Part shown: one piece after another, positions 1 to 64,000 of the stretch
Layout: each line of letters opens with the position of its first letter
Position numbering within the stretch: position 1 is the stretch's first letter
Source of the DNA: Streptomyces mobaraensis NBRC 13819 = DSM 40847
GTDB taxonomy: Bacteria; Actinomycetota; Actinomycetes; Streptomycetales; Streptomycetaceae
Direction: 5' to 3'
DNA: 64,000 nucleotides
Assembly (NCBI RefSeq): GCF_017916255.1
Contig: NZ_CP072827.1
Coordinates: 868,001-932,000 of the forward strand
Notes under the pieces: model-generated
Databases searched by the model: none
The model's input: only the letters and a program-made list of their open reading frames with translations
Told to the model about the DNA's origin: nothing
Program-made: the position numbers and the translations under genes

Positions 1-414
1 CTCCCCCGCGATCTCCAGCAGCGCCCGGGAACGCAGGGCGACGACACGACCGCCGTCCTCCAGCGACAGCCCCCCGGCGACGCACGCGGCGGCGATCTCA
101 CCCTGCGAATGCCCCACCACGGCGACGGGCTCCACACCGGCCGACCGCCACAGCGCGGCCAGCGACACCATCACCGCCCACAGCACCGGCTGCACCACAT
201 CCACGCGATCCAGCCCCGGAGCACCCGGCACCTGCCGCAGCACACCGGTCAACGACCAATCCACGAACGGCGCCAAAGCCCGCTCACACTCGGCGATCCG
301 CCCGGCGAACACCTCCGAGGAATCCAGCAGCTCCACGGCCATCCCGGCCCACTGCGACCCCTGCCCCGGGAACACGAACACCGGACCGTCGGACTCGACG
401 ACCGAGGCCACCCC
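1..414 (-). repeat. Near-identical copy of the module 3 AT segment
   Basis: Bases 1-414 match 11,860-12,273 with only a handful of differences, in the same orientation and the same AT position. This is far closer than other AT pairs in the operon, indicating recent gene conversion or duplication. Confidence 0.85.
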
Positions 415-2070
415 GCATACGACTCCGGGAGCGGACCCGCCGTCGGCCAACGCGCGGACGCCGTCCAGCAGTTCGCCGCGACCATCACCGATCACCACCG
501 CCCGGTGCTCGAAGGAGGACCGTCCCGACGCCAGCGACCAGCCCACCCGTGCCGGGTCGGCGTCCCCGACGGCGTCGGCGAGCCGTGCCGCCTGCGCCCG
601 CAGGGCGTCGGGGGTACGGGCGGAGACCACCCACGGCAGGACGCCCGCGCCGGCCTCGGGCGCGGCGGCGGGCTCGTCCTCCGGCGCCTGCTCCAGGATG
701 ACGTGGGCGTTGGTGCCGCTGACACCGAAGGAGGAGACGCCGGCCCGGCGCGGCCGGCCGGTCTCGGGCCAGTCGCGGCGCTCGGTGAGCAGCTCGACGG
801 CGCCGGAGGACCAGTCGACGTGCGGCGTCCGCTCCTCGGCGTGCAGGGTCTGCGGCAGCACGCCGTGGCGCAGGGCCATCACCGTCTTGATGACCCCGGC
901 GGCTCCGGCGGCGGCCTGCGTGTGCCCGATGTTGGACTTGAGCGAGCCCAGCCACAGCGGCCGGTCCGCCGGGCGGCCCTTGCCGTAGGTGGCGAGGAGC
1001 GCCTGGGCCTCGATCGGGTCGCCGAGCTTCGTCCCCGTGCCGTGCGCCTCCACGGCGTCCACGTCGGCGGCGGTGAGGCCGGCGTCCTCCAGGGCGCGGC
1101 GGATGACGCGCTGCTGGGCCGGGCCGTTGGGGGCGGCGAGCGCGCTGCTGGCGCCGTCCTGGTTGACGGCGGAGCCGCGCAGCACGGCGAGGACGGGATG
1201 GCCGTTGCGGCGGGCGTCGGACAGCCGCTCGACCAGCAGCATGGCGACGCCCTCGCCCCACGCGGTGCCGTCGGCGCCGGCCGCGAAGGACTTGCACCGG
1301 CCGTCCGGGGCCAGCCCGCGCTGCCGGCTGAACTCGACGAAGGTGTTGGGCGTGACCATCACCGTGACACCGCCGGCCAGGGCGAGGGTGCAGTCGCCGC
1401 GGCGCAGCGCCTGCGCGGCGAGGTGCAGGGTGACGAGCGACGAGGAGCAGGCCGTGTCGACCGTGACGGCCGGGCCCTCGAAACCGAAGGTGTAGGCGAT
1501 CCGGCCGGAGGCGACGCTGCCGGAGGTGCCGCTGCCGAGGAACCCGGCGACCGCCTCGGGCACCTCGATGCCGCGGTTGCCGTACTCGTGGTACATGAGC
1601 CCGGCGTAGACGCCGACGCGTTCGCCGCGCAGGCGGCGCGGGTCCACGCCGGCCCGTTCGACGGCCTCCCAGGCGGCTTCCAGCAGCAGCCGCTGCTGCG
1701 GGTCCATGGCGACGGCCTCGCGCGGGCTGATGCCGAAGAAGGCCGGGTCGAAGCCGTCGGCTCCCTCGATGAACCCGCCCTCGCGGACGTAGGTGGTGCC
1801 GGGGCGACCGGACTCGGGGTCGGGGTCGTAGAGGTCGTCGATCCGCCAGCCCCGGTCGGCGGGCGGCGCGCCGATGGCGTCACCGCCCTTGACCACCAAC
1901 TGCCACAGCTCCTCGGGGGAGTTCACGCCGCCGGGCAGCCGGCAGCTCATGCCGACGATGGCGACGGGCTCGTGGCCGCCGTCCTCCAGCTCCTTGACGC
2001 GGCGGCGGGACTCCTTGAGTTCGGCGGTCGCCCACCGCAGGTGTTCGCGCAGCTTCTCTTCGTTGCTCAC
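1..2070 (-). CDS. Type I polyketide synthase, module 5 start (partial; KS and part of AT)
   Basis: The gene begins at a GTG (2068-2070) preceded by GAGGAG about 10 nt upstream and runs off the left edge, so 690 codons are visible. After a short N-terminal docking helix there is a complete ketosynthase with TACSSS, HGTGT and NIGH active-site motifs. The first half of an acyltransferase follows, with FPGQGSQW and GHSQGE. The part that normally carries the specificity motif lies outside the window. It is the fourth gene of the leftward PKS operon and receives the chain from the decayed-AT module upstream. Its visible AT half is nearly identical at the DNA level to that of module 3. The reductive domains and release mechanism cannot be seen. 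Confidence 0.95.
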
Positions 2071-2108
2071 TTCGAGCCAGCTCCTCGGGGGGTGTGCGGT
2101 CCGGTGGT

Positions 2109-5100
2109 TCAACCGCGGTCTGCGGTGCGCAGCTCTCGAAGCGCTTCGAAGAGCTCGTCGTCGGTGGCGGTGGCGAAGTCGTCGTGCGGGCGGGCGTCGT
2201 GGCCGGTTTCCGGGGCCGGGTGCGCGGAGCCGTGGCCGGTTCCTTCGGGGCGGTCCGCGTCCCAGCGGGACAGCAGGTCCTTCAGGCGGCGGGCCACCAG
2301 CTCCCTGGTCCCGGCGTCGGCGGCGTACGGGGCCAGGGCGGCCTCCAGCCGGTCGAGTTCCCCGGCGACGGGGCTGTCCGGATCGTCGGCGGGTGCCGCG
2401 GCGGCGAACTCGGCGCAGAGGTGGTCGGCGAGGGCGGCCGCCGTCGGGTAGTCGAAGATCAGGGTGGTGGCGAGGGGCAGCCCGGTGGCCTCGTGCAGCC
2501 GGTCGCGGAGTTCCAGGTCGGCGAGGGAGTCCAGGCCGAGGTCGACGAAGCCGCGGTCGGGGGCGATATCGGCGGGGGTCGCCTCGCCGAGGACGGCGGC
2601 GGCGTGCGTCCGGACGAGCCCGAGCAGGGCGCGCCGGCGCTCGGCCGCCGGGAGGGCGGCGTAGCGGTGGCCGGGCGCGGCCTGCCGGTCGTCCGTCGGC
2701 TGGTTGTCCGTCGGCCGGTCGGCCACCGGCTGGTCGTCCGTCGGCCGGTCGTCCGTCGGCCGGTCGCCCGCGCCCGTGTCCGGCGCGGGCCGGGCCCGCC
2801 GCGCGTCGCCGGTCAGCGCCCGGAGCAGCGCCGGGGGCTTCCCCTGCTCCGCGACCCGGGCCGGGTCGAGCCGGAGGGGCAGCAGGACCGGCTCGTCGTG
2901 CGCGGCGGCGGCGTCGAGCAGCGCGAGGGCGTCGTCCGTCGCCAGCGGCAGGACGCCCGACCGGCCGAGCCGCGCCCTGCCGGTCGCGTCGAGCGCGTCG
3001 GTGAGCGCGCTGCTCCGCTCCCACAGCCCCCAGGCCAGCGACTGCGCGGGCAGGCCGCGGGAGCGGCGGTGGTGGGCGAGGGCGTCCAGGTAGGCGTTGG
3101 CCGCGGCGTAGCCGCCCTGCCCGGCGGAGCCGAACGTCCCGGCGGCGGACGAGAACATCACGAACGCTGCCAGATTCTGATGATCAGTCAGCTCATGCAG
3201 GTGCCGGGCGGCGTCCGCCTTGGGACGGAGGACGGTGTCGAGTCGCTCGGGCGTCTGCGCGTCCAGGACGCCGTCGTCGGTCACGCCCGCGACGTGGTAC
3301 ACGGCCGTCAGCGGGTGCGCCTCCGGTATGCCGGCGAGCAGCGCGGCGAGCGCGGCACGATCGGAGACGTCGCAGGCGGCGACGGTCGCCTCGGCGCCGA
3401 GTGCGGCCAGTTCCTCGGCCAACTCGGCCGCGTCGGGCGCGTCCTGGCCCCTGCGGGTCGCGAGCAGCAGCCTGCGCGCCCCGGCGCGGGCCAGGTGGCG
3501 GGCGACCTCGCCGCCGAGCGCGCCGGTCCCGCCGGTGACGAGTACGGTGCCGTGCGGGTCGAACGGGCGGGAGCCCGCTCCCTCCGCCCCGGCCGCCACC
3601 AGCCGCGGGACCAGGACCTCCCCGCCGCGCGCGGCCGCCTGCGGCTCGCCGCTGTCCAGGACGGCCCGCAGCACGCGCCCGTCCACGGGGGCGTCGGTGT
3701 CGAGCAGCACGAACCGCCCCGGGTGCTCGGCCTGCGCCGTCCGCAGCAGCCCGAGGGCCGCCGCGGCGGCCGGGTCGGGCACGTCCTCGCCGGGCCGGAC
3801 GGCCAGGGCGCCGCGTGTGACGACGACGAGCGTCGCTCCCGCGAATCGGGGGTCCGCCGGCCAGGAGCGGGCGAGATCCAGGGCGGCGTGCGTGGCGGCG
3901 CGCAGCCCCTCGGGGCCGCCGGCCCCGGCGGGCAGGACGTGAACCAGCGTACGGGCGACGGTCGTTCCCTCGCCGACGGCCGCGCCGAGGGCGGCGAGAT
4001 CCGGATACCGGACGACGGCCCCGGGCAGGTCGACCACCGGTGCGCCGTCGGTGCCGGGAGCACCGATCACGGCGACGGACACCTCGGGGGCGGGGGCGCC
4101 CCGGCCTGAGGCGGCGGGCCCTTCCTGCGGGAGGGCGGTGGCCGAGGCGGGGGCGGCGGGCTCGCGCCGCTCGTGGGTGCCGGCGGCTTGAGCGGCACCG
4201 GACGCGGCCCCGTCCCGGCCGACGCCGGCGGGTACCAGAGCCGAGGCGGACGCGGCGGGCTCCCCGACTCCGCCCCGCCCGAGGGCACCGGACGCACCAG
4301 CCGAGCCGCACGCAGCCGACCCGCCCCGGCCGACGCCGGCGGGCGCCGGAGCCAAGGCCGAAGCGGCGGACCTCCCGGCCCCATCCCGCCCGAGGGCACC
4401 GGACGCACCAGCCGAGCCGGACACAGCCGAACCGCCCCGGCCGGAAGCGGTGAGCGCCTGCACCGGCAGGGCGGACGCGGCCTGGCCCGCGGGAGGGTTC
4501 TGGCCGGGGGCCGCGGTCACGGGGATCCAGTGCACGCGGTAGAGGGCAGCCTGTGCGCCCTCCGCGTTTCCCCCGCTCGCTTCCGTCTGCGCACCGGTGA
4601 GCACCTGCCCGTCCCGTACGGTTCGCAGGACGACCGCGCCCGCCGAGGCGATCGGGGTGCCCGCCGGGTCGGCGAGGTCCAGGGCGACGGTGTCCGGGCC
4701 AGTGCGGGTGAGGTGGACGCGGAGGGCCCCGGCGCCCGCGGTGTGCACGGACACGTTCCGCCAGGCGAAGGGGAGTTGAGGCGCCTCGTCGCCGCCCTCC
4801 GTGAGCACGCCGAGGGCCTGCAGGGCGGCGTCGGCGAGGGCCGGGTGGAGGCGGTAGCGGGCGGCCTCGACCTGCCGGTCGTGGTCGAGGGCGGCCTCGG
4901 CGAAGACCTCGTCGCCGAGGCGGCGGAGGGAGCGCAGGCCGCGGAAGGCGGGCCCGTAGGCGTAACCGCGTGCGGCGGCCCGCTCGTAGAAGGCGGTGAC
5001 GTCCGTCTCGGCGACGGCCTCCGGGGCCGGGCGCATCAGATCGTACGCGGCACCCCGCGCGTCCTCGGCCAGGGTGCCGCTCGCGTGGCGGGTCCAGTCG

Positions 5101-8100
5101 GCGCCTTCGGCGCACGCGTCGAGGGTGAGGCGGCGGCGGCCGGACGCGTCCGGGCCGGTGACGGCCAGCCGGAGGCGGACGCCGGCGTCGCCGACGACGA
5201 GCGGGGCGTGCAGGGTCAGTTCCTCGACCAGGCCGCAGCCGGCCCGCTCGGCGGCCCACAGCGCGAGCTCCAGGCAGGCCGTGCCGGGCAGCAGCGTCCG
5301 GCCGAGGACGGTGTGGTCGGCGAGCCACGGGTGGGTCCGCGCGGACAGCCGTCCGGAGTACAGCACCCCGTCGCCGTCGGGCAGTTCGACGGCCGCCGCC
5401 AGCAGTGGGTGATCGACGGCGCCGAGCCCGGCGGAGTCGACGTCCCCGGTGGCCGGGGAGTCGTCGAGCCAGTAGCGGCGGCGCTGGAACGGGTACGTCG
5501 GCAGGTCGACGCGGCGGAGGCCGGTGGCCGGCAGGGCGGCGGACCAGTCCACGGCGGCGGCGCGGACGTGCACGTCCGCGAGCGAGGCCAGCAGTCCCCG
5601 GGCGCCGCCGTCCGCGCGCAGCGCGGGGACGGCGAACGAGTCCGGACCGGCTGCCTCGGCCAAGGCGTCGAGGCCCGCCCCCAGGACGACGAACACCGTC
5701 CGGCTGCGGCCGACCAACTCGCGTACAGCGGCGGCGAGTCCGCGCGGCGACCGGTCGGCGTCGGGCCGCCAGTCGGTCCCGCCGGAGGCCGTACGGAACG
5801 GCACCTCCGCCGGGCGGGGCGACACGGCGTCGGCCGTGCCGCCGAGCACCGCGCGGGCCCCGTCCTCCAGCGACAGCGCGCCTGCCACGCAGGCCGCCGC
5901 GATCTCGCCGGTCCCGTCACCGACGACCGTCGACGGCCGGACACCGTGGTGGCGCCAGAGCGCGGCGAGGGAGACGGCGACGGCCCAGCGGGCTGCGCGA
6001 ACGCCGGTGCCGCCGGCCGAGTCGACGCTCGCGGACCGCCCGGCCGCGCCGGCGGCATCGACAACCGCCTCCGCCCCGTCGGCCCCACGGGCCCCTTCAG
6101 CCGCCCGAACCGCACCGGCGCCACCGGATGTCCCGACCGCCTGCGCGTCGTCGACCGCCTTCGCCTGAGCGTTCGCCGGCGCCGCGTCGGACGCGTCAGA
6201 CGCGTCGATGCGACCGGTCTCGCCGACCCTCCCGAACCCCTCCGCCGCAGTATCCGCGCCGCCCGAGCCGACGCTCGCGGACCGCCCGGCCTCGCTGGCC
6301 CCGTCGGCCCCGTCGGCCCCACGGGCCCCTTCAGCCGCCCGGACCGCACCGGCGCCGCCGGATGTCCCGACCGCCGCGATCAGCTCCCGCAGCACGTCCG
6401 CCGCTGGCCGTCCCGTCGCGCCCGCAAGCGCCCCGGCGCACTCCGCCATGTGGCGGGCGAACACCGGTGACTCGGCCAGCAGGCGGCGTACCGCGTCCCC
6501 GGACCCGACGCCGTCGTCCGGGAAGAGGAAGGCGACCTTGGCGGCGCCGCGCGCCGTGCCCGTCGCCGCTCCGGGAGCGGGCTCCCCGGCCGCCAACGCC
6601 ACGATCTCCGCGCGGAGTTCGGTGCGGTCCGTGCCGACGGCCACCGCGCGGTGCTCGAAGACCGAGCGGCCGCGGGCGAGGGCCGCGCCGATGTCGGCGG
6701 CCGACTCGTCGGGGTGGGCGTCGAGGTGGGCGAGAAGGCGCGCGGCCTGGTCGCGGAGGGCTTCCGGGGTCTTGGCGGACAGGGGCCAGGGCACCGCCGA
6801 CACCACGGACGGTTCCGCCTCGGCAGCGACGCTCTCGCCGGAGCCGGCGGCTCCGGAGTCCGACCCGGCGGCTCCGGCGTCCGTCCCTGCGGCTCCGGCG
6901 TCCGACCCGGCGGCCGGGGTCCCAACCGCCTCCGGCGCCTCCTCCAGCACCACGTGCGCGTTCGTCCCGCTCACGCCGAACGACGACACGCCCGCCCGCC
7001 GGGGCCGCTCCGCCGCCGGCCACGGCGTCGGCTCGGTGAGCAGGGACAGGGCGCCCGCCGACCAGTCGACGTGCGGCGACGGCTCGTCGACGTGCAGGGT
7101 GCGCGGCAGGACGCCGTTGCGCAGCGCCATCACCATCTTGATGACGCCGGCGACACCCGCCGCCGCCTGCGCGTGCCCGATGTTGGACTTCACCGAGCCG
7201 ACCCGCACGGGCCGGTCGGCCGGCCGGTCCTGGCCGTAGGTCTCCAGCAGGGCCTGCGCCTCGATGGGGTCGCCGAGGGTGGTGCCCGTGCCGTGGGCCT
7301 CCACGGCGTCCACGTCGGCCGCCGCCACCCGGGCGTTGGCGAGCGCGTCGCGGATGACGCGCTGCTGGGCCGGGCCGCTGGGGGCGGTGAGGCCGCTGCT
7401 GGCGCCGTCCTGGTTGACGGCGCTGCCGCGGATGACGGCGAGGACCGGGTGCCCGTTGCGCCGGGCGTCCGACAGCCGTTCGAGGACGAGCATGCCGGCG
7501 CCCTCGCCGAGGGCGGTGCCGTCGGCCGCGGCGGCGAACGCCTTGCAGCGCGCGTCGGCGGCCAGGCCGCGCTGCCGGCTGAACTCGACGAGCGCCATCG
7601 GCGAGGCCATGACGGTGACGCCGCCCGCCAGCGCGACGGCGCTCTCGCCGAGCCGCAGCGACTGGCAGGCGAGGTGCAGGGCCACCAGCGACGAGGAGCA
7701 GGCGGTGTCGACGGTGACGGCCGGGCCCTCCAGGCCGAGGGTGTAGGCGACCCGGCCGGAGGCGACACTCGCGGCGCTGCCGTTGCCGATGTAGCCCTCG
7801 AACTCGGGCGGGACGCGCCGCAGTCGGGACGCGTAGTCCTGGTAGATCACGCCGGCGAAGACGCCGGTGCGGCTGCCGGCCAGCCCGGCCGGGTCGATGC
7901 CGGCGCGCTCCAGGGCCTCCCAGGACGTCTCCAGCAGCAGCCGCTGCTGCGGGTCCATGGCCAGCGCCTCGCGTCCGCTGATGCCGAAGAAGCCGGCGTC
8001 GAACCGGTCGGCGCCGTCGAGGAAGCCGCCCTCGCGGACGTACACCCGGCCGTGCCGGGCGGGGTCCGGGTCGTACAGCTCCGGGTCCCAGCCCCGGTCG

Positions 8101-8312
8101 GCGGGCAGGGCGGTGATCGCGTCCGTGCCGGCCGCGACCAGTTCCCAGAGGTCCTCGGGCGAGCGGACGCCGCCGGGGTAGCGGCAGGCCATGCCGACGA
8201 CGGCGATGGGCTCGCGGACGCCGGCCTCGGCCTCGTGCAGCCGCTGCCGGGTCCTGCGCAGGTCGACGGTCAGGCGCTTGAGGTAGTCGAGAACCTTTTC
8301 GTCACTGGTCAT
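2109..8312 (-). CDS. Type I polyketide synthase, module 4: KS-(decayed AT)-DH-KR-ACP
   Basis: A 2067-residue single-module PKS starting at ATG 8312, with a coiled N-terminal docking segment. The KS (about residues 35-460) has TACSSS, HGTGT and NIGH and looks active. The AT region (about 588-930) is badly eroded: FPGQGSQ is replaced by FPDDGVG, and the nucleophile motif GHSQG by GDGTG, so His and Ser are both lost. Ala/Gly-rich repeats interrupt it and the half containing the YASH-type motif is missing. The DH (near 996) keeps the HxxxGxxxxP histidine and the later Asp. The KR (near 1593) keeps the NADPH fold, Ser and Tyr and has a TDD version of the B-type LDD motif. The ACP has GLDSL (near 1928). 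The module needs an acyl unit in trans or passes the chain on without extension. Confidence 0.95.
2686..2760 (-). repeat. Five 15-bp repeats before the module 4 ACP
   Basis: Five consecutive units related to CGGTCGTCCGTCGGC encode [10 protein letters not shown]-like pentapeptides, an acidic flexible linker between KR and ACP. Confidence 0.85.
4205..4440 (-). repeat. 111-bp in-frame tandem repeat in module 4
   Basis: A segment starting CCGCCCGAGGGCACCGGACG at 4275 recurs at 4386, and its neighbour at 4212 recurs at 4323, a 111-bp period (37 residues). It expands the linker before the KR with Ala, Gly and Ser. Confidence 0.8.
6019..6380 (-). repeat. Duplicated Ala/Gly-rich insert inside the decayed AT
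   Basis: Two copies of about 115-125 bp (near 6019-6145 and 6265-6380) share long identical runs, for example starting at 6078 and 6311. Both encode the same [23 protein letters not shown] sequence. The inserts interrupt the AT between its N-terminal and nucleophile motifs. Confidence 0.85.
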
Positions 8313-8388
8313 GTCGCTTGTGGCCCTTCTCTGGCACGAACAGTTCCCGGGTGCCGGGCGGGTTGGTCGGCGCCGCCCCGCCCGGCGG

Positions 8389-18882
<10,494 letters not shown>

Positions 18883-18957
18883 AGCTCACTCCGAAGGTCG
18901 GTTCCGTGCCGGTCTGTTGTCGTCGGGTCGGTGGTCGTCGAGCCGGTCGCCGCCGCG

Positions 18958-21900
18958 TCAGTTGTCACCGAGTGCCACCCGAACGAGGCTCTGGAGGTCC
19001 ATGCTGTCCAGGTCGGCCGCGTCGCCCTCGCCGTCGGGCGTGCCGTTCTCCTCGCCGACGGGGACCCCGGCGGCCTCGGCGAGCCGCAGCAGGTCCGGCA
19101 GCAGGCCGGCCTCCTGGAAGCGGGCCAGCGGGACGGCCGCGAGGGCGCGGCGGAACTCCCGCTCGTCGGGCAGGGTTTCGGGCGGCCCGTCGGGCGCCGC
19201 GGGGCGGAGCTCCGCGTGCAGGTAGCGGCCGACCGCGGCCGGGGTGGGGTGGTCGAAGATCAGGGTGGGGGGCAGCCGGCGGCCGGCGGCGGCGCCGAGC
19301 CGGTTGCGGAACTCCAGGGCCGTGAGGGAGTCCAGGCCGAGTTCCAGGAAGCCCCGGTCGAGGTCGAGGGTGTGCGGCGCGGAGTGGCCGAGGACGTCGG
19401 CGAGCCGGCCGCGGACGAGTTCGAGGAGGACGCGCTCGCGTTCGGTGTCCGGGAGCCCGGCGAGCCGCTGTTCCAGGGGCTCCTCGGCCGGCTCGGCGGG
19501 CCGCCGGGCCGGGGCCTTGACGAGACCGCGCAGCAGGGCGGGAACCTCGGCCCCGGCCCGGGCGCCCGCGGTGTCCAGCCGGGCGGGCACGAGCAGGGCG
19601 CGGCCTTCGTTCCCGCCGGCCGCGACGGCGGCGTCGAAGAGGGCGAGGCCCTGGTCGACGGCCATGGGCAGCAGCCCGGCGCGGCTCAGCCGGCGGACGT
19701 CGGCGTCGTCCAGGTGGCCGGTCATGCCGCCGGCCTCCGCCCAGAGGCCCCAGGCGAGGGAGAGGGCGGGCAGGCCGTGGGCGCGCCGGTGGTGGGCGAG
19801 GGCGTCCAGGAAGGTGTTGGCGGCGGCGTAGTTGGCCTGCCCGGCGGTGCCGAGGATGCCGGCGGCGGAGGAGAACAGCACGAAGGCGTCCAGCTTCTGA
19901 TGCCTCGTCAGCTCGTGGAGGTGCCAGGCGGCGTCCGCCTTGGGGCGGGTGACGGTGTCCAGCCGGTCGGGCGTCAGGGCGGCGACGACGCCGTCGTCCA
20001 GGACGCCGGCCAGGTGCACGACGGCGGTCAGCGGCGGCTCGGCGGCGGCCACGACCGCGGCCAGGGCGTCCCGGTCGGCCGCGTCGCAGGCCGCCACGGT
20101 CACCCGGGCGCCCAGGGAGGCCAGTCGGTCCTCAAGCTCCGCCGCGCCCTCGGCGTCCGGGCCGCGCCGGCTGACGAGGAGCAGGTCGCGGACGCCGTGG
20201 GCGGTGACCAGGTGGCGGGCGAGCGTCCCGCCGAGCAGGCCGGTGCCGCCGGTGAGGAGGACGGTGCCCCCGCCGCCGAAGCCGGACGCGCTCTCGGCGG
20301 CGGTGGCCCGCGCCAGTCGGGGTACGCGTACCTCGCCCCCGCGGACGGCGAGTTGGGGCTCGTCGGCGGCGGCCAGGGCGCGCAGCAGGGCGGCGGCGGC
20401 CGGTCCGGTTCCGTCGGTGTCCAGCAGGGTGATGCGGCCGGGGTTCTCGGTCTGCGCCGAGCGGGCCAGGCCCCAGACGGGTGCGTGCGCCAGGTCGGGG
20501 ACGTCCTCGCCGGGGGCGGCGGCGACCGCGCCCCGGGTGAGCAGGACCAGGCGGGAGGCGGCGAACCGTTCGTCGGCGAGCCAGGACCGCACCAGGTGCA
20601 GGGCGTGGTGGCCGGCCGTCCGCGCGGCCTCGGCGGCGTCCTCGGGCTCCGGCGCGCCGGGCTCGGGGAGCAGCGGGACGAGGACGACGCCGGGGGCGGG
20701 GGTGCCGTCGGCGACGGCCCGGGTGAGGGCCGCGAGGTCCGGGTGGGCGGTGGCGCGGGCGCCGGCGCCGCTCAGGGCCCCGGCGAGGGCGTCGGCCCCG
20801 GGCCCGGCCACGGCGAGGCGCGCGGCGGGGGCCGGCGCGGCGCCGTCGGGCAGGGCGGTCCAGGTGAGTTCGTGGAGCGGCGGGCGGGTGCCGCGCGCGG
20901 CGGCGCGCAGTTGCTCCGGGGTGACGGGCCGCAGGGTCAGCGAGGCGACGCGGGCGGCCGGGCGGCCGGTGGCGTCGGTCGCCTCCAGGGACAGGGTGTC
21001 GGTCCCGGTGCGGGAGAGGCGGACGCGGAGCGTGGTGGCTCCGGCGGCCGTCGCCGTCACGCCCGTCCAGGCGAAGGGCAGGCGGACGCCGTCGGCGCCG
21101 TCGAGCAGGCTCGCGTGCAGGGCCGCGTCGAGGAGCGCGGGGTGGACGGCGTAGGCGTCGGCGTCGCCGTGCGCTTCCTCGGGGAGCCGGACCTCGGCGA
21201 GGAGGTCGTCGCCGTGCCGCCAGGCGGCGGCGAGCCCCTGGAAGACGGGCCCGTACTCGAACCCGGTGGCGGCGAGCCGGCCGTAGGCCCCGTCCAGGTC
21301 GACGGGGGTGGCACCGGGCGGCGGCCAGGCGGCGGGGAAGGGCGCCGGGGCGGGGGCGCCGGCGCCGGCGCGGTTCCACGTCGTCCCGGCGGCGGCGGAG
21401 CCGCGCTCCACGGCGGCTCCGCCGGGGGCGCCGCCCGCGTCCCCGGTCCACGGCTCCCGCGCGCCACCGGCGGGCGAGCCGATGGCGCCGGAGGCGGCCC
21501 CGGCCGGCGCGAGCACGCCGGTGGCGTTCCGCGTCCACGTCTCCCCCGCCTCGTCCGGCGCGCCGGGCGCTCCGGAGGAGCCGGGTTCCGGGCGGGAGTG
21601 GACGGTGACGGGCCGGCGGCCGTGTTCGTCCGGCTCCCCCGCCCTGACCTGGACGGTCACCGCCGCGTCCGCCGGGTCGGCGGGGAGGACCAGGGGCGCC
21701 TCCAGCGTCAGTTCCTCGACGGTGTCGCAGCCGGTGCCGGCGCCCGCCCGCAGGGCCAGTTCCACGAGGGCGGTGCCGGGGAGCAGGACGGTTCCGCGGA
21801 CGGCGTGGTCGGCGAGCCAGGGGTGGGTGGCGAGGGAGAGCCGGCCGGTGAGGACGGTGCCGTCGCCGCCGGCGAGGGTGAGGCCGGCGCCGAGCAGCGG

Positions 21901-24900
21901 GTGGCCGGCGCCGGCGAGCCCGGCCTCCCGGAGGTCACCCGTGGTCCGGGGCGCAGTGGCCCAGAACCGTTCGCCGCGGAACGGGTAGGTGGGCAGCTCG
22001 GGGGTGAAGCGGCGGGCGTGCTCGGGGAACAGCCGGGCCCAGTCCACCGGCAGCCCGCGGGTGTACGCCTCGGCGAGCGAGGTGAGGAACCGGCGCGGCC
22101 CGCCCTCGTCGCGGCGCAGCGACCCGGTGACGACGGCCGGGCGCCCGGCCTCCTCCGCGGTCTCCTCGACGCTCACGGTGAGGACGGGGTGCGGGCTGCA
22201 CTCGACGAACGCGTGCCGGCCGCGCTCGGCGAGCTCCCGGACGGCGGGCGCGAACCGCACGGTGGTCCGCAGGTTGGTGTACCAGTACGCGGCGTCGAGC
22301 CGGGCGGTGTCGGTGATCTCGCCGGTGACGGTGGAGTGGAAGGGGACGGTCCCGGTACGCGGCCGGATGCCGGCCAGGTCGGCGAGGATCCGGTCGCGGA
22401 TGCGCTCGACCTGGGCGGAGTGGGAGGCGTAGTCGACGGGGATGCGCCGCGCCCGGGTACCCCGCTGCTCGCAGCGGGTCAACAGGTCGTCCAGGGCGGC
22501 GGGTTCGCCGGAGACGACGGTAGACAGCGGCCCGTTGAGCGCGGCCACCGACACCCGTCCGCCGTATCCGGCGATCAGCTCGGCGGTGGCGTCGGCGCCG
22601 AGGGAGACGGCCACCATGCCGCCGTCGCCCGCCAGTTCCTCGCGGATGACCCGGGAGCGCAGGGCGACGACGCGGGCGCCGTCCTCCAGCGACAGGCCCC
22701 CGGCGACGCAGGCGGCGGCGATCTCGCCCTGGGAGTGTCCGACGACGGCGACCGGTTCCACGCCCGCCGACCGCCACAGCCCGGCGAGGGAGACCATGAC
22801 CGCCCACAGGACGGGCTGGACGACGTCCACCCGGTCCAGGCCGGGGGCCCCGGGGCGCCGCCGGAGCACGTCAATCAGCGACCAGTCCACGAACGGGTCG
22901 AGCGCGCGTTCGCAGGCGGCGACCTGTTCGGCGAACTCCACGCTGGAGTCGAGGAGTTCGACGGCCATGCCCGCCCACTGCGAGCCCTGTCCCGGGAACA
23001 CGAACACCGCTCCGGCGAGCGGCTCCGCCGTGCCGGTGACGGCCTCGGGAGCGTCCTCACCCCGGGCGACGGCCTCCAGGCCGCGCCGCAGCTCGTCCCG
23101 GCCGTCGCCGACGACCACCGCGCGGTGCGGGAACGCCGACCGTCCGGCCGCCAGCGACCAGCCGGCCGCCGCCGGGTCGTCCGGGGCGCCGGTCGCGAGG
23201 CGTCCGGCCTGCTCCCGCAGGGCCTCCGGGGTACGGGCGGAGACGACCCACGGCACGACGCCCGCGCCGCCCCCGTCCTCGGCCGGCGTCCCGTCGTCCG
23301 GCGCCTGCTCGACGATGACGTGGGCGTTGGTGCCGCTGATGCCGAATCCGGAGACGCCCGCGCGGCGCGGCCGTCCGGTGTCCGGCCAGGGCCGCTCCTC
23401 GGTCAGCACCTCGACCGCGCCCGTCGACCAGTCGACGCTCGGCGACGGCTCGTCGACGTGCAGGGTGCGCGGCAGGACGCCGTTGCGCAGCGCCATCACC
23501 ATCTTGATGACGCCGGCCACGCCGGCCGCCGCCTGGGTGTGCCCGATGTTGGACTTGAGCGATCCCAGCCACAACGGCCGTTCCGACGACCGCCCTTGAC
23601 CATAGGTGGCGAGCAGCGCCTCCGCCTCGATCGGGTCGCCGAGCCGCGTCCCCGTCCCGTGCGCCTCGACCGCGTCGACCTCGTCGGCGGCCAGTCCCGC
23701 GGCGGCGAGGGCCTCCCGGACCAGGCGTCGCTGGGCCCGGCCGTTGGGGGCGGTGAGTCCGTTGGAGGCGCCGTCCTGGTTGACGGCGGAGCCCCGGATG
23801 ACGGCGAGCACGGGGTGGCCGTGGCGGCGCGCCTCGGAGAGGGGTTCCAGCAGCAGGAGCCCGACGCCCTCGCCCCAGGCCGTGCCGTCCGCCGCCGCCG
23901 CGAACGCCTTGCACCGCCCGTCGGGGGCCAGCCCGCGCTGCCGGCTGAACTGGACGAACAGGCCGGGCGCCGACATCACCGTCGCCCCGCCGGCCAGGGC
24001 GAGGGAGCACTCGCCGCGCCGCAGGGCCTGGCAGGCGAGGTGCAGGGCGACCAGGGACGAGGAGCAGGCGGTGTCCACGGTGAGCGCGGGCCCGTCCAGC
24101 CCGAGCACGTACGACAGGCGCCCGGAGAGGACGCTGCCCTCGGTGCCGGTGAGCAGGTGGCCCTCGATGCCCTCGGCCGGTTCGTACAGGCGGGGGCCGT
24201 ACTCCTGCCGCATGGCGCCGACGAACACGCCGGTGTCGGACGAGCGCAGTCCGGCCGGGTCGATCCCGGCGCGCTCGCACGCCTCCCAGGCGGTTTCCAG
24301 CAGCAGCCGCTGCTGCGGCTCCATGGCCAGCGCCTCGCGCGGGCTGATGCCGAAGAAGTCGGCGTCGAAGCGGTCGGCGTCGTGCAGGAACGATCCGTGC
24401 CGGACGTAGGTGGTGCCGGGCCGGTCGGGGTCGGGGTGCTGGAGGGCGCCGAGGTCCCAGCCGCGTCCGGTGGGGAACTCCGAGCGGGTCTCCCGGCCTT
24501 CCGCGACCAGCCGCCACAGGTCCTCGGGGCTGCGGACGTCCCCGGGGAAGCGGCAGCCGATGCCGACGATGGCGATCGGTTCGTCGGCGTCCGGGCGCCC
24601 GGCGGTCCGGCGGGCGGCGGTGGGCTCGGGACGCGGGTCGAGCAGCAGTGTGCGCAGGTGCTCGGCGAGGGCGGCGGGCGTCGGGTGGTCGTAGAGCAGG
24701 CCGGTCGGCAGCGGGAGTCCGACGGCGTCCCGGAGCCGGTTGCGGAGGGCGACGCCGGCGGCCGAGTCGAGGCCCAGCTCGCGGAAGGTGCGGTCGTCCC
24801 CGGCGGCGGGCCCGGTGCCACCGAGGAGGGCGGTCGCGTGCGCGCGGACCAACTCTTCGAGCACGCACCGCTGTTCGGGCAGGGAGAGCGGGGCGAGGCG

Positions 24901-27381
24901 GCCGGCGAGGGCGGAGCCGGAGTCCGGCTCGGGGGCGGCGCTCCGGAAGGGGTACGAGGGCAGCTCCACGCGCCGCGCCGCGGCGAGGCCGGGCAGGGCC
25001 GTCCAGTCGGCGCCCACGCCGTGGGCGTGGAGTTCGGCGAGCGCGGTGAGGAAGCGGCCGGGGCCGCCGTGGTCCCGGCGCAGCGTCTCCACGACGACGC
25101 CGTCCGCGCCGGCGTCGTCGAGCGTGTCCTGGAGGCCGACGGCGAGGACGGGGTGCGGGGAGACCTCGGCGAACGCCCGGTGGCCGGCCCGGACGAGCGC
25201 GCGGGCCGCCGCGTCGAAGCGGACCGGCTCGGTGATGTTGCGGCACCAGTAGGCGCCGTCCAGTTCGCGGGTGTCGAGGCGGTCGCCGGTGACGGAGGAG
25301 TAGAACGGTATGCGGGACGGTCCCGGCGCGATGCCGCGCAGCTCCGCCGTCAACCAGTCGTGCTGCGACCGTAGTTGGTGCGAGTGGGCGGCGAGCCCGT
25401 TGCTCAGCTTCCGGGCGCGGACGCCGTCCGCCGCGAGTTCGTCCAGCAGCTCGGCGACGGCCGGGCGCTCCCCGGAGACCAGGGTGGCGCGCGGGCCATT
25501 GGCGCCGGCGAAGACCAGCCGGTCGCCGAACCGGGCGAGCCTGGGCGTCAGTTCGTCGGGGGTCAGGAGGACGGAGGCCATGTCCCCGCTCCCGGCCAGG
25601 CGGGCCTGCGCCGCGCTCCAGGGCACGACGACGCGGGCCGCGTCCTCCAGGCTCAGCGCCCCGGCGACGTGCGCGGCGGCGATCTCCCCCAGGCTGGCGC
25701 CGACGACGGCGGCGGGCTCCACACCGTGGGCGCGCCAGAGGGCGGCGAGGGCGACCATGACGGCGAACAGCACCGGCTGGACGACGTCCACCCGCCCGGT
25801 GTCGGGTCCGCCTTCCGCGCCACGCAGGACGTCGAGGAGGGACCAGCCGGTCAGCGGGTCGAGCACGGCGGCGCAGGCGTGCAGCCGGTCGCGGAACACC
25901 GGGGAGCGGTCGAGGAGTTCGCGTGCCATGCCGGGCCACTGGGTGCCCTGCCCGGGGAAGACGAACACGGCCCGCCCGCCGTCCGCCCCGCCGGGCACGG
26001 CCACGCCCCGGACGATCGCGGGGTCGCTGTCGCCCGCCGCGAGGGCGGTCAGGGCCCGCACGGCGTCGGCACGGTCGGCGACGAGCAGGACGGCCCGGTG
26101 CGGGAACAGGGGCCGGGTGGCGGCCAGCGAGAGGCCGACGTCGCCGAGCGCGTCCTCGGGACGCTCCTCGACGTGCCGCGCCAACCGCCCGGCCAGGGCC
26201 CGCAGCGCGCCTTCACCGCGCGCGGAGACCGTCCAGGGGACGGGGACGGGAGCCACGGCGCCGGACGCCGGGCCCGTGGTGTCGGACACCGGGAGGGCGG
26301 CTCGCGTCGCGACCGGTTCACGCACGGCCCGTTCCGTCGCGACCGATCGCGGCGTCGCCGGCTCTCCCGACGTCGCTTCGCCCGCGGCCGGTCGCGGCGC
26401 GGAGGGTTCCCAGGCGGCCGGTTCGCGCCCGGCCCGTTCCGTCGCAGCCGGTCGCGGCGTCGCCGACTCCCCCGACGTCGCTGCACCCGCGGCCGGTCGC
26501 GGCGCGGGCGATTCCCAGGCGGCCGGTTCGCGCACGGCCCGTTCCCTCCCGGCCGGTTCCGCCAGAGCCGCAGCCTCGCCGAGCGCCCGGTCCGGCCCGC
26601 CCGCCGCAACGGCCGCCGCCGCGGCAGCGCCCGGCGCCTCCAGTCGGACGCCGTCGACGGTCGCGCCGCCCCGGTCGCCCCCGGCCACGCCCGCCAGGGC
26701 GGCGAGGAAGTCGGCGACGCGGTCGCCCTCCGCGTACTCCGCGGCCGCGGGCCCGCCTTCGGCGGCGAGCCGCACCACGCAGTGGACGCGGTCCCCGTCT
26801 CGCACCGCGTGCGACCACGGCTTGAGGACGACGGCGAAGGCGGCGGACGCGGGCGTCGAGCCGAGGCGCGCGGCACCGGCCACGGCGAGGGCGTGCCGGC
26901 CGGCGCGCAGTTCGCGGACCGCGCGGGCGACGGCGGGCCCGTACGCCGGTTCCGGCGCGGCGCCGGTCCCGGTCAGGCGGAGGGCGGCGGCGACGGTCTC
27001 CACCGCCGCGCCGGACGGAACGGAACCGGGACCGCCGCCGAGGAAAAGGCCGGCCGGGACGCCGTGCGCCCCCGGCACGATCCCCGCGTTCTCCAGCGCC
27101 GCCCAGCCGAGTTCCGCCAACAGCCGGGATTCCGCACCGAGCCGTCCCGCCGCTTCCGCGGAAAGACCGAAGAATTCCGCGTCGAACAATGCGGGATCGC
27201 ACCAGGAGTCGGCGTGCGGAGCCGGCTCCTCGGCAATTCCGTCACCCGGCCCGCCGGCAAGCGTCAACCGTATGTCCGCCGGGTCCAGGGCCCACGGCGT
27301 GCGGCCGGCCATTCCGACGACGGCCACCGCCTCGTCGGGGGCGAAGGGCGGTTCCGGCGCAAGGCGATCGGAATTGCTCAT
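18958..27381 (-). CDS. Type I polyketide synthase, loading unit and module 1: psiKS-AT-ACP / KS-AT-DH-KR-ACP
   Basis: A 2807-residue first PKS of the assembly line, starting at ATG 27381 with GGGGAG 7 nt upstream. Residues about 14-255 are KS-like ([27 protein letters not shown]) but lack TACSSS, HGTGT and NIGH and are about half length. This is therefore a pseudo-KS, not a decarboxylating KSQ. A repeat-rich linker leads to a loading AT (FPGQGTQW near 472, GASLGE nucleophile motif, no YASH or HAFH) and an ACP (GLDSA near 869). This suits direct loading of a ready-made acyl-CoA whose identity is not readable. Module 1 has an active KS (TACSSS near 1105), AT with YASH (methylmalonyl), DH, B-type KR (LDD, with Ser and Tyr intact) and ACP (near 2680). 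DH plus KR predicts a methyl-branched alkene. Confidence 0.95.
26325..26555 (-). repeat. 105-bp tandem repeat in the loading-module linker
   Basis: The block beginning CGGCCCGTTCCGTCGC recurs at 26325, 26430 and (diverged) 26535, a 105-bp period that keeps frame (35 residues). It encodes Ala/Pro/Arg-rich units such as REPAAWE and APRPAAG between the pseudo-KS and the loading AT. Confidence 0.85.
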
Positions 27382-28063
27382 GGGTCTACTCCCCGTTACC
27401 CGGCTGCGCTCTCGGACATGAATAGGACGCGGCCCTTCACCGCTTTCTTTCCGGACTTCTCCGGACGACTCCGGGCACCCTAGCGCGACCGTCTTGGCAC
27501 CGTCTTGAAGCCGTCTTGGATCGCTCTTGGACGGCGAACCGGTGACGGAGGAAACAAGAAAGAAACAATGGGGTTCACGGAATTACGGCGGTGAAATCCA
27601 CCGCGCCCGGTCGCCGACGTGAACCCTTTCCGAACGGAGGCCGACGGGAGCGTCGCGCCGACCGCCCCCGGGAAGGCTCAGGACGGCTTTCCGGAAGGGG
27701 GCCGACCGGAGGGCAGGGGTCCGGCACCCCTGCCGGTTTCCCACGCGCCGCACCAGCGGCCTTACGCCTCGCACGTGTTGTTCGTCACGTTTATCCGAGG
27801 TCATTCTGTGTCAATGGGACCCCTCTCGTCGATCTTGCCCGGAAGGCACTGGTGCGTACGGAGGAGTCCTGTTGGATCATCTGCCGTCCGGGAACGGAAG
27901 CCAGGCTGCCCACGTCAGGAAAAAAGGGGCACACTTGGCGGCGGAGGTGCGAACGAACGTGCGCCTCCGATCGTCATGCCGGGAAACGGTCCGGGAGCCG
28001 GCGGGGGGCGGCCATTCCCGGGTACCGGCCGCCGCCGGGAGTCGTGACAGGAGGAAAGTGTCG
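27382..28063. other. Divergent intergenic control region between the PKS operon and a SARP gene
   Basis: These 682 bp contain no convincing gene. Next to the PKS there is a four-copy 11-bp-spaced repeat with a -10 box, listed separately. Further right are a two-copy GAAACAA pair (27551-27568), a 9-bp stem hairpin (27712-27720 with 27726-27734) and the AGGAGG site of the SARP gene (28049-28054). The SARP promoter itself was not identified. Confidence 0.7.
27477..27529 (-). promoter_or_regulatory. SARP box and -10 of the PKS operon promoter
   Basis: Read on the minus strand, CAAGAGC is followed by three exact CAAGACG heptamers. They begin at 27529, 27518, 27507 and 27496, a strict 11-bp period. 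The last heptamer is followed 7 bp later by TAGGGT (27482-27477), a plausible -10. The transcript would start near 27470, giving an untranslated leader of about 90 nt. SARP activators of the ActII-ORF4/DnrI type bind such helical-turn-spaced heptamers just upstream of -10, replacing a -35. The arrangement is seen directly; binding is inferred. Confidence 0.75.
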
Positions 28064-28873
28064 ATGTCCATAACCGCCGGGTTACAGATCAGCGTTCTGG
28101 GTCCGCTGGAGGTCCGGGCCGGAGGACTGCCGGTGGACCTGGGGCCGGCCCGCCAACGCGCCGTGCTGGCCGCTCTTTTGTTGACACCGGGTGAAGCGGT
28201 TACCACCGAACGGCTGACCGAGGCCGTATGGCCGCGCAACCCGCCCAGCGCCGTGATGACCACTCTGCACAGCTATGTGTCCAATCTGCGGAGGAAATTG
28301 GAACCAAGCAGTCCACCACGGTGCCGCAACCGGATTCTGCGCCGGGAGGCTTCCGGATACGTCCTCGCCGTGGAACCCGAACGCATCGACGTCTGCCGTT
28401 TCGAACAACTGCTCCGCGACGGCCGCCGGCTACTCCTGGAGGGCCGCCACCAGGCCGCCGCCCGCACCCTGGAGTCCTGCCTGGCCCTGTGGCGCGGCAC
28501 GCCCTACCCGGAGATGTGCGACGACGCCCTGGGCACCCAGGCCGCGGCCCGCCTGGAGGAGCTGCGGCTGCTGGCCCTGGAGAGCCGCTGGGAGGCCGAA
28601 CTGGCCCAGGAGCAGGACTACTCCGTGATCGCCGCCGACCTGGCGACGCTCAGCATGAAGTTCCCCACCCGGGAGCGGCTGAGCTGGCTGCACATGCAGG
28701 CCCTCTACCGGGCGGGCCGCCAGGCGGAGGCGCTCAAGGTCTACCACCAGACGCGTCGCCTGCTGGCGGACGAGTACGGCGTCGACCCGTGCCCGGAGCT
28801 GCAGGACCTGTTCGGTTCCATCCTCCGGGGCGCGTCGGCCGCCGGGCGGGCACGCCCGGGCGCGATGCTCTAG
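28064..28873 (+). CDS. SARP-family pathway activator (small, BTAD-type), TTA-containing
   Basis: A 269-residue regulator of the ActII-ORF4/DnrI/RedD type. It has an N-terminal OmpR-like winged-helix DNA-binding domain (ISVLGPLEVRAGG, the LHSYVSNLRRKL recognition region, GYVL) and then a bacterial transcriptional activator domain (about 95-250) ending in DEYGVDP. There is no ATPase or sensor domain. The ATG at 28064 is chosen because AGGAGG (28049-28054) lies 9 nt upstream; longer in-frame starts have no such site. Codon 7 is TTA (28082-28084), the rare leucine codon read by bldA tRNA, so expression probably depends on development. It diverges from the PKS genes, whose promoter carries an obvious SARP box, making it the leading candidate for the PKS activator. 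Confidence 0.93.
   Translation: MSITAGLQISVLGPLEVRAGGLPVDLGPARQRAVLAALLLTPGEAVTTERLTEAVWPRNPPSAVMTTLHSYVSNLRRKLEPSSPPRCRNRILRREASGYVLAVEPERIDVCRFEQLLRDGRRLLLEGRHQAAARTLESCLALWRGTPYPEMCDDALGTQAAARLEELRLLALESRWEAELAQEQDYSVIAADLATLSMKFPTRERLSWLHMQALYRAGRQAEALKVYHQTRRLLADEYGVDPCPELQDLFGSILRGASAAGRARPGAML
28082..28084 (+). promoter_or_regulatory. TTA codon at position 7 of the SARP gene
   Basis: Reading from ATG 28064, codon 7 is TTA. Streptomycetes reserve TTA for a few genes and translate it only when the bldA leucyl-tRNA is mature, so this is a likely translational checkpoint. No TTA was noticed in the PKS or NRPS structural genes. Confidence 0.85.
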
Positions 28874-29078
28874 CGGCTTCGACGGCTCCGGCGGCTCCGA
28901 CGGCTCCGGCGGTCCCCACCGGGCGGGCGGCCGCACGGGCGGTCGCGCGGGGCGCACTGCCGGACACCGCGCGCCGGGAGTATCCGGCCGTTTCCCGCAA
29001 CTCACCGCAGCGGTACGCCCCTTGCCTCATCCTGGAGTCCACACTTCCGGACTTCCGGCCGAGAGCGAAGGAGTTCAG
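28874..29078. other. Spacer with GGCTCCG microsatellite
   Basis: These 205 bp separate the SARP gene from the Nudix gene. They begin with an imperfect CGGCGGCTCCGA-type repeat (about 28880-28912). No promoter was clear. The Nudix ribosome site AAGGAG is at 29068-29073. Confidence 0.5.
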
Positions 29079-29579
29079 GTGGGGAAACCGCGACTGCCGC
29101 TCGCCGAGTACGTCGCCGGCCTGCCCAAGGCGGCCGTGTACGGTGCCCTGTTCTTCACCGACACCGAGGACCGCCCGCTGCAGTTGCGGTCCTCGGTGAA
29201 ACAGGGGCTGTGGCAGTTCCCGGGCGGGGACATGGACCCCGGCGAGACCCCGTTCGGCACGGCCGTGCGGGAGTGCCGGGAGGAGACGGGCATCGTCTTC
29301 ACCGGCCGGCCGCGGCTGCTCGCCGTGGACTTCGACGCGCCGGGGCCCTGGCCGGTGGCGAAGACGGGGTTCGTCTTCGACGGCGGCCGGCTCGGCCGGG
29401 ACGCCCTGTCGCGGATCGTCCTGGACCCCGGCGAGCACGACGCCTGGGAGGTGCGGCCGATGGACGACTGGGCCAGGACGATGGACAGCCGCTCCTGGCG
29501 GCGGCTCGCCGCCGTCAACCGGGCGCGGCGTACCGGCACCACGGTCTACCTGGAGAACGTCCCGGACCCCGCCTGCTGA
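29079..29579 (+). CDS. Nudix (MutT-like) hydrolase
   Basis: A 166-residue protein with a clear Nudix box: GGDMDPGE, then REC and REETGI, near residues 48-70. This matches GX5EX7REUXEEXGU, the Mg2+-binding site that hydrolyses nucleoside diphosphate derivatives. The start is GTG 29079, with AAGGAG 5 nt upstream; an upstream ATG lacks a ribosome site. The substrate cannot be told from sequence. It lies among regulators between the PKS and NRPS arms, and a pathway role (for example cleaning up nucleotide-activated by-products) is speculative. It faces the convergent HD-domain gene. Confidence 0.85.
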   Translation: MGKPRLPLAEYVAGLPKAAVYGALFFTDTEDRPLQLRSSVKQGLWQFPGGDMDPGETPFGTAVRECREETGIVFTGRPRLLAVDFDAPGPWPVAKTGFVFDGGRLGRDALSRIVLDPGEHDAWEVRPMDDWARTMDSRSWRRLAAVNRARRTGTTVYLENVPDPAC

Positions 29580-29614
29580 CGCGTGGCCCCGGCGGTCCGG
29601 CGGGCGCCGCGCCG

Positions 29615-30217
29615 TCAGCGGCGTACGTGCCCGTACCGGGCGGCGAGCCCGTCGAGTTCGGGCTCGCCGAACCGCTCCCGCAGCGCCCGGAACGCCGCGG
29701 CCTTCTCCGGCCCGAACAGCCGGACGAGGCCGGCGGCGTAGGTCTCGGCGGAGAGGAACGCCGGCGGGTCGCTCTTGGTGTGGAACTTGTCGGCGTACAT
29801 GACCAGTTCCTCCTCGGCCGTCGTCGCGACGTAGTCCGCCTCCGGCAGCGGCAGCCCCTGCCGCCGGATGTCCTCCCGGGTGACACCGACGCCGGTGTGG
29901 CACGAGCAGAACCGGCAGAGCCGCTCCGGGAATCCCTCCCGGCGCAGGATTTCGTGCCCGATCACCCCGTGCCGGATGTACTCGCCGAGCCGCGGCCGAC
30001 CCTCCGCGTCCAACAGCTCGTAGACCCCGATGTCGTGCAGCAGCGCCCCCGCCCGCACCAGCTCCGCGTCCGCCTCCGGCACGGCCCGCGCCCGCAGCCG
30101 CTCGGCGATCTCCGCGACGACGCGGCAGTGGGTGTGCACGAGCTCGAACGCCTCCGGGGTGGGCGCGTACTTCTCGTGGAGGGCACGGATGTCGTCGGGT
30201 GTCGGCAGGGAGGACAT
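29615..30217 (-). CDS. HD-domain protein (predicted phosphohydrolase)
   Basis: A 200-residue protein with the metal-binding HD signature: HTHCRVV near residue 30, ALLHDIG near 58, a further His in RHGVIGHEIL, and an Asp in MYADKFH. This is the pattern of small cytosolic HD hydrolases that act on nucleotides or phosphate esters. ATG 30217 is the only good start. The gene is convergent with the Nudix gene (35 bp apart). Both families act on phosphoanhydride or phosphoester substrates, but no shared substrate can be named. It is probably housekeeping rather than pathway-specific. Confidence 0.83.
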   Translation of the reverse strand: MSSLPTPDDIRALHEKYAPTPEAFELVHTHCRVVAEIAERLRARAVPEADAELVRAGALLHDIGVYELLDAEGRPRLGEYIRHGVIGHEILRREGFPERLCRFCSCHTGVGVTREDIRRQGLPLPEADYVATTAEEELVMYADKFHTKSDPPAFLSAETYAAGLVRLFGPEKAAAFRALRERFGEPELDGLAARYGHVRR

Positions 30218-30403
30218 CCCCGCAGCGTAACCAATCCGGAAGGGACGGAGCGACAGCGTGCGGGGCGCGGGGGCGCGCACGGGTACGGCACGGGTCCCGC
30301 CGACCGGGAACCGCCCGGCCCCCGCCCGGCGTTCTCGGAAGCGGGACGCGGGGGCCGGTGCGGGCGGCGTCCCGTTCCCCGTACGGCGAGGACGTGATGG
30401 CCG

Positions 30404-31744
30404 ATGAGCACGCTGGTTCCCGGAGCCACCCTGGAGTTGCCCGACGGCGCCCTGACCGTGGAGGTGACGGGCCCCTACGACGTGTCGGTGCTGATCACCG
30501 GCGCGGACGGGAAGGTGTCCGGCGACGCCGACTTCGTCTTCTACAACCAGCCGTCGGCGCCCGGCGTCCGGCTCCGGCCGGGCCGGGTCGTGGTGGACCG
30601 TGCGGCCCTCCGCCCGGGGGCCAGCCGGCTGACGGTCGTCGTCAGCCCCGAGGACCCCGGGGCCCGGCCGGCCGCGCTGCCCGTCCCGGGGCTGCGGGTC
30701 TCCGGTCCGGGCGGCCGGGACCTCGCCCGGTTCGCGCCGCCGCGGCCGACGGACGAGACCGTGCTGCTCCTCGCCGAGGTCTACCGCCGCGGCCCCGGCT
30801 GGCGGCTGCGGGCGCTGGGCCAGGGGTACGCGGACGGCCTGGCCGGCGTGGCGCGGGACTTCGGCGTCGAGGTGGCGGACGAGCCCGGCGCCCCTTCCGG
30901 GACGACGGTTGCCGGACCCGCCTCCCCCACCGCGACGGCCCCCGCCGAACCCGTGCCGGACGACGCGCGCGCGTTCGCCGCCCTCGTCAACGCCGAGCGC
31001 GCCCGGGCCGGTGTGCCGCCGGTGGCCGCGGACGCGCGACTCGCCGAGGCCGCGCGCCGGCACGCCGACGGCATGGCCCGGCAGGGCCGGCTGGGGTCCG
31101 AGGGCCCGTCCGGCATCTCGGTGTTCCAGCAGGTCACGGCGTGCGGTTACGCGTACCTCGGGCTGGCGGAGCAGCTCGTGTCGGGGCCGCGGTCGCCCGC
31201 CGGGTTCCTGGAGTTCTGCCTGGGGGACGCCCGTTCGTCGGGCCCGGTGCGGGACCCCGCCCTCACGGCGGTCGGGCTGGCCCGCGCGGTGGACGGGCGC
31301 TCCGGCGACACGTTCTGGACGGCGCTGTGGGCCCGGCCGTTCACGCCCGACGGCCTGGCCCGCACGGCCGCCGGCGTCCTCGCCCTCACCAACACCCACC
31401 GCATCGCCGCCGGCCTGCGCCCCCTCTCCGCCGATCCCCGGCTCACGGCCGCGGCCCAGGCGCACAGCGCGGACATGGCGGCGCGCGGCTACCACTCCCA
31501 CGTCTCCCCGGACGGCGGCCGGCCGTGGGACCGCGCCGTCTCGGCGGGCTGCGTCCACCGTTCCATAGGCGAGAACATCGCGTGCGGCCAGCGCTCCCCC
31601 GCCGAGGTCGTCGAAGGCTGGATGAACAGCCCCGGCCACCGCGCCAACATCCTCACCCCGTCCTTCACCCACCTCGGCACGGGCTTCGCGGGCGGCGGCC
31701 CGGCGGGCACCTACTGGACGCAGCTCTTCGGCGGCGCCGCGTGA
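30404..31744 (+). CDS. TerD-CAP-CAP fusion protein
   Basis: A 446-residue protein combining an N-terminal TerD-like stress domain (about 1-100: LPDGALTV, DADFVFYNQP) with two copies of the CAP/SCP cysteine-rich secretory fold. The first CAP copy (about 185-315) is degenerate. The second (about 325-440) keeps a His in YHSHVSPDG, IGENIACG, and a second His in NSPGHRANIL. TerD proteins bind Ca2+ in tellurite and stress resistance, while CAP domains are normally extracellular. No signal peptide or membrane segment is visible here, so the CAP domains may be cytosolic. The combination is unusual and no enzymatic role should be assumed. Confidence 0.8.
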   Translation: MSTLVPGATLELPDGALTVEVTGPYDVSVLITGADGKVSGDADFVFYNQPSAPGVRLRPGRVVVDRAALRPGASRLTVVVSPEDPGARPAALPVPGLRVSGPGGRDLARFAPPRPTDETVLLLAEVYRRGPGWRLRALGQGYADGLAGVARDFGVEVADEPGAPSGTTVAGPASPTATAPAEPVPDDARAFAALVNAERARAGVPPVAADARLAEAARRHADGMARQGRLGSEGPSGISVFQQVTACGYAYLGLAEQLVSGPRSPAGFLEFCLGDARSSGPVRDPALTAVGLARAVDGRSGDTFWTALWARPFTPDGLARTAAGVLALTNTHRIAAGLRPLSADPRLTAAAQAHSADMAARGYHSHVSPDGGRPWDRAVSAGCVHRSIGENIACGQRSPAEVVEGWMNSPGHRANILTPSFTHLGTGFAGGGPAGTYWTQLFGGAA

Positions 31745-31760
31745 GCGGCCGTACGGCCGC
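31745..31760. terminator. 16-bp GC palindrome directly after the TerD-CAP stop codon
   Basis: GCGGCCGTACGGCCGC is a perfect palindrome beginning one base after the TGA at 31742-31744. It sits between convergent genes and could end transcription or pause polymerase. There is no T-run. Confidence 0.4.
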
Positions 31761-31822
31761 GACCGGCGAACCCTCCCACGGCACTTGGCGGACCACCGCC
31801 GTGACCGTCCGTCACCGGATGC

Positions 31823-32011
31823 TCACCGCTTCACGCGCGGCGGGCGCCGCCGGACGAGGATGCGGAGGGTGGCCCGGGCGTCCCGGCGGCGTTGGGGGCT
31901 GCGGGCGGCGACCGAGGCGACGACGACCGCCAGCAACGTGACGGCGCCCGTGAGTCCCGTGGCGGCGGCCAGCACGGCCGCGTTGTTCAGTGCGGGGGGA
32001 AGCAGGGACAT
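31823..32011 (-). CDS. Small single-helix membrane protein
   Basis: A 62-residue hypothetical protein. ATG 32011 has a strong AGGAGG six bases upstream, which supports reality despite the size. A hydrophobic segment (about residues 9-35, rich in Ala, Val and Leu) is followed by an Arg-rich tail (RSPQRRRDAR... VRRRPPRVKR), predicting one transmembrane helix with the positive tail inside. No family is recognised. It is convergent with the TerD-CAP gene. Confidence 0.65.
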   Translation of the reverse strand: MSLLPPALNNAAVLAAATGLTGAVTLLAVVVASVAARSPQRRRDARATLRILVRRRPPRVKR

Positions 32012-32676
32012 GGCAGAACCTCCTGGGCGGACGGCCCGGTGGTCCGGGTCACCGGTCCGTGCTCCCGTGGGAACCTCTACGCCGGATTTCCAGCGACCTC
32101 CGGGCGATTGAGGAGCCCGTCGTTACGCTGATACGAAGCATCGGAAAAAGTGTCCGGCGAAGTCTCGCGTCACGTACGGCGTGAACGGATTCACCACGCG
32201 GATGGCGGAACGTTCGGGCCCCACAAGCACACCGACGGGCCTCTTTGGGGACGGTCGGGGAGGGAAAGGGACCCGTCCGTCGGCTCCGTCGGCATAACAC
32301 CGGAAACCCTCCGGAAAGACACGTTCGCGACGGCCACGTGAACGGCCCGTCGCGCAGTCCTTCGCCTCGCTCGCGTACTTGAGCGAACGCGCGCGGAATC
32401 CGCGGCGGGCACACCGCCGATGAGCGCGCGGGCCGGGGGCATTCGGCCGTCCGATTCAAGTCGCCTGCCCGCTCGCCCGGTTCCTCCCGCACGGGAAGGA
32501 TCTTCTCCCGAGGCCCCTCCCAAGTCCCGTGCGGCGCCGCCGGCCTCCGCCGGGGACGCCTCCCTTCCGCTCGCCTCTGGGCATCGGACGTCCCATATGC
32601 CAAGATCACCCGACGAAGAGACGCATGTCGCGAAGGACCGGCATGCGGCCGAGCACTGCTCCGGGAACGGTGACCC
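32012..32676. other. Intergenic region upstream of the SARP-LysR gene, with inverted repeat
   Basis: These 665 bp contain no convincing coding sequence. The most regular element is a perfect 10-bp inverted repeat, CCGCACGGGA (32487-32496) with TCCCGTGCGG (32525-32534), about 140 bp upstream of the SARP-LysR start. It may be an operator or hairpin. A shorter CGCATG/CATGCG pair lies at 32622-32647. Confidence 0.5.
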
Positions 32677-34251
32677 ATGTCCGTGCAGATGGCGACCGGG
32701 CCCGCGGCCCGTGACGAGGAAGCCGGTTTCCGCGAACGGGCGGCGGACGACGCGTCCGCGCTGCGGCTGCGGGTCCTCGGGCCGATGTCGGCCCAGTACG
32801 ACGGTGCCGAGCTGGCCCTCGGCCCCCGGCGCCACCGCGCGCTGCTGGCCCTGCTCCTGGTCCGGCTCGGCCGGGTCGTGCCCACCGGGGTGCTCGTCGA
32901 CGACCTGTGGGGCTACGCGCCCCCGCGCCGCGCCGTGGCCACCCTGCAGTCCTACGTCTGCCACCTCCGCCGCGCCCTGGACTCCCCCGCCGGCCGCACC
33001 GGCCCCTCCCTGCTGCACTACCGCGCGCCGGGCTACGTCCTGCGGCTGGCCCCGGAACAGGTGGACGTCCAGCGCTTCGAGCTGACCGTGGCCGCCGGCA
33101 ACCGGCTGCTGGAGCGCCGGAACCTGCCGGCCGCGCGGGACGTCTTCACGGAGGCGCTCGGCCTCTGGCAGGGCTCCCCCTACCAGGAGTTCGAGGAGAT
33201 CGGGGCACTGGCCGACGAGAGCGGGCGGCTGGAGCAGATACGCCTGACGGCCGTCGAAGGGCTGGCCGAGGCGCGGCTGGGGCTCGGCGAGGTGGCCGTC
33301 GTCGCCGCCGAACTCGCCCCCGAGGCACGGCGGCACCCCACCCGCGAGCGGCTGGTCGGCCATCTGATGACCGCGCTGTCCGCGCTCGGGCGGCAGGCCG
33401 AGGCGCTGCGCGTGCACGAACGCACCCGGGCCTGCCTCGCCGAGGAGTTCGGCGTGGACATCGGCGCGGAGCTGCGGCGTGTCCACGCGGCCGTCCTGCG
33501 GCAGGAACCGCTGGAGAGACCGCCCGCACCACCGGCGTCCCGCACTCCCCCGGCCCCGGCCGGCGGCCCCGGGCTGCTGCTCGGCCCGGGCCCCTGGCCG
33601 CCGGACACGTGGCCCGCCGGGAACGCACCGCGCGTCCCGGGCGAACTCCGCGTCGCCACCCTGCAGTCGATCAGCATCGGCGTCATCCCGCCCGCGCTGC
33701 GCGTCTGGTACCAGGAGAACCCGGCCTCACAGGTCGTCCTCACCGAGTACATGAACGCCGCCGAACTCCAGGCCGCCGTCACCTCCGGAGCGGCCGACGT
33801 GGCCGTCGGCCCGCTCCCCGACTCATGGCCGCACCCGGTACGCCTGCTGGGCACCGAGGAGTTCGCCATCGTCCTGCCGCCCGACGACCCGGTCGCCGCC
33901 GCCTCGGGCGCCCGGATGCCGTTCACCGTCCTGCGCGACCGCGCCTGGGTGCGGCTGGCGCCCCGCAACGGCCTCGCCCGGTTCCTCGACGAGGGCTGCG
34001 CCGCGGCCGGGTTCCACCCGCGGACGGCGATGCTCACCGAGCTGAGCGCCGCCGCCCCGATGCTCACCCACTCCGGCCTGGGCCCCGCCCTCATCCCCGC
34101 GAACATGGTCCCCCGGCACTTCCCCGGCCGGGTGATCCTCCCCGACCCGCCCATCCGCCGCACCCTGGCCGCCTACGCGAACGGCCCGCTCGACGCGGTG
34201 GCCGCCGCGTTCGTGGAGACCCTCGCCGCCCGCTCCAGCGTCGGCCCGTGA
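32677..34251 (+). CDS. SARP-LysR sensor fusion regulator
   Basis: A 524-residue regulator. Residues about 28-275 form a standard SARP: a winged helix with LRVLGPM, the LQSYVCHLRRAL recognition region and GYVLRL, then the activator domain ending in EEFGVDIG. A Pro/Gly-rich linker (about 280-315) joins it to a LysR-type substrate-binding domain (about 320-520: RVATLQSISIGVIPPAL, GAADVAVGPLP, LIPANMVP). The helix-turn-helix normal to LysR proteins is absent. The design suggests a ligand-responsive SARP that replaces the usual ATPase module with an effector pocket. It lies between the two biosynthetic arms and could sense a pathway intermediate. The start is ATG 32677; the ribosome site is weak. 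No TTA codon was seen. Confidence 0.88.
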   Translation: MSVQMATGPAARDEEAGFRERAADDASALRLRVLGPMSAQYDGAELALGPRRHRALLALLLVRLGRVVPTGVLVDDLWGYAPPRRAVATLQSYVCHLRRALDSPAGRTGPSLLHYRAPGYVLRLAPEQVDVQRFELTVAAGNRLLERRNLPAARDVFTEALGLWQGSPYQEFEEIGALADESGRLEQIRLTAVEGLAEARLGLGEVAVVAAELAPEARRHPTRERLVGHLMTALSALGRQAEALRVHERTRACLAEEFGVDIGAELRRVHAAVLRQEPLERPPAPPASRTPPAPAGGPGLLLGPGPWPPDTWPAGNAPRVPGELRVATLQSISIGVIPPALRVWYQENPASQVVLTEYMNAAELQAAVTSGAADVAVGPLPDSWPHPVRLLGTEEFAIVLPPDDPVAAASGARMPFTVLRDRAWVRLAPRNGLARFLDEGCAAAGFHPRTAMLTELSAAAPMLTHSGLGPALIPANMVPRHFPGRVILPDPPIRRTLAAYANGPLDAVAAAFVETLAARSSVGP

Positions 34252-35457
34252 CGCCGCGCGGGACCCGCCCCGCCGGTACGCGGCGACGGCCGCGGCCATC
34301 CGCTCCACGATCCGGGTCAGGATCGCCTCCGTGGTGCCGAAGTTGATCCGGACGAACCCCTCGCCCGCCGTGCCGCAGTCGCGCCCGTCGACGAGCGTCA
34401 CCCCGGCCCGGTCCGCGAAGAAGCCCGCGAGATCCGCTTCCGGCAGGCCGAGGCCGCGCAGGTCGGCCCAGCCGAGATAGGTGCCCTCGGGCGGTACGTG
34501 ACCGGCCTCCGGCAGGTGCGCGGCCAGCAGGCCGGCGAGCAGCCGCCGGTTGCGGTCCAGCCGGGCGAGCACCGCGTCGAGCCACGGGCGCCCCTCCCGG
34601 TAGGCGGCGACGGCGGCCACCGCGCCCAGGGTGGCCGTCCCGTCGGTGGCCAGCCGGCCGAGCCGGGCCCACCGCTCCCGGTCGGCGTCGTTGTGGAGCA
34701 GCATCTGGGCGCACTTCAGGCCGGCGAGGTTCCACGCCTTGGACGCCGAGGTGGCCGTCAGGGTGTGATGCGCGGCGGCCTCCGACAGGGAGGCGTACGG
34801 CGTGTGCCGCCGCCCGGCGAGCACCAGCGGGGAGTGCACCTCGTCGGAGAAGACGCGTCCCTGACGCTTCGTCACCAGCGCGCAGACAGAACGCAGTTCG
34901 CCGGGTTCCATGACCCGGCCCGTCGGGTTGTGCGGGTTGCACAGCAGCAGCAGGTGTCCGCCGGCGGCGAACGCGGCGTCCAGCGCGTCGAGGTCGAGGA
35001 CGTACCGGCCGCCTGCCGCCCGGGACATGGGGACCTGGAGGACGTCGCGGCCCAGCAGCCGCGGGACGACCAGGAACGGCGTGTACGCGGGCACCGGCAC
35101 GATCACCGGGGAGCCGGGGCGGGAGAAGTGCTCGACGGCGACGTGCAGCGCCCGGACCACGTCGGGCAGCAGCCGGACGTCGTCCCCGGACACCTCCCAG
35201 CCGTGGCTCTCCCGTTGCCAGGCGGCGCAGGCCGCGCCCGCCTCGGCGGCCAGGGAGGGGGTGAGGTAGCCGAGCACGTCCCGGTCGACGGCGGCGCGCA
35301 GCGCGGCGAGGACCGGCGGGGCGGTGCCGTAGTCGGTCTCGGCGGCACAGGCACCGAGGCCGTCCGGTCCGGCCGTCTCCCACTTCAGCCGGCCGGGGCG
35401 GCGGAGGGCGGCGGCCTCGACGTCGGCCACGGCGCCGGCCGCGTACCGGACGCTCAT
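33823..35457 (-). CDS. MalY/PatB-type PLP enzyme (aminotransferase or C-S lyase) with run-on tail
   Basis: Fold-type I PLP enzyme. The core (about residues 1-395) shows LLCNPHNPTGRV, the Asp-containing FSDEVHSPLV, the Schiff-base lysine in TATSASKAWNLAGLK and the C-terminal RINFGTT arginine. It most resembles MalY/PatB cystathionine beta-lyases, which share their fold with aminotransferases, so either activity is possible. ATG 35457 overlaps the stop of the upstream GFA gene (ATGA), showing translational coupling. The family norm is about 390 residues, but no stop occurs until 33823. This adds about 145 low-complexity residues antisense to the SARP-LysR gene, so the ancestral stop may have been lost. 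It might transaminate a 2-oxo acid or cleave a thioether made in the pathway. Confidence 0.85.
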   Translation of the reverse strand: MSVRYAAGAVADVEAAALRRPGRLKWETAGPDGLGACAAETDYGTAPPVLAALRAAVDRDVLGYLTPSLAAEAGAACAAWQRESHGWEVSGDDVRLLPDVVRALHVAVEHFSRPGSPVIVPVPAYTPFLVVPRLLGRDVLQVPMSRAAGGRYVLDLDALDAAFAAGGHLLLLCNPHNPTGRVMEPGELRSVCALVTKRQGRVFSDEVHSPLVLAGRRHTPYASLSEAAAHHTLTATSASKAWNLAGLKCAQMLLHNDADRERWARLGRLATDGTATLGAVAAVAAYREGRPWLDAVLARLDRNRRLLAGLLAAHLPEAGHVPPEGTYLGWADLRGLGLPEADLAGFFADRAGVTLVDGRDCGTAGEGFVRINFGTTEAILTRIVERMAAAVAAYRRGGSRAASRADAGAGGEGLHERGGHRVERAVRVGGQGAADGRVGEDHPAGEVPGDHVRGDEGGAQAGVGEHRGGGAQLGEHRRPRVEPGRGAALVEEPGEAVAGRQPHPGAVAQDGERHPGARGGGDRVVGRQDDGELLGAQQAYRVRP

Positions 35458-35885
35458 TCGGTCAGGACGTGCTGTCCGGCCGCCATGCTCGCCTCCCAGT
35501 TCCGCCCGTCGAACTCCACGAATTCGATGTGCTCGGCGGCCTCCAGGTCCAGGCAGCGCGCGTTGACGCTGAAGTACCCGGTGGGGTGCGAGCGGGGGCG
35601 GTAGAAGGGCATGATGCCGCACACGGCGCAGAACGTGTGGTCCGCGACGCGGTTGCCGAACCGGTAGGGCTTGAGGAACTCCTGCCCGCGGTGCAGCTCG
35701 AACCGCTCCTCCGGGACCATGAGTTCCTGGTGCCCGGACTTGTAGCAGATGCCGCAGTTGCACAGGGTGATGGTGAGGTTGCGGCTGGCGGCGGCGGAGA
35801 ACGCCACGCCGCCGCAGTGGCAGGAGCCCTCGTACCAGACACGTTCGATCTCCGCCTCGGGCGTGGCGTCGCGGTCAGCCGGCAC
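35454..35885 (-). CDS. GFA-family zinc protein (CENP-V/GFA fold)
   Basis: A 143-residue protein with the cysteine pattern of the glutathione-dependent formaldehyde-activating (GFA) family: CHCGG, CNCGIC and CAVCG, which bind two zinc ions. Most members have no proven reaction; some act on thiol adducts. It is the middle gene of a coupled operon, overlapping the dioxygenase upstream by 11 bp and the MalY-type enzyme downstream by 4 bp. A sulphur-related role would fit the PLP lyases in this cluster but is inferred from context only. Confidence 0.87.
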   Translation of the reverse strand: MPADRDATPEAEIERVWYEGSCHCGGVAFSAAASRNLTITLCNCGICYKSGHQELMVPEERFELHRGQEFLKPYRFGNRVADHTFCAVCGIMPFYRPRSHPTGYFSVNARCLDLEAAEHIEFVEFDGRNWEASMAAGQHVLTE

Positions 35886-36831
35886 GGTGGTCCACCCCCG
35901 CCAGGGCGTGCTCGCCGGCGGTCCCGGCCAGGTCGTCGAGCGACGGCAGGACGGCGGTCATCGGCAGGTCGGGGTGCGGGCGCAGCGAGTCGTGCGCGTG
36001 TGAGACGTGCCCGGGACCCGCCGGCTTGCGGGTGAAGAAGATCAGCATGTCGCGGGTGGCGGGCCGTTCGGGATCGACGGCGATCACGGGCGAGACGCTG
36101 TGCTTCCGCTCGTGGTCGACGAGGAGGAGGGTGTCGAGGAAGTGGCGGTGCCGCTCCTCGCCGAGCAGCAGCCCGGGGTCGGCCTCGTGCCAGCGGGCGG
36201 CGTTGGCCTCGCGCATGTCGTGGATGAACGTCGCCGCGCTGTCGTCGGTCATATTGGTGCTGCCGAGCAGGGTGGTCATGGTGTGGTCCACGCCGTCGCT
36301 GTGCACGCCCTCCAGCGCCGGCTCGCCCCGGAGCCGGGCGTCGGTGACGGTCCGCAGGTTGAACAGGGTGCAGATCCACTGCGGCGACGCGTAGTCGAGG
36401 TACGGCCGGTGGGCCATCGCGACATCCTCGATCACCAGGAACTTGAAGGCGAGCAGCGCCTGGAAGGCGGTGTTCTGCTGGAGGTCGTCGCGCACCTCCT
36501 CGAAGACCCGCAGTTCGCCCGAGTCGTGCCGGACGAAGTCCTCCTCCTTGGAGAGGACGAACGGCTGGAACTCCAGCCGGCGCGCCCGCCGCTCCACCGG
36601 GTCGAGGCAGAACCGGCCGTTGCGCGACTTCCGGAACGGCAGGGTGGGGTCGTTCCGCAGACCGTCGCTCACGTGCCGCAGCCGTTCCAGGTCCGCGTCG
36701 GAGGCGCCCAGGAACCTGAGGATCTCCGTCATCCGCGCGCCCTCGACGAAGACCGCCCGGTCGCGGACGTACCGGGATCTGACGTCCGCTATTTCGGAGA
36801 CGGCGTCGACGGTGAATTCCGAGGTTGTCAC
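35875..36831 (-). CDS. Fe(II)/2-oxoglutarate dioxygenase, IDO-type amino-acid hydroxylase family
   Basis: A 318-residue protein of the 2OG-Fe dioxygenase family that includes Bacillus L-isoleucine dioxygenase. The iron triad is visible as HSDGVDH (His-x-Asp, near residue 176) and the distal His in ERKHSVSPV. The nearby PERPATRDM region carries the Arg expected to bind 2-oxoglutarate. The start is GTG 36831, with GGAGG five bases upstream; a longer ATG start lacks a ribosome site. Relatives hydroxylate free aliphatic or basic amino acids, so it may make a hydroxylated building block for the NRPS. It is the first gene of the leftward operon with GFA and MalY and diverges from the main NRPS operon. 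Confidence 0.87.
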   Translation of the reverse strand: MTTSEFTVDAVSEIADVRSRYVRDRAVFVEGARMTEILRFLGASDADLERLRHVSDGLRNDPTLPFRKSRNGRFCLDPVERRARRLEFQPFVLSKEEDFVRHDSGELRVFEEVRDDLQQNTAFQALLAFKFLVIEDVAMAHRPYLDYASPQWICTLFNLRTVTDARLRGEPALEGVHSDGVDHTMTTLLGSTNMTDDSAATFIHDMREANAARWHEADPGLLLGEERHRHFLDTLLLVDHERKHSVSPVIAVDPERPATRDMLIFFTRKPAGPGHVSHAHDSLRPHPDLPMTAVLPSLDDLAGTAGEHALAGVDHRAG

Positions 36832-36992
36832 TCGACCTCCATGGTGATGGGTCGGACGAGGGCAGGCCGTCACCATGGCCGCGGCCCCGCATTTCCGCGG
36901 TCAACGTAGGGAGGGCGGGAATGCCGTGTCAAGTGCCCGGAATTTCCGCGCGGTTATCGGGAAGGCCGGGTGAACGACACCGGCGGAGCGCG

Positions 36993-37046
36993 TCGACACC
37001 GCGTTCACAACGCGTCGACGTTTCGTCGACGGGCCGCTGCTAGCTT
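36993..37046 (+). promoter_or_regulatory. SARP box and -10 of the NRPS operon promoter
   Basis: Four heptamers start at 36993, 37004, 37015 and 37026, exactly 11 bp apart: TCGACAC, TTCACAA, TCGACGT and TCGACGG. Eight bases after the last one is TAGCTT (37041-37046), a good -10. Spacing and position match SARP-dependent promoters. The repeat sequence differs from the CAAGACG repeats at the PKS promoter, which suggests a different SARP reads it. Confidence 0.75.
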
Positions 37047-37091
37047 TTCGGCCCGTCAGCGCAATTGCCGTCCGTACCGGAGAAAAGCTAG
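37040..37091. promoter_or_regulatory. 10-bp inverted repeat spanning -10 and ribosome site
   Basis: CTAGCTTTTC (37040-37049) and GAAAAGCTAG (37082-37091) are perfect inverted arms 32 bp apart. The left arm contains the -10 hexamer and the right arm abuts the ribosome site and first start codons. Because the transcript should begin after the left arm, it is more likely a DNA operator than an RNA hairpin. Confidence 0.55.
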
Positions 37092-37099
37092 GGGTGCTC

Positions 37100-38416
37100 G
37101 TGGCGAAAGAGAGCCGTACGGCGATCGGCTTCGAAGAGGGCCGCAACGACGGCGCCAAGTGGTTCGGCGACCTCACCCGCTCGCGGTTCGCGGGGCCCGT
37201 CACCCCGCACCACCGGGTGCTGTCCCGCGAGGTCTCGCCGGAGACGCTCGCCGTGCACGCGGGGACGTACGAGGACCCGGTGACGGGCGCGGTGGGCACC
37301 CCGGTCTTCCAGACCAGCACCTTCCTGCTGGACGACGCCAGTTACGCGGCCTTCTCCGACGGGACCTCCCGCGACGTCCCGATCTACACCCGGTACGGCA
37401 ACCCCTCGCAGTGGTCCGTGCAGGAGAAGATCGCCGCGCTGGAGGGCAGCCGCAGCGCGCTGGTGACGTCCTCCGGGATGAGCGCCACCGCCAGCACGAT
37501 CTACGCCCTGACCAACGCGGGCAGCCACATCGTCTCGGCCTACGACGTCTACGGCGGCACCTACAACCTGCTGCGCGAGGACATGCCGTCGGCCGGCCGC
37601 GAGGTGACGTTCGTCGACCCCTGCGACCTGGACGCGGTGCGCGCGGCGATCCGCCCCGAGACCCAGCTGCTGTTCTTCGAGACGCTGACCAACCCGCTGC
37701 TGAAGGCGCCGTCGGTACGCGGCCTGGCGAAGATCGCGAAGGAGGCCAACGCCCTTCTCGTGGTGGACAACACCTTCCTCACCCCGGTCAACATGCGCCC
37801 CCTGGAGCTCGGCGCGGACGTCGTCGTGCACAGCGCCACCAAGTACCTCGCCGGGCACAGCGACCTGACCGCCGGCGCGGTCGTCGGCCGGCGGAAGTTC
37901 CTGGACCGGATCTGGGCACAGGCCCTGCGCTTCGGCGGCACCCTCGAACCGCTCTCCGCCTTCCTCCTGGAACGCGGAATGAAGACCCTTCCGCTGCGCG
38001 TCCGCGCGCAGAATGCCAACGCGGCGGAAGTGGCGCGTTTCCTGGCCGGGCACGAACGCATCGCGGCCGTTCACCATCCGGAACTCGGCGGCCCCCGCTA
38101 TGCCGGTCTGGAACGCGCGGACTACGGCGGATTCGGCGGCATGGTGAGTTTCGAGGTGCGCGGCGGCGACGAAGCCGCCCTGGAATTCATGAAGAAACTC
38201 CGGATTCCCTATGTGGCGACGAGTCTGGGCGGCGTGGAATCCCTGGTGAGCATGCCGAGCAATACCTCGCACAGTTCGCTCACCGCCCGCCAGCGGTCCC
38301 GGATCGGCATCAATCCCGGCCTGGTCCGGTTCTCGGTCGGCATCGAGAACGTCCGCGATCTGGTCCGGGACCTGGACGAGGCGCTCGGCGCTCCGGCAGA
38401 GGAGGACAAGCGATGA
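37100..38416 (+). CDS. Cystathionine gamma-lyase/gamma-synthase-family PLP enzyme
   Basis: A 438-residue Cys/Met-metabolism PLP enzyme. It has YTRYGNPS (phosphate-binding Tyr and Arg of the partner subunit), SSGMSAT, DNTF and the Schiff-base lysine in HSATKYLAGHSD, and ends with SLGGVESL and GLVRFSVGIE. Members catalyse gamma- or beta-elimination or replacement on amino acids such as cystathionine or O-acyl-homoserine. First gene of the large rightward operon, directly behind the SARP box. GTG 37094 and GTG 37100 are both possible starts; AGGGG lies just before. It could supply sulphide or make a gamma-substituted amino acid for the NRPS. Being followed by an OsmC protein suggests sulphur or peroxide chemistry, but this is inference. 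Confidence 0.9.
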   Translation: MAKESRTAIGFEEGRNDGAKWFGDLTRSRFAGPVTPHHRVLSREVSPETLAVHAGTYEDPVTGAVGTPVFQTSTFLLDDASYAAFSDGTSRDVPIYTRYGNPSQWSVQEKIAALEGSRSALVTSSGMSATASTIYALTNAGSHIVSAYDVYGGTYNLLREDMPSAGREVTFVDPCDLDAVRAAIRPETQLLFFETLTNPLLKAPSVRGLAKIAKEANALLVVDNTFLTPVNMRPLELGADVVVHSATKYLAGHSDLTAGAVVGRRKFLDRIWAQALRFGGTLEPLSAFLLERGMKTLPLRVRAQNANAAEVARFLAGHERIAAVHHPELGGPRYAGLERADYGGFGGMVSFEVRGGDEAALEFMKKLRIPYVATSLGGVESLVSMPSNTSHSSLTARQRSRIGINPGLVRFSVGIENVRDLVRDLDEALGAPAEEDKR

Positions 38417-39405
38417 GGAACAGCTTCAACACGGCCGGCTTCAGCGAAGTGGTCCACGAGATCCGCAACGACCCCGCCGAGGCGGCGTTCCTCTACACGG
38501 CGGAGGCGCAGTCCTCGCCGTACCGGGGGCTGTCGGCGAGGATCGGTCCGGCGCTGTTCGGCACGGTGAAGTCCGCGCGGCGCTTCTCGGTGGAGCTCCG
38601 GGACGTCTCCGACGCGCCCGGCGCCGACGGCCCGCTGCCCATGCACCTGGCCCTCACCGGCATCGCCTCCTGCGCGCTGACCACGCTGGTCGGCGGCGGC
38701 AGCGCCCAGTCGGTGGTCTTCGAGAGCGCCGACATGGACATCGCCTGGGACGGCGGCGCGGTGGCGAGCCGGATCGACGTGGGCGGGGTGCCGGACGACG
38801 CGACGGTCGCCGAACTCGTCGACCAGGTCGAGCGGTTCAGCCCCAACTACACCACGCTGATCCGGCCGGTCCCGGTCGCCCTGCGCCACGGGCCGGGCGC
38901 CGCCCCCGCGAGCGCCGGTACGGCGGAGGGCGCGCCGGCCGCCGGGCGTCCGGCCGCCTGCCAGGTCCGCTGGATCAGCGGCACCCAGCTCACATCCGCC
39001 CCACTGGGCCCGGAGCCGGGCGAGGAGCTGCGGGTGGACGCGCCCAAGCAGCTCACCGGCGTCGACTGGGGTCCGAACCCGCAGGAGTACCTGCTGATGG
39101 GCCTCGCCGCCGACGTGGCCTCGCACCTGGGCCGGCTCGCCCGCGAACTGACCGGCCGGGCCGTGACCTGGCGGGTCGCCGTCCGGGGCACGGAGGACGT
39201 CGGGGGGCTGCTCCAGGCGGACCCGTCGGCCGTCGTCCAGCTCCAGGACATGGAGTGCGCGGTGGCGGAGCCCGCGGGGCTCTCCGGTACGGAGCTGGAG
39301 AAGGTCGTGGTGGCCGCCTGGGCCGCGTCGGAGGTGCGGTACCTGATCGAGGCGGCCCCGGCCGTCCGGCTGACCTCGCACCGGGTGGAGTCGTGTCCGG
39401 TATGA
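38413..39405 (+). CDS. Tandem OsmC-like protein
   Basis: A 330-residue protein that looks like two fused OsmC/Ohr-fold domains (about 1-165 and 175-330). The first keeps a cysteine in the helix position (GIASCALTTL). In the second that motif reads MGLAADVASHL, with Ala where the reactive Cys is expected. A late C-terminal Cys occurs in VESCPV. OsmC/Ohr proteins reduce organic hydroperoxides with a cysteine pair, usually as homodimers of about 140 residues. A fused, half-degenerate form inside a biosynthetic operon may have a new function. It overlaps the PLP gene upstream (ATGA) and the monooxygenase downstream, so all three are translationally coupled. Confidence 0.75.
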   Translation: MRNSFNTAGFSEVVHEIRNDPAEAAFLYTAEAQSSPYRGLSARIGPALFGTVKSARRFSVELRDVSDAPGADGPLPMHLALTGIASCALTTLVGGGSAQSVVFESADMDIAWDGGAVASRIDVGGVPDDATVAELVDQVERFSPNYTTLIRPVPVALRHGPGAAPASAGTAEGAPAAGRPAACQVRWISGTQLTSAPLGPEPGEELRVDAPKQLTGVDWGPNPQEYLLMGLAADVASHLGRLARELTGRAVTWRVAVRGTEDVGGLLQADPSAVVQLQDMECAVAEPAGLSGTELEKVVVAAWAASEVRYLIEAAPAVRLTSHRVESCPV

Positions 39406-40688
39406 ACCGAGACGGCGCCCTCCGCGTCCTCGCCGTCGGCGCGGGACCGGCCAACCTGAGCCTGGCCGCGCTGGCCGAGCCGGTCGACGGCCTCCGCGTC
39501 ACCGCCCTGGAGGCCCGCGACTCCGTCGCCTGGCACCCCGGCCTGCTCTGGACCGACTCCCGGCTCCAGGTGAGCGCGGTGAAGGACCTGGTCACCCTCG
39601 TCGATCCGCGCAGCCGCTTCGGCTTCCTGAACTTCCTGCACGAGCGGGGCCGGCTGTACCGGCACCTGATCGCCGCCGCGGACCACGTCAGCCGCAAGGA
39701 GTTCGACCAGTACTTCACGTGGGCCGCCCAGCAGTTGGACGTCCGGCTCGGCGAGCGCGTCGAGGCGGTGGAGCACGACGGCGACGGGTTCGCCGTCCGC
39801 ACCGGCCGGCGCGTCCACCGGGCGGACCACGTGGTGCTCGGCGTCGGCCGGACCCCGTACGTCCCCGACTGCGCCCGCGGCGTCACCGGCCGCCGCCTGT
39901 GGCACGCCGCCGACCACCTCGGCCGGGACGACCGGCTGGACGGCCGGGACGTGCTGCTGGTCGGCGGCGGGCAGAGCGCGGCCGAGGTGGCGCTCGACCT
40001 GATGTCCGGCCGGGCCGGGCTGCCGCGCCGGCTGACCTGGGTCACCGGGCGCGAGGGCTTCGCCCCGCTGGACGACTCGCCGTTCGCCGACGAGTGGTTC
40101 AACCCCCGCTACGTCGAGTACTTCCGGGAGCTCCCGGCCGGCCGGCGCGCCGCCCTGCTGGAGCGGCAGCGGTCCGCCGGCACCGGGATCACCCGCGAGC
40201 TGCTGGCCCGGGTGTACGAGCGGCTGTACGCGCTCGACTACCTGACGGACGGCCCGTTCACCCACGACCTGCTGGCCGGGGTGCGGCTGACCGGGCTCGC
40301 GGACGCCGACGGCGGGTTCCGCGCCGAGCTGGAGGACACCGTCACCGGCGGCCGGCGCGCCCTGTCCTGTGACACGGTCGTACTTGCGACCGGCTACCAC
40401 ACCGAACTCCCGTCCTGCATGGAGCCGTTGCACGACCGGATGCCCGTCGCCGACGGCGGCTACGCGGTGGAGGCCGACTACCGGGTGCGCTGGGACGGCC
40501 CCGACCGGCACCGGATCTACGTCCAGGGCGCGGCACGCCACACTCATGGCGTCGCCGACCCCAACCTCTCGTTGGCGGCCTGGCGTTCGGCCGTGATCCT
40601 CAACAGCCTGCTGGGCCGGGAGCACTACGACCTCAAGGCGGACGAGTCGGCCCTCGGCCCCAAGGACCGCGTGGGGGCCCGCCCGTGA
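39402..40688 (+). CDS. FAD/NADPH lysine/ornithine N-hydroxylase family monooxygenase
   Basis: A 428-residue class B flavin monooxygenase of the IucD/PvdA/SidA family. It has the FAD site GAGPANLSLAAL (about 11-22), the NADPH site GGGQSAAEVALD (about 187-198) and the C-terminal ATGY motif (VVLATGYHTELP). These enzymes hydroxylate the side-chain amine of lysine or ornithine, usually for hydroxamates and, in some pathways, for N-N bonds. Coupled start at ATG 39402 overlapping the OsmC stop. The first NRPS adenylation code carries two acidic residues, consistent with a basic amino acid, so the product may be loaded there. No hydroxamate acyltransferase or piperazate-synthase-like gene was seen. 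Confidence 0.9.
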   Translation: MNRDGALRVLAVGAGPANLSLAALAEPVDGLRVTALEARDSVAWHPGLLWTDSRLQVSAVKDLVTLVDPRSRFGFLNFLHERGRLYRHLIAAADHVSRKEFDQYFTWAAQQLDVRLGERVEAVEHDGDGFAVRTGRRVHRADHVVLGVGRTPYVPDCARGVTGRRLWHAADHLGRDDRLDGRDVLLVGGGQSAAEVALDLMSGRAGLPRRLTWVTGREGFAPLDDSPFADEWFNPRYVEYFRELPAGRRAALLERQRSAGTGITRELLARVYERLYALDYLTDGPFTHDLLAGVRLTGLADADGGFRAELEDTVTGGRRALSCDTVVLATGYHTELPSCMEPLHDRMPVADGGYAVEADYRVRWDGPDRHRIYVQGAARHTHGVADPNLSLAAWRSAVILNSLLGREHYDLKADESALGPKDRVGARP

Positions 40689-41935
40689 CCGCCGAGACCC
40701 GCCCGCGCCTCTACCGCGAGGTGTTCGCCGTCCCGGGCATGACCCGCTCGGTGCTGCTGATGTTCGTCGCCCGGCTGCCGGTCACGGCGATGGGGCTGAC
40801 CCTGACCCTGCACGTGGTCAACGGCCTGCACCGGGGCTACGTGGCCGCCGGTCTCGTCGCGACCTCGACGACGGTCGGCACCATGGTCGGCGCCCCGGCG
40901 GTCGGCCGGGCCCTGGACCGGCACGGCCTGCGGCCGGTGGTCGCGGTCTGCGCCACGGTGGCCACCGCGTACTGGATCGGCGTCCCCTGGCTGCCGTACG
41001 AGGCCCTGCTGGTCGCCGCGTTCCCGGCGGGCGCGCTGGTGATCCCGGTGAGTTCGCTCTCCCGGCAGGTGATCACGGCCCTGGTGCCGGAGGACCGGCG
41101 GCGCACGGCGTTCTCGGTGGACGCCGTCGCGATGGAGACGTCCTTCATCGTCGGCCCGGCCGTCGGCATCTACCTGGCGACCCAGTTCTCCAGCCGGCTC
41201 GCCCTGACGGTGATCGGCGCGGTCGTCGCGGTGACGGCGGTGCTGCTGTACGCGCAGAATCCGCCGCTGCGTGGCAAGAAGGAGGCCGCGGCCCCCGCCC
41301 CGGGCGGCCCGCGGACCTGGCTCGACGGGCGGATGACGGCCACACTGCTGATCTCCATGGGCGTGCTGTTCGTGCTCGGCGGGACGGAACTGGCCCTGGT
41401 GGCCGTGCTCCGGGCCGGCGGCGAGACCGCGTGGACCGGGGTGGCGGTCGCCATCCTCGCCCTGGGGTCGATCGTCGGCGGCGTCGTCCACGGCGCCCTC
41501 CCGCGCTCGCTGCCGCAGTCCGCGCTGATGGCGCTGCTGTCGCTGCTGGTGATCCCGGCCGGCCTGGTCTCCGGGCCGTGGTGGCTGCTCGGACTGGCGC
41601 TGGTGCCCATGCAGTTGGTGTGCGCGCCGACGCTGGCGGCCATCGCCGAGAGCGTCAGCCGGCTCGCGCCGCCGCACGCCCGCGGCATGGCCATGGGCCT
41701 CCAGGACTCGGCGACCCGGCTCGGCGGCGCCCTCAGCTCCCCGGCGATCGGCTTCGTCATGGACCGCACGTCGCCCGGCTGGGGCTTCGCCGCCTCCGGC
41801 GCCGGCGGGCTGCTGCTCGTGGCCGCCGCCGGGGTGTGCGCGGGCGGCGCCCGGCTCCGCACCCGCCGACCCGCGGCCGACCGGCCGCCCACAGACCTCC
41901 CCACCACTGAACCCTCCATCGGAATGGACAGGTGA
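40685..41935 (+). CDS. MFS transporter (probable product exporter)
   Basis: A 416-residue integral membrane protein with about 12 hydrophobic segments and the loop sequence GRALDRHGLRPVV typical of major facilitator antiporters. It overlaps the monooxygenase gene (GTGA, 40685) and the methyltransferase gene, so it is made with the pathway. Efflux of the peptide product and self-protection is the likely role. It resembles sugar-efflux and drug-efflux transporters; the substrate cannot be read from sequence. Confidence 0.88.
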   Translation: MTAETRPRLYREVFAVPGMTRSVLLMFVARLPVTAMGLTLTLHVVNGLHRGYVAAGLVATSTTVGTMVGAPAVGRALDRHGLRPVVAVCATVATAYWIGVPWLPYEALLVAAFPAGALVIPVSSLSRQVITALVPEDRRRTAFSVDAVAMETSFIVGPAVGIYLATQFSSRLALTVIGAVVAVTAVLLYAQNPPLRGKKEAAAPAPGGPRTWLDGRMTATLLISMGVLFVLGGTELALVAVLRAGGETAWTGVAVAILALGSIVGGVVHGALPRSLPQSALMALLSLLVIPAGLVSGPWWLLGLALVPMQLVCAPTLAAIAESVSRLAPPHARGMAMGLQDSATRLGGALSSPAIGFVMDRTSPGWGFAASGAGGLLLVAAAGVCAGGARLRTRRPAADRPPTDLPTTEPSIGMDR

Positions 41936-42951
41936 CGACAATGACGACGACGGACACGGACGCCGCGTCCTGGGCGGCCTCCGCCCGCATCTACAACTCT
42001 GCCGTCGCCGCGTGGGCGATCGGCGCGGCCTGGGAGGTGGGCGCGCTCGACGAGCTCCAGGAGCGGGGCGCCCTGGACACGGCCGAGTTCGCCGCCCGCC
42101 ACGACCTCGACCCGGCGTCCACGCTCGGCATGTTCCGGGCGCTCGCCTCGGTCGGCGTCGTCCGCCGGGACGGCACCCGGGTGGTGCCGGCGGAGGACTT
42201 CGCCGAGATCCAGCGCACCCGCTCCCTCTTCCACTGGCTGGTGCGCGGCAGCGGCGAGCTGTTCCGCCAGATGCCGTCGGTGCTGCGCAACGAGAACCGC
42301 GTCGGCACCTTCTACCAGCGCGACCCCGTCGCCATCGCCCGTTCCTGCAAGGAGATCAGCGTCTTCTGCTACGACCCGTGGTTCTGGCGGGCGATGGAGG
42401 GGCTGGACTTCGACGTCCGGGTGGCGGCCGACCTGGGCTGCGGCAGCGGCGAGCGGCTGATGCAGATCCTGCGCCGGCACCCCGACGCCCGCGGCCTGGG
42501 CGTGGACATCGCGGGTGACTCGCTGAAGGTGGCGGCGGCCGACGCGGCGGACGCCGGTCTCGCCGGCCGGCTGTCCTTCGTCGAGGCGGACATGCTGACC
42601 ATGGACCCGCGCCCGGAGTTCACCGAGGTGGACCTGCTGACCTGCTTCATGGCCGGGCACGACTTCTGGCCGCGCGAGCAGTGCGTGGCGACCCTCGCCC
42701 GGCTGCGCGAACTCTTCCCCAACGCCCGCCGGTTCCTGCTCGGCGACGCCACCCGCTCGGTGGGCGTGCCCGACGCGGAGATGCCGGTGTTCATGCTCGG
42801 CTTCGAGGTCGCCCACGACCTGATGGGCACCTTCATGCCCACCATGGCCGACTGGGAGGGCGTCTTCGCGGAGAGCGGCTGGCGGCTGCGGCACAAGCAC
42901 GACATCGGCATGGTCGCCAACGAGGTCATCTTCGAACTCGAACCCCGGTGA
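41932..42951 (+). CDS. SAM-dependent C-methyltransferase (LmbW-like or 2-oxo-acid methyltransferase-like)
   Basis: A 339-residue two-domain methyltransferase with an N-terminal winged-helix dimerisation region (about 20-90) and a Rossmann domain with the SAM motif ADLGCGSGERLM (about 165), Asp in GVDIAGD and EADMLTMDP. Two readings fit. As an LmbW-type enzyme it would add a carbon to the side chain of the 4-alkylproline precursor. As a relative of the 2-oxo-acid C3-methyltransferases (MppJ, MrsA), it would beta-methylate a 2-oxo acid later transaminated, perhaps by the MalY-type protein. It lies directly upstream of the NRPS in the same operon. GTG 41932 overlaps the MFS stop; ATG 41941 is an alternative start. 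Confidence 0.85.
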   Translation: MTTMTTTDTDAASWAASARIYNSAVAAWAIGAAWEVGALDELQERGALDTAEFAARHDLDPASTLGMFRALASVGVVRRDGTRVVPAEDFAEIQRTRSLFHWLVRGSGELFRQMPSVLRNENRVGTFYQRDPVAIARSCKEISVFCYDPWFWRAMEGLDFDVRVAADLGCGSGERLMQILRRHPDARGLGVDIAGDSLKVAAADAADAGLAGRLSFVEADMLTMDPRPEFTEVDLLTCFMAGHDFWPREQCVATLARLRELFPNARRFLLGDATRSVGVPDAEMPVFMLGFEVAHDLMGTFMPTMADWEGVFAESGWRLRHKHDIGMVANEVIFELEPR

Positions 42952-43011
42952 CGGCCGGGGCGACCACGGCATGACGGGACGACGGCCGGCGGGCCACAGG
43001 GGTGAACAGGC

Positions 43012-46000
43012 GTGAAGCGAGGGCCGATGACGGCGAAGAGGGAACGGGCGACGGGCGGCGGGGTGCGTGACGTTCCCTTCGTCCACGAGGTGTTCGAGGA
43101 GCGGGCCCGCCGGCACCCGGACGAGCGGGCCGTGGTCTGCGGCACCGACGCGCTCGGCCGGGCGGAGCTCGACGCCCGGGCCAACCGGTTGGCCCGCCAT
43201 CTGATCGCCCGGGGCGTGGGGCCGGAGACGCGGGTGGCCGTGGTGCTGCCCCGCTCGGCGGACGCGCTGGTGGCGCTGTTCGCGGTACTCAAGGCCGGTG
43301 GCACCTACGTCCCGGTGGACCCCGCGCAGCCGGCCGGCCGGATCGCGGCCGTGGTCCGCGCGGCGGACTGCGCGGTGGTGCTGGACGGTCCGGTGGACCT
43401 CGACGGCTTGCCGGACACCCCCGTCACCGATGCCGACCGCCTGGCACCCCTGGACCCCGCCCACGCCGCGTACGTCGTCCACACCTCGGGCTCGACCGGC
43501 ACGCCCAAGGGCGTCGTCGTCGAACACCGCGCCCTGGCCGCCCTGTTGCACCACCACGTCGCCCCGCAGTACACGGAGGTGGCGGCCGGCGACCGGCTGC
43601 GGGTCGCCCTCGTCTCCCCGCTCGCCTTCGACGCGTCCTGGGACCCGGTGCTGGCCATGGTGGCCGGCCACGAGCTGCACCTGCTGGACGACGACACCCG
43701 CCGCGACCCGGCCGCGCTCACCGCGTACGTGACCCGGCACGGCGTCGACGTCGTCGACCTCACCCCGTCCCACCTGGAACAGCTGCTGCCGCACGGCCTG
43801 GTCCGCGACCCGGCGGCCCGGCCCCGGCTCGTCGTCCTGGGCGGCGAGGCGCTGCCCGAACCGCTGTGGCGCGAGCTGCGCGACACCCCCGGCGTCACCG
43901 CGCACAACCTGTACGGCCCCACCGAGTGCGTGGTGGACGCGCTGTGGGCGGCGTCCGACGCGGCGGAGGACGTGGTCATCGGCCGGCCGGTCGCGCACGG
44001 CGCCGCGTACGTCCTGGACGCCCGGCTGCGGCCGGTGGAGGACGGCGAGACCGGCGAACTGTACGTGGCCGGGGCCGGATTGGCGCGCGGCTACCTGGGC
44101 CGGCCCGGGGCGACGGCGGCCCGGTTCGTGGCCGACCCGTTCGCGCCCGGCCGCATGTACCGCACGGGCGACCTCGTGCGGCGGGGCCCCGACGGCCTGG
44201 TGCGCTACGTGGGCCGGGCCGACGACCAGGTGAAGGTACGGGGCTTCCGGATCGAGCCGGGCGAGGTGGAGGCCGTCCTCCGAGAGCATCCGGCGGTGGC
44301 GGCGGCGGCCGTCCGCGCCCACCGGTTCGGGGAGGGCGACCGGCGGCTGGTGGCGTACGTCGTGCCGGTCGGCGAGCTCGACCCGTCCGACGTACGGCGG
44401 TTCGCGTCGGACCGGCTGCCGGAGCACCTCGTCCCGGCCTCGGTCACCCCGCTGGCCGCGCTGCCGCTGACCCCCAACGGCAAGCTCGACCGCGCGGCGC
44501 TCCCCGCCCCGGGGCCTCTGGTGGCCACGGGCGGCCGGGAGGCGCGTACGGACGCCGAGCGGGTGCTGTGCGCGCACTTCGCGGCGGTGCTGGGCCTGGA
44601 GCGGGTGGCGGCCGACGCCTCGTTCTTCGAGCTGGGCGGCGACTCGCTGCTGGCGATGCGGCTGGTCGGCCGGATCGGCGCCGCCCTCGGCGCGCGCCCG
44701 TCGGTCCGGGACGTCTTCGACGCCCCGACCCCGGCCGGGCTCGCCGCGCGGCTCGCGGACGCCCCGGAGCGGCCCGGCCCCCCGCTGACGGCCGGCCCCC
44801 GCCCGGAGCCCGTCCCGCTGTCGTCCGCGCAGCGGCGGCTGTGGTTCCTCGACCGCCTGGAGGGGCCCAGCCCGACGTACAACGTGCCGCTGGTCTCCCG
44901 GCTGTCCGGCCCGCTGGACGCAGGCGCCCTGCGGGCGGCGCTGCGGGACGTGGTGGCGCGCCACGAGAGCCTGCGGACGGTCTTCCCGGAGCGGGACGGG
45001 CAGCCGGTCCAGCGGATCCTGCCCCTCGACGAGGCGGTCCCGGCCCTGGAGACCGCCCGGGTGGACGCCGCCGTCCTGGACGCGCGGCTGGAGGAGGACT
45101 CCGGGCGGACGTTCGACCTCTCCCGCGACCTTCCGGTGCGGGCGTGGCTGTACGAACTCGGGTCGGATGAACATGTGTTGCTGCTGCTGGTGCACCACAT
45201 CGCCACGGACGGCTGGTCGCTGGACCCGCTCGTCCGCGACCTGGGCGAGGCGTACGCCGCCCGCGTCCGGGGCGAGGCGCCGCGCCGGGCCCCGCTGCCC
45301 GTCCAGTACGCCGACTACACGCTCTGGCAGCGCGGCCTGCTGGGCGACCCCGCCGATCCCGACAGCCCGGCCGCCCGCCAGCAGGCGTTCTGGACCGAGG
45401 CGTTGGCGGGCATACCCGACGAGCTGGGCCTGCCCTTCGACCGGCCGCGCCCGGCCGTCGCCTCCTACCGGGGCGGGACGGTCGACTTCCACCTGGACGC
45501 GGAGGTGCACGGGCGGCTCACCGAGCTGGCGCGGCGGCGCGGCGTGACGACGTTCATGGTGTTCCAGGCGGGCCTGGCCCTGCTGCTGGCCAAGCTCAGC
45601 GGCGGCACGGACATCCCCGTGGGCACGCCCGTCGCCGGCCGCTCCGACGAGGCCCTCGACGACCTGGTCGGCTTCTTCGTCAACACCCTCGTCCTCCGCA
45701 CCGACCTCGGCGGCGACCCCACCTTCGACGAGTTGCTGACCCGCGTCCGCGACACCGACCTCGCCGCCCTCGCCCACCAGGACATCCCCTTCGAGCAGGT
45801 CGTGGAGGCGGTCAACCCGGTGCGCTCGCTCGCCCGCAACCCGCTGTTCCAGGTGTCGCTGACGATGAACGAGCCGGACACCGCGCTGTCCCTGCCGGGG
45901 CTCGCGGTGACCGGGCGGCGGCCGGTGCTGGGCGTGGCCCGGTTCGACCTGAACGTCAACTTCCATGAGCGGGACGGCGGCGCGGGGGTCGCCGGGCAGA

Positions 46001-49000
46001 TCGAGTACAACGCCGACCTCTTCGACGCCTCCACCGTGGAGGCGATGGCCGCCCGGCTCGTCCGCATCCTGGCGGCGGTGGCGGCGGAGCCCGGCCGCCC
46101 GTGCGGCTCGGTCGACGTCCTCTCCCCCGAGGAGCGCACGCGGATCCTCGACGAGTGGAACGCGACCGCGCTCGACGTACCCGACACCACCCTCCCCGCG
46201 CTGCTGGAGGCCCAGACGGCCCGTACGCCCGACGCGCCGGCCGTCCAGTCCTCCACCGGCACCCTGACGTACGCGGAGCTGAACGCCCGGGCCAACCGGC
46301 TCGCCCGGCACCTCGTCGGCCTCGGTGTGGGCCCGGAGGCGCTGGTCGCGCTGCGGCTGCCGCGCTCGGCGGACCTGGTGGTCGCCGTCTGGGCGGTCCT
46401 CAAGGCGGGCGGCGCCTACCTGCCGATCGACGGGGAGTACCCGGCCGAGCGGAACGCGTTCATGCTGGAGGACGCCCGCCCGACGACGGTCCTCACCGAA
46501 CTGCCCGACGTGTCCCACCTGCCGTCCGGCGACCTCACGGACGCCGACCGGACCGCCCCGCTGCTGCCCGCGCACCCCTGCTACGTCATCTACACCTCCG
46601 GCTCGACCGGCGTGCCGAAGGCCGTGTCGATGCCCGGCGGCGCGCTCGTCAACCTGGTCACCTGGTGGGCGACGGTCGAACCGCCCGCCCGCATCGCCCT
46701 GTTCTCGGCGACCAGCTTCGACGTCTCGCCGATGGAACTCCTCATCGCCACCACCACCGGCGGCTGTGTCCTGGTGCCGGACGACGCGATCCGCAAGGAC
46801 GCGGAGAAGCTGGTCGCCTGGCTCGCCGAACACGAGGTGAGCGACCTGACGGTGGTGCCGAACCTGGTGCTGAACTCGGTCTGCGAGGCGGCCCGCGCCG
46901 CCGGCACCCGCCTCCCGGCGCTGCGCCACGTCGGCCAGGGCGGCGAGGCCCTCGTCCTCTCGTCGGCCGTCAAGGAGCTCTTCGCCGACGCGGACGGCCG
47001 GCGGCTCGACAACTGCTACGGCCCGACCGAGACGCACATGGCGACCGGCTACCGGATGCCCGCCGACCCGGCGGACTGGCCGGCGGACCCGCCCATCGGC
47101 CGGCCCATCGGCAACACGACGGTGTACGTGCTCGACCGGTGGCTCCAGCCCGTCCCCCCGGGCGTGATCGGGGAACTGTACATCGGCGGCGCCCAGTTGG
47201 CGCGCGGCTACCTCAACCGGCCGGCGCAGACCGCCGGGCGGTTCGTGGCCGACCCGTTCGGCCCGCCCGGCTCCCGGCTCTACCGCACCGGCGACCTGGT
47301 GCGCTGGCGGGCCGACGGCGAGCTGCTGTTCACCGGCCGGGCCGACCACCAGGTGAAGATCCGCGGCTTCCGGATCGAGCTGGGCGAGATCGAGGCGCTG
47401 CTGCGGCGCCACCCGGACGTCGCCCAGGTGGCGGTCCTGGCGGTGGCGGACCGGCCGTCGGTGAAACGGCTCGTCGCGTACGTGGTGCCGAACGGCCCGG
47501 CCGCCGAGCCGGACGCGCTGCGCCGGTACGTCGCCGCGTCCCTGCCGGACTACATGGTGCCGTCGGCGTTCGTCACCCTGGACCGGATGCCGCTCAGCCC
47601 CAACGGCAAGCTGGAGCGCCGGCACCTGCCCGCGCCCGCCGCCGAGCCGTCCCGGCGGTCCCGCACCTGGGTGGAGAAGGTGCTGTGCGAGATCTGGTCC
47701 GAGGTGCTGGACGCGCCGGGGGCCGGGATCGACGACGACTTCTTCGCGCTGGGCGGGCACTCGCTGACCGCGACCAAGGTGATGAGCCGGGTACGCGGCA
47801 GGCTCCGCGCCGACCTGCCGGTCCGGGCCCTCTTCGAGCGGCCGACGCCGGCCGGGCTCGCCGAGCTCGTCGGCGCGGCCGGCACCGCGGGCCACGCCCT
47901 GACGGCGGGGCCGCGCCCGGAGCGGATCCCGCTGTCGTCCGCGCAGCAGCGGCTGTGGTTCCTCGACCGACTGGAGGGCCCCAGCCCGACGTACAACAAC
48001 CCGCTGGTCTCCCGGCTCACGGGTCCGCTGGACGAGGAGGCGCTGCGGGCGGCGCTGCGGGACGTGGTGGCGCGGCACGAGAGCCTGCGGACGGTCTGCC
48101 CGGAGGTCGACGGGCAGCCCGTCCAGCACGTCCTGGCCGTCGACGAGGCGATTCCGGCGCTGGAGGCCGTACGCCTCGACGCCGCCGCCCTCGACGCGCG
48201 GCTGCGCGAGGACGCCCGGCGGACCTTCGACCTGACGCGGGAGATCCCGGTCCGGGCGTGGCTGTACGCGCTGGGCCCGGACGAGCACGTGCTGATGGTC
48301 GTGGTGCACCACATCGCCTCGGACGGCTGGTCGCTGGACCCGCTCGTCCGGGACCTGGGCGAGGCGTACACCGCGCGCCGCCGGGGCGAGGCGCCGCGCT
48401 GGACACCGCTGCCCGTCCAGTACGCCGACTACACGCTCTGGCAGCGCGACCTGCTCGGCGCCCCCGCCGACCCCGGCAGCCGGTCGGCCGCGCAACTCGC
48501 CTTTTGGAAGGGTGCGTTGGAGGGCATACCGGACGAGGTGGGCCTCCCCTTCGACCGGCCGCGCCCGGCCGCCGCCTCCTACCGCGGCGGGACCGTGGAC
48601 CTGTTCGTCGAGCCCAGCGCGCACGCGGGCCTGGCGGAGCTGGCCCGCCGGCGCGGGGTGACGACGTTCATGGTGTTCCAGGCGGCCCTGGCCGTCCTGC
48701 TGGGGAAGCTGACCGGCGGTACCGACATCCCCGTCGGCACCCCGGTCGCCGGGCGCTCCGACGAGGCCCTCGACGACCTGGTCGGCTTCTTCGTCAACAC
48801 CCTCGTCCTCCGCACCGACCTCGGCGGCGACCCCACCTTCGAGGAACTCCTCACCCGCGTCCGCGACACCGGCCTCGCCGCCTTCGCCCACCAGGACGTC
48901 CCCTTCGAGCAGTTGGTCAGGGAGCTCAACCCGGCGCGCTCGGCCGGGCGGCACCCGCTGTTCCAGGTGATGATGCCGTTCAACAGCAACCTGGCCGACA

Positions 49001-51804
49001 CCGGCGTCCCGCTGCCCGGCCTGGCCGCAGAGCCCCTGGACGAGCCGCTGGAGGTCGCCAAGTTCGACCTGTCGGTGAACCTGCGCGAGGAGTTCGGTCC
49101 GGACGGCGAGCCGCTCGGGGTGCGGGGGAACATCGACTACAGCACCGACCTGTTCGACCACGGGACGGTCGTCGCCGTCGCCGGGCGCCTGCACCGGGTC
49201 CTGGCCGCCGTCCTCGCCGACCCCGGCACCCGGCTGTCGGAGATCGACGTCGTCGGGCCGGAGGAGCGGCGGCGGCTGCTGACCGAGGGGAGCGGCGCCC
49301 CGGCCCCCGAACCGGACGGTGACAGTGACCTGTTCGCATACCGGATGATCGAGGAGCGGGCCGCCGGGACCCCCGACGCGCCGGCCGTCGTGCACGCCGG
49401 CACGTCCGTCACCTACGCCGAGCTGAACCGCCGCGCCAACCGGCTGGCCCGGTACCTGATCGCCCGGGGCGCCGGCCCGGAGGACCGGGTGGCGGTGGTA
49501 CTCCCCCGCTCGGCCGACCTCGTCGTGGCCCTGCTGGCGGTGGGGAAGGCCGGTGCGGCGTACGTGCCGGTGGACCCGGCGTACCCGGCCGAGCGGATCG
49601 CCTACCTGCTCGCCGACGCGGCGCCGCGCGTCGTCCTCGACGGTCCGGTGGACACCGGCGCGTACGCCGACGGGAACGTCACCGATGCCGAGCGGACCGC
49701 CGCCCTGGACCCGGCCCACCCGGCGTACGTCATCCACACCTCCGGCTCGACCGGCCGCCCGAAGGGCGTCGTCGTCGAACACCGGGCGCTGGCCGCCTAC
49801 TTGCGGTACCTCCGCACGGCCTACCCGGGCCTCCCGGGGACGAGCACCGTGCACTCGTCGGTGGCCTTCGACCTGACGGTGACCGCCCTGTACGGCCAGC
49901 TCGCCAGCGGCGGTCGCGTGCACCTGGCCGAGCTGGGCGAAGACGACGCGCCGCGGCCCGACTTCCTCAAGGCCACCCCCAGCCACCTGGAGCTGCTGGC
50001 GTCGCTGCCCGAGCAGGCGTCCCCGGCCGCCTGCCTGGTGATCGGCGGCGAGGCGCTGCACGGCCGGGCACTCCAGGGGTGGCGCGAACGGCACCCGGAC
50101 GCCTGGGTGGTGAACGCGTACGGGCCCACCGAGTCCACCGTCAACTGCTGCGACCACCGGCTGCCCCCGGGCGCGCCGGTGCCGGCCGGGCCGGTGCCGA
50201 TCGGACGGCCGTTCCCCGGCGTCCGGGTGTACGTCCTGGACGGCCGGCTGCGTCCCGCGCCCACGGGGACGGTCGGCGAACTTTACGTCGGCGGCGCCCA
50301 GTTGGCGCGCGGCTACTTCGACCGGCCGGCGCTGACCGCCGCCCGCTTCGTGGCCGACCCGTTCGGCTCGCCCGGCTCCCGGCTCTACCGCACCGGCGAC
50401 CTGGCACGGTGGCGGACCGACGGCGAGCTGGAGTTCGCCGGGCGGGCCGACGGCCAGGTGAAGGTGCGCGGGCACCGGATCGAGCTCGGCGAGATCGAGG
50501 GCGTGCTGCGCGAGCGGCCGGGCGTGGCCCGGGCCGCGGCGGCGGTGCACGGGACCGGGGACGGCGACCGGCGGCTGGTCGGCTACGTGGTGCCCGCGCC
50601 GGGTGCCGCCGTCGATCCGGAGGAGGTGCGGCGGGAGGCCGCGCGGTTCCTGCCCGGTCCGCTGGTCCCGGCCGCCGTGGTCGTCCTCGGCGCGCTGCCG
50701 CTGACGCCCAACGGCAAGCTCGACCGGGCCGCGCTCCCGGCACCCGACTTCGCCGGGGCGGCCCGGGGCGGCGTACCGCGCACCGCGCGCGAGGAGCTGC
50801 TGTGCGCGCTGTTCTCCGAGGTGCTGGACGTGGAACGGGTGGGCCCTGACGACTCGTTCTTCGACCTGGGCGGGCACTCGCTGCTCGTCGTCCGCCTCGC
50901 CGGCCGGCTGCGGGCGGCGTGCGGCGTGCACGTCACCATCCGCGACCTGCTGGACGCCCCGACACCGGCCGCGCTCGCCCGGCGGACGGCCGCGGGCGAG
51001 GCCGGCACGGCGGATCCGCTGGCGCCGCTGCTGCGGCTGCGCGGCGGTACCGGCACCCCGCTGTTCTGCGTCCACCCGGCGGCGGGCACCGGCTGGGTCT
51101 ACACCGGCCTGCTGCGCTTCCTGGCCCCCGGCCGGCCGGTGTACGCCCTCCAGGCACCCGGCCTGGGCACGCCGGAGCACGCGGCGGGCACGCCGGACGA
51201 CGTGGCGAAGGACTACCTGGCCCGGATCCGCGAGGTGTGCCCGGACGGGCCGTACGCCCTGCTGGGCTGGTCCGTCGGCGGTCTGATCGCGCACACGCTG
51301 GCGGTCCGGCTGCGGGAGGAGGGCGCGGAGGTCCCGCTGCTGGCCCTGCTGGACGCCTACCCCCGCGTCCCGGAGGACGCCGGCGAGGAGCACGACGCCG
51401 ACGAGGCCGCGGCCCTCCGGGCGCTGGCCGCCTCGCTGGGGCGGGACCTCGCCCCGGACGGCACCCTCGCGGGCCCGGCCGACGTGGACGTGGCGGCGCT
51501 GGTCCGGGTCTACCGGGAGATGAGCCGGGTGTACGCCGATCCGGCCCTGGGCCGGTTCGACGGCGACGCGGTGCTGTTCCGGGCGGCGGCGGACAAGCCG
51601 GCAGGCTCGCCGTACGTCCCCGGGCTGTGGCGTCCGCACCTGGCCGGCCGGCTCGACGTCCACGCCGTGGACTGCGACCACGGCGGCATGACCCGGCCGG
51701 CGGCGCTCGCCGCGATCGGGCCGGAGCTCGACCGGCGACTGGCCGCCCTGGCGCCCCTGTTCAACGCGACCGACGAGAACGACCACCGCGGAGGAATCCG
51801 GTGA
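43012..51804 (+). CDS. Three-module NRPS: A-PCP-C-A-PCP-C-A-PCP-TE
   Basis: A 2930-residue synthetase. Order: A1 (about 20-510), PCP1 (GGDSL near 544), C1 (HHIATDG near 728), A2 (about 1060-1545), PCP2 (GGHSL near 1584), C2 (HHIASDG near 1765), A3 (about 2107-2595), PCP3 (near 2624) and thioesterase (GWSVGG near 2754). There is no N-terminal C domain and no epimerase, so it starts its own tripeptide. My hand-read pocket codes are DADDVGLVDK (A1, acidic pocket, basic residue likely), DVMTGGCMAK (A2, unusually open) and DLTKVGAVNK (A3, Asp/Asn-like). A2 may take the alkylproline made by the next genes, because glycines replace the bulky residues of proline codes. GTG 43012 and ATG 43027 are both possible starts. 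An MbtH partner is at the operon end. Confidence 0.96.
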
Positions 51805-52274
51805 CGACACCCACCGTGCCCACGGCACACCTGCACCACGTCGGGGTCCAGACCTTCGACCTGGACAACTCCCTCGCCTGGTACCGGGACTTCCTCGGCT
51901 GCCGGCCGACCTGGACCGCCGAGACCTTCTCCGAGCTGACGCTCAGCCGGCTGCCGGGGGTCTCCCGGATCACCGAGATCGTCGCCGGGGCCGTCCGGCT
52001 GCACCTGATCGAGCGGACCACCCGGGTGCGCGAGCGCGGGCCCGAGGACCGCGTCCAGTTCCAGCACGTCTGCCTCGCCGTGGACACGCCGGAGGAGCTG
52101 GTCCGCCGCCGGGAGCTGTGGCAGGAGCTGTACGCGTCCGGGCGGTACGACTTCCTGCTGCCCGACCCGCCGTCCGGGATCGTCACCGACGCCGAGGGCG
52201 TCCGGAGCTTCTACTGCCTCGACGTCAACGGCCTGGAGATCGAGTTCACCTACGTCCCGGGAAGCACCCGATGA
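51801..52274 (+). CDS. L-DOPA 2,3-dioxygenase-like vicinal oxygen chelate protein (LmbB1 type)
   Basis: A 157-residue glyoxalase/bleomycin-resistance-fold protein. The iron ligands expected for the family are visible as HHVGVQT near the start, FQHVCLAV in the middle and an acidic residue in NGLEIEFTY near the end. Its setting beside the tyrosine hydroxylase, F420 reductase and GGT homolog matches LmbB1/HrmF/TomH-type enzymes. These cleave DOPA next to the catechol, so the product cyclises to a dihydropyrrole, the precursor of 4-alkylproline units. The GTG start overlaps the NRPS stop. A plain glyoxalase would be the alternative, but context argues against it. Confidence 0.82.
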
Positions 52275-53245
52275 GCCGCAACGCGACCGCGGTCGCCCTC
52301 TCCCTGCCCGGCGCGCGGGGCTGGGACTTCGGCGACTACCCCTACGCCCTCGAACCGCTGACCCTGCCGCACCCCGGCGACCCGTGGCCGCTCGCCCCGG
52401 CGGCGGGACCCGAACTCCGCGAGGCGTGCCGTGAGTTGCTCGCAGCCGCCGACGAGGGAGCGCTGTGCACCGAGCCGGTGACGGAGGAGGGCCTGGAACG
52501 CCTCTTCTGGTTCCGCTGGATCACCGGGCACCACATCTCGTTCGTCCTCTGGCGGCTCGTCGCCGCCGCCCTCGACCGGCTCGGCGCGGGCGAGGAGGAG
52601 GACCTGGCGACGGCCCGGGAGATCCACCACCACGTCCGGGCGTACAGCGCCATGATGCTGTACACCGGATCCAGCACCCCCGAGATCTACAACGCGGTCA
52701 TCCGGCCGAGCATGTACCGGCTGCACAGCACGTTCAGCGGCACCTGGGCGGCCGACTTCCCGGCCGTGCGCAGCCTGTTCCGCGGCCGGAAGGTGCCGCC
52801 GGTGCCGGCGGGCGAGGCCGACGCCCTGGTGCGGGAGGTGGCCCTGGGCCACCGGATCCACCTCGGGACCGCCGCCAAGCTGGTCGCCGACGGCCGGTCG
52901 CTGCTCCAGCACCTGGTCGACAACCCGCCCGAGCGGCAGCCCCGGATGTGGACGAGCGTCTTCGACTGCTACTTCCTCACCCTGCGCGCCCCGGTCGCCG
53001 GCCAGGAGGTGCTGGCCCAACTGCTGCGCCGCTGCAAGGCGGTGGCGATGGACCTGACGACGAACGGCCTCTACCCGTCCGTCGCCCACTACCCGGGGCC
53101 CGCCCCCGACGAGCTGTGCACGCCGGACGTCCTGGCCTGCGAGAACGAGCTCACCGACATCGTGCTCCGCACGGCCGCGCTGGCCACCGCCACCAGCGCC
53201 GAGCCCACGGGCACCGGACCGACGAGCCCCCGAAGGAACGGCTGA
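52271..53245 (+). CDS. Heme-dependent L-tyrosine 3-hydroxylase-like protein (LmbB2 type)
   Basis: A 324-residue protein resembling the histidine-ligated heme tyrosine hydroxylases (LmbB2, HrmE, TomI, Orf13 type) that use peroxide to convert tyrosine to DOPA. It has no P450, flavin or non-heme-iron motif. Characteristic stretches are TGHHISFVLWRL, an Arg/Met/His cluster in IRPSMYRLH, FSGTWAADF, and a C-terminal CENELTDIVLR. The heme ligand cannot be assigned with certainty by eye. It starts at ATG 52271 overlapping the dioxygenase stop, so the two first steps of the alkylproline route are made together. Assignment rests on sequence feel plus a strongly matching neighbourhood. Confidence 0.8.
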   Translation: MSRNATAVALSLPGARGWDFGDYPYALEPLTLPHPGDPWPLAPAAGPELREACRELLAAADEGALCTEPVTEEGLERLFWFRWITGHHISFVLWRLVAAALDRLGAGEEEDLATAREIHHHVRAYSAMMLYTGSSTPEIYNAVIRPSMYRLHSTFSGTWAADFPAVRSLFRGRKVPPVPAGEADALVREVALGHRIHLGTAAKLVADGRSLLQHLVDNPPERQPRMWTSVFDCYFLTLRAPVAGQEVLAQLLRRCKAVAMDLTTNGLYPSVAHYPGPAPDELCTPDVLACENELTDIVLRTAALATATSAEPTGTGPTSPRRNG

Positions 53246-53249
53246 GAAC

Positions 53250-54155
53250 ATGGCTGAGACGATGCGACACGGAATCATCATCCTGCCCGAGCAGCGCTGG
53301 CAGCAGGCCCGGGACCGCTGGGTGACGGCGGAGCGGCTGGGCTTCGACCACGCCTGGACCTACGACCACCTGATGTGGCGCTGGTTCCGCGAGAAGCCGT
53401 GGTTCGCGACCATGCCCACGCTGACGGCCGCCGCCACGGCGACGTCCCGGATCGGCATCGGCACCATGGTGGCCAGCCCCGGCATCCGCCACCCCGTCGC
53501 CTTCGCCAAGGAGATCATGACGCTGGACGACATCTCCGGCGGCCGGGCGATCTGCGGGGTCGGCGCGGGGGCGGGCGGGTTCGACGACGAGGCCCTCGGG
53601 CTGCGTCGGCTCAACCCGCGCGAACGGGCGGACCGCTTCGCCGAGTTCGTCGACCTCACCGACCAGCTGCTCCGCGAGCCGGAGACCACCTACCGGGGGG
53701 ACTGGTTCACCACGACCGGCGCCCGGCTGCACCCCGGCTGCGTCCAGCGCCCGCGCGCGCCCCTCGCCGTGGCCGCCACCGGACCGCGGGGCATCCGGCT
53801 GGCCGCCTGCCACGCCGACATCTGGGTCACCATCGCCTGGCCCGGCCACGGCGAGCCGGTCCGCTACGACGAGGCGCTGCCCGTGCTGCGCGAGCAGTCG
53901 GCGCTGCTGGACAAGGAGTGCGAGGCGATCGGCCGCGACCCGGCCGCCGTCCGCCGGCTGGTGGTCACCGGCGCGATGATCGACGGCGTGCTGGAGTCCG
54001 TCGAGACGTACCGCGACGCGTGCGGCCTCCTCGGCGGCATCGGGATCACCGACCTCGTCGTGCACTGGCCGCGCCCCGACTTCCCGTACCAGGGCGACTT
54101 CTCCGTGCTGGAGGACGTCGCGAACGAGGTCCTGCTGCCCGGCCGCGCCGCCTGA
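53250..54155 (+). CDS. F420-dependent LLM-class reductase (LmbY type)
   Basis: A 301-residue luciferase-like monooxygenase-fold protein (LLM class, F420 type). It shows TAAATATSRIGIGTMV, a PVAFAKEIMTLDDISGGR stretch, GVGAG and a C-terminal LLGGIGITDLVVHWP. LmbY/HrmD/TomJ-like members use reduced F420 to reduce the ring imine or side-chain double bond as the last alkylproline step. It follows the tyrosine hydroxylase by 4 bp and precedes the GGT homolog, the usual company. Length and fold fit. The degree of side-chain reduction in the product cannot be predicted. Confidence 0.85.
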   Translation: MAETMRHGIIILPEQRWQQARDRWVTAERLGFDHAWTYDHLMWRWFREKPWFATMPTLTAAATATSRIGIGTMVASPGIRHPVAFAKEIMTLDDISGGRAICGVGAGAGGFDDEALGLRRLNPRERADRFAEFVDLTDQLLREPETTYRGDWFTTTGARLHPGCVQRPRAPLAVAATGPRGIRLAACHADIWVTIAWPGHGEPVRYDEALPVLREQSALLDKECEAIGRDPAAVRRLVVTGAMIDGVLESVETYRDACGLLGGIGITDLVVHWPRPDFPYQGDFSVLEDVANEVLLPGRAA

Positions 54156-54206
54156 CCGGCCGCCCCCGCCCTCCCTTCCCTCCCGTCCCGAAAGGGTTCT
54201 CCTCCT

Positions 54207-56006
54207 GTGCTGTTCCGTCCCGAGCTCCACGGCACGCAGGGCGCCGTCTCCTCCACCCACTGGCTGGCGTCCGCCGCCGGGCACGCGATGTTCGACCGCG
54301 GCGGCAACGCCTTCGACGCCGCGGTGGCCGCCGCGTTCGTGATCCAGGTCGTCGAGCCCCACCTCAACGGCCCGGCCGGCGACGTACCGATCATGGTGCA
54401 CGACGGCGCGACCGGCGAGGTGACGGTCGTCTGCGGGCAGGGGCCGATGCCCGAGGCCGCCACCGTCGACGCCGTCCGCGCCCTCGGCCTGGACGCCATC
54501 CCCGGCTCCGGCCTCGTCGCGGCCTGCGTCCCCGGCGCCTTCGGCGCGTGGATGCGCGTCCTGCGCGACCACGGCCGGCTGCGGGTCGCCGACGTCCTCG
54601 AACCGGCCATCGGCTACGCCGAGCACGGCTATCCGCTGCTGCCCCGCGCCGCCCTGATGATCGAGGCGCTGGCGCCGCTGTTCCGCGACCACTGGACCGC
54701 GTCCGGGGCCGCCTACCTCCAGGACGGCAAGGTTCCGAAGGCCGGCTCCCGGATGCGCAACCCGGACCTGGCCCGCACCTACCGCCGGCTCGTCGCCGAG
54801 GCCGAGGCCGCCGGGTCCGGCCGCGAGGCCCAGGCGGACGGCGCCGTCAAGGCGTTCTACGAGGGGTTCGTCGCCGAGGCGATCGACGCGTTCGTCACCA
54901 CCACCGAGGTGATCGACTCCACCGGCGTCCCGCACAAGGGCCTGCTCACCGGCGCGGACCTGGCCCGCTGGCGGCCGGGCGTCGAGCGGGCCGCCACCCT
55001 GGACTACCGGGGCATGCTGGTACACAAGCCCGGCCCCTGGTCCCAGGGCCCGGTCTTCCTCCAGCAGCTCTCCCTGCTGGCCGGCTACGACCTGGGCGCG
55101 ATGGGCTTCGGCAGCGCCGACCACCTCCACACCGTCATCGAGTCCGCCAAGCTGGCGTTCGCCGACCGCGAGGCGTGGTACGGCGACCCGGAGCACGCGG
55201 ACGTCCCCCTCGCCGCGCTCCTCGACCCCGCCTACGCCGACGCCCGCCGGGCGCTCATCGGCCCCGAGGCGTCGGCCGTCCTCCGGCCCGGCTCCCCCGA
55301 CGGCCGCGAGCCCTGGATCCCGCCCGTCCTCGACGCCACGGACGGCCCGGTCGAGCCCGAGTGGCGGGCCGAACTCCACAACGGCATCCCTACCGTCGTC
55401 CGCAAGACCGCCGGCAAGGGCGACACCACCTGCGTCAGCGCCACCGACAAGGACGGCAACATGGTGGTCGCCACCCCGAGCGGCGGCTGGCTGAAGAGCT
55501 CGCCCGTGGTGCCGGGGCTGGGCTTCCCGCTCGGCACGCGCGGGCAGATGGCCTGGCTCGCCGAGGGCCACATCAACCAACTGGCGCCCGGCAAGCGGCC
55601 GCGCACCACGCTCAGCCCCACCATCGTCCGCACCGACGACGGCCGTCCGCACCTCGCCTTCGGCACGCCCGGGGGCGACCAGCAGGACCAGTGGACGCTC
55701 AACTTCTTCGTCAACCACGTGGACTTCGGCATGTCGCCGCAGGAGGCCGTCGAGGCGGCCACCTTCCACACCGAGCACGTGCCCACGTCGTTCCACCCCC
55801 GCCAGGCGCGCCCGCTCGGCGTGGTCGTCGAGGAGGGCGGGTTCCCGGAGGCGACCCTCGCCGAACTCGGGCGCCGGGGGCACGAGATCAGGACCGCGCC
55901 CGCGCTGAGCCTGGGCAAGGTCTGCGCCACCGGCCCCGACGGCGACGGCGGCGTGCTCGCCGCCGCCAGCCCGCGCGGCGGCCAGGCGTACGGCGTGGTG
56001 CGGTGA
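54207..56006 (+). CDS. Gamma-glutamyltransferase-fold C-C hydrolase (LmbA type)
   Basis: A 599-residue Ntn-hydrolase of the gamma-glutamyltranspeptidase family. The self-cleavage and nucleophile site is GDTTCVSATDKDGN, with Thr407 as the predicted new N-terminus of the small subunit. The usual TTH is TTC here. No signal peptide is evident, so unlike ordinary GGT it is cytosolic. In alkylproline pathways the homolog (LmbA, TomL) removes the two-carbon oxalyl-type fragment after DOPA ring opening. Gene order dioxygenase, hydroxylase, F420 reductase, GGT supports that function over glutathione metabolism. GTG 54207 is the start. A 51-bp gap precedes it, the largest spacing in this part of the operon. 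Confidence 0.85.
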   Translation: MLFRPELHGTQGAVSSTHWLASAAGHAMFDRGGNAFDAAVAAAFVIQVVEPHLNGPAGDVPIMVHDGATGEVTVVCGQGPMPEAATVDAVRALGLDAIPGSGLVAACVPGAFGAWMRVLRDHGRLRVADVLEPAIGYAEHGYPLLPRAALMIEALAPLFRDHWTASGAAYLQDGKVPKAGSRMRNPDLARTYRRLVAEAEAAGSGREAQADGAVKAFYEGFVAEAIDAFVTTTEVIDSTGVPHKGLLTGADLARWRPGVERAATLDYRGMLVHKPGPWSQGPVFLQQLSLLAGYDLGAMGFGSADHLHTVIESAKLAFADREAWYGDPEHADVPLAALLDPAYADARRALIGPEASAVLRPGSPDGREPWIPPVLDATDGPVEPEWRAELHNGIPTVVRKTAGKGDTTCVSATDKDGNMVVATPSGGWLKSSPVVPGLGFPLGTRGQMAWLAEGHINQLAPGKRPRTTLSPTIVRTDDGRPHLAFGTPGGDQQDQWTLNFFVNHVDFGMSPQEAVEAATFHTEHVPTSFHPRQARPLGVVVEEGGFPEATLAELGRRGHEIRTAPALSLGKVCATGPDGDGGVLAAASPRGGQAYGVVR

Positions 56007-56040
56007 CCGGATGACCACCCGACACTCAGGAGGACCGGCC

Positions 56041-57321
56041 GTGCCGAGGATCGTGCTGCTCAACGTCGGGACCGCGGCCCCGCGCGCCGTCCACCGCCAG
56101 CTGTGGCTGCTCCGCGAGGGCGACGTCGTGGTGAGCCCGTTCGTGCCGGACGAGGACTTCGTCCGCTACGTCTGCGGCGAGACCGGCGTGGACCGGACGG
56201 CGATACGCTTCGTGTCCGCCGGGGAGAACCTGGCGGACGAGGCCCTGACCGCGCCCGCGCTGATCCGCGAGGTCCGCGCGCTGCTCGCCGGTCACGACGC
56301 CTGGGAGCTGCTGCCCGCCCACCACACCGAGGGCGTCGCCGCCTTCGCGGGCCTCTGCGGCCTGCCGGCCGAGGCCGGGCTGCGGTTCGCGGCCCAGCGC
56401 GGCCCGGTGCTGCTCAACCGCAAGTCGCACTTCCGGCAGCTCGCCGTGGGCGCGGACGTCCCGGTGCCGGACGGCACCGTCGTCACCGGGCCCGCCGCCC
56501 TGGCCGCCGCCGTCGAGCGGTACCTGCCGCGCACCGGCACGGTGGTGGTGAAGCGGGACGACGACCTGGGCGGCCAGGGGAACGTGGCCCTCACCCTCAA
56601 GGAGACCGGGCCCCTCCCCGGCACCCGCGCGACCCTCGCCGCCGACGCGCCCGAGGCCGCCGCTGACGCCCTGTGGGCGGAACTGACGGACCCCCGGAAC
56701 CCCGTCCTGGCCGTCGAGTCGTACCACCGGTCCACGCACAGCTTCTACGCCGAGTACCTGATCGGCCCGGCCGGGGACGTCACGTTCCTCGACAGCGGGA
56801 CGATCCGCCGGCGCCCCGACACCGACCCGACGGCGCCGGAACTCGTCTGGGTGGGCCTGGAGTTGCCCGCCGAGCTGCCGGCGGGCGCCGGTGCCCGGGC
56901 GCTGACCGCGTCGGCCCGGATGGTCGCGCTCGCGGCGGCGATCGGCTACCGCGGGCACATCAACGTCGACGGCATCGTCACCGACACCGGCGAGGTCCTC
57001 TTCAACGAGGCCAACGCCCGGTGGGGCGGCAGCCTCGCCCTGCACGCCGCCGGAGAACGGCTGCTGGGACCGGCCTACCTGGACACGCACGTGCTGTCCG
57101 GACTGCGGGACGTCCCCGCGCTGCCGCTGCCGGCCGCGCTGGACACGCTGCGCCGGCACGGGCTCGCGTTCTCGCCGGGGACCGGGGAGGGAGCGGTCGT
57201 CCTGGGCTACGACCCGTCCGGGGAGCGGCCGTTGGAGTGCCTGGTCCTCGCCCCCACGCGGGAGCGGGCGCGCGCCGTCGAGGCGGCGGTCCGCGTCGCG
57301 GTCGGGGAGGCACGGCCGTGA
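56041..57321 (+). CDS. ATP-grasp peptide/amide ligase (PGM1-like)
   Basis: A 426-residue ATP-grasp protein. An N-terminal pre-ATP-grasp domain (IVLLNVGTAAPRAVHRQLWL, VSPFVPDEDFVRYVC) precedes the nucleotide-binding half (VVVKRDDDLGGQGN) and the metal/ATP motif FNEANARWGGS. Such enzymes activate a carboxylate as acyl phosphate and join it to an amine, as in the pheganomycin peptide ligase. GTG 56041 is preferred because AGGAGG (56028-56033) is 7 nt upstream; ATG 56011 is ten codons earlier without such a site. In this operon it could cap, extend or conjugate the NRPS tripeptide, possibly to the polyketide acid. That link is inference. Confidence 0.85.
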   Translation: MPRIVLLNVGTAAPRAVHRQLWLLREGDVVVSPFVPDEDFVRYVCGETGVDRTAIRFVSAGENLADEALTAPALIREVRALLAGHDAWELLPAHHTEGVAAFAGLCGLPAEAGLRFAAQRGPVLLNRKSHFRQLAVGADVPVPDGTVVTGPAALAAAVERYLPRTGTVVVKRDDDLGGQGNVALTLKETGPLPGTRATLAADAPEAAADALWAELTDPRNPVLAVESYHRSTHSFYAEYLIGPAGDVTFLDSGTIRRRPDTDPTAPELVWVGLELPAELPAGAGARALTASARMVALAAAIGYRGHINVDGIVTDTGEVLFNEANARWGGSLALHAAGERLLGPAYLDTHVLSGLRDVPALPLPAALDTLRRHGLAFSPGTGEGAVVLGYDPSGERPLECLVLAPTRERARAVEAAVRVAVGEARP

Positions 57322-58271
57322 GCGACGCACAGGGCGTACGGCAGGAGACCGGCGACCGCCCGTACCGCCAGGGACTCGACAAGGCCCTGCTGATGAGCCT
57401 GGCCCGGTCGGACCGGCGGCGGGTCGCCGCGCGCACGGCGGTGCTCGCCGTCGTCTACGCCGCGACGGCGACCGTGGCGCTCCGGCCGGGCGTCGGCTGG
57501 TGGGGCCTGCTGGGCTCCGCGTTCCTCGGCTTCGTCCTCGCCGGCTTCATCAACGCCGCGCACGACTGCGTGCACGGCACCCACCTGGGATCCAGGAGGG
57601 CCAACCGGATCGCGGGCGCGGCCTGGTCCACGCCGATCCTCCTCAACTACACCATCTACCGCCACCAGCACCTCGTCCACCACCGCTACACCGGGGTGGA
57701 GGGCGACAGCGAGCCCGCGGAGCACTACGCGACGCTGCGCGCCTACCTCTACAACCTGTCCGGGCTGCCGTTCTGGCCGGGCTTCCCGCGCCGGATCGTG
57801 AAGACCTGGCGCGGCGACTTCCCGGCGAGCGTCCGGACGGACGACCGCCGGCGCGACGCGAAGCGGGACAACTGGGCGATCTTCGCCTGGCTCGTGGCGA
57901 TGGCCGTCCTCACGGTCCTCTTCCCGTTCGCGCTGCTGATCGCCTACTGGGTGCCGCTGGCGCTCTCGCTGCCCGCGAGCGTCTTCCTCAGCCTGCCCGA
58001 GCACTACGGGCTGTGGGGCGTGCCGGAGGTGTCGCGCAACACCCGGACGGTCCGGTCCAACGGCTTCGTCCGCTACTTCATGTGGAACGCCAACTACCAT
58101 GCGGAGCACCACCATTACCCGGCGGTCTCCTCGCTCAACCTGCACCGGCTGCACCGGTCCATGCCCGTTCCGCACCCGATCCAGGAGAAGTCCTACCTCC
58201 GCTTCCACGCGGGCCTGGTGGGGGCTCTGCGCAAGGGGAGGCAGGACTACGGGCGGACGGCACGCGGCTGA
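57318..58271 (+). CDS. Membrane fatty-acid desaturase/hydroxylase family protein
   Basis: A 317-residue integral membrane di-iron enzyme with the three histidine boxes HDCVH (near 83), HQHLVHH (near 117) and HAEHHH (near 264), and hydrophobic segments between them. It could desaturate or hydroxylate an acyl chain, or a carrier-bound or amino-acid substrate. The GTG start overlaps the ligase stop, so it belongs to the operon. Neither an acyl carrier protein nor a ferredoxin gene accompanies it. In natural product clusters such proteins often act on side chains of peptides, but the substrate here is unknown. Confidence 0.87.
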   Translation: MSDAQGVRQETGDRPYRQGLDKALLMSLARSDRRRVAARTAVLAVVYAATATVALRPGVGWWGLLGSAFLGFVLAGFINAAHDCVHGTHLGSRRANRIAGAAWSTPILLNYTIYRHQHLVHHRYTGVEGDSEPAEHYATLRAYLYNLSGLPFWPGFPRRIVKTWRGDFPASVRTDDRRRDAKRDNWAIFAWLVAMAVLTVLFPFALLIAYWVPLALSLPASVFLSLPEHYGLWGVPEVSRNTRTVRSNGFVRYFMWNANYHAEHHHYPAVSSLNLHRLHRSMPVPHPIQEKSYLRFHAGLVGALRKGRQDYGRTARG

Positions 58272-58309
58272 GCTTCCGCACCCTCTCCACGACGACCAGG
58301 AGGTCACCG

Positions 58310-58522
58310 ATGAGCAACCCGTTCGAGGACGAGAGCGGGACGTACCGCGTCCTCGTCAACGACGAGAACCAGCACTCCCTCTGGCCGGACTTCGCCGAGG
58401 TGCCCGCCGGGTGGGCCGTGGCGCACGGCCCGGCCCCCCACGGCGAGTGCGTCGACTACGTCGAGCGCCACTGGACGGACATGCGGCCGGCGTCGCTGTC
58501 CCGGCGGGCGTCCGCCGCGTGA
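58310..58522 (+). CDS. MbtH-like NRPS partner protein
   Basis: A 70-residue protein with the family signature: NPFEDE, NDENQHSLWP, PAGWAV and the C-terminal YVERHWTDMRP. MbtH proteins bind adenylation domains and aid their folding and activity, so its partner is the three-module NRPS upstream. A strong AGGAGGT precedes ATG 58310. It is the last gene of the operon; its final 67 bp overlap the convergent SARP gene. Confidence 0.96.
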   Translation: MSNPFEDESGTYRVLVNDENQHSLWPDFAEVPAGWAVAHGPAPHGECVDYVERHWTDMRPASLSRRASAA

Positions 58523-60150
58523 GCTCCGGCGGCTACGGCGCGCGGGCACACGCCGTGGGGCGGGTGTCCGCCGCGCGCCGGCGGCCGGCCGAGGCGCAGC
58601 TCCACGGGCCCGGTGCCCGCGCCGGTGCGCAGTTCCCGCTCGACCTCGCGGACACTGCGGCGCGGGTCGGCCAGCAGCCGGGCCGCCGCGGCCCGCAGCG
58701 GACCCGGCCGGTACTCGCAGGTGGAGACCAGCCGGGCGGACGGCTCGGCCTCGTGCCGCAGCCGTTCGTGGCCCACGACCGCGCCCAGCAGCTGGAGCGC
58801 GTCCGCCAGGGTGAGGCCGTCCAGGGCGGTCGCCGGCACGCCGTCGAGCGGTCGGCGGCCGACCAGCAGGACCGCGCAGCCGGGTGACACCGGGAGCAGC
58901 GGGTCCGGCCGGGCGCCGGGCACCACGTCGTCCAGGACGAGCAGCAGCCGCCTGCCGTCCGTCGTCCGCCGCCACAGAGCGGCGCGTTCCGCGGCCGGGG
59001 CGTGGAGTCCGGCGGCCGGGACGCCGAGGGCGGTCAGCAGCTCCGCCAGGACGTCCTCCGGCGGCCTCGGGGTGCCGTCGGGCGCGCCGAGGCGCGCGTA
59101 GAGCCGGCCGTCGGGGAAGTGGGACCGCAGGTCGTGGGCCGCGCGGAGGGCCAGGGCGGTCTTGCCGGTCCCGGCGGGACCGGTCAGAGACATGACAACC
59201 ATGCCGTCAGGAGACGTCAGCCGCTCGGCGAGGGCGGCCAGTTCGGCGGTCCGGCCCACGAAGTCCGCGGGCGGGCGGGGAGGTTCCCCGACGTGGTCCG
59301 CCGGCGGCACGGCGGGTGCGGCCGGGGCCGGTGGTTCCAGGGCGAGGATGCCGCGGTGCAGCTCGCGCAGGCCGGGGCCGGGTTCCAGGCCGAGTTCGGT
59401 GTGCAGGAGGCGGCGGGCGTCCTGGTACGCCGCGAGGGCGTCGGCCCGGCGGCCCAGACCGGCGAGCGCCCGGATCCGCAGCTCCCACAGCTTTTCCCAC
59501 AACGGCCGCCCGGCGAGGGCCGTTTCGAGCATGGCCACGGCCTCGGCGTACCGGCCGAGTCCGATCTGGACGGCGGCCAGTTCCTCGGTGGCCGCGGACC
59601 GCAGCTGCTCCCAGCGCTCCCGTTCGGCGGTGAAGTAGGGGGTGTCCGCTTCCCCGAAGGGGGTGCCGCGCCACAGCGCGAGGGCGTCCCGGAGGTATCC
59701 GAGGGCGGCGCCGCGGTCCGACCGGTCCCGGGCCTCGCGCCCCCGCGCCAGGAGGTCCCGGAAGAGTTCGGTGTCGAGCGTCGCGCCGCCGGCGGTGAGC
59801 AGATAACCGCCGCCCTGCTTCCGGATCTCCGGGGCGCCGCCGGCGAGGTCGCCGAGCAGGCGGCGCAGCCGGTATACGTAGGTGCGGACGGTGGTGTCGG
59901 CCGACCGCGGGGCGGTGTCGCCCCACAGCGCGCGGACGGCGTGCTCGCACGGGACGGGCTGGTCCCGGCGTAACAGGAGGATCGCGAGCAGGGCGCGTTG
60001 CTGCGGGGAGCCGAGGTCGATCTCGGCCGTCCCGGACCACGCGCGGACCGGGCCCAGCAGGGAGAACCGGGGTGCGGGAGCCGCGGTGGCGGCGGGCGCG
60101 TCCGGTGCCGGCCAACGTCCTGGGGAGGTGTTCTCGGGCGTCACGCGCAC
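58456..60150 (-). CDS. AfsR-like SARP with truncated NB-ARC ATPase domain, TTA-containing
   Basis: A 564-residue regulator with a winged-helix SARP domain (about 35-110: FSLLGPVRAW, VYRLRRLLG, GGGYLL), a BTAD region (about 115-265, ending in TELGLEPGPG), and an NB-ARC-like ATPase with P-loop GPAGTGKTAL (near 330) and Walker B LLLVLDDV. It stops soon after, without TPR repeats, so it is intermediate between small SARPs and AfsR. The last 67 bp overlap the MbtH gene in antisense and read as low-complexity sequence. A TTA codon occurs in the DNA-binding domain (59971-59973). GTG 60150 or GTG 60144 is the start; an in-frame longer form has no support. It may activate the NRPS operon. Confidence 0.88.
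   Translation of the reverse strand: MRVTPENTSPGRWPAPDAPAATAAPAPRFSLLGPVRAWSGTAEIDLGSPQQRALLAILLLRRDQPVPCEHAVRALWGDTAPRSADTTVRTYVYRLRRLLGDLAGGAPEIRKQGGGYLLTAGGATLDTELFRDLLARGREARDRSDRGAALGYLRDALALWRGTPFGEADTPYFTAERERWEQLRSAATEELAAVQIGLGRYAEAVAMLETALAGRPLWEKLWELRIRALAGLGRRADALAAYQDARRLLHTELGLEPGPGLRELHRGILALEPPAPAAPAVPPADHVGEPPRPPADFVGRTAELAALAERLTSPDGMVVMSLTGPAGTGKTALALRAAHDLRSHFPDGRLYARLGAPDGTPRPPEDVLAELLTALGVPAAGLHAPAAERAALWRRTTDGRRLLLVLDDVVPGARPDPLLPVSPGCAVLLVGRRPLDGVPATALDGLTLADALQLLGAVVGHERLRHEAEPSARLVSTCEYRPGPLRAAAARLLADPRRSVREVERELRTGAGTGPVELRLGRPPARGGHPPHGVCPRAVAAGAHAADARRDSDAGRMSVQWRST
59971..59973 (-). promoter_or_regulatory. TTA codon in the NB-ARC SARP gene
   Basis: In the minus-strand frame the AILLLRRD stretch reads GCG ATC CTC CTG TTA CGC CGG GAC. 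The TTA makes this second SARP likely to depend on bldA, as for the SARP at 28064. Confidence 0.85.
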
Positions 60151-60193
60151 AGAGTCGACGGCTCCGCTTGCAGTTCGTTTGACGACTCGCTTG
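60151..60193 (-). promoter_or_regulatory. Possible SARP-type repeat and -10 before the NB-ARC SARP
   Basis: On the minus strand CAAGCG, CAAACG and CAAGCG start at 60193, 60181 and 60170 (12 and 11 bp apart). They are followed 8 bp later by GACTCT (60156-60151), a weak -10. This would place the transcript start near GTG 60144, giving a leaderless message. The repeats are less regular than the two main SARP boxes. Confidence 0.35.
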
Positions 60194-60360
60194 CGCCACC
60201 CCCTCGGCCCGGGAGCCGTGATCTGTCCGGATACCGCCGTCCCGGCGGCGCTTCCTGGTGTTCTCCGCGCTCCTCCGGCGTTTTCCGGCCACCGACGGGA
60301 CCGTCCACGCCGGAATACCGGCGAAGGAAATCGGGAAATTACCGCACCGGGGCACGCTTT

Positions 60361-60375
60361 TGATAACCGTCTCCA
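60361..60375 (+). promoter_or_regulatory. Weak Zur-like sequence upstream of the CDF gene
   Basis: TGATAACCGTCTCCA resembles the partly palindromic TGANAANNNNTTNCA operators of zinc regulator Zur at roughly ten of fifteen positions, 70 bp before the exporter start. The right half is poor, so this is only a suggestion. Confidence 0.2.
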
Positions 60376-60444
60376 TTGCAGCCTTTGAAATCGCGGAAAC
60401 AATGCGCTTCACTTTCCCTGCCCAGCCCGGAACGAGGGGGTTTC

Positions 60445-61539
60445 ATGCAGCAGGCGCACCGGCACGCCGGGGACACGAAGGCGGACGGGGAGGGACACCG
60501 CCACGATTCCCACGACGGCCACGACCACGATCACGGACATGGCCATGGACACGGCCACGGGCATCACCACGGCCACGGCCACGGCGGGCACAGCCACGGG
60601 GTGGCCGCCGACGCGGACCGCCGCTGGCTGAGCATCGCGCTCGGGCTGATCCTCGCCTATATGGCGGTGGAAGTCGTCGTCGCTTTCCTGGCCCATTCCC
60701 TGGCCCTGATTTCCGATGCCGCGCACATGCTGTCGGACGCCGGTTCGATCGTGCTGGCGCTGGTCGCGATGCGGCTGGCGGCCCGCCCGGCCAAGGGCGG
60801 TTACACCTACGGGCTGAAGCGGGCGGAGATCCTCTCGGCCCAGGGCAACGGGCTGACACTGCTCCTGCTGTCCGCCTGGCTGGCGTACGAGAGCGTGGAG
60901 CGGCTGATCGACCCGCCGGAGGTCGGCGGCGGGATGGTGCTGGCCACGGCCGTGTCGGGGGTGGTGGTGAACATCGCCGCCGCGTGGTGCATGTCCAAGG
61001 CCAACCGCTCCTCGCTCAACGTGGAGGGCGCCTTCCAGCACATCATCACCGACCTGTACGGCTTCATCGCCACGGCGGTGGCCGGCGCCGTGGTCATGCT
61101 GACCGGCTTCACCCGCGCCGACTCCATCGCCACCCTGGTCGTCGTGGCCCTGATGCTGCGGTCCGGGATCTCGCTGGTCCGTGCCTCCGGGCGGATCTTC
61201 CTGGAGGCCGCGCCCCCCGGTATGGAGCCGGACGAGGTGGGCGCCCGGATGGCCCGTCAGAACGGTGTGGTGGAAGTCCACGACCTGCACATCTGGGAGA
61301 TCACCTCGGGCGAGGTGGCGCTCTCGGCACACGTCCTGGTCGAGCCGGGCGGCGACTGCCACACGGTGCGGACCGCCGTCCAAGCGGACCTCCGCGCGGG
61401 GTACGGCATCACCCACGCGACGCTGGAGGTCTGTGAGGCCCCCGGCGAGTTGGTGGGCGTCGGCTCCGGCGAGGCGGGCGGGCGGCACTGCGAGGACCCG
61501 CACGGCACGGTGCACCGGCGCGCGCCGGAGGCCGGCTGA
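60445..61539 (+). CDS. Cation diffusion facilitator (CzcD/ZitB-type metal exporter)
   Basis: A 364-residue transporter with about six transmembrane helices. Residues 6-52 are a His/Asp/Gly-rich metal-binding stretch. The transport site is formed by HSLALISDAAHMLSD in helix 2 and HIITD in helix 5. A cytosolic C-terminal domain (about 240-340) follows. It probably exports Zn2+ or related divalent ions using the proton gradient. ATG 60445 is chosen because GAGGGGG precedes it by 4 nt. It diverges from the NB-ARC SARP and is probably flanking housekeeping rather than biosynthesis. Confidence 0.93.
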   Translation: MQQAHRHAGDTKADGEGHRHDSHDGHDHDHGHGHGHGHGHHHGHGHGGHSHGVAADADRRWLSIALGLILAYMAVEVVVAFLAHSLALISDAAHMLSDAGSIVLALVAMRLAARPAKGGYTYGLKRAEILSAQGNGLTLLLLSAWLAYESVERLIDPPEVGGGMVLATAVSGVVVNIAAAWCMSKANRSSLNVEGAFQHIITDLYGFIATAVAGAVVMLTGFTRADSIATLVVVALMLRSGISLVRASGRIFLEAAPPGMEPDEVGARMARQNGVVEVHDLHIWEITSGEVALSAHVLVEPGGDCHTVRTAVQADLRAGYGITHATLEVCEAPGELVGVGSGEAGGRHCEDPHGTVHRRAPEAG

Positions 61540-61570
61540 GCGCACCGGGCCCACCGGCCCACCCATGGAC

Positions 61571-61605
61571 AGGAACCGCCCCCGCCCCCGTAGGGGGCGG
61601 TTCCT
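61571..61605. terminator. Bidirectional hairpin terminator
   Basis: AGGAACCGCCCCC (61571-61583) and GGGGGCGGTTCCT (61593-61605) form a perfect 13-bp stem with a 9-nt loop, ending in a short T-rich tract to the right. It lies between the convergent CDF and acyltransferase genes and touches the stop codon of the latter. Confidence 0.85.
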
Positions 61606-62786
61606 CATTTCCCGGACGGCGCCCGCGGGACGGGCCGCCGCCCGGATCCCAGCAGCCGGGTCAGCGGCCGCTCCACCCCCGCGTACACCGCCCAGGACAC
61701 CGCCACCGAGACGGCGAGGAGGGCGGCGGCGCAGAGCGCCCGGAAGCCGTCGCCGCCCGTGCGGTCCTCGTCCACCAGCCGGTATCCGTAGGTGAGGACG
61801 AGCATGTGGACCATGTAGAAGGCGAACGAGATGTCGCCCAGCCACACCGCCGTCGGGTGGCGCAGCGGCGAACGGGACGCCCGGACGTCGGCGCCGGCGC
61901 CCGCGAGGACCAGCAGCGCCATCGGGATCACCAGGACGGCCGTGATCGCGTACAGGAACGGCACGTACATCGCCAGCGGGTACCCGGCCGCCAGGGCGGG
62001 CAGGGCGTGCCGGAACCGGACACGGGTGCCGCCCGCCTCCGCCAGCGCCCGGGCGAGCAGCATGCCGAGGACGAACTCCAGCAGGCGGGCCGGCGGGAAG
62101 GTGTAGACGGCCCAGTAGCGGTGGAGCGTCGTGGGCAGTCCGTAGAACGAGGGCTGCGCCGAGGTGACCGCGGTGACCAGCGCGGGCAGCAGGATCACCG
62201 CGAGGGCGGCGGCGCCGGCGCAGGCCCACAGCCGGGCGGCGGGGATCCGCCGGACGAGCGGGATGAGCAGCGGGAACGCCAGGTAGAAGAACGCCTCGCA
62301 GGACAGCGACCAGGACACGCCGTTGACGCTGTCGTAGACGTCGAAGACCGGCCACCAGGACTGGACGAGGAAGAGGTTGGGCACCGCCTGGCGGGCGGTG
62401 GTCCGGCCGCCCGCCCAGTCGATCAGCAGCAGGGCGGCGAGCCAGGTGACGACGTGCGTCGGGTAGATCTTCGCCGCGCGGCGCCGCCAGAAGGCGCCCG
62501 CCCGGTCGCCCGGCCGCGCCGACCAGGCCAGGACGAACCCGCTGAGCAGGAAGAAGAAGGCGACGCCCGAGCGGGCGAGGATCAGCGCGAAGGTGGCCGC
62601 CGAGTTGCCCTCCCAGACGCCGTCGAACCAGAAGGTGAAGTAGGTGTGCGCGGCGAACACCGCGAAGGCGGCGGTGAACCGCAGCCCGGTGAGCGTGGGG
62701 AGCCGCACGGGGAGCGGTCGGGCCGGTACGGGTGCCGCCGGGGCGGTGCCCGTCGAGGCGGGTAGGGGCTGGGCTGCCGGGGCCAC
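61605..62786 (-). CDS. Membrane acyltransferase, acyltransferase-3 family
   Basis: A 393-residue protein with about ten hydrophobic helices and the family pattern LTGLRFTAAFAVFAAHTYF (catalytic-type His near helix 1), FFLLSGFVLAW and FWRRRAAKIYPTH. Such enzymes O-acetylate or acylate sugars, antibiotics or cell-envelope polymers at the membrane. GTG 62786 is preferred because CAGGAG lies five bases upstream; an in-frame ATG further upstream would add a low-complexity leader. It is separated from the biosynthetic operons by a terminator and the CDF gene, so a pathway tailoring role is possible but unsupported. Confidence 0.87.
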   Translation of the reverse strand: MAPAAQPLPASTGTAPAAPVPARPLPVRLPTLTGLRFTAAFAVFAAHTYFTFWFDGVWEGNSAATFALILARSGVAFFFLLSGFVLAWSARPGDRAGAFWRRRAAKIYPTHVVTWLAALLLIDWAGGRTTARQAVPNLFLVQSWWPVFDVYDSVNGVSWSLSCEAFFYLAFPLLIPLVRRIPAARLWACAGAAALAVILLPALVTAVTSAQPSFYGLPTTLHRYWAVYTFPPARLLEFVLGMLLARALAEAGGTRVRFRHALPALAAGYPLAMYVPFLYAITAVLVIPMALLVLAGAGADVRASRSPLRHPTAVWLGDISFAFYMVHMLVLTYGYRLVDEDRTGGDGFRALCAAALLAVSVAVSWAVYAGVERPLTRLLGSGRRPVPRAPSGK

Positions 62787-62986
62787 GGCGTCTCCTGAGG
62801 GAGAAGGGGCGTTTGAGGGAAGAGGGGCGAAAGCGCGCCCGAACGTACCAACGCCAATGGCCGGATGTATGCCAACCGAGGATGGCATTCGGCCCCTGCA
62901 ACCGGGGTTGCAGGGGCCGAATTCAGCAGGGGCCGGATTCAGCGGGGGCCGGATGAGCAGGGGGCCGGATGAGCAGGAGGCCGGGG
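62787..62986. repeat. Short tandem repeats and palindrome downstream of the epimerase
   Basis: About four imperfect 15-17 bp units of the type GCAGGGGCCGGAT occur between 62910 and 62985, just after the epimerase stop and next to the palindrome listed separately. Nothing coding is apparent. Confidence 0.6.
62887..62922 (-). terminator. 17-bp perfect palindromic hairpin
   Basis: ATTCGGCCCCTGCAACC (62887-62903) and GGTTGCAGGGGCCGAAT (62906-62922) are exact inverted arms with a 2-nt centre. It lies 65 bp downstream of the epimerase stop and upstream of the acyltransferase. Termination is likely; a protein-binding palindrome is the alternative. Confidence 0.65.
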
Positions 62987-64000
62987 TCACCACCCCATGC
63001 CGCGGAGCAGGGCCGCCTCCTCCACCGGGGTCAGGCCCGCCGGGGGCCGGCGGCCGGCGGCGCGGCCGAGCCGGTCCGCCAGCACCGCGCGGGCGGTGTC
63101 GGCGACCGGCCGGGCGCGCAGCCCGGCGTCGGCGGACGGGCTCGCGGCCCGGGCGAGGGCACCGTACAGCTCCCTCGGCGGCCAGAGCGGCAGCGAGTGC
63201 GGCCCGGTCCACGGCCGCACGCCGGCCTCGGCGAGGACGGGCTCGGGGACGGGGACGAGTTCGGGTTCCCGGCCCACGGCGTCGGCGACCTCCGCCAGCA
63301 GGTCCGCCAGGGCGGCCGCCGGGCCGACGGCGTCGAACGTCCCGGCCGTCCGCTCCTCCGCCGCGTCGAGGATCCACACGGCCAGGTCGCGGACGTCCAA
63401 CAGCTGCGCGGGCAGCGGAAGCCCGGCCTCCCCGACGGCGGGCGGTACGGCCGTGGGGCCGCCGCGCGCCATCCGCAGCGGCCAGTAGCCGAACGGGCCG
63501 ACGTCGTCCCCCGGGCCGGTGAGCAGCCCGGGGCGGACCACGAACGCCCGCTCGCCGGCCGCCTCCCGCACGGCGTCCTCGCAGGCCAGCTTGACGCCGC
63601 CGTACCGCGCCTGGGACGGCTCGGGGTCGCGGGCCGGGTCGTAGGCGGCGGTGTCGCCGGGCAGGGCGGGCCGCAGCCGGGCGGTGCGGGCGTCCTGCCC
63701 GGGGGTGTGGGTGTCGGCGTACACACTGATGGAGGAGACGAACGTCCAGTGGGCGGCGGTCACCGCGGCCAGCGCCTCCCGCACCCAGGGCAGGGCGAGG
63801 GTCGCGGTCTCGACGGCGGCGTCGAACGGGGTGCCGCGCAGGGCGTCGAGGGCGCCGGGCGCGGCCCGGTCCGCGCGCAGCAGGCGGGCCCCGGCGGGCG
63901 GTTCACCGCCGGTGCCGCGCGCCACGCAGGTGACGTCGTGGCCGCGGGCCACGGCCTCGCGGGCGATGGCGCCGGAGACGAAGCCGGTGCCGCCCAGGAC
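62987..64000 (-). CDS. NAD-dependent epimerase/dehydratase (partial, N-terminus beyond the window)
   Basis: At least 337 residues of an extended short-chain dehydrogenase. The visible N-terminal part has the Rossmann motif GGTGFVSGAIAREAVARGHDV, reaching the right window edge in frame. It continues with WTFVSSISVYAD (family Ser) and RYGGVKLACE (Tyr-x-x-x-Lys variant). Members act on nucleotide sugars or similar alcohols, and this branch often includes uncharacterised reductases. An internal GTG at 63952 would truncate the cofactor site and is not the start. It ends before tandem repeats and a hairpin and is probably outside the cluster. Confidence 0.87.
   Translation of the reverse strand, partial: VLGGTGFVSGAIAREAVARGHDVTCVARGTGGEPPAGARLLRADRAAPGALDALRGTPFDAAVETATLALPWVREALAAVTAAHWTFVSSISVYADTHTPGQDARTARLRPALPGDTAAYDPARDPEPSQARYGGVKLACEDAVREAAGERAFVVRPGLLTGPGDDVGPFGYWPLRMARGGPTAVPPAVGEAGLPLPAQLLDVRDLAVWILDAAEERTAGTFDAVGPAAALADLLAEVADAVGREPELVPVPEPVLAEAGVRPWTGPHSLPLWPPRELYGALARAASPSADAGLRARPVADTARAVLADRLGRAAGRRPPAGLTPVEEAALLRGMGW

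Follow-up and report, generated by a model that had tools for sequence, protein, structure and literature searches.

A candidate alkylproline-type peptide gene cluster with an MppJ-type methyltransferase and a conserved partner cassette in Streptomyces mobaraensis

The window analyzed here, a 64,000-nucleotide stretch of the Streptomyces mobaraensis NBRC 13819 genome, contained a 13-gene operon on the forward strand (37094–58522) in which adjacent genes overlapped or were ≤60 bp apart throughout, bearing out the single coupled operon proposed in a preliminary description of this DNA. Beside it, on the reverse strand, lay a divergent operon (33823–36876) encoding a 2OG-Fe oxygenase, a GFA-type protein, and a PatB-like C-S lyase. 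The region from 33823 to 58522 is read here as one peptide biosynthetic gene cluster comprising both operons, as part of an overall explanation that we consider somewhat better than an even bet. Nearly the whole gene set recurred in five other genomes, four from Streptomyces (S. huiliensis, S. catenulae, S. antibioticus, and S. sp. S465) and one from Micromonospora (M. qiuiae), at ∼51–98% protein identity, which argues for a real gene cluster family; conservation across the six genomes also ruled out chance open reading frames of high-GC DNA. The long ORFs at 2109–27381 were left outside the cluster; over the few kb read upstream, neither S. huiliensis nor S. catenulae had a called ORF of this type. 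The cluster is conserved in Streptomyces and apparently undescribed: in the open-license PMC literature, among the matches listed, no description was found of the partner cassette, of a ring-methylated proline unit from such a pathway, or of the combination as a whole, which the preliminary description had likewise not recognized from any described pathway.

Four alkylproline (APD)-type genes had been proposed at 51801–56006, and PDB and Pfam matches located all of them there, each on the forward strand. The first encodes an L-DOPA 2,3-dioxygenase of the LmbB1 type (51801–52274; 6on1, E = 1e-50), in which the ligand-type residues H13, H68, H89, E146, and E148 fall in >97% conserved columns of a 66-row alignment. 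It is followed by a heme L-tyrosine 3-hydroxylase of the LmbB2 type (52271–53245; 7kqr/8r2s, E = 7e-68, with a query that started one codon early, at 52268), an F420-dependent reductase assigned by homology to the LmbY type (53250–54155; PF00296, luciferase-like; TIGR03619 at 132.6 bits, cut-off 166.9), and a GGT-fold C-C hydrolase of the LmbA type (54207–56006; 6j3a, a molecule named gamma-glutamyltranspeptidase, E = 3e-165). The reductase was 75–80% identical in four relatives and 95% in S. huiliensis, and its relatives occurred in many LmbB2 loci; Thr407 of the hydrolase corresponds to the start of the small chain in solved GGTs and was kept in >97% of 49 rows, the window included. LmbB2 loci were gathered with two short peptide patterns and flanks of ≤10 kb, so that a gene missing from a flank may still be present elsewhere in the genome, and the resulting LmbB2 tree held 68 rows, namely the window and 67 loci (L073 dropped out). 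PF27188 was present in every one of 120 tyrosine hydroxylase homologs, among the matches listed. In the tree the window hydroxylase grouped among those of APD loci; the grouping outside the APD families that had been named as evidence against the pathway was thus not observed for this enzyme, and the other three were compared by identity only.

The NRPS gene (43012–51804, forward strand; 2930 aa) has the Pfam architecture A-T-C-A-T-C-A-T-TE. Three A, two C, and three PCP domains and one TE, with an A domain first, agree with the self-starting, three-module assembly line described previously, and its placement in one operon with an APD-type pathway and unusual partners is likewise supported. 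The specificity codes, read by alignment to a GrsA fragment, were DAWDVGLVD (module 1), DVMTGGCM (module 2), and DLTKVGAVN (module 3), the last of which we take to be Asp/Asn-like. Module 2, whose code starts with DVM as in 13 LmbX-bearing loci that are probably of the pyrrolobenzodiazepine (PBD) type (a label inferred), is proposed from its sequence as the alkylproline-loading domain. Its A domain was 71–85% identical in four relatives, and the highest values outside the family, 54–56%, were to loci L010, L013, L014, and L015; identity to DVMY-type A domains of LmbX-bearing loci was 42–48%, whereas several unrelated A domains in this comparison reached 50%, so that the code alone links them. 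Module 1 varied within the family: to the eye it looks degenerate in M. qiuiae, and the ORF called in S. sp. S465 stops short of it. The forward operon also encodes an MFS exporter (40685–41935; PF07690), with a tblastn match in four of the five relatives but not in M. qiuiae, and an MbtH-like protein (58310–58522; PF03621) inside an overlapping ORF, with an ATG start and AGGAGG upstream. The genes listed in the preliminary inventory were all recovered; these two had escaped it, as had the divergent operon and the methyltransferase discussed below.

No LmbX-like gene (the queries being PhzF by Pfam) was found in the window or in the fetched cluster regions of the five relatives; such a gene lay in the flank of 30 of the 68 loci, and the window family was without it. 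PhzF proteins encoded in the same genome, none of them inside the window, reached ≤37% identity to LmbX-like proteins over long alignments and 40% over 82 residues, and across the six family genomes some PhzF matches were seen in five and none in S. sp. S465. Supply of LmbX in trans was rejected, the own-genome PhzF relatives being too distant; only M. qiuiae has a closer gene (45–47%), on another contig and with no APD match within ∼9–10 kb, and in that species LmbX may be supplied in trans. The absence of LmbX, from which it had been argued that the side chain may differ, therefore stood, but its novelty did not: hormaomycin, made without LmbX, carries an alkenyl side chain, and a side chain of this kind also results when a lincomycin producer is deleted for lmbX (PMC4780272; PMC6085390). 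LmbX terms did not occur in PMC5519988. The hormaomycin system (HrmC-G) resembles the window in its tyrosine hydroxylase, DOPA dioxygenase, GGT-fold hydrolase, F420 reductase, lack of LmbX, and modular NRPS loading; it differs in having an LmbW/HrmC-type methyltransferase where the window has an MppJ-type enzyme, and the window thus does not match a hormaomycin-type definition that combines no LmbX with an LmbW/HrmC-type methyltransferase. The hormaomycin NRPS and partner genes also differ from those of the window. Lincomycin and PBD pathways share the four core enzymes, but the window has neither LmbX nor LmbW.

What looks new in the cluster is this MppJ-type C-methyltransferase (41932–42951, forward strand; MppJ, 4kib, E = 8e-126), a proposed tyrosine/hydroxyphenylpyruvate beta-methyltransferase that alters the predicted product. 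It was 58% identical to MppJ over the alignment and retained His at MppJ positions 243 and 295, presumably the iron ligands; identity to an LmbW-type enzyme (a methyltransferase whose locus has an A-domain code like that of LmbC) was only 22%. An LmbW-type gene was found neither in the window nor elsewhere in its genome, where the best match was the window methyltransferase itself (27%) and the remaining matches were partial (30–40% over ∼60–150 residues). Both methyltransferase types were present in the clusters of M. qiuiae, S. sp. S465, and S. antibioticus, three of the six family members, which argues against a single shared role. MppJ-type genes occurred at 15 of 68 LmbB2 loci, in two separate LmbB2 clades, and their distribution on the tree (16 rows including the window) required three label changes against a shuffled mean of 14.5, with 0 of 500 shuffles as low. 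In the second clade the gene immediately followed LmbB2 in all five methyltransferase-positive loci, and the flanks of L045 and L050, from this clade, had no LmbB1, LmbY, or LmbA match within ∼10 kb on either side. A class-IV aminotransferase relative was found in eight of the 68 loci (Pfam class confirmed for L045, L049, and L072), seven of them methyltransferase-positive and including two window-type clusters; beta-methylation via the keto acid needs an aminotransferase step, so this co-occurrence counts for that route. None was found in the fetched regions of the window, S. catenulae, S. antibioticus, or S. huiliensis, and a transaminase encoded elsewhere therefore has to be assumed for these. 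Genetic evidence shows that beta-methylphenylalanine compounds depend on JomM, which shares 55% identity with MppJ (PMC6117699); the window enzyme differs from MppJ and JomM in being tied to an L-DOPA ring-cleavage pathway.

The MppJ-type enzyme could alternatively replace LmbW/HrmC and methylate the DOPA-dioxygenase product, giving 4-(Z)-propenyl-L-proline with no ring methyl. The missing LmbX fits such hormaomycin and delta-lmbX lincomycin chemistry, as does the absence of an LmbW-type gene from the window and its genome, and MppJ and LmbW types both act beside an alpha-keto acid, so that an MppJ-type enzyme could in principle accept this product. Retention of both methyltransferase types in three sister clusters speaks against such a replacement, as does the pairing of MppJ-like methyltransferases with an aminotransferase and with LmbB2 where no LmbB1 was found nearby; we consider it unlikely, though with a real minority chance of being correct.

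The partners named in the preliminary description, a gamma-lyase-type PLP enzyme, a double OsmC protein, an N-hydroxylase, an ATP-grasp ligase, and a desaturase, were each confirmed by family or structure matches, all on the forward strand. The Cys/Met-metabolism PLP enzyme, of the gamma-lyase/gamma-synthase type (37094–38416; PF01053, E = 1e-122; relatives 82–96% identical), has methionine gamma-lyases as its nearest solved structures (E = 1e-95), but a methionine gamma-lyase proper was ruled out by the Gly of its YGGT motif, which we take to occupy the position of the Cys in those enzymes. The double-domain OsmC-fold protein (38413–39405; PF02566, two stretches) gave an AlphaFold model of pLDDT 82 with OsmC-like 2opl as best fold match. 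In an 11-row alignment only its Cys87 was invariant, domain 2 had no invariant Cys, and an SPN stretch with an invariant Ser stood at the place of the usual partner Cys; an ordinary OsmC/Ohr peroxide reductase was ruled out by this lack of a redox Cys pair. Sought in the genomes of 18 of the 68 loci, the OsmC gene immediately followed the PLP gene in 11 of 11 genomes whose neighborhood was read, and a 12th (G014) had a weak match (E = 9e-4). The flavin N-hydroxylase (39393–40688; PF13434, E = 1e-89) was nearest to lysine/diamine hydroxylases (6xbb, E = 1e-68; 5o8p, lysine 6-monooxygenase of the desferrioxamine pathway, E = 2e-63; 7us3, putrescine, E = 9e-54). The ATP-grasp peptide ligase (56011–57321) shares PreAtp-grasp and PGM1_C domains with PGM1 (3wvq, E = 4e-35), which we associate with pheganomycin, but lies beside an NRPS and is closer to 8ynd (E = 1.5e-70); the desaturase-fold enzyme (57318–58271) matched PF00487 (E = 2e-35).

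In the divergent operon, the 2OG-Fe oxygenase (35875–36876; PF10014, HxD motif VHSDG; 57–92% in the five relatives) presumably acts on an amino acid as a probable hydroxylase, and is followed by the GFA-type protein (35454–35885; PF04828; 80–93%) and, third, the PatB-like PLP enzyme (33823–35457; Pfam Aminotran_1_2, with ATG and frame checked), recognized via tblastn in six of six family members. The 3′ end of the last gene overlaps a convergent SARP-LysR gene, and the true end may therefore be near 34280. A cluster in genome G096 carried the PatB-like gene, the GFA-type protein (71%), the oxygenase (59%), and a 37% relative of the ATP-grasp ligase, and no APD genes were seen in it. The partners called new are thus indeed an unusual set, but not an ad hoc mix, since most of them form a cassette seen again in G096. 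This portable cassette probably makes a second unusual residue.

An arginine origin for that residue, with a GntB-like desaturase and the PatB-like PLP enzyme as a GntC-like cyclodehydratase that supplies module 1 with a cyclic guanidine amino acid, appears improbable. GntB (arginine gamma-hydroxylase) was the closest named NCBIfam family for the desaturase and GntC second-best for the PLP enzyme, and beyond its first Asp the code of module 1 contains two acidic residues, extra acidic residues being frequent in A-domain codes for basic residues; however, both scores fell far short of the cut-offs (39 bits against 380 for GntB, 127 against 415 for GntC), a PatB-type C-S lyase assignment of the PLP enzyme scored much higher (TIGR04350, 305.8 bits, cut-off 340), and in G096 the relative of this enzyme occurs without any desaturase match. 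Least probable of all, and in our view very doubtful, is that the methyltransferase serves to form beta-methyl-phenylalanine or some other beta-methylated amino acid incorporated as such, as MppJ and JomM do in their own pathways, beside a plain 4-vinyl/ethylidene-proline, since none of the window's A-domain codes resembles those for aromatic residues and loci L006–L015, whose NRPSs differ, share with the methyltransferase the tyrosine-to-APD gene set.

We lean modestly toward a pathway in which beta-methylated tyrosine becomes a 3-methyl-4-unsaturated proline loaded by module 2, and the cassette supplies a second residue. The MppJ-type enzyme would methylate hydroxyphenylpyruvate, the alpha-keto form of tyrosine, before the ring steps, and a transaminase would then give back beta-methyltyrosine. 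By homology, the heme enzyme would 3-hydroxylate L-tyrosine, the DOPA dioxygenase would open the catechol ring, reclosure would give a pyrroline, from which a two-carbon oxalyl unit would be taken off by the GGT-fold hydrolase, and the F420 reductase would reduce the ring, the methyl group ending up at ring carbon 3. Since the cluster lacks both the LmbW-type methyltransferase and the LmbX isomerase, its side chain would be two-carbon and unsaturated, giving a 4-vinyl or 4-ethylidene 3-methyl-L-proline, and sister clusters with LmbW would make a three-carbon version. The proline building block is probably doubly branched; the 4-ethylidene-3-methylproline of lucentamycin would be either identical to the predicted unit or isomeric with it. 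Module 2 would load this unit, module 1 would take a residue that is polar or basic, and module 3 would take Asp/Asn (in sisters, Gly), with release of the peptide by the TE. The gamma-lyase-type PLP enzyme, OsmC protein, N-hydroxylase, 2OG oxygenase, GFA-type protein, PatB-like enzyme, and ATP-grasp ligase would make and attach the second unusual residue, which might involve sulfur and N-O chemistry, the sulfur being suggested by enzyme classes.

More tentatively, and with less than even confidence, the cluster may represent a new APD branch in which MppJ-type beta-methylation comes first and yields 3-methyl-4-alkenyl/alkylidene-prolines, with two independent methylations in some sisters, joined to a portable cassette in which the double-OsmC protein, whose sole invariant cysteine is Cys87 and which is perhaps a sulfur carrier, regularly accompanies a gamma-lyase-type PLP enzyme that produces a second new amino acid. 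The OsmC-PLP pair occurs in clusters that otherwise differ, which points to an uncharacterized enzyme partnership. Family members occur naturally both with LmbW and without it, and related clusters contain LmbX; such variants open the sequence and function of the methylations to direct test. Alkylprolines are key parts of lincomycin and pyrrolobenzodiazepines, so that a route to ring-methylated unsaturated prolines, if true, would widen useful building-block chemistry.

The positions that the preliminary description had assigned in the window to the four alkylproline-type (APD) genes, the NRPS, and their partner genes were all borne out, and the genes it named were present; its list had left out an MFS gene, a methyltransferase gene, an MbtH gene, and a divergent minus-strand operon. 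Thirteen genes occupy 37094–58522, each overlapping its neighbor or separated from it by ≤60 bp, in the order PLP enzyme, double OsmC, N-hydroxylase, MFS, methyltransferase, NRPS, DOPA dioxygenase, tyrosine hydroxylase, F420 reductase, GGT-fold hydrolase, ATP-grasp ligase, desaturase-fold enzyme, and MbtH. The divergent operon encodes a 2OG oxygenase (35875–36876), a GFA protein (35454–35885), and a PLP enzyme whose nearest relatives are PatB-type C-S lyases (33823–35457), all on the minus strand. The PatB-like ORF overlaps tail to tail, by ∼430 bp (33823–34251), with a plus-strand gene encoding a fusion of a SARP-type regulator (Trans_reg_C + BTAD) with a LysR substrate-binding domain (32677–34251), and the end of one or the other may be misjudged; relatives of this fusion lie beside the clusters of Streptomyces huiliensis (88%) and S. 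catenulae (58%). A SARP with an NB-ARC/AAA region (58459–60402, minus strand) has relatives near the clusters of S. catenulae, S. antibioticus, and S. sp. S465. The window also encodes a protein joining a TerD domain to a CAP (cysteine-rich secretory) domain (30404–31744, plus strand) and three very long ORFs of 2067, 3497, and 2807 aa, the size of modular synthases (2109–27381, minus strand). The whole stretch spans 868001–932000 of one 7.57-Mb contig, and its tyrosine hydroxylase shares 98% identity with an S. mobaraensis protein, which places the source in that species or close to it.

A scan with an alignment of 45 tyrosine hydroxylases, using one genome per species, yielded 68 loci; for 18 of them, the host genome was searched for the double-OsmC protein. 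Five, namely S. huiliensis, S. catenulae, Micromonospora qiuiae, S. sp. S465, and S. antibioticus, contained a match with E of 5.4e-95 or better; a sixth match, in genome G014, was weak (E 9e-4). Across the 20–40 kb read around the double-OsmC gene, all five relatives carried a near-identical gene set, with the S. huiliensis cluster spread across two contigs (the remainder being locus L006), the reductase and hydrolase genes of S. antibioticus placed upstream of the PLP gene, and extra NRPS modules in three family members; no MFS match was found in the M. qiuiae cluster region, searched as in the other relatives. Among 295 genomes of the genus, drawn evenly from a larger group and including the window's own, six had a match of 1e-10 or better. 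In the hydroxylase phylogeny, the six window-type sequences formed a clade (support 100/98) nested in an 11-member clade (100/99), all of whose members are accompanied by an MppJ-type methyltransferase. The cluster family is real and conserved.

The NRPS begins with an A domain and contains three, spaced by ∼1035 residues, with the codes DAWDVGLVD, DVMTGGCM(A), and DLTKVGAVN. Module 1, which we take to activate a polar or basic residue, differs in M. qiuiae; the module 3 code presumably resembles those for Asp/Asn in the window, S. huiliensis, and S. catenulae, and those for Gly in the remaining three, M. qiuiae, S. sp. S465, and S. antibioticus. The module 2 A domain is 71–85% identical in the family members whose sequence covered it (all except S. 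huiliensis), and outside the family it best matches a single A domain from each of L010, L013, L014, and L015 (54–56%). The DVM start of its code is shared with the code DVMY(A/T)VMLA of 13 loci bearing LmbX, the PhzF-like isomerase of lincomycin-type pathways; since several other A domains compared are as similar to it as these DVMY-type domains (42–48% identity) or more so, module 2 is a likely, rather than certain, alkylproline domain. Loci L010 and L012–L015 form a sister group that combines an MppJ-type methyltransferase with an LmbX-like gene; their NRPS is a different one, with two A domains in the parts read, and they are a possible source of 3-methyl-4-ethylideneproline peptides.

The window methyltransferase (41932–42951) matched MppJ with E 8e-126 and, in a 26-row alignment, was 58% identical to MppJ and 22% identical to the methyltransferase of locus L036. 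The latter we infer to be LmbW-type because the L036 A-domain code, DVAIVAIGC, resembles the published LmbC code, VALVAIGC. Both types occur together in M. qiuiae, S. sp. S465, and S. antibioticus, their LmbW-type enzymes being 70–78% identical to that of L036; the regions of the window, S. huiliensis, and S. catenulae yielded the MppJ-type only. JomM, 55% identical to MppJ, is reported to be required for β-methylphenylalanine products (PMC6117699). A second hydroxylase clade (L045, L049, L050, L062, L071, and L072) includes an MppJ-like methyltransferase, 40–42% identical to the window's, in all but L071, directly 3′ of the hydroxylase in each of the five. Beside the second-clade genes lies a class-IV aminotransferase with relatives in 8 of the 68 loci, seven also with an MppJ-type methyltransferase and the eighth being L071. 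These loci are related and the counts thus non-independent. Two window-type clusters, M. qiuiae and S. sp. S465, have such a relative; the regions searched in the window, S. catenulae, S. antibioticus, and S. huiliensis yielded none. Taken together, these findings favor, without proving, methylation on a tyrosine-derived keto acid, which would hence give a 3-methylproline. Within L045 (9974–13633) and L050 (10153–13630), from S. diacarni and S. reniochalinae, the tyrosine hydroxylase, MppJ-like methyltransferase, and class-IV aminotransferase form a trio, near a PLP decarboxylase in L045, that possibly represents a β-methyl-DOPA-type pathway; dioxygenase, reductase, and hydrolase were unmatched in the ∼10-kb flanks.

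Of the 68 loci, 30 carry an LmbX-like gene in their flanks, which in L012 and L016 was read between reductase and hydrolase, and the two LmbX-like proteins used as queries belong to the PhzF family by Pfam. In agreement with the earlier observation on the window, no LmbX-like gene was found in any of the six window-type regions. Elsewhere in M. qiuiae, an LmbX-like PhzF gene (L104, 8947–9786) had no APD match around it. According to two reports (PMC4780272, PMC6085390), the hormaomycin cluster has no LmbX homolog, deletion of lmbX in a lincomycin producer leads to an unsaturated side chain, and the unisomerized intermediate undergoes ring reduction and then incorporation. By this precedent an alkenyl-type side chain is expected, and absence of LmbX is insufficient for novelty.

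Genome G096 encodes relatives (37–71% identical) of the 2OG oxygenase, GFA, PatB-like, PLP, OsmC, N-hydroxylase, and ATP-grasp proteins; across the 20 kb that was read, none of the called genes matched an APD enzyme, and reductase and hydrolase were unmatched by tBLASTn too. The PLP and OsmC genes also adjoin in genomes G144, G260, G273, and G033, three of which have a C-A-T-TE type NRPS nearby (domain order and heterocyclization type judged by eye); a B12-binding radical-SAM protein accompanies the pair and this NRPS in G144 (locus L096), and a PALP-family PLP enzyme lies near the pair in G260. The OsmC protein has a single invariant Cys, and its predicted fold (pLDDT 82) best matched PDB 2opl. 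As a rival reading, the second building block would be an arginine-derived cyclic guanidine, based on weak similarity to GntB/GntC. The γ-lyase type, C-S-lyase type, GFA, and OsmC proteins together suggest sulfur chemistry, and the N-hydroxylase suggests an N-O group. No account of the gene combination was found by title or abstract among the matches listed from open-licence PMC literature, a scope outside which most subscription papers fall, and the cluster family is apparently undescribed. Its alkylproline core is of a known kind; the new parts are the MppJ-type methylation and this cassette of PLP, OsmC, and associated enzymes.
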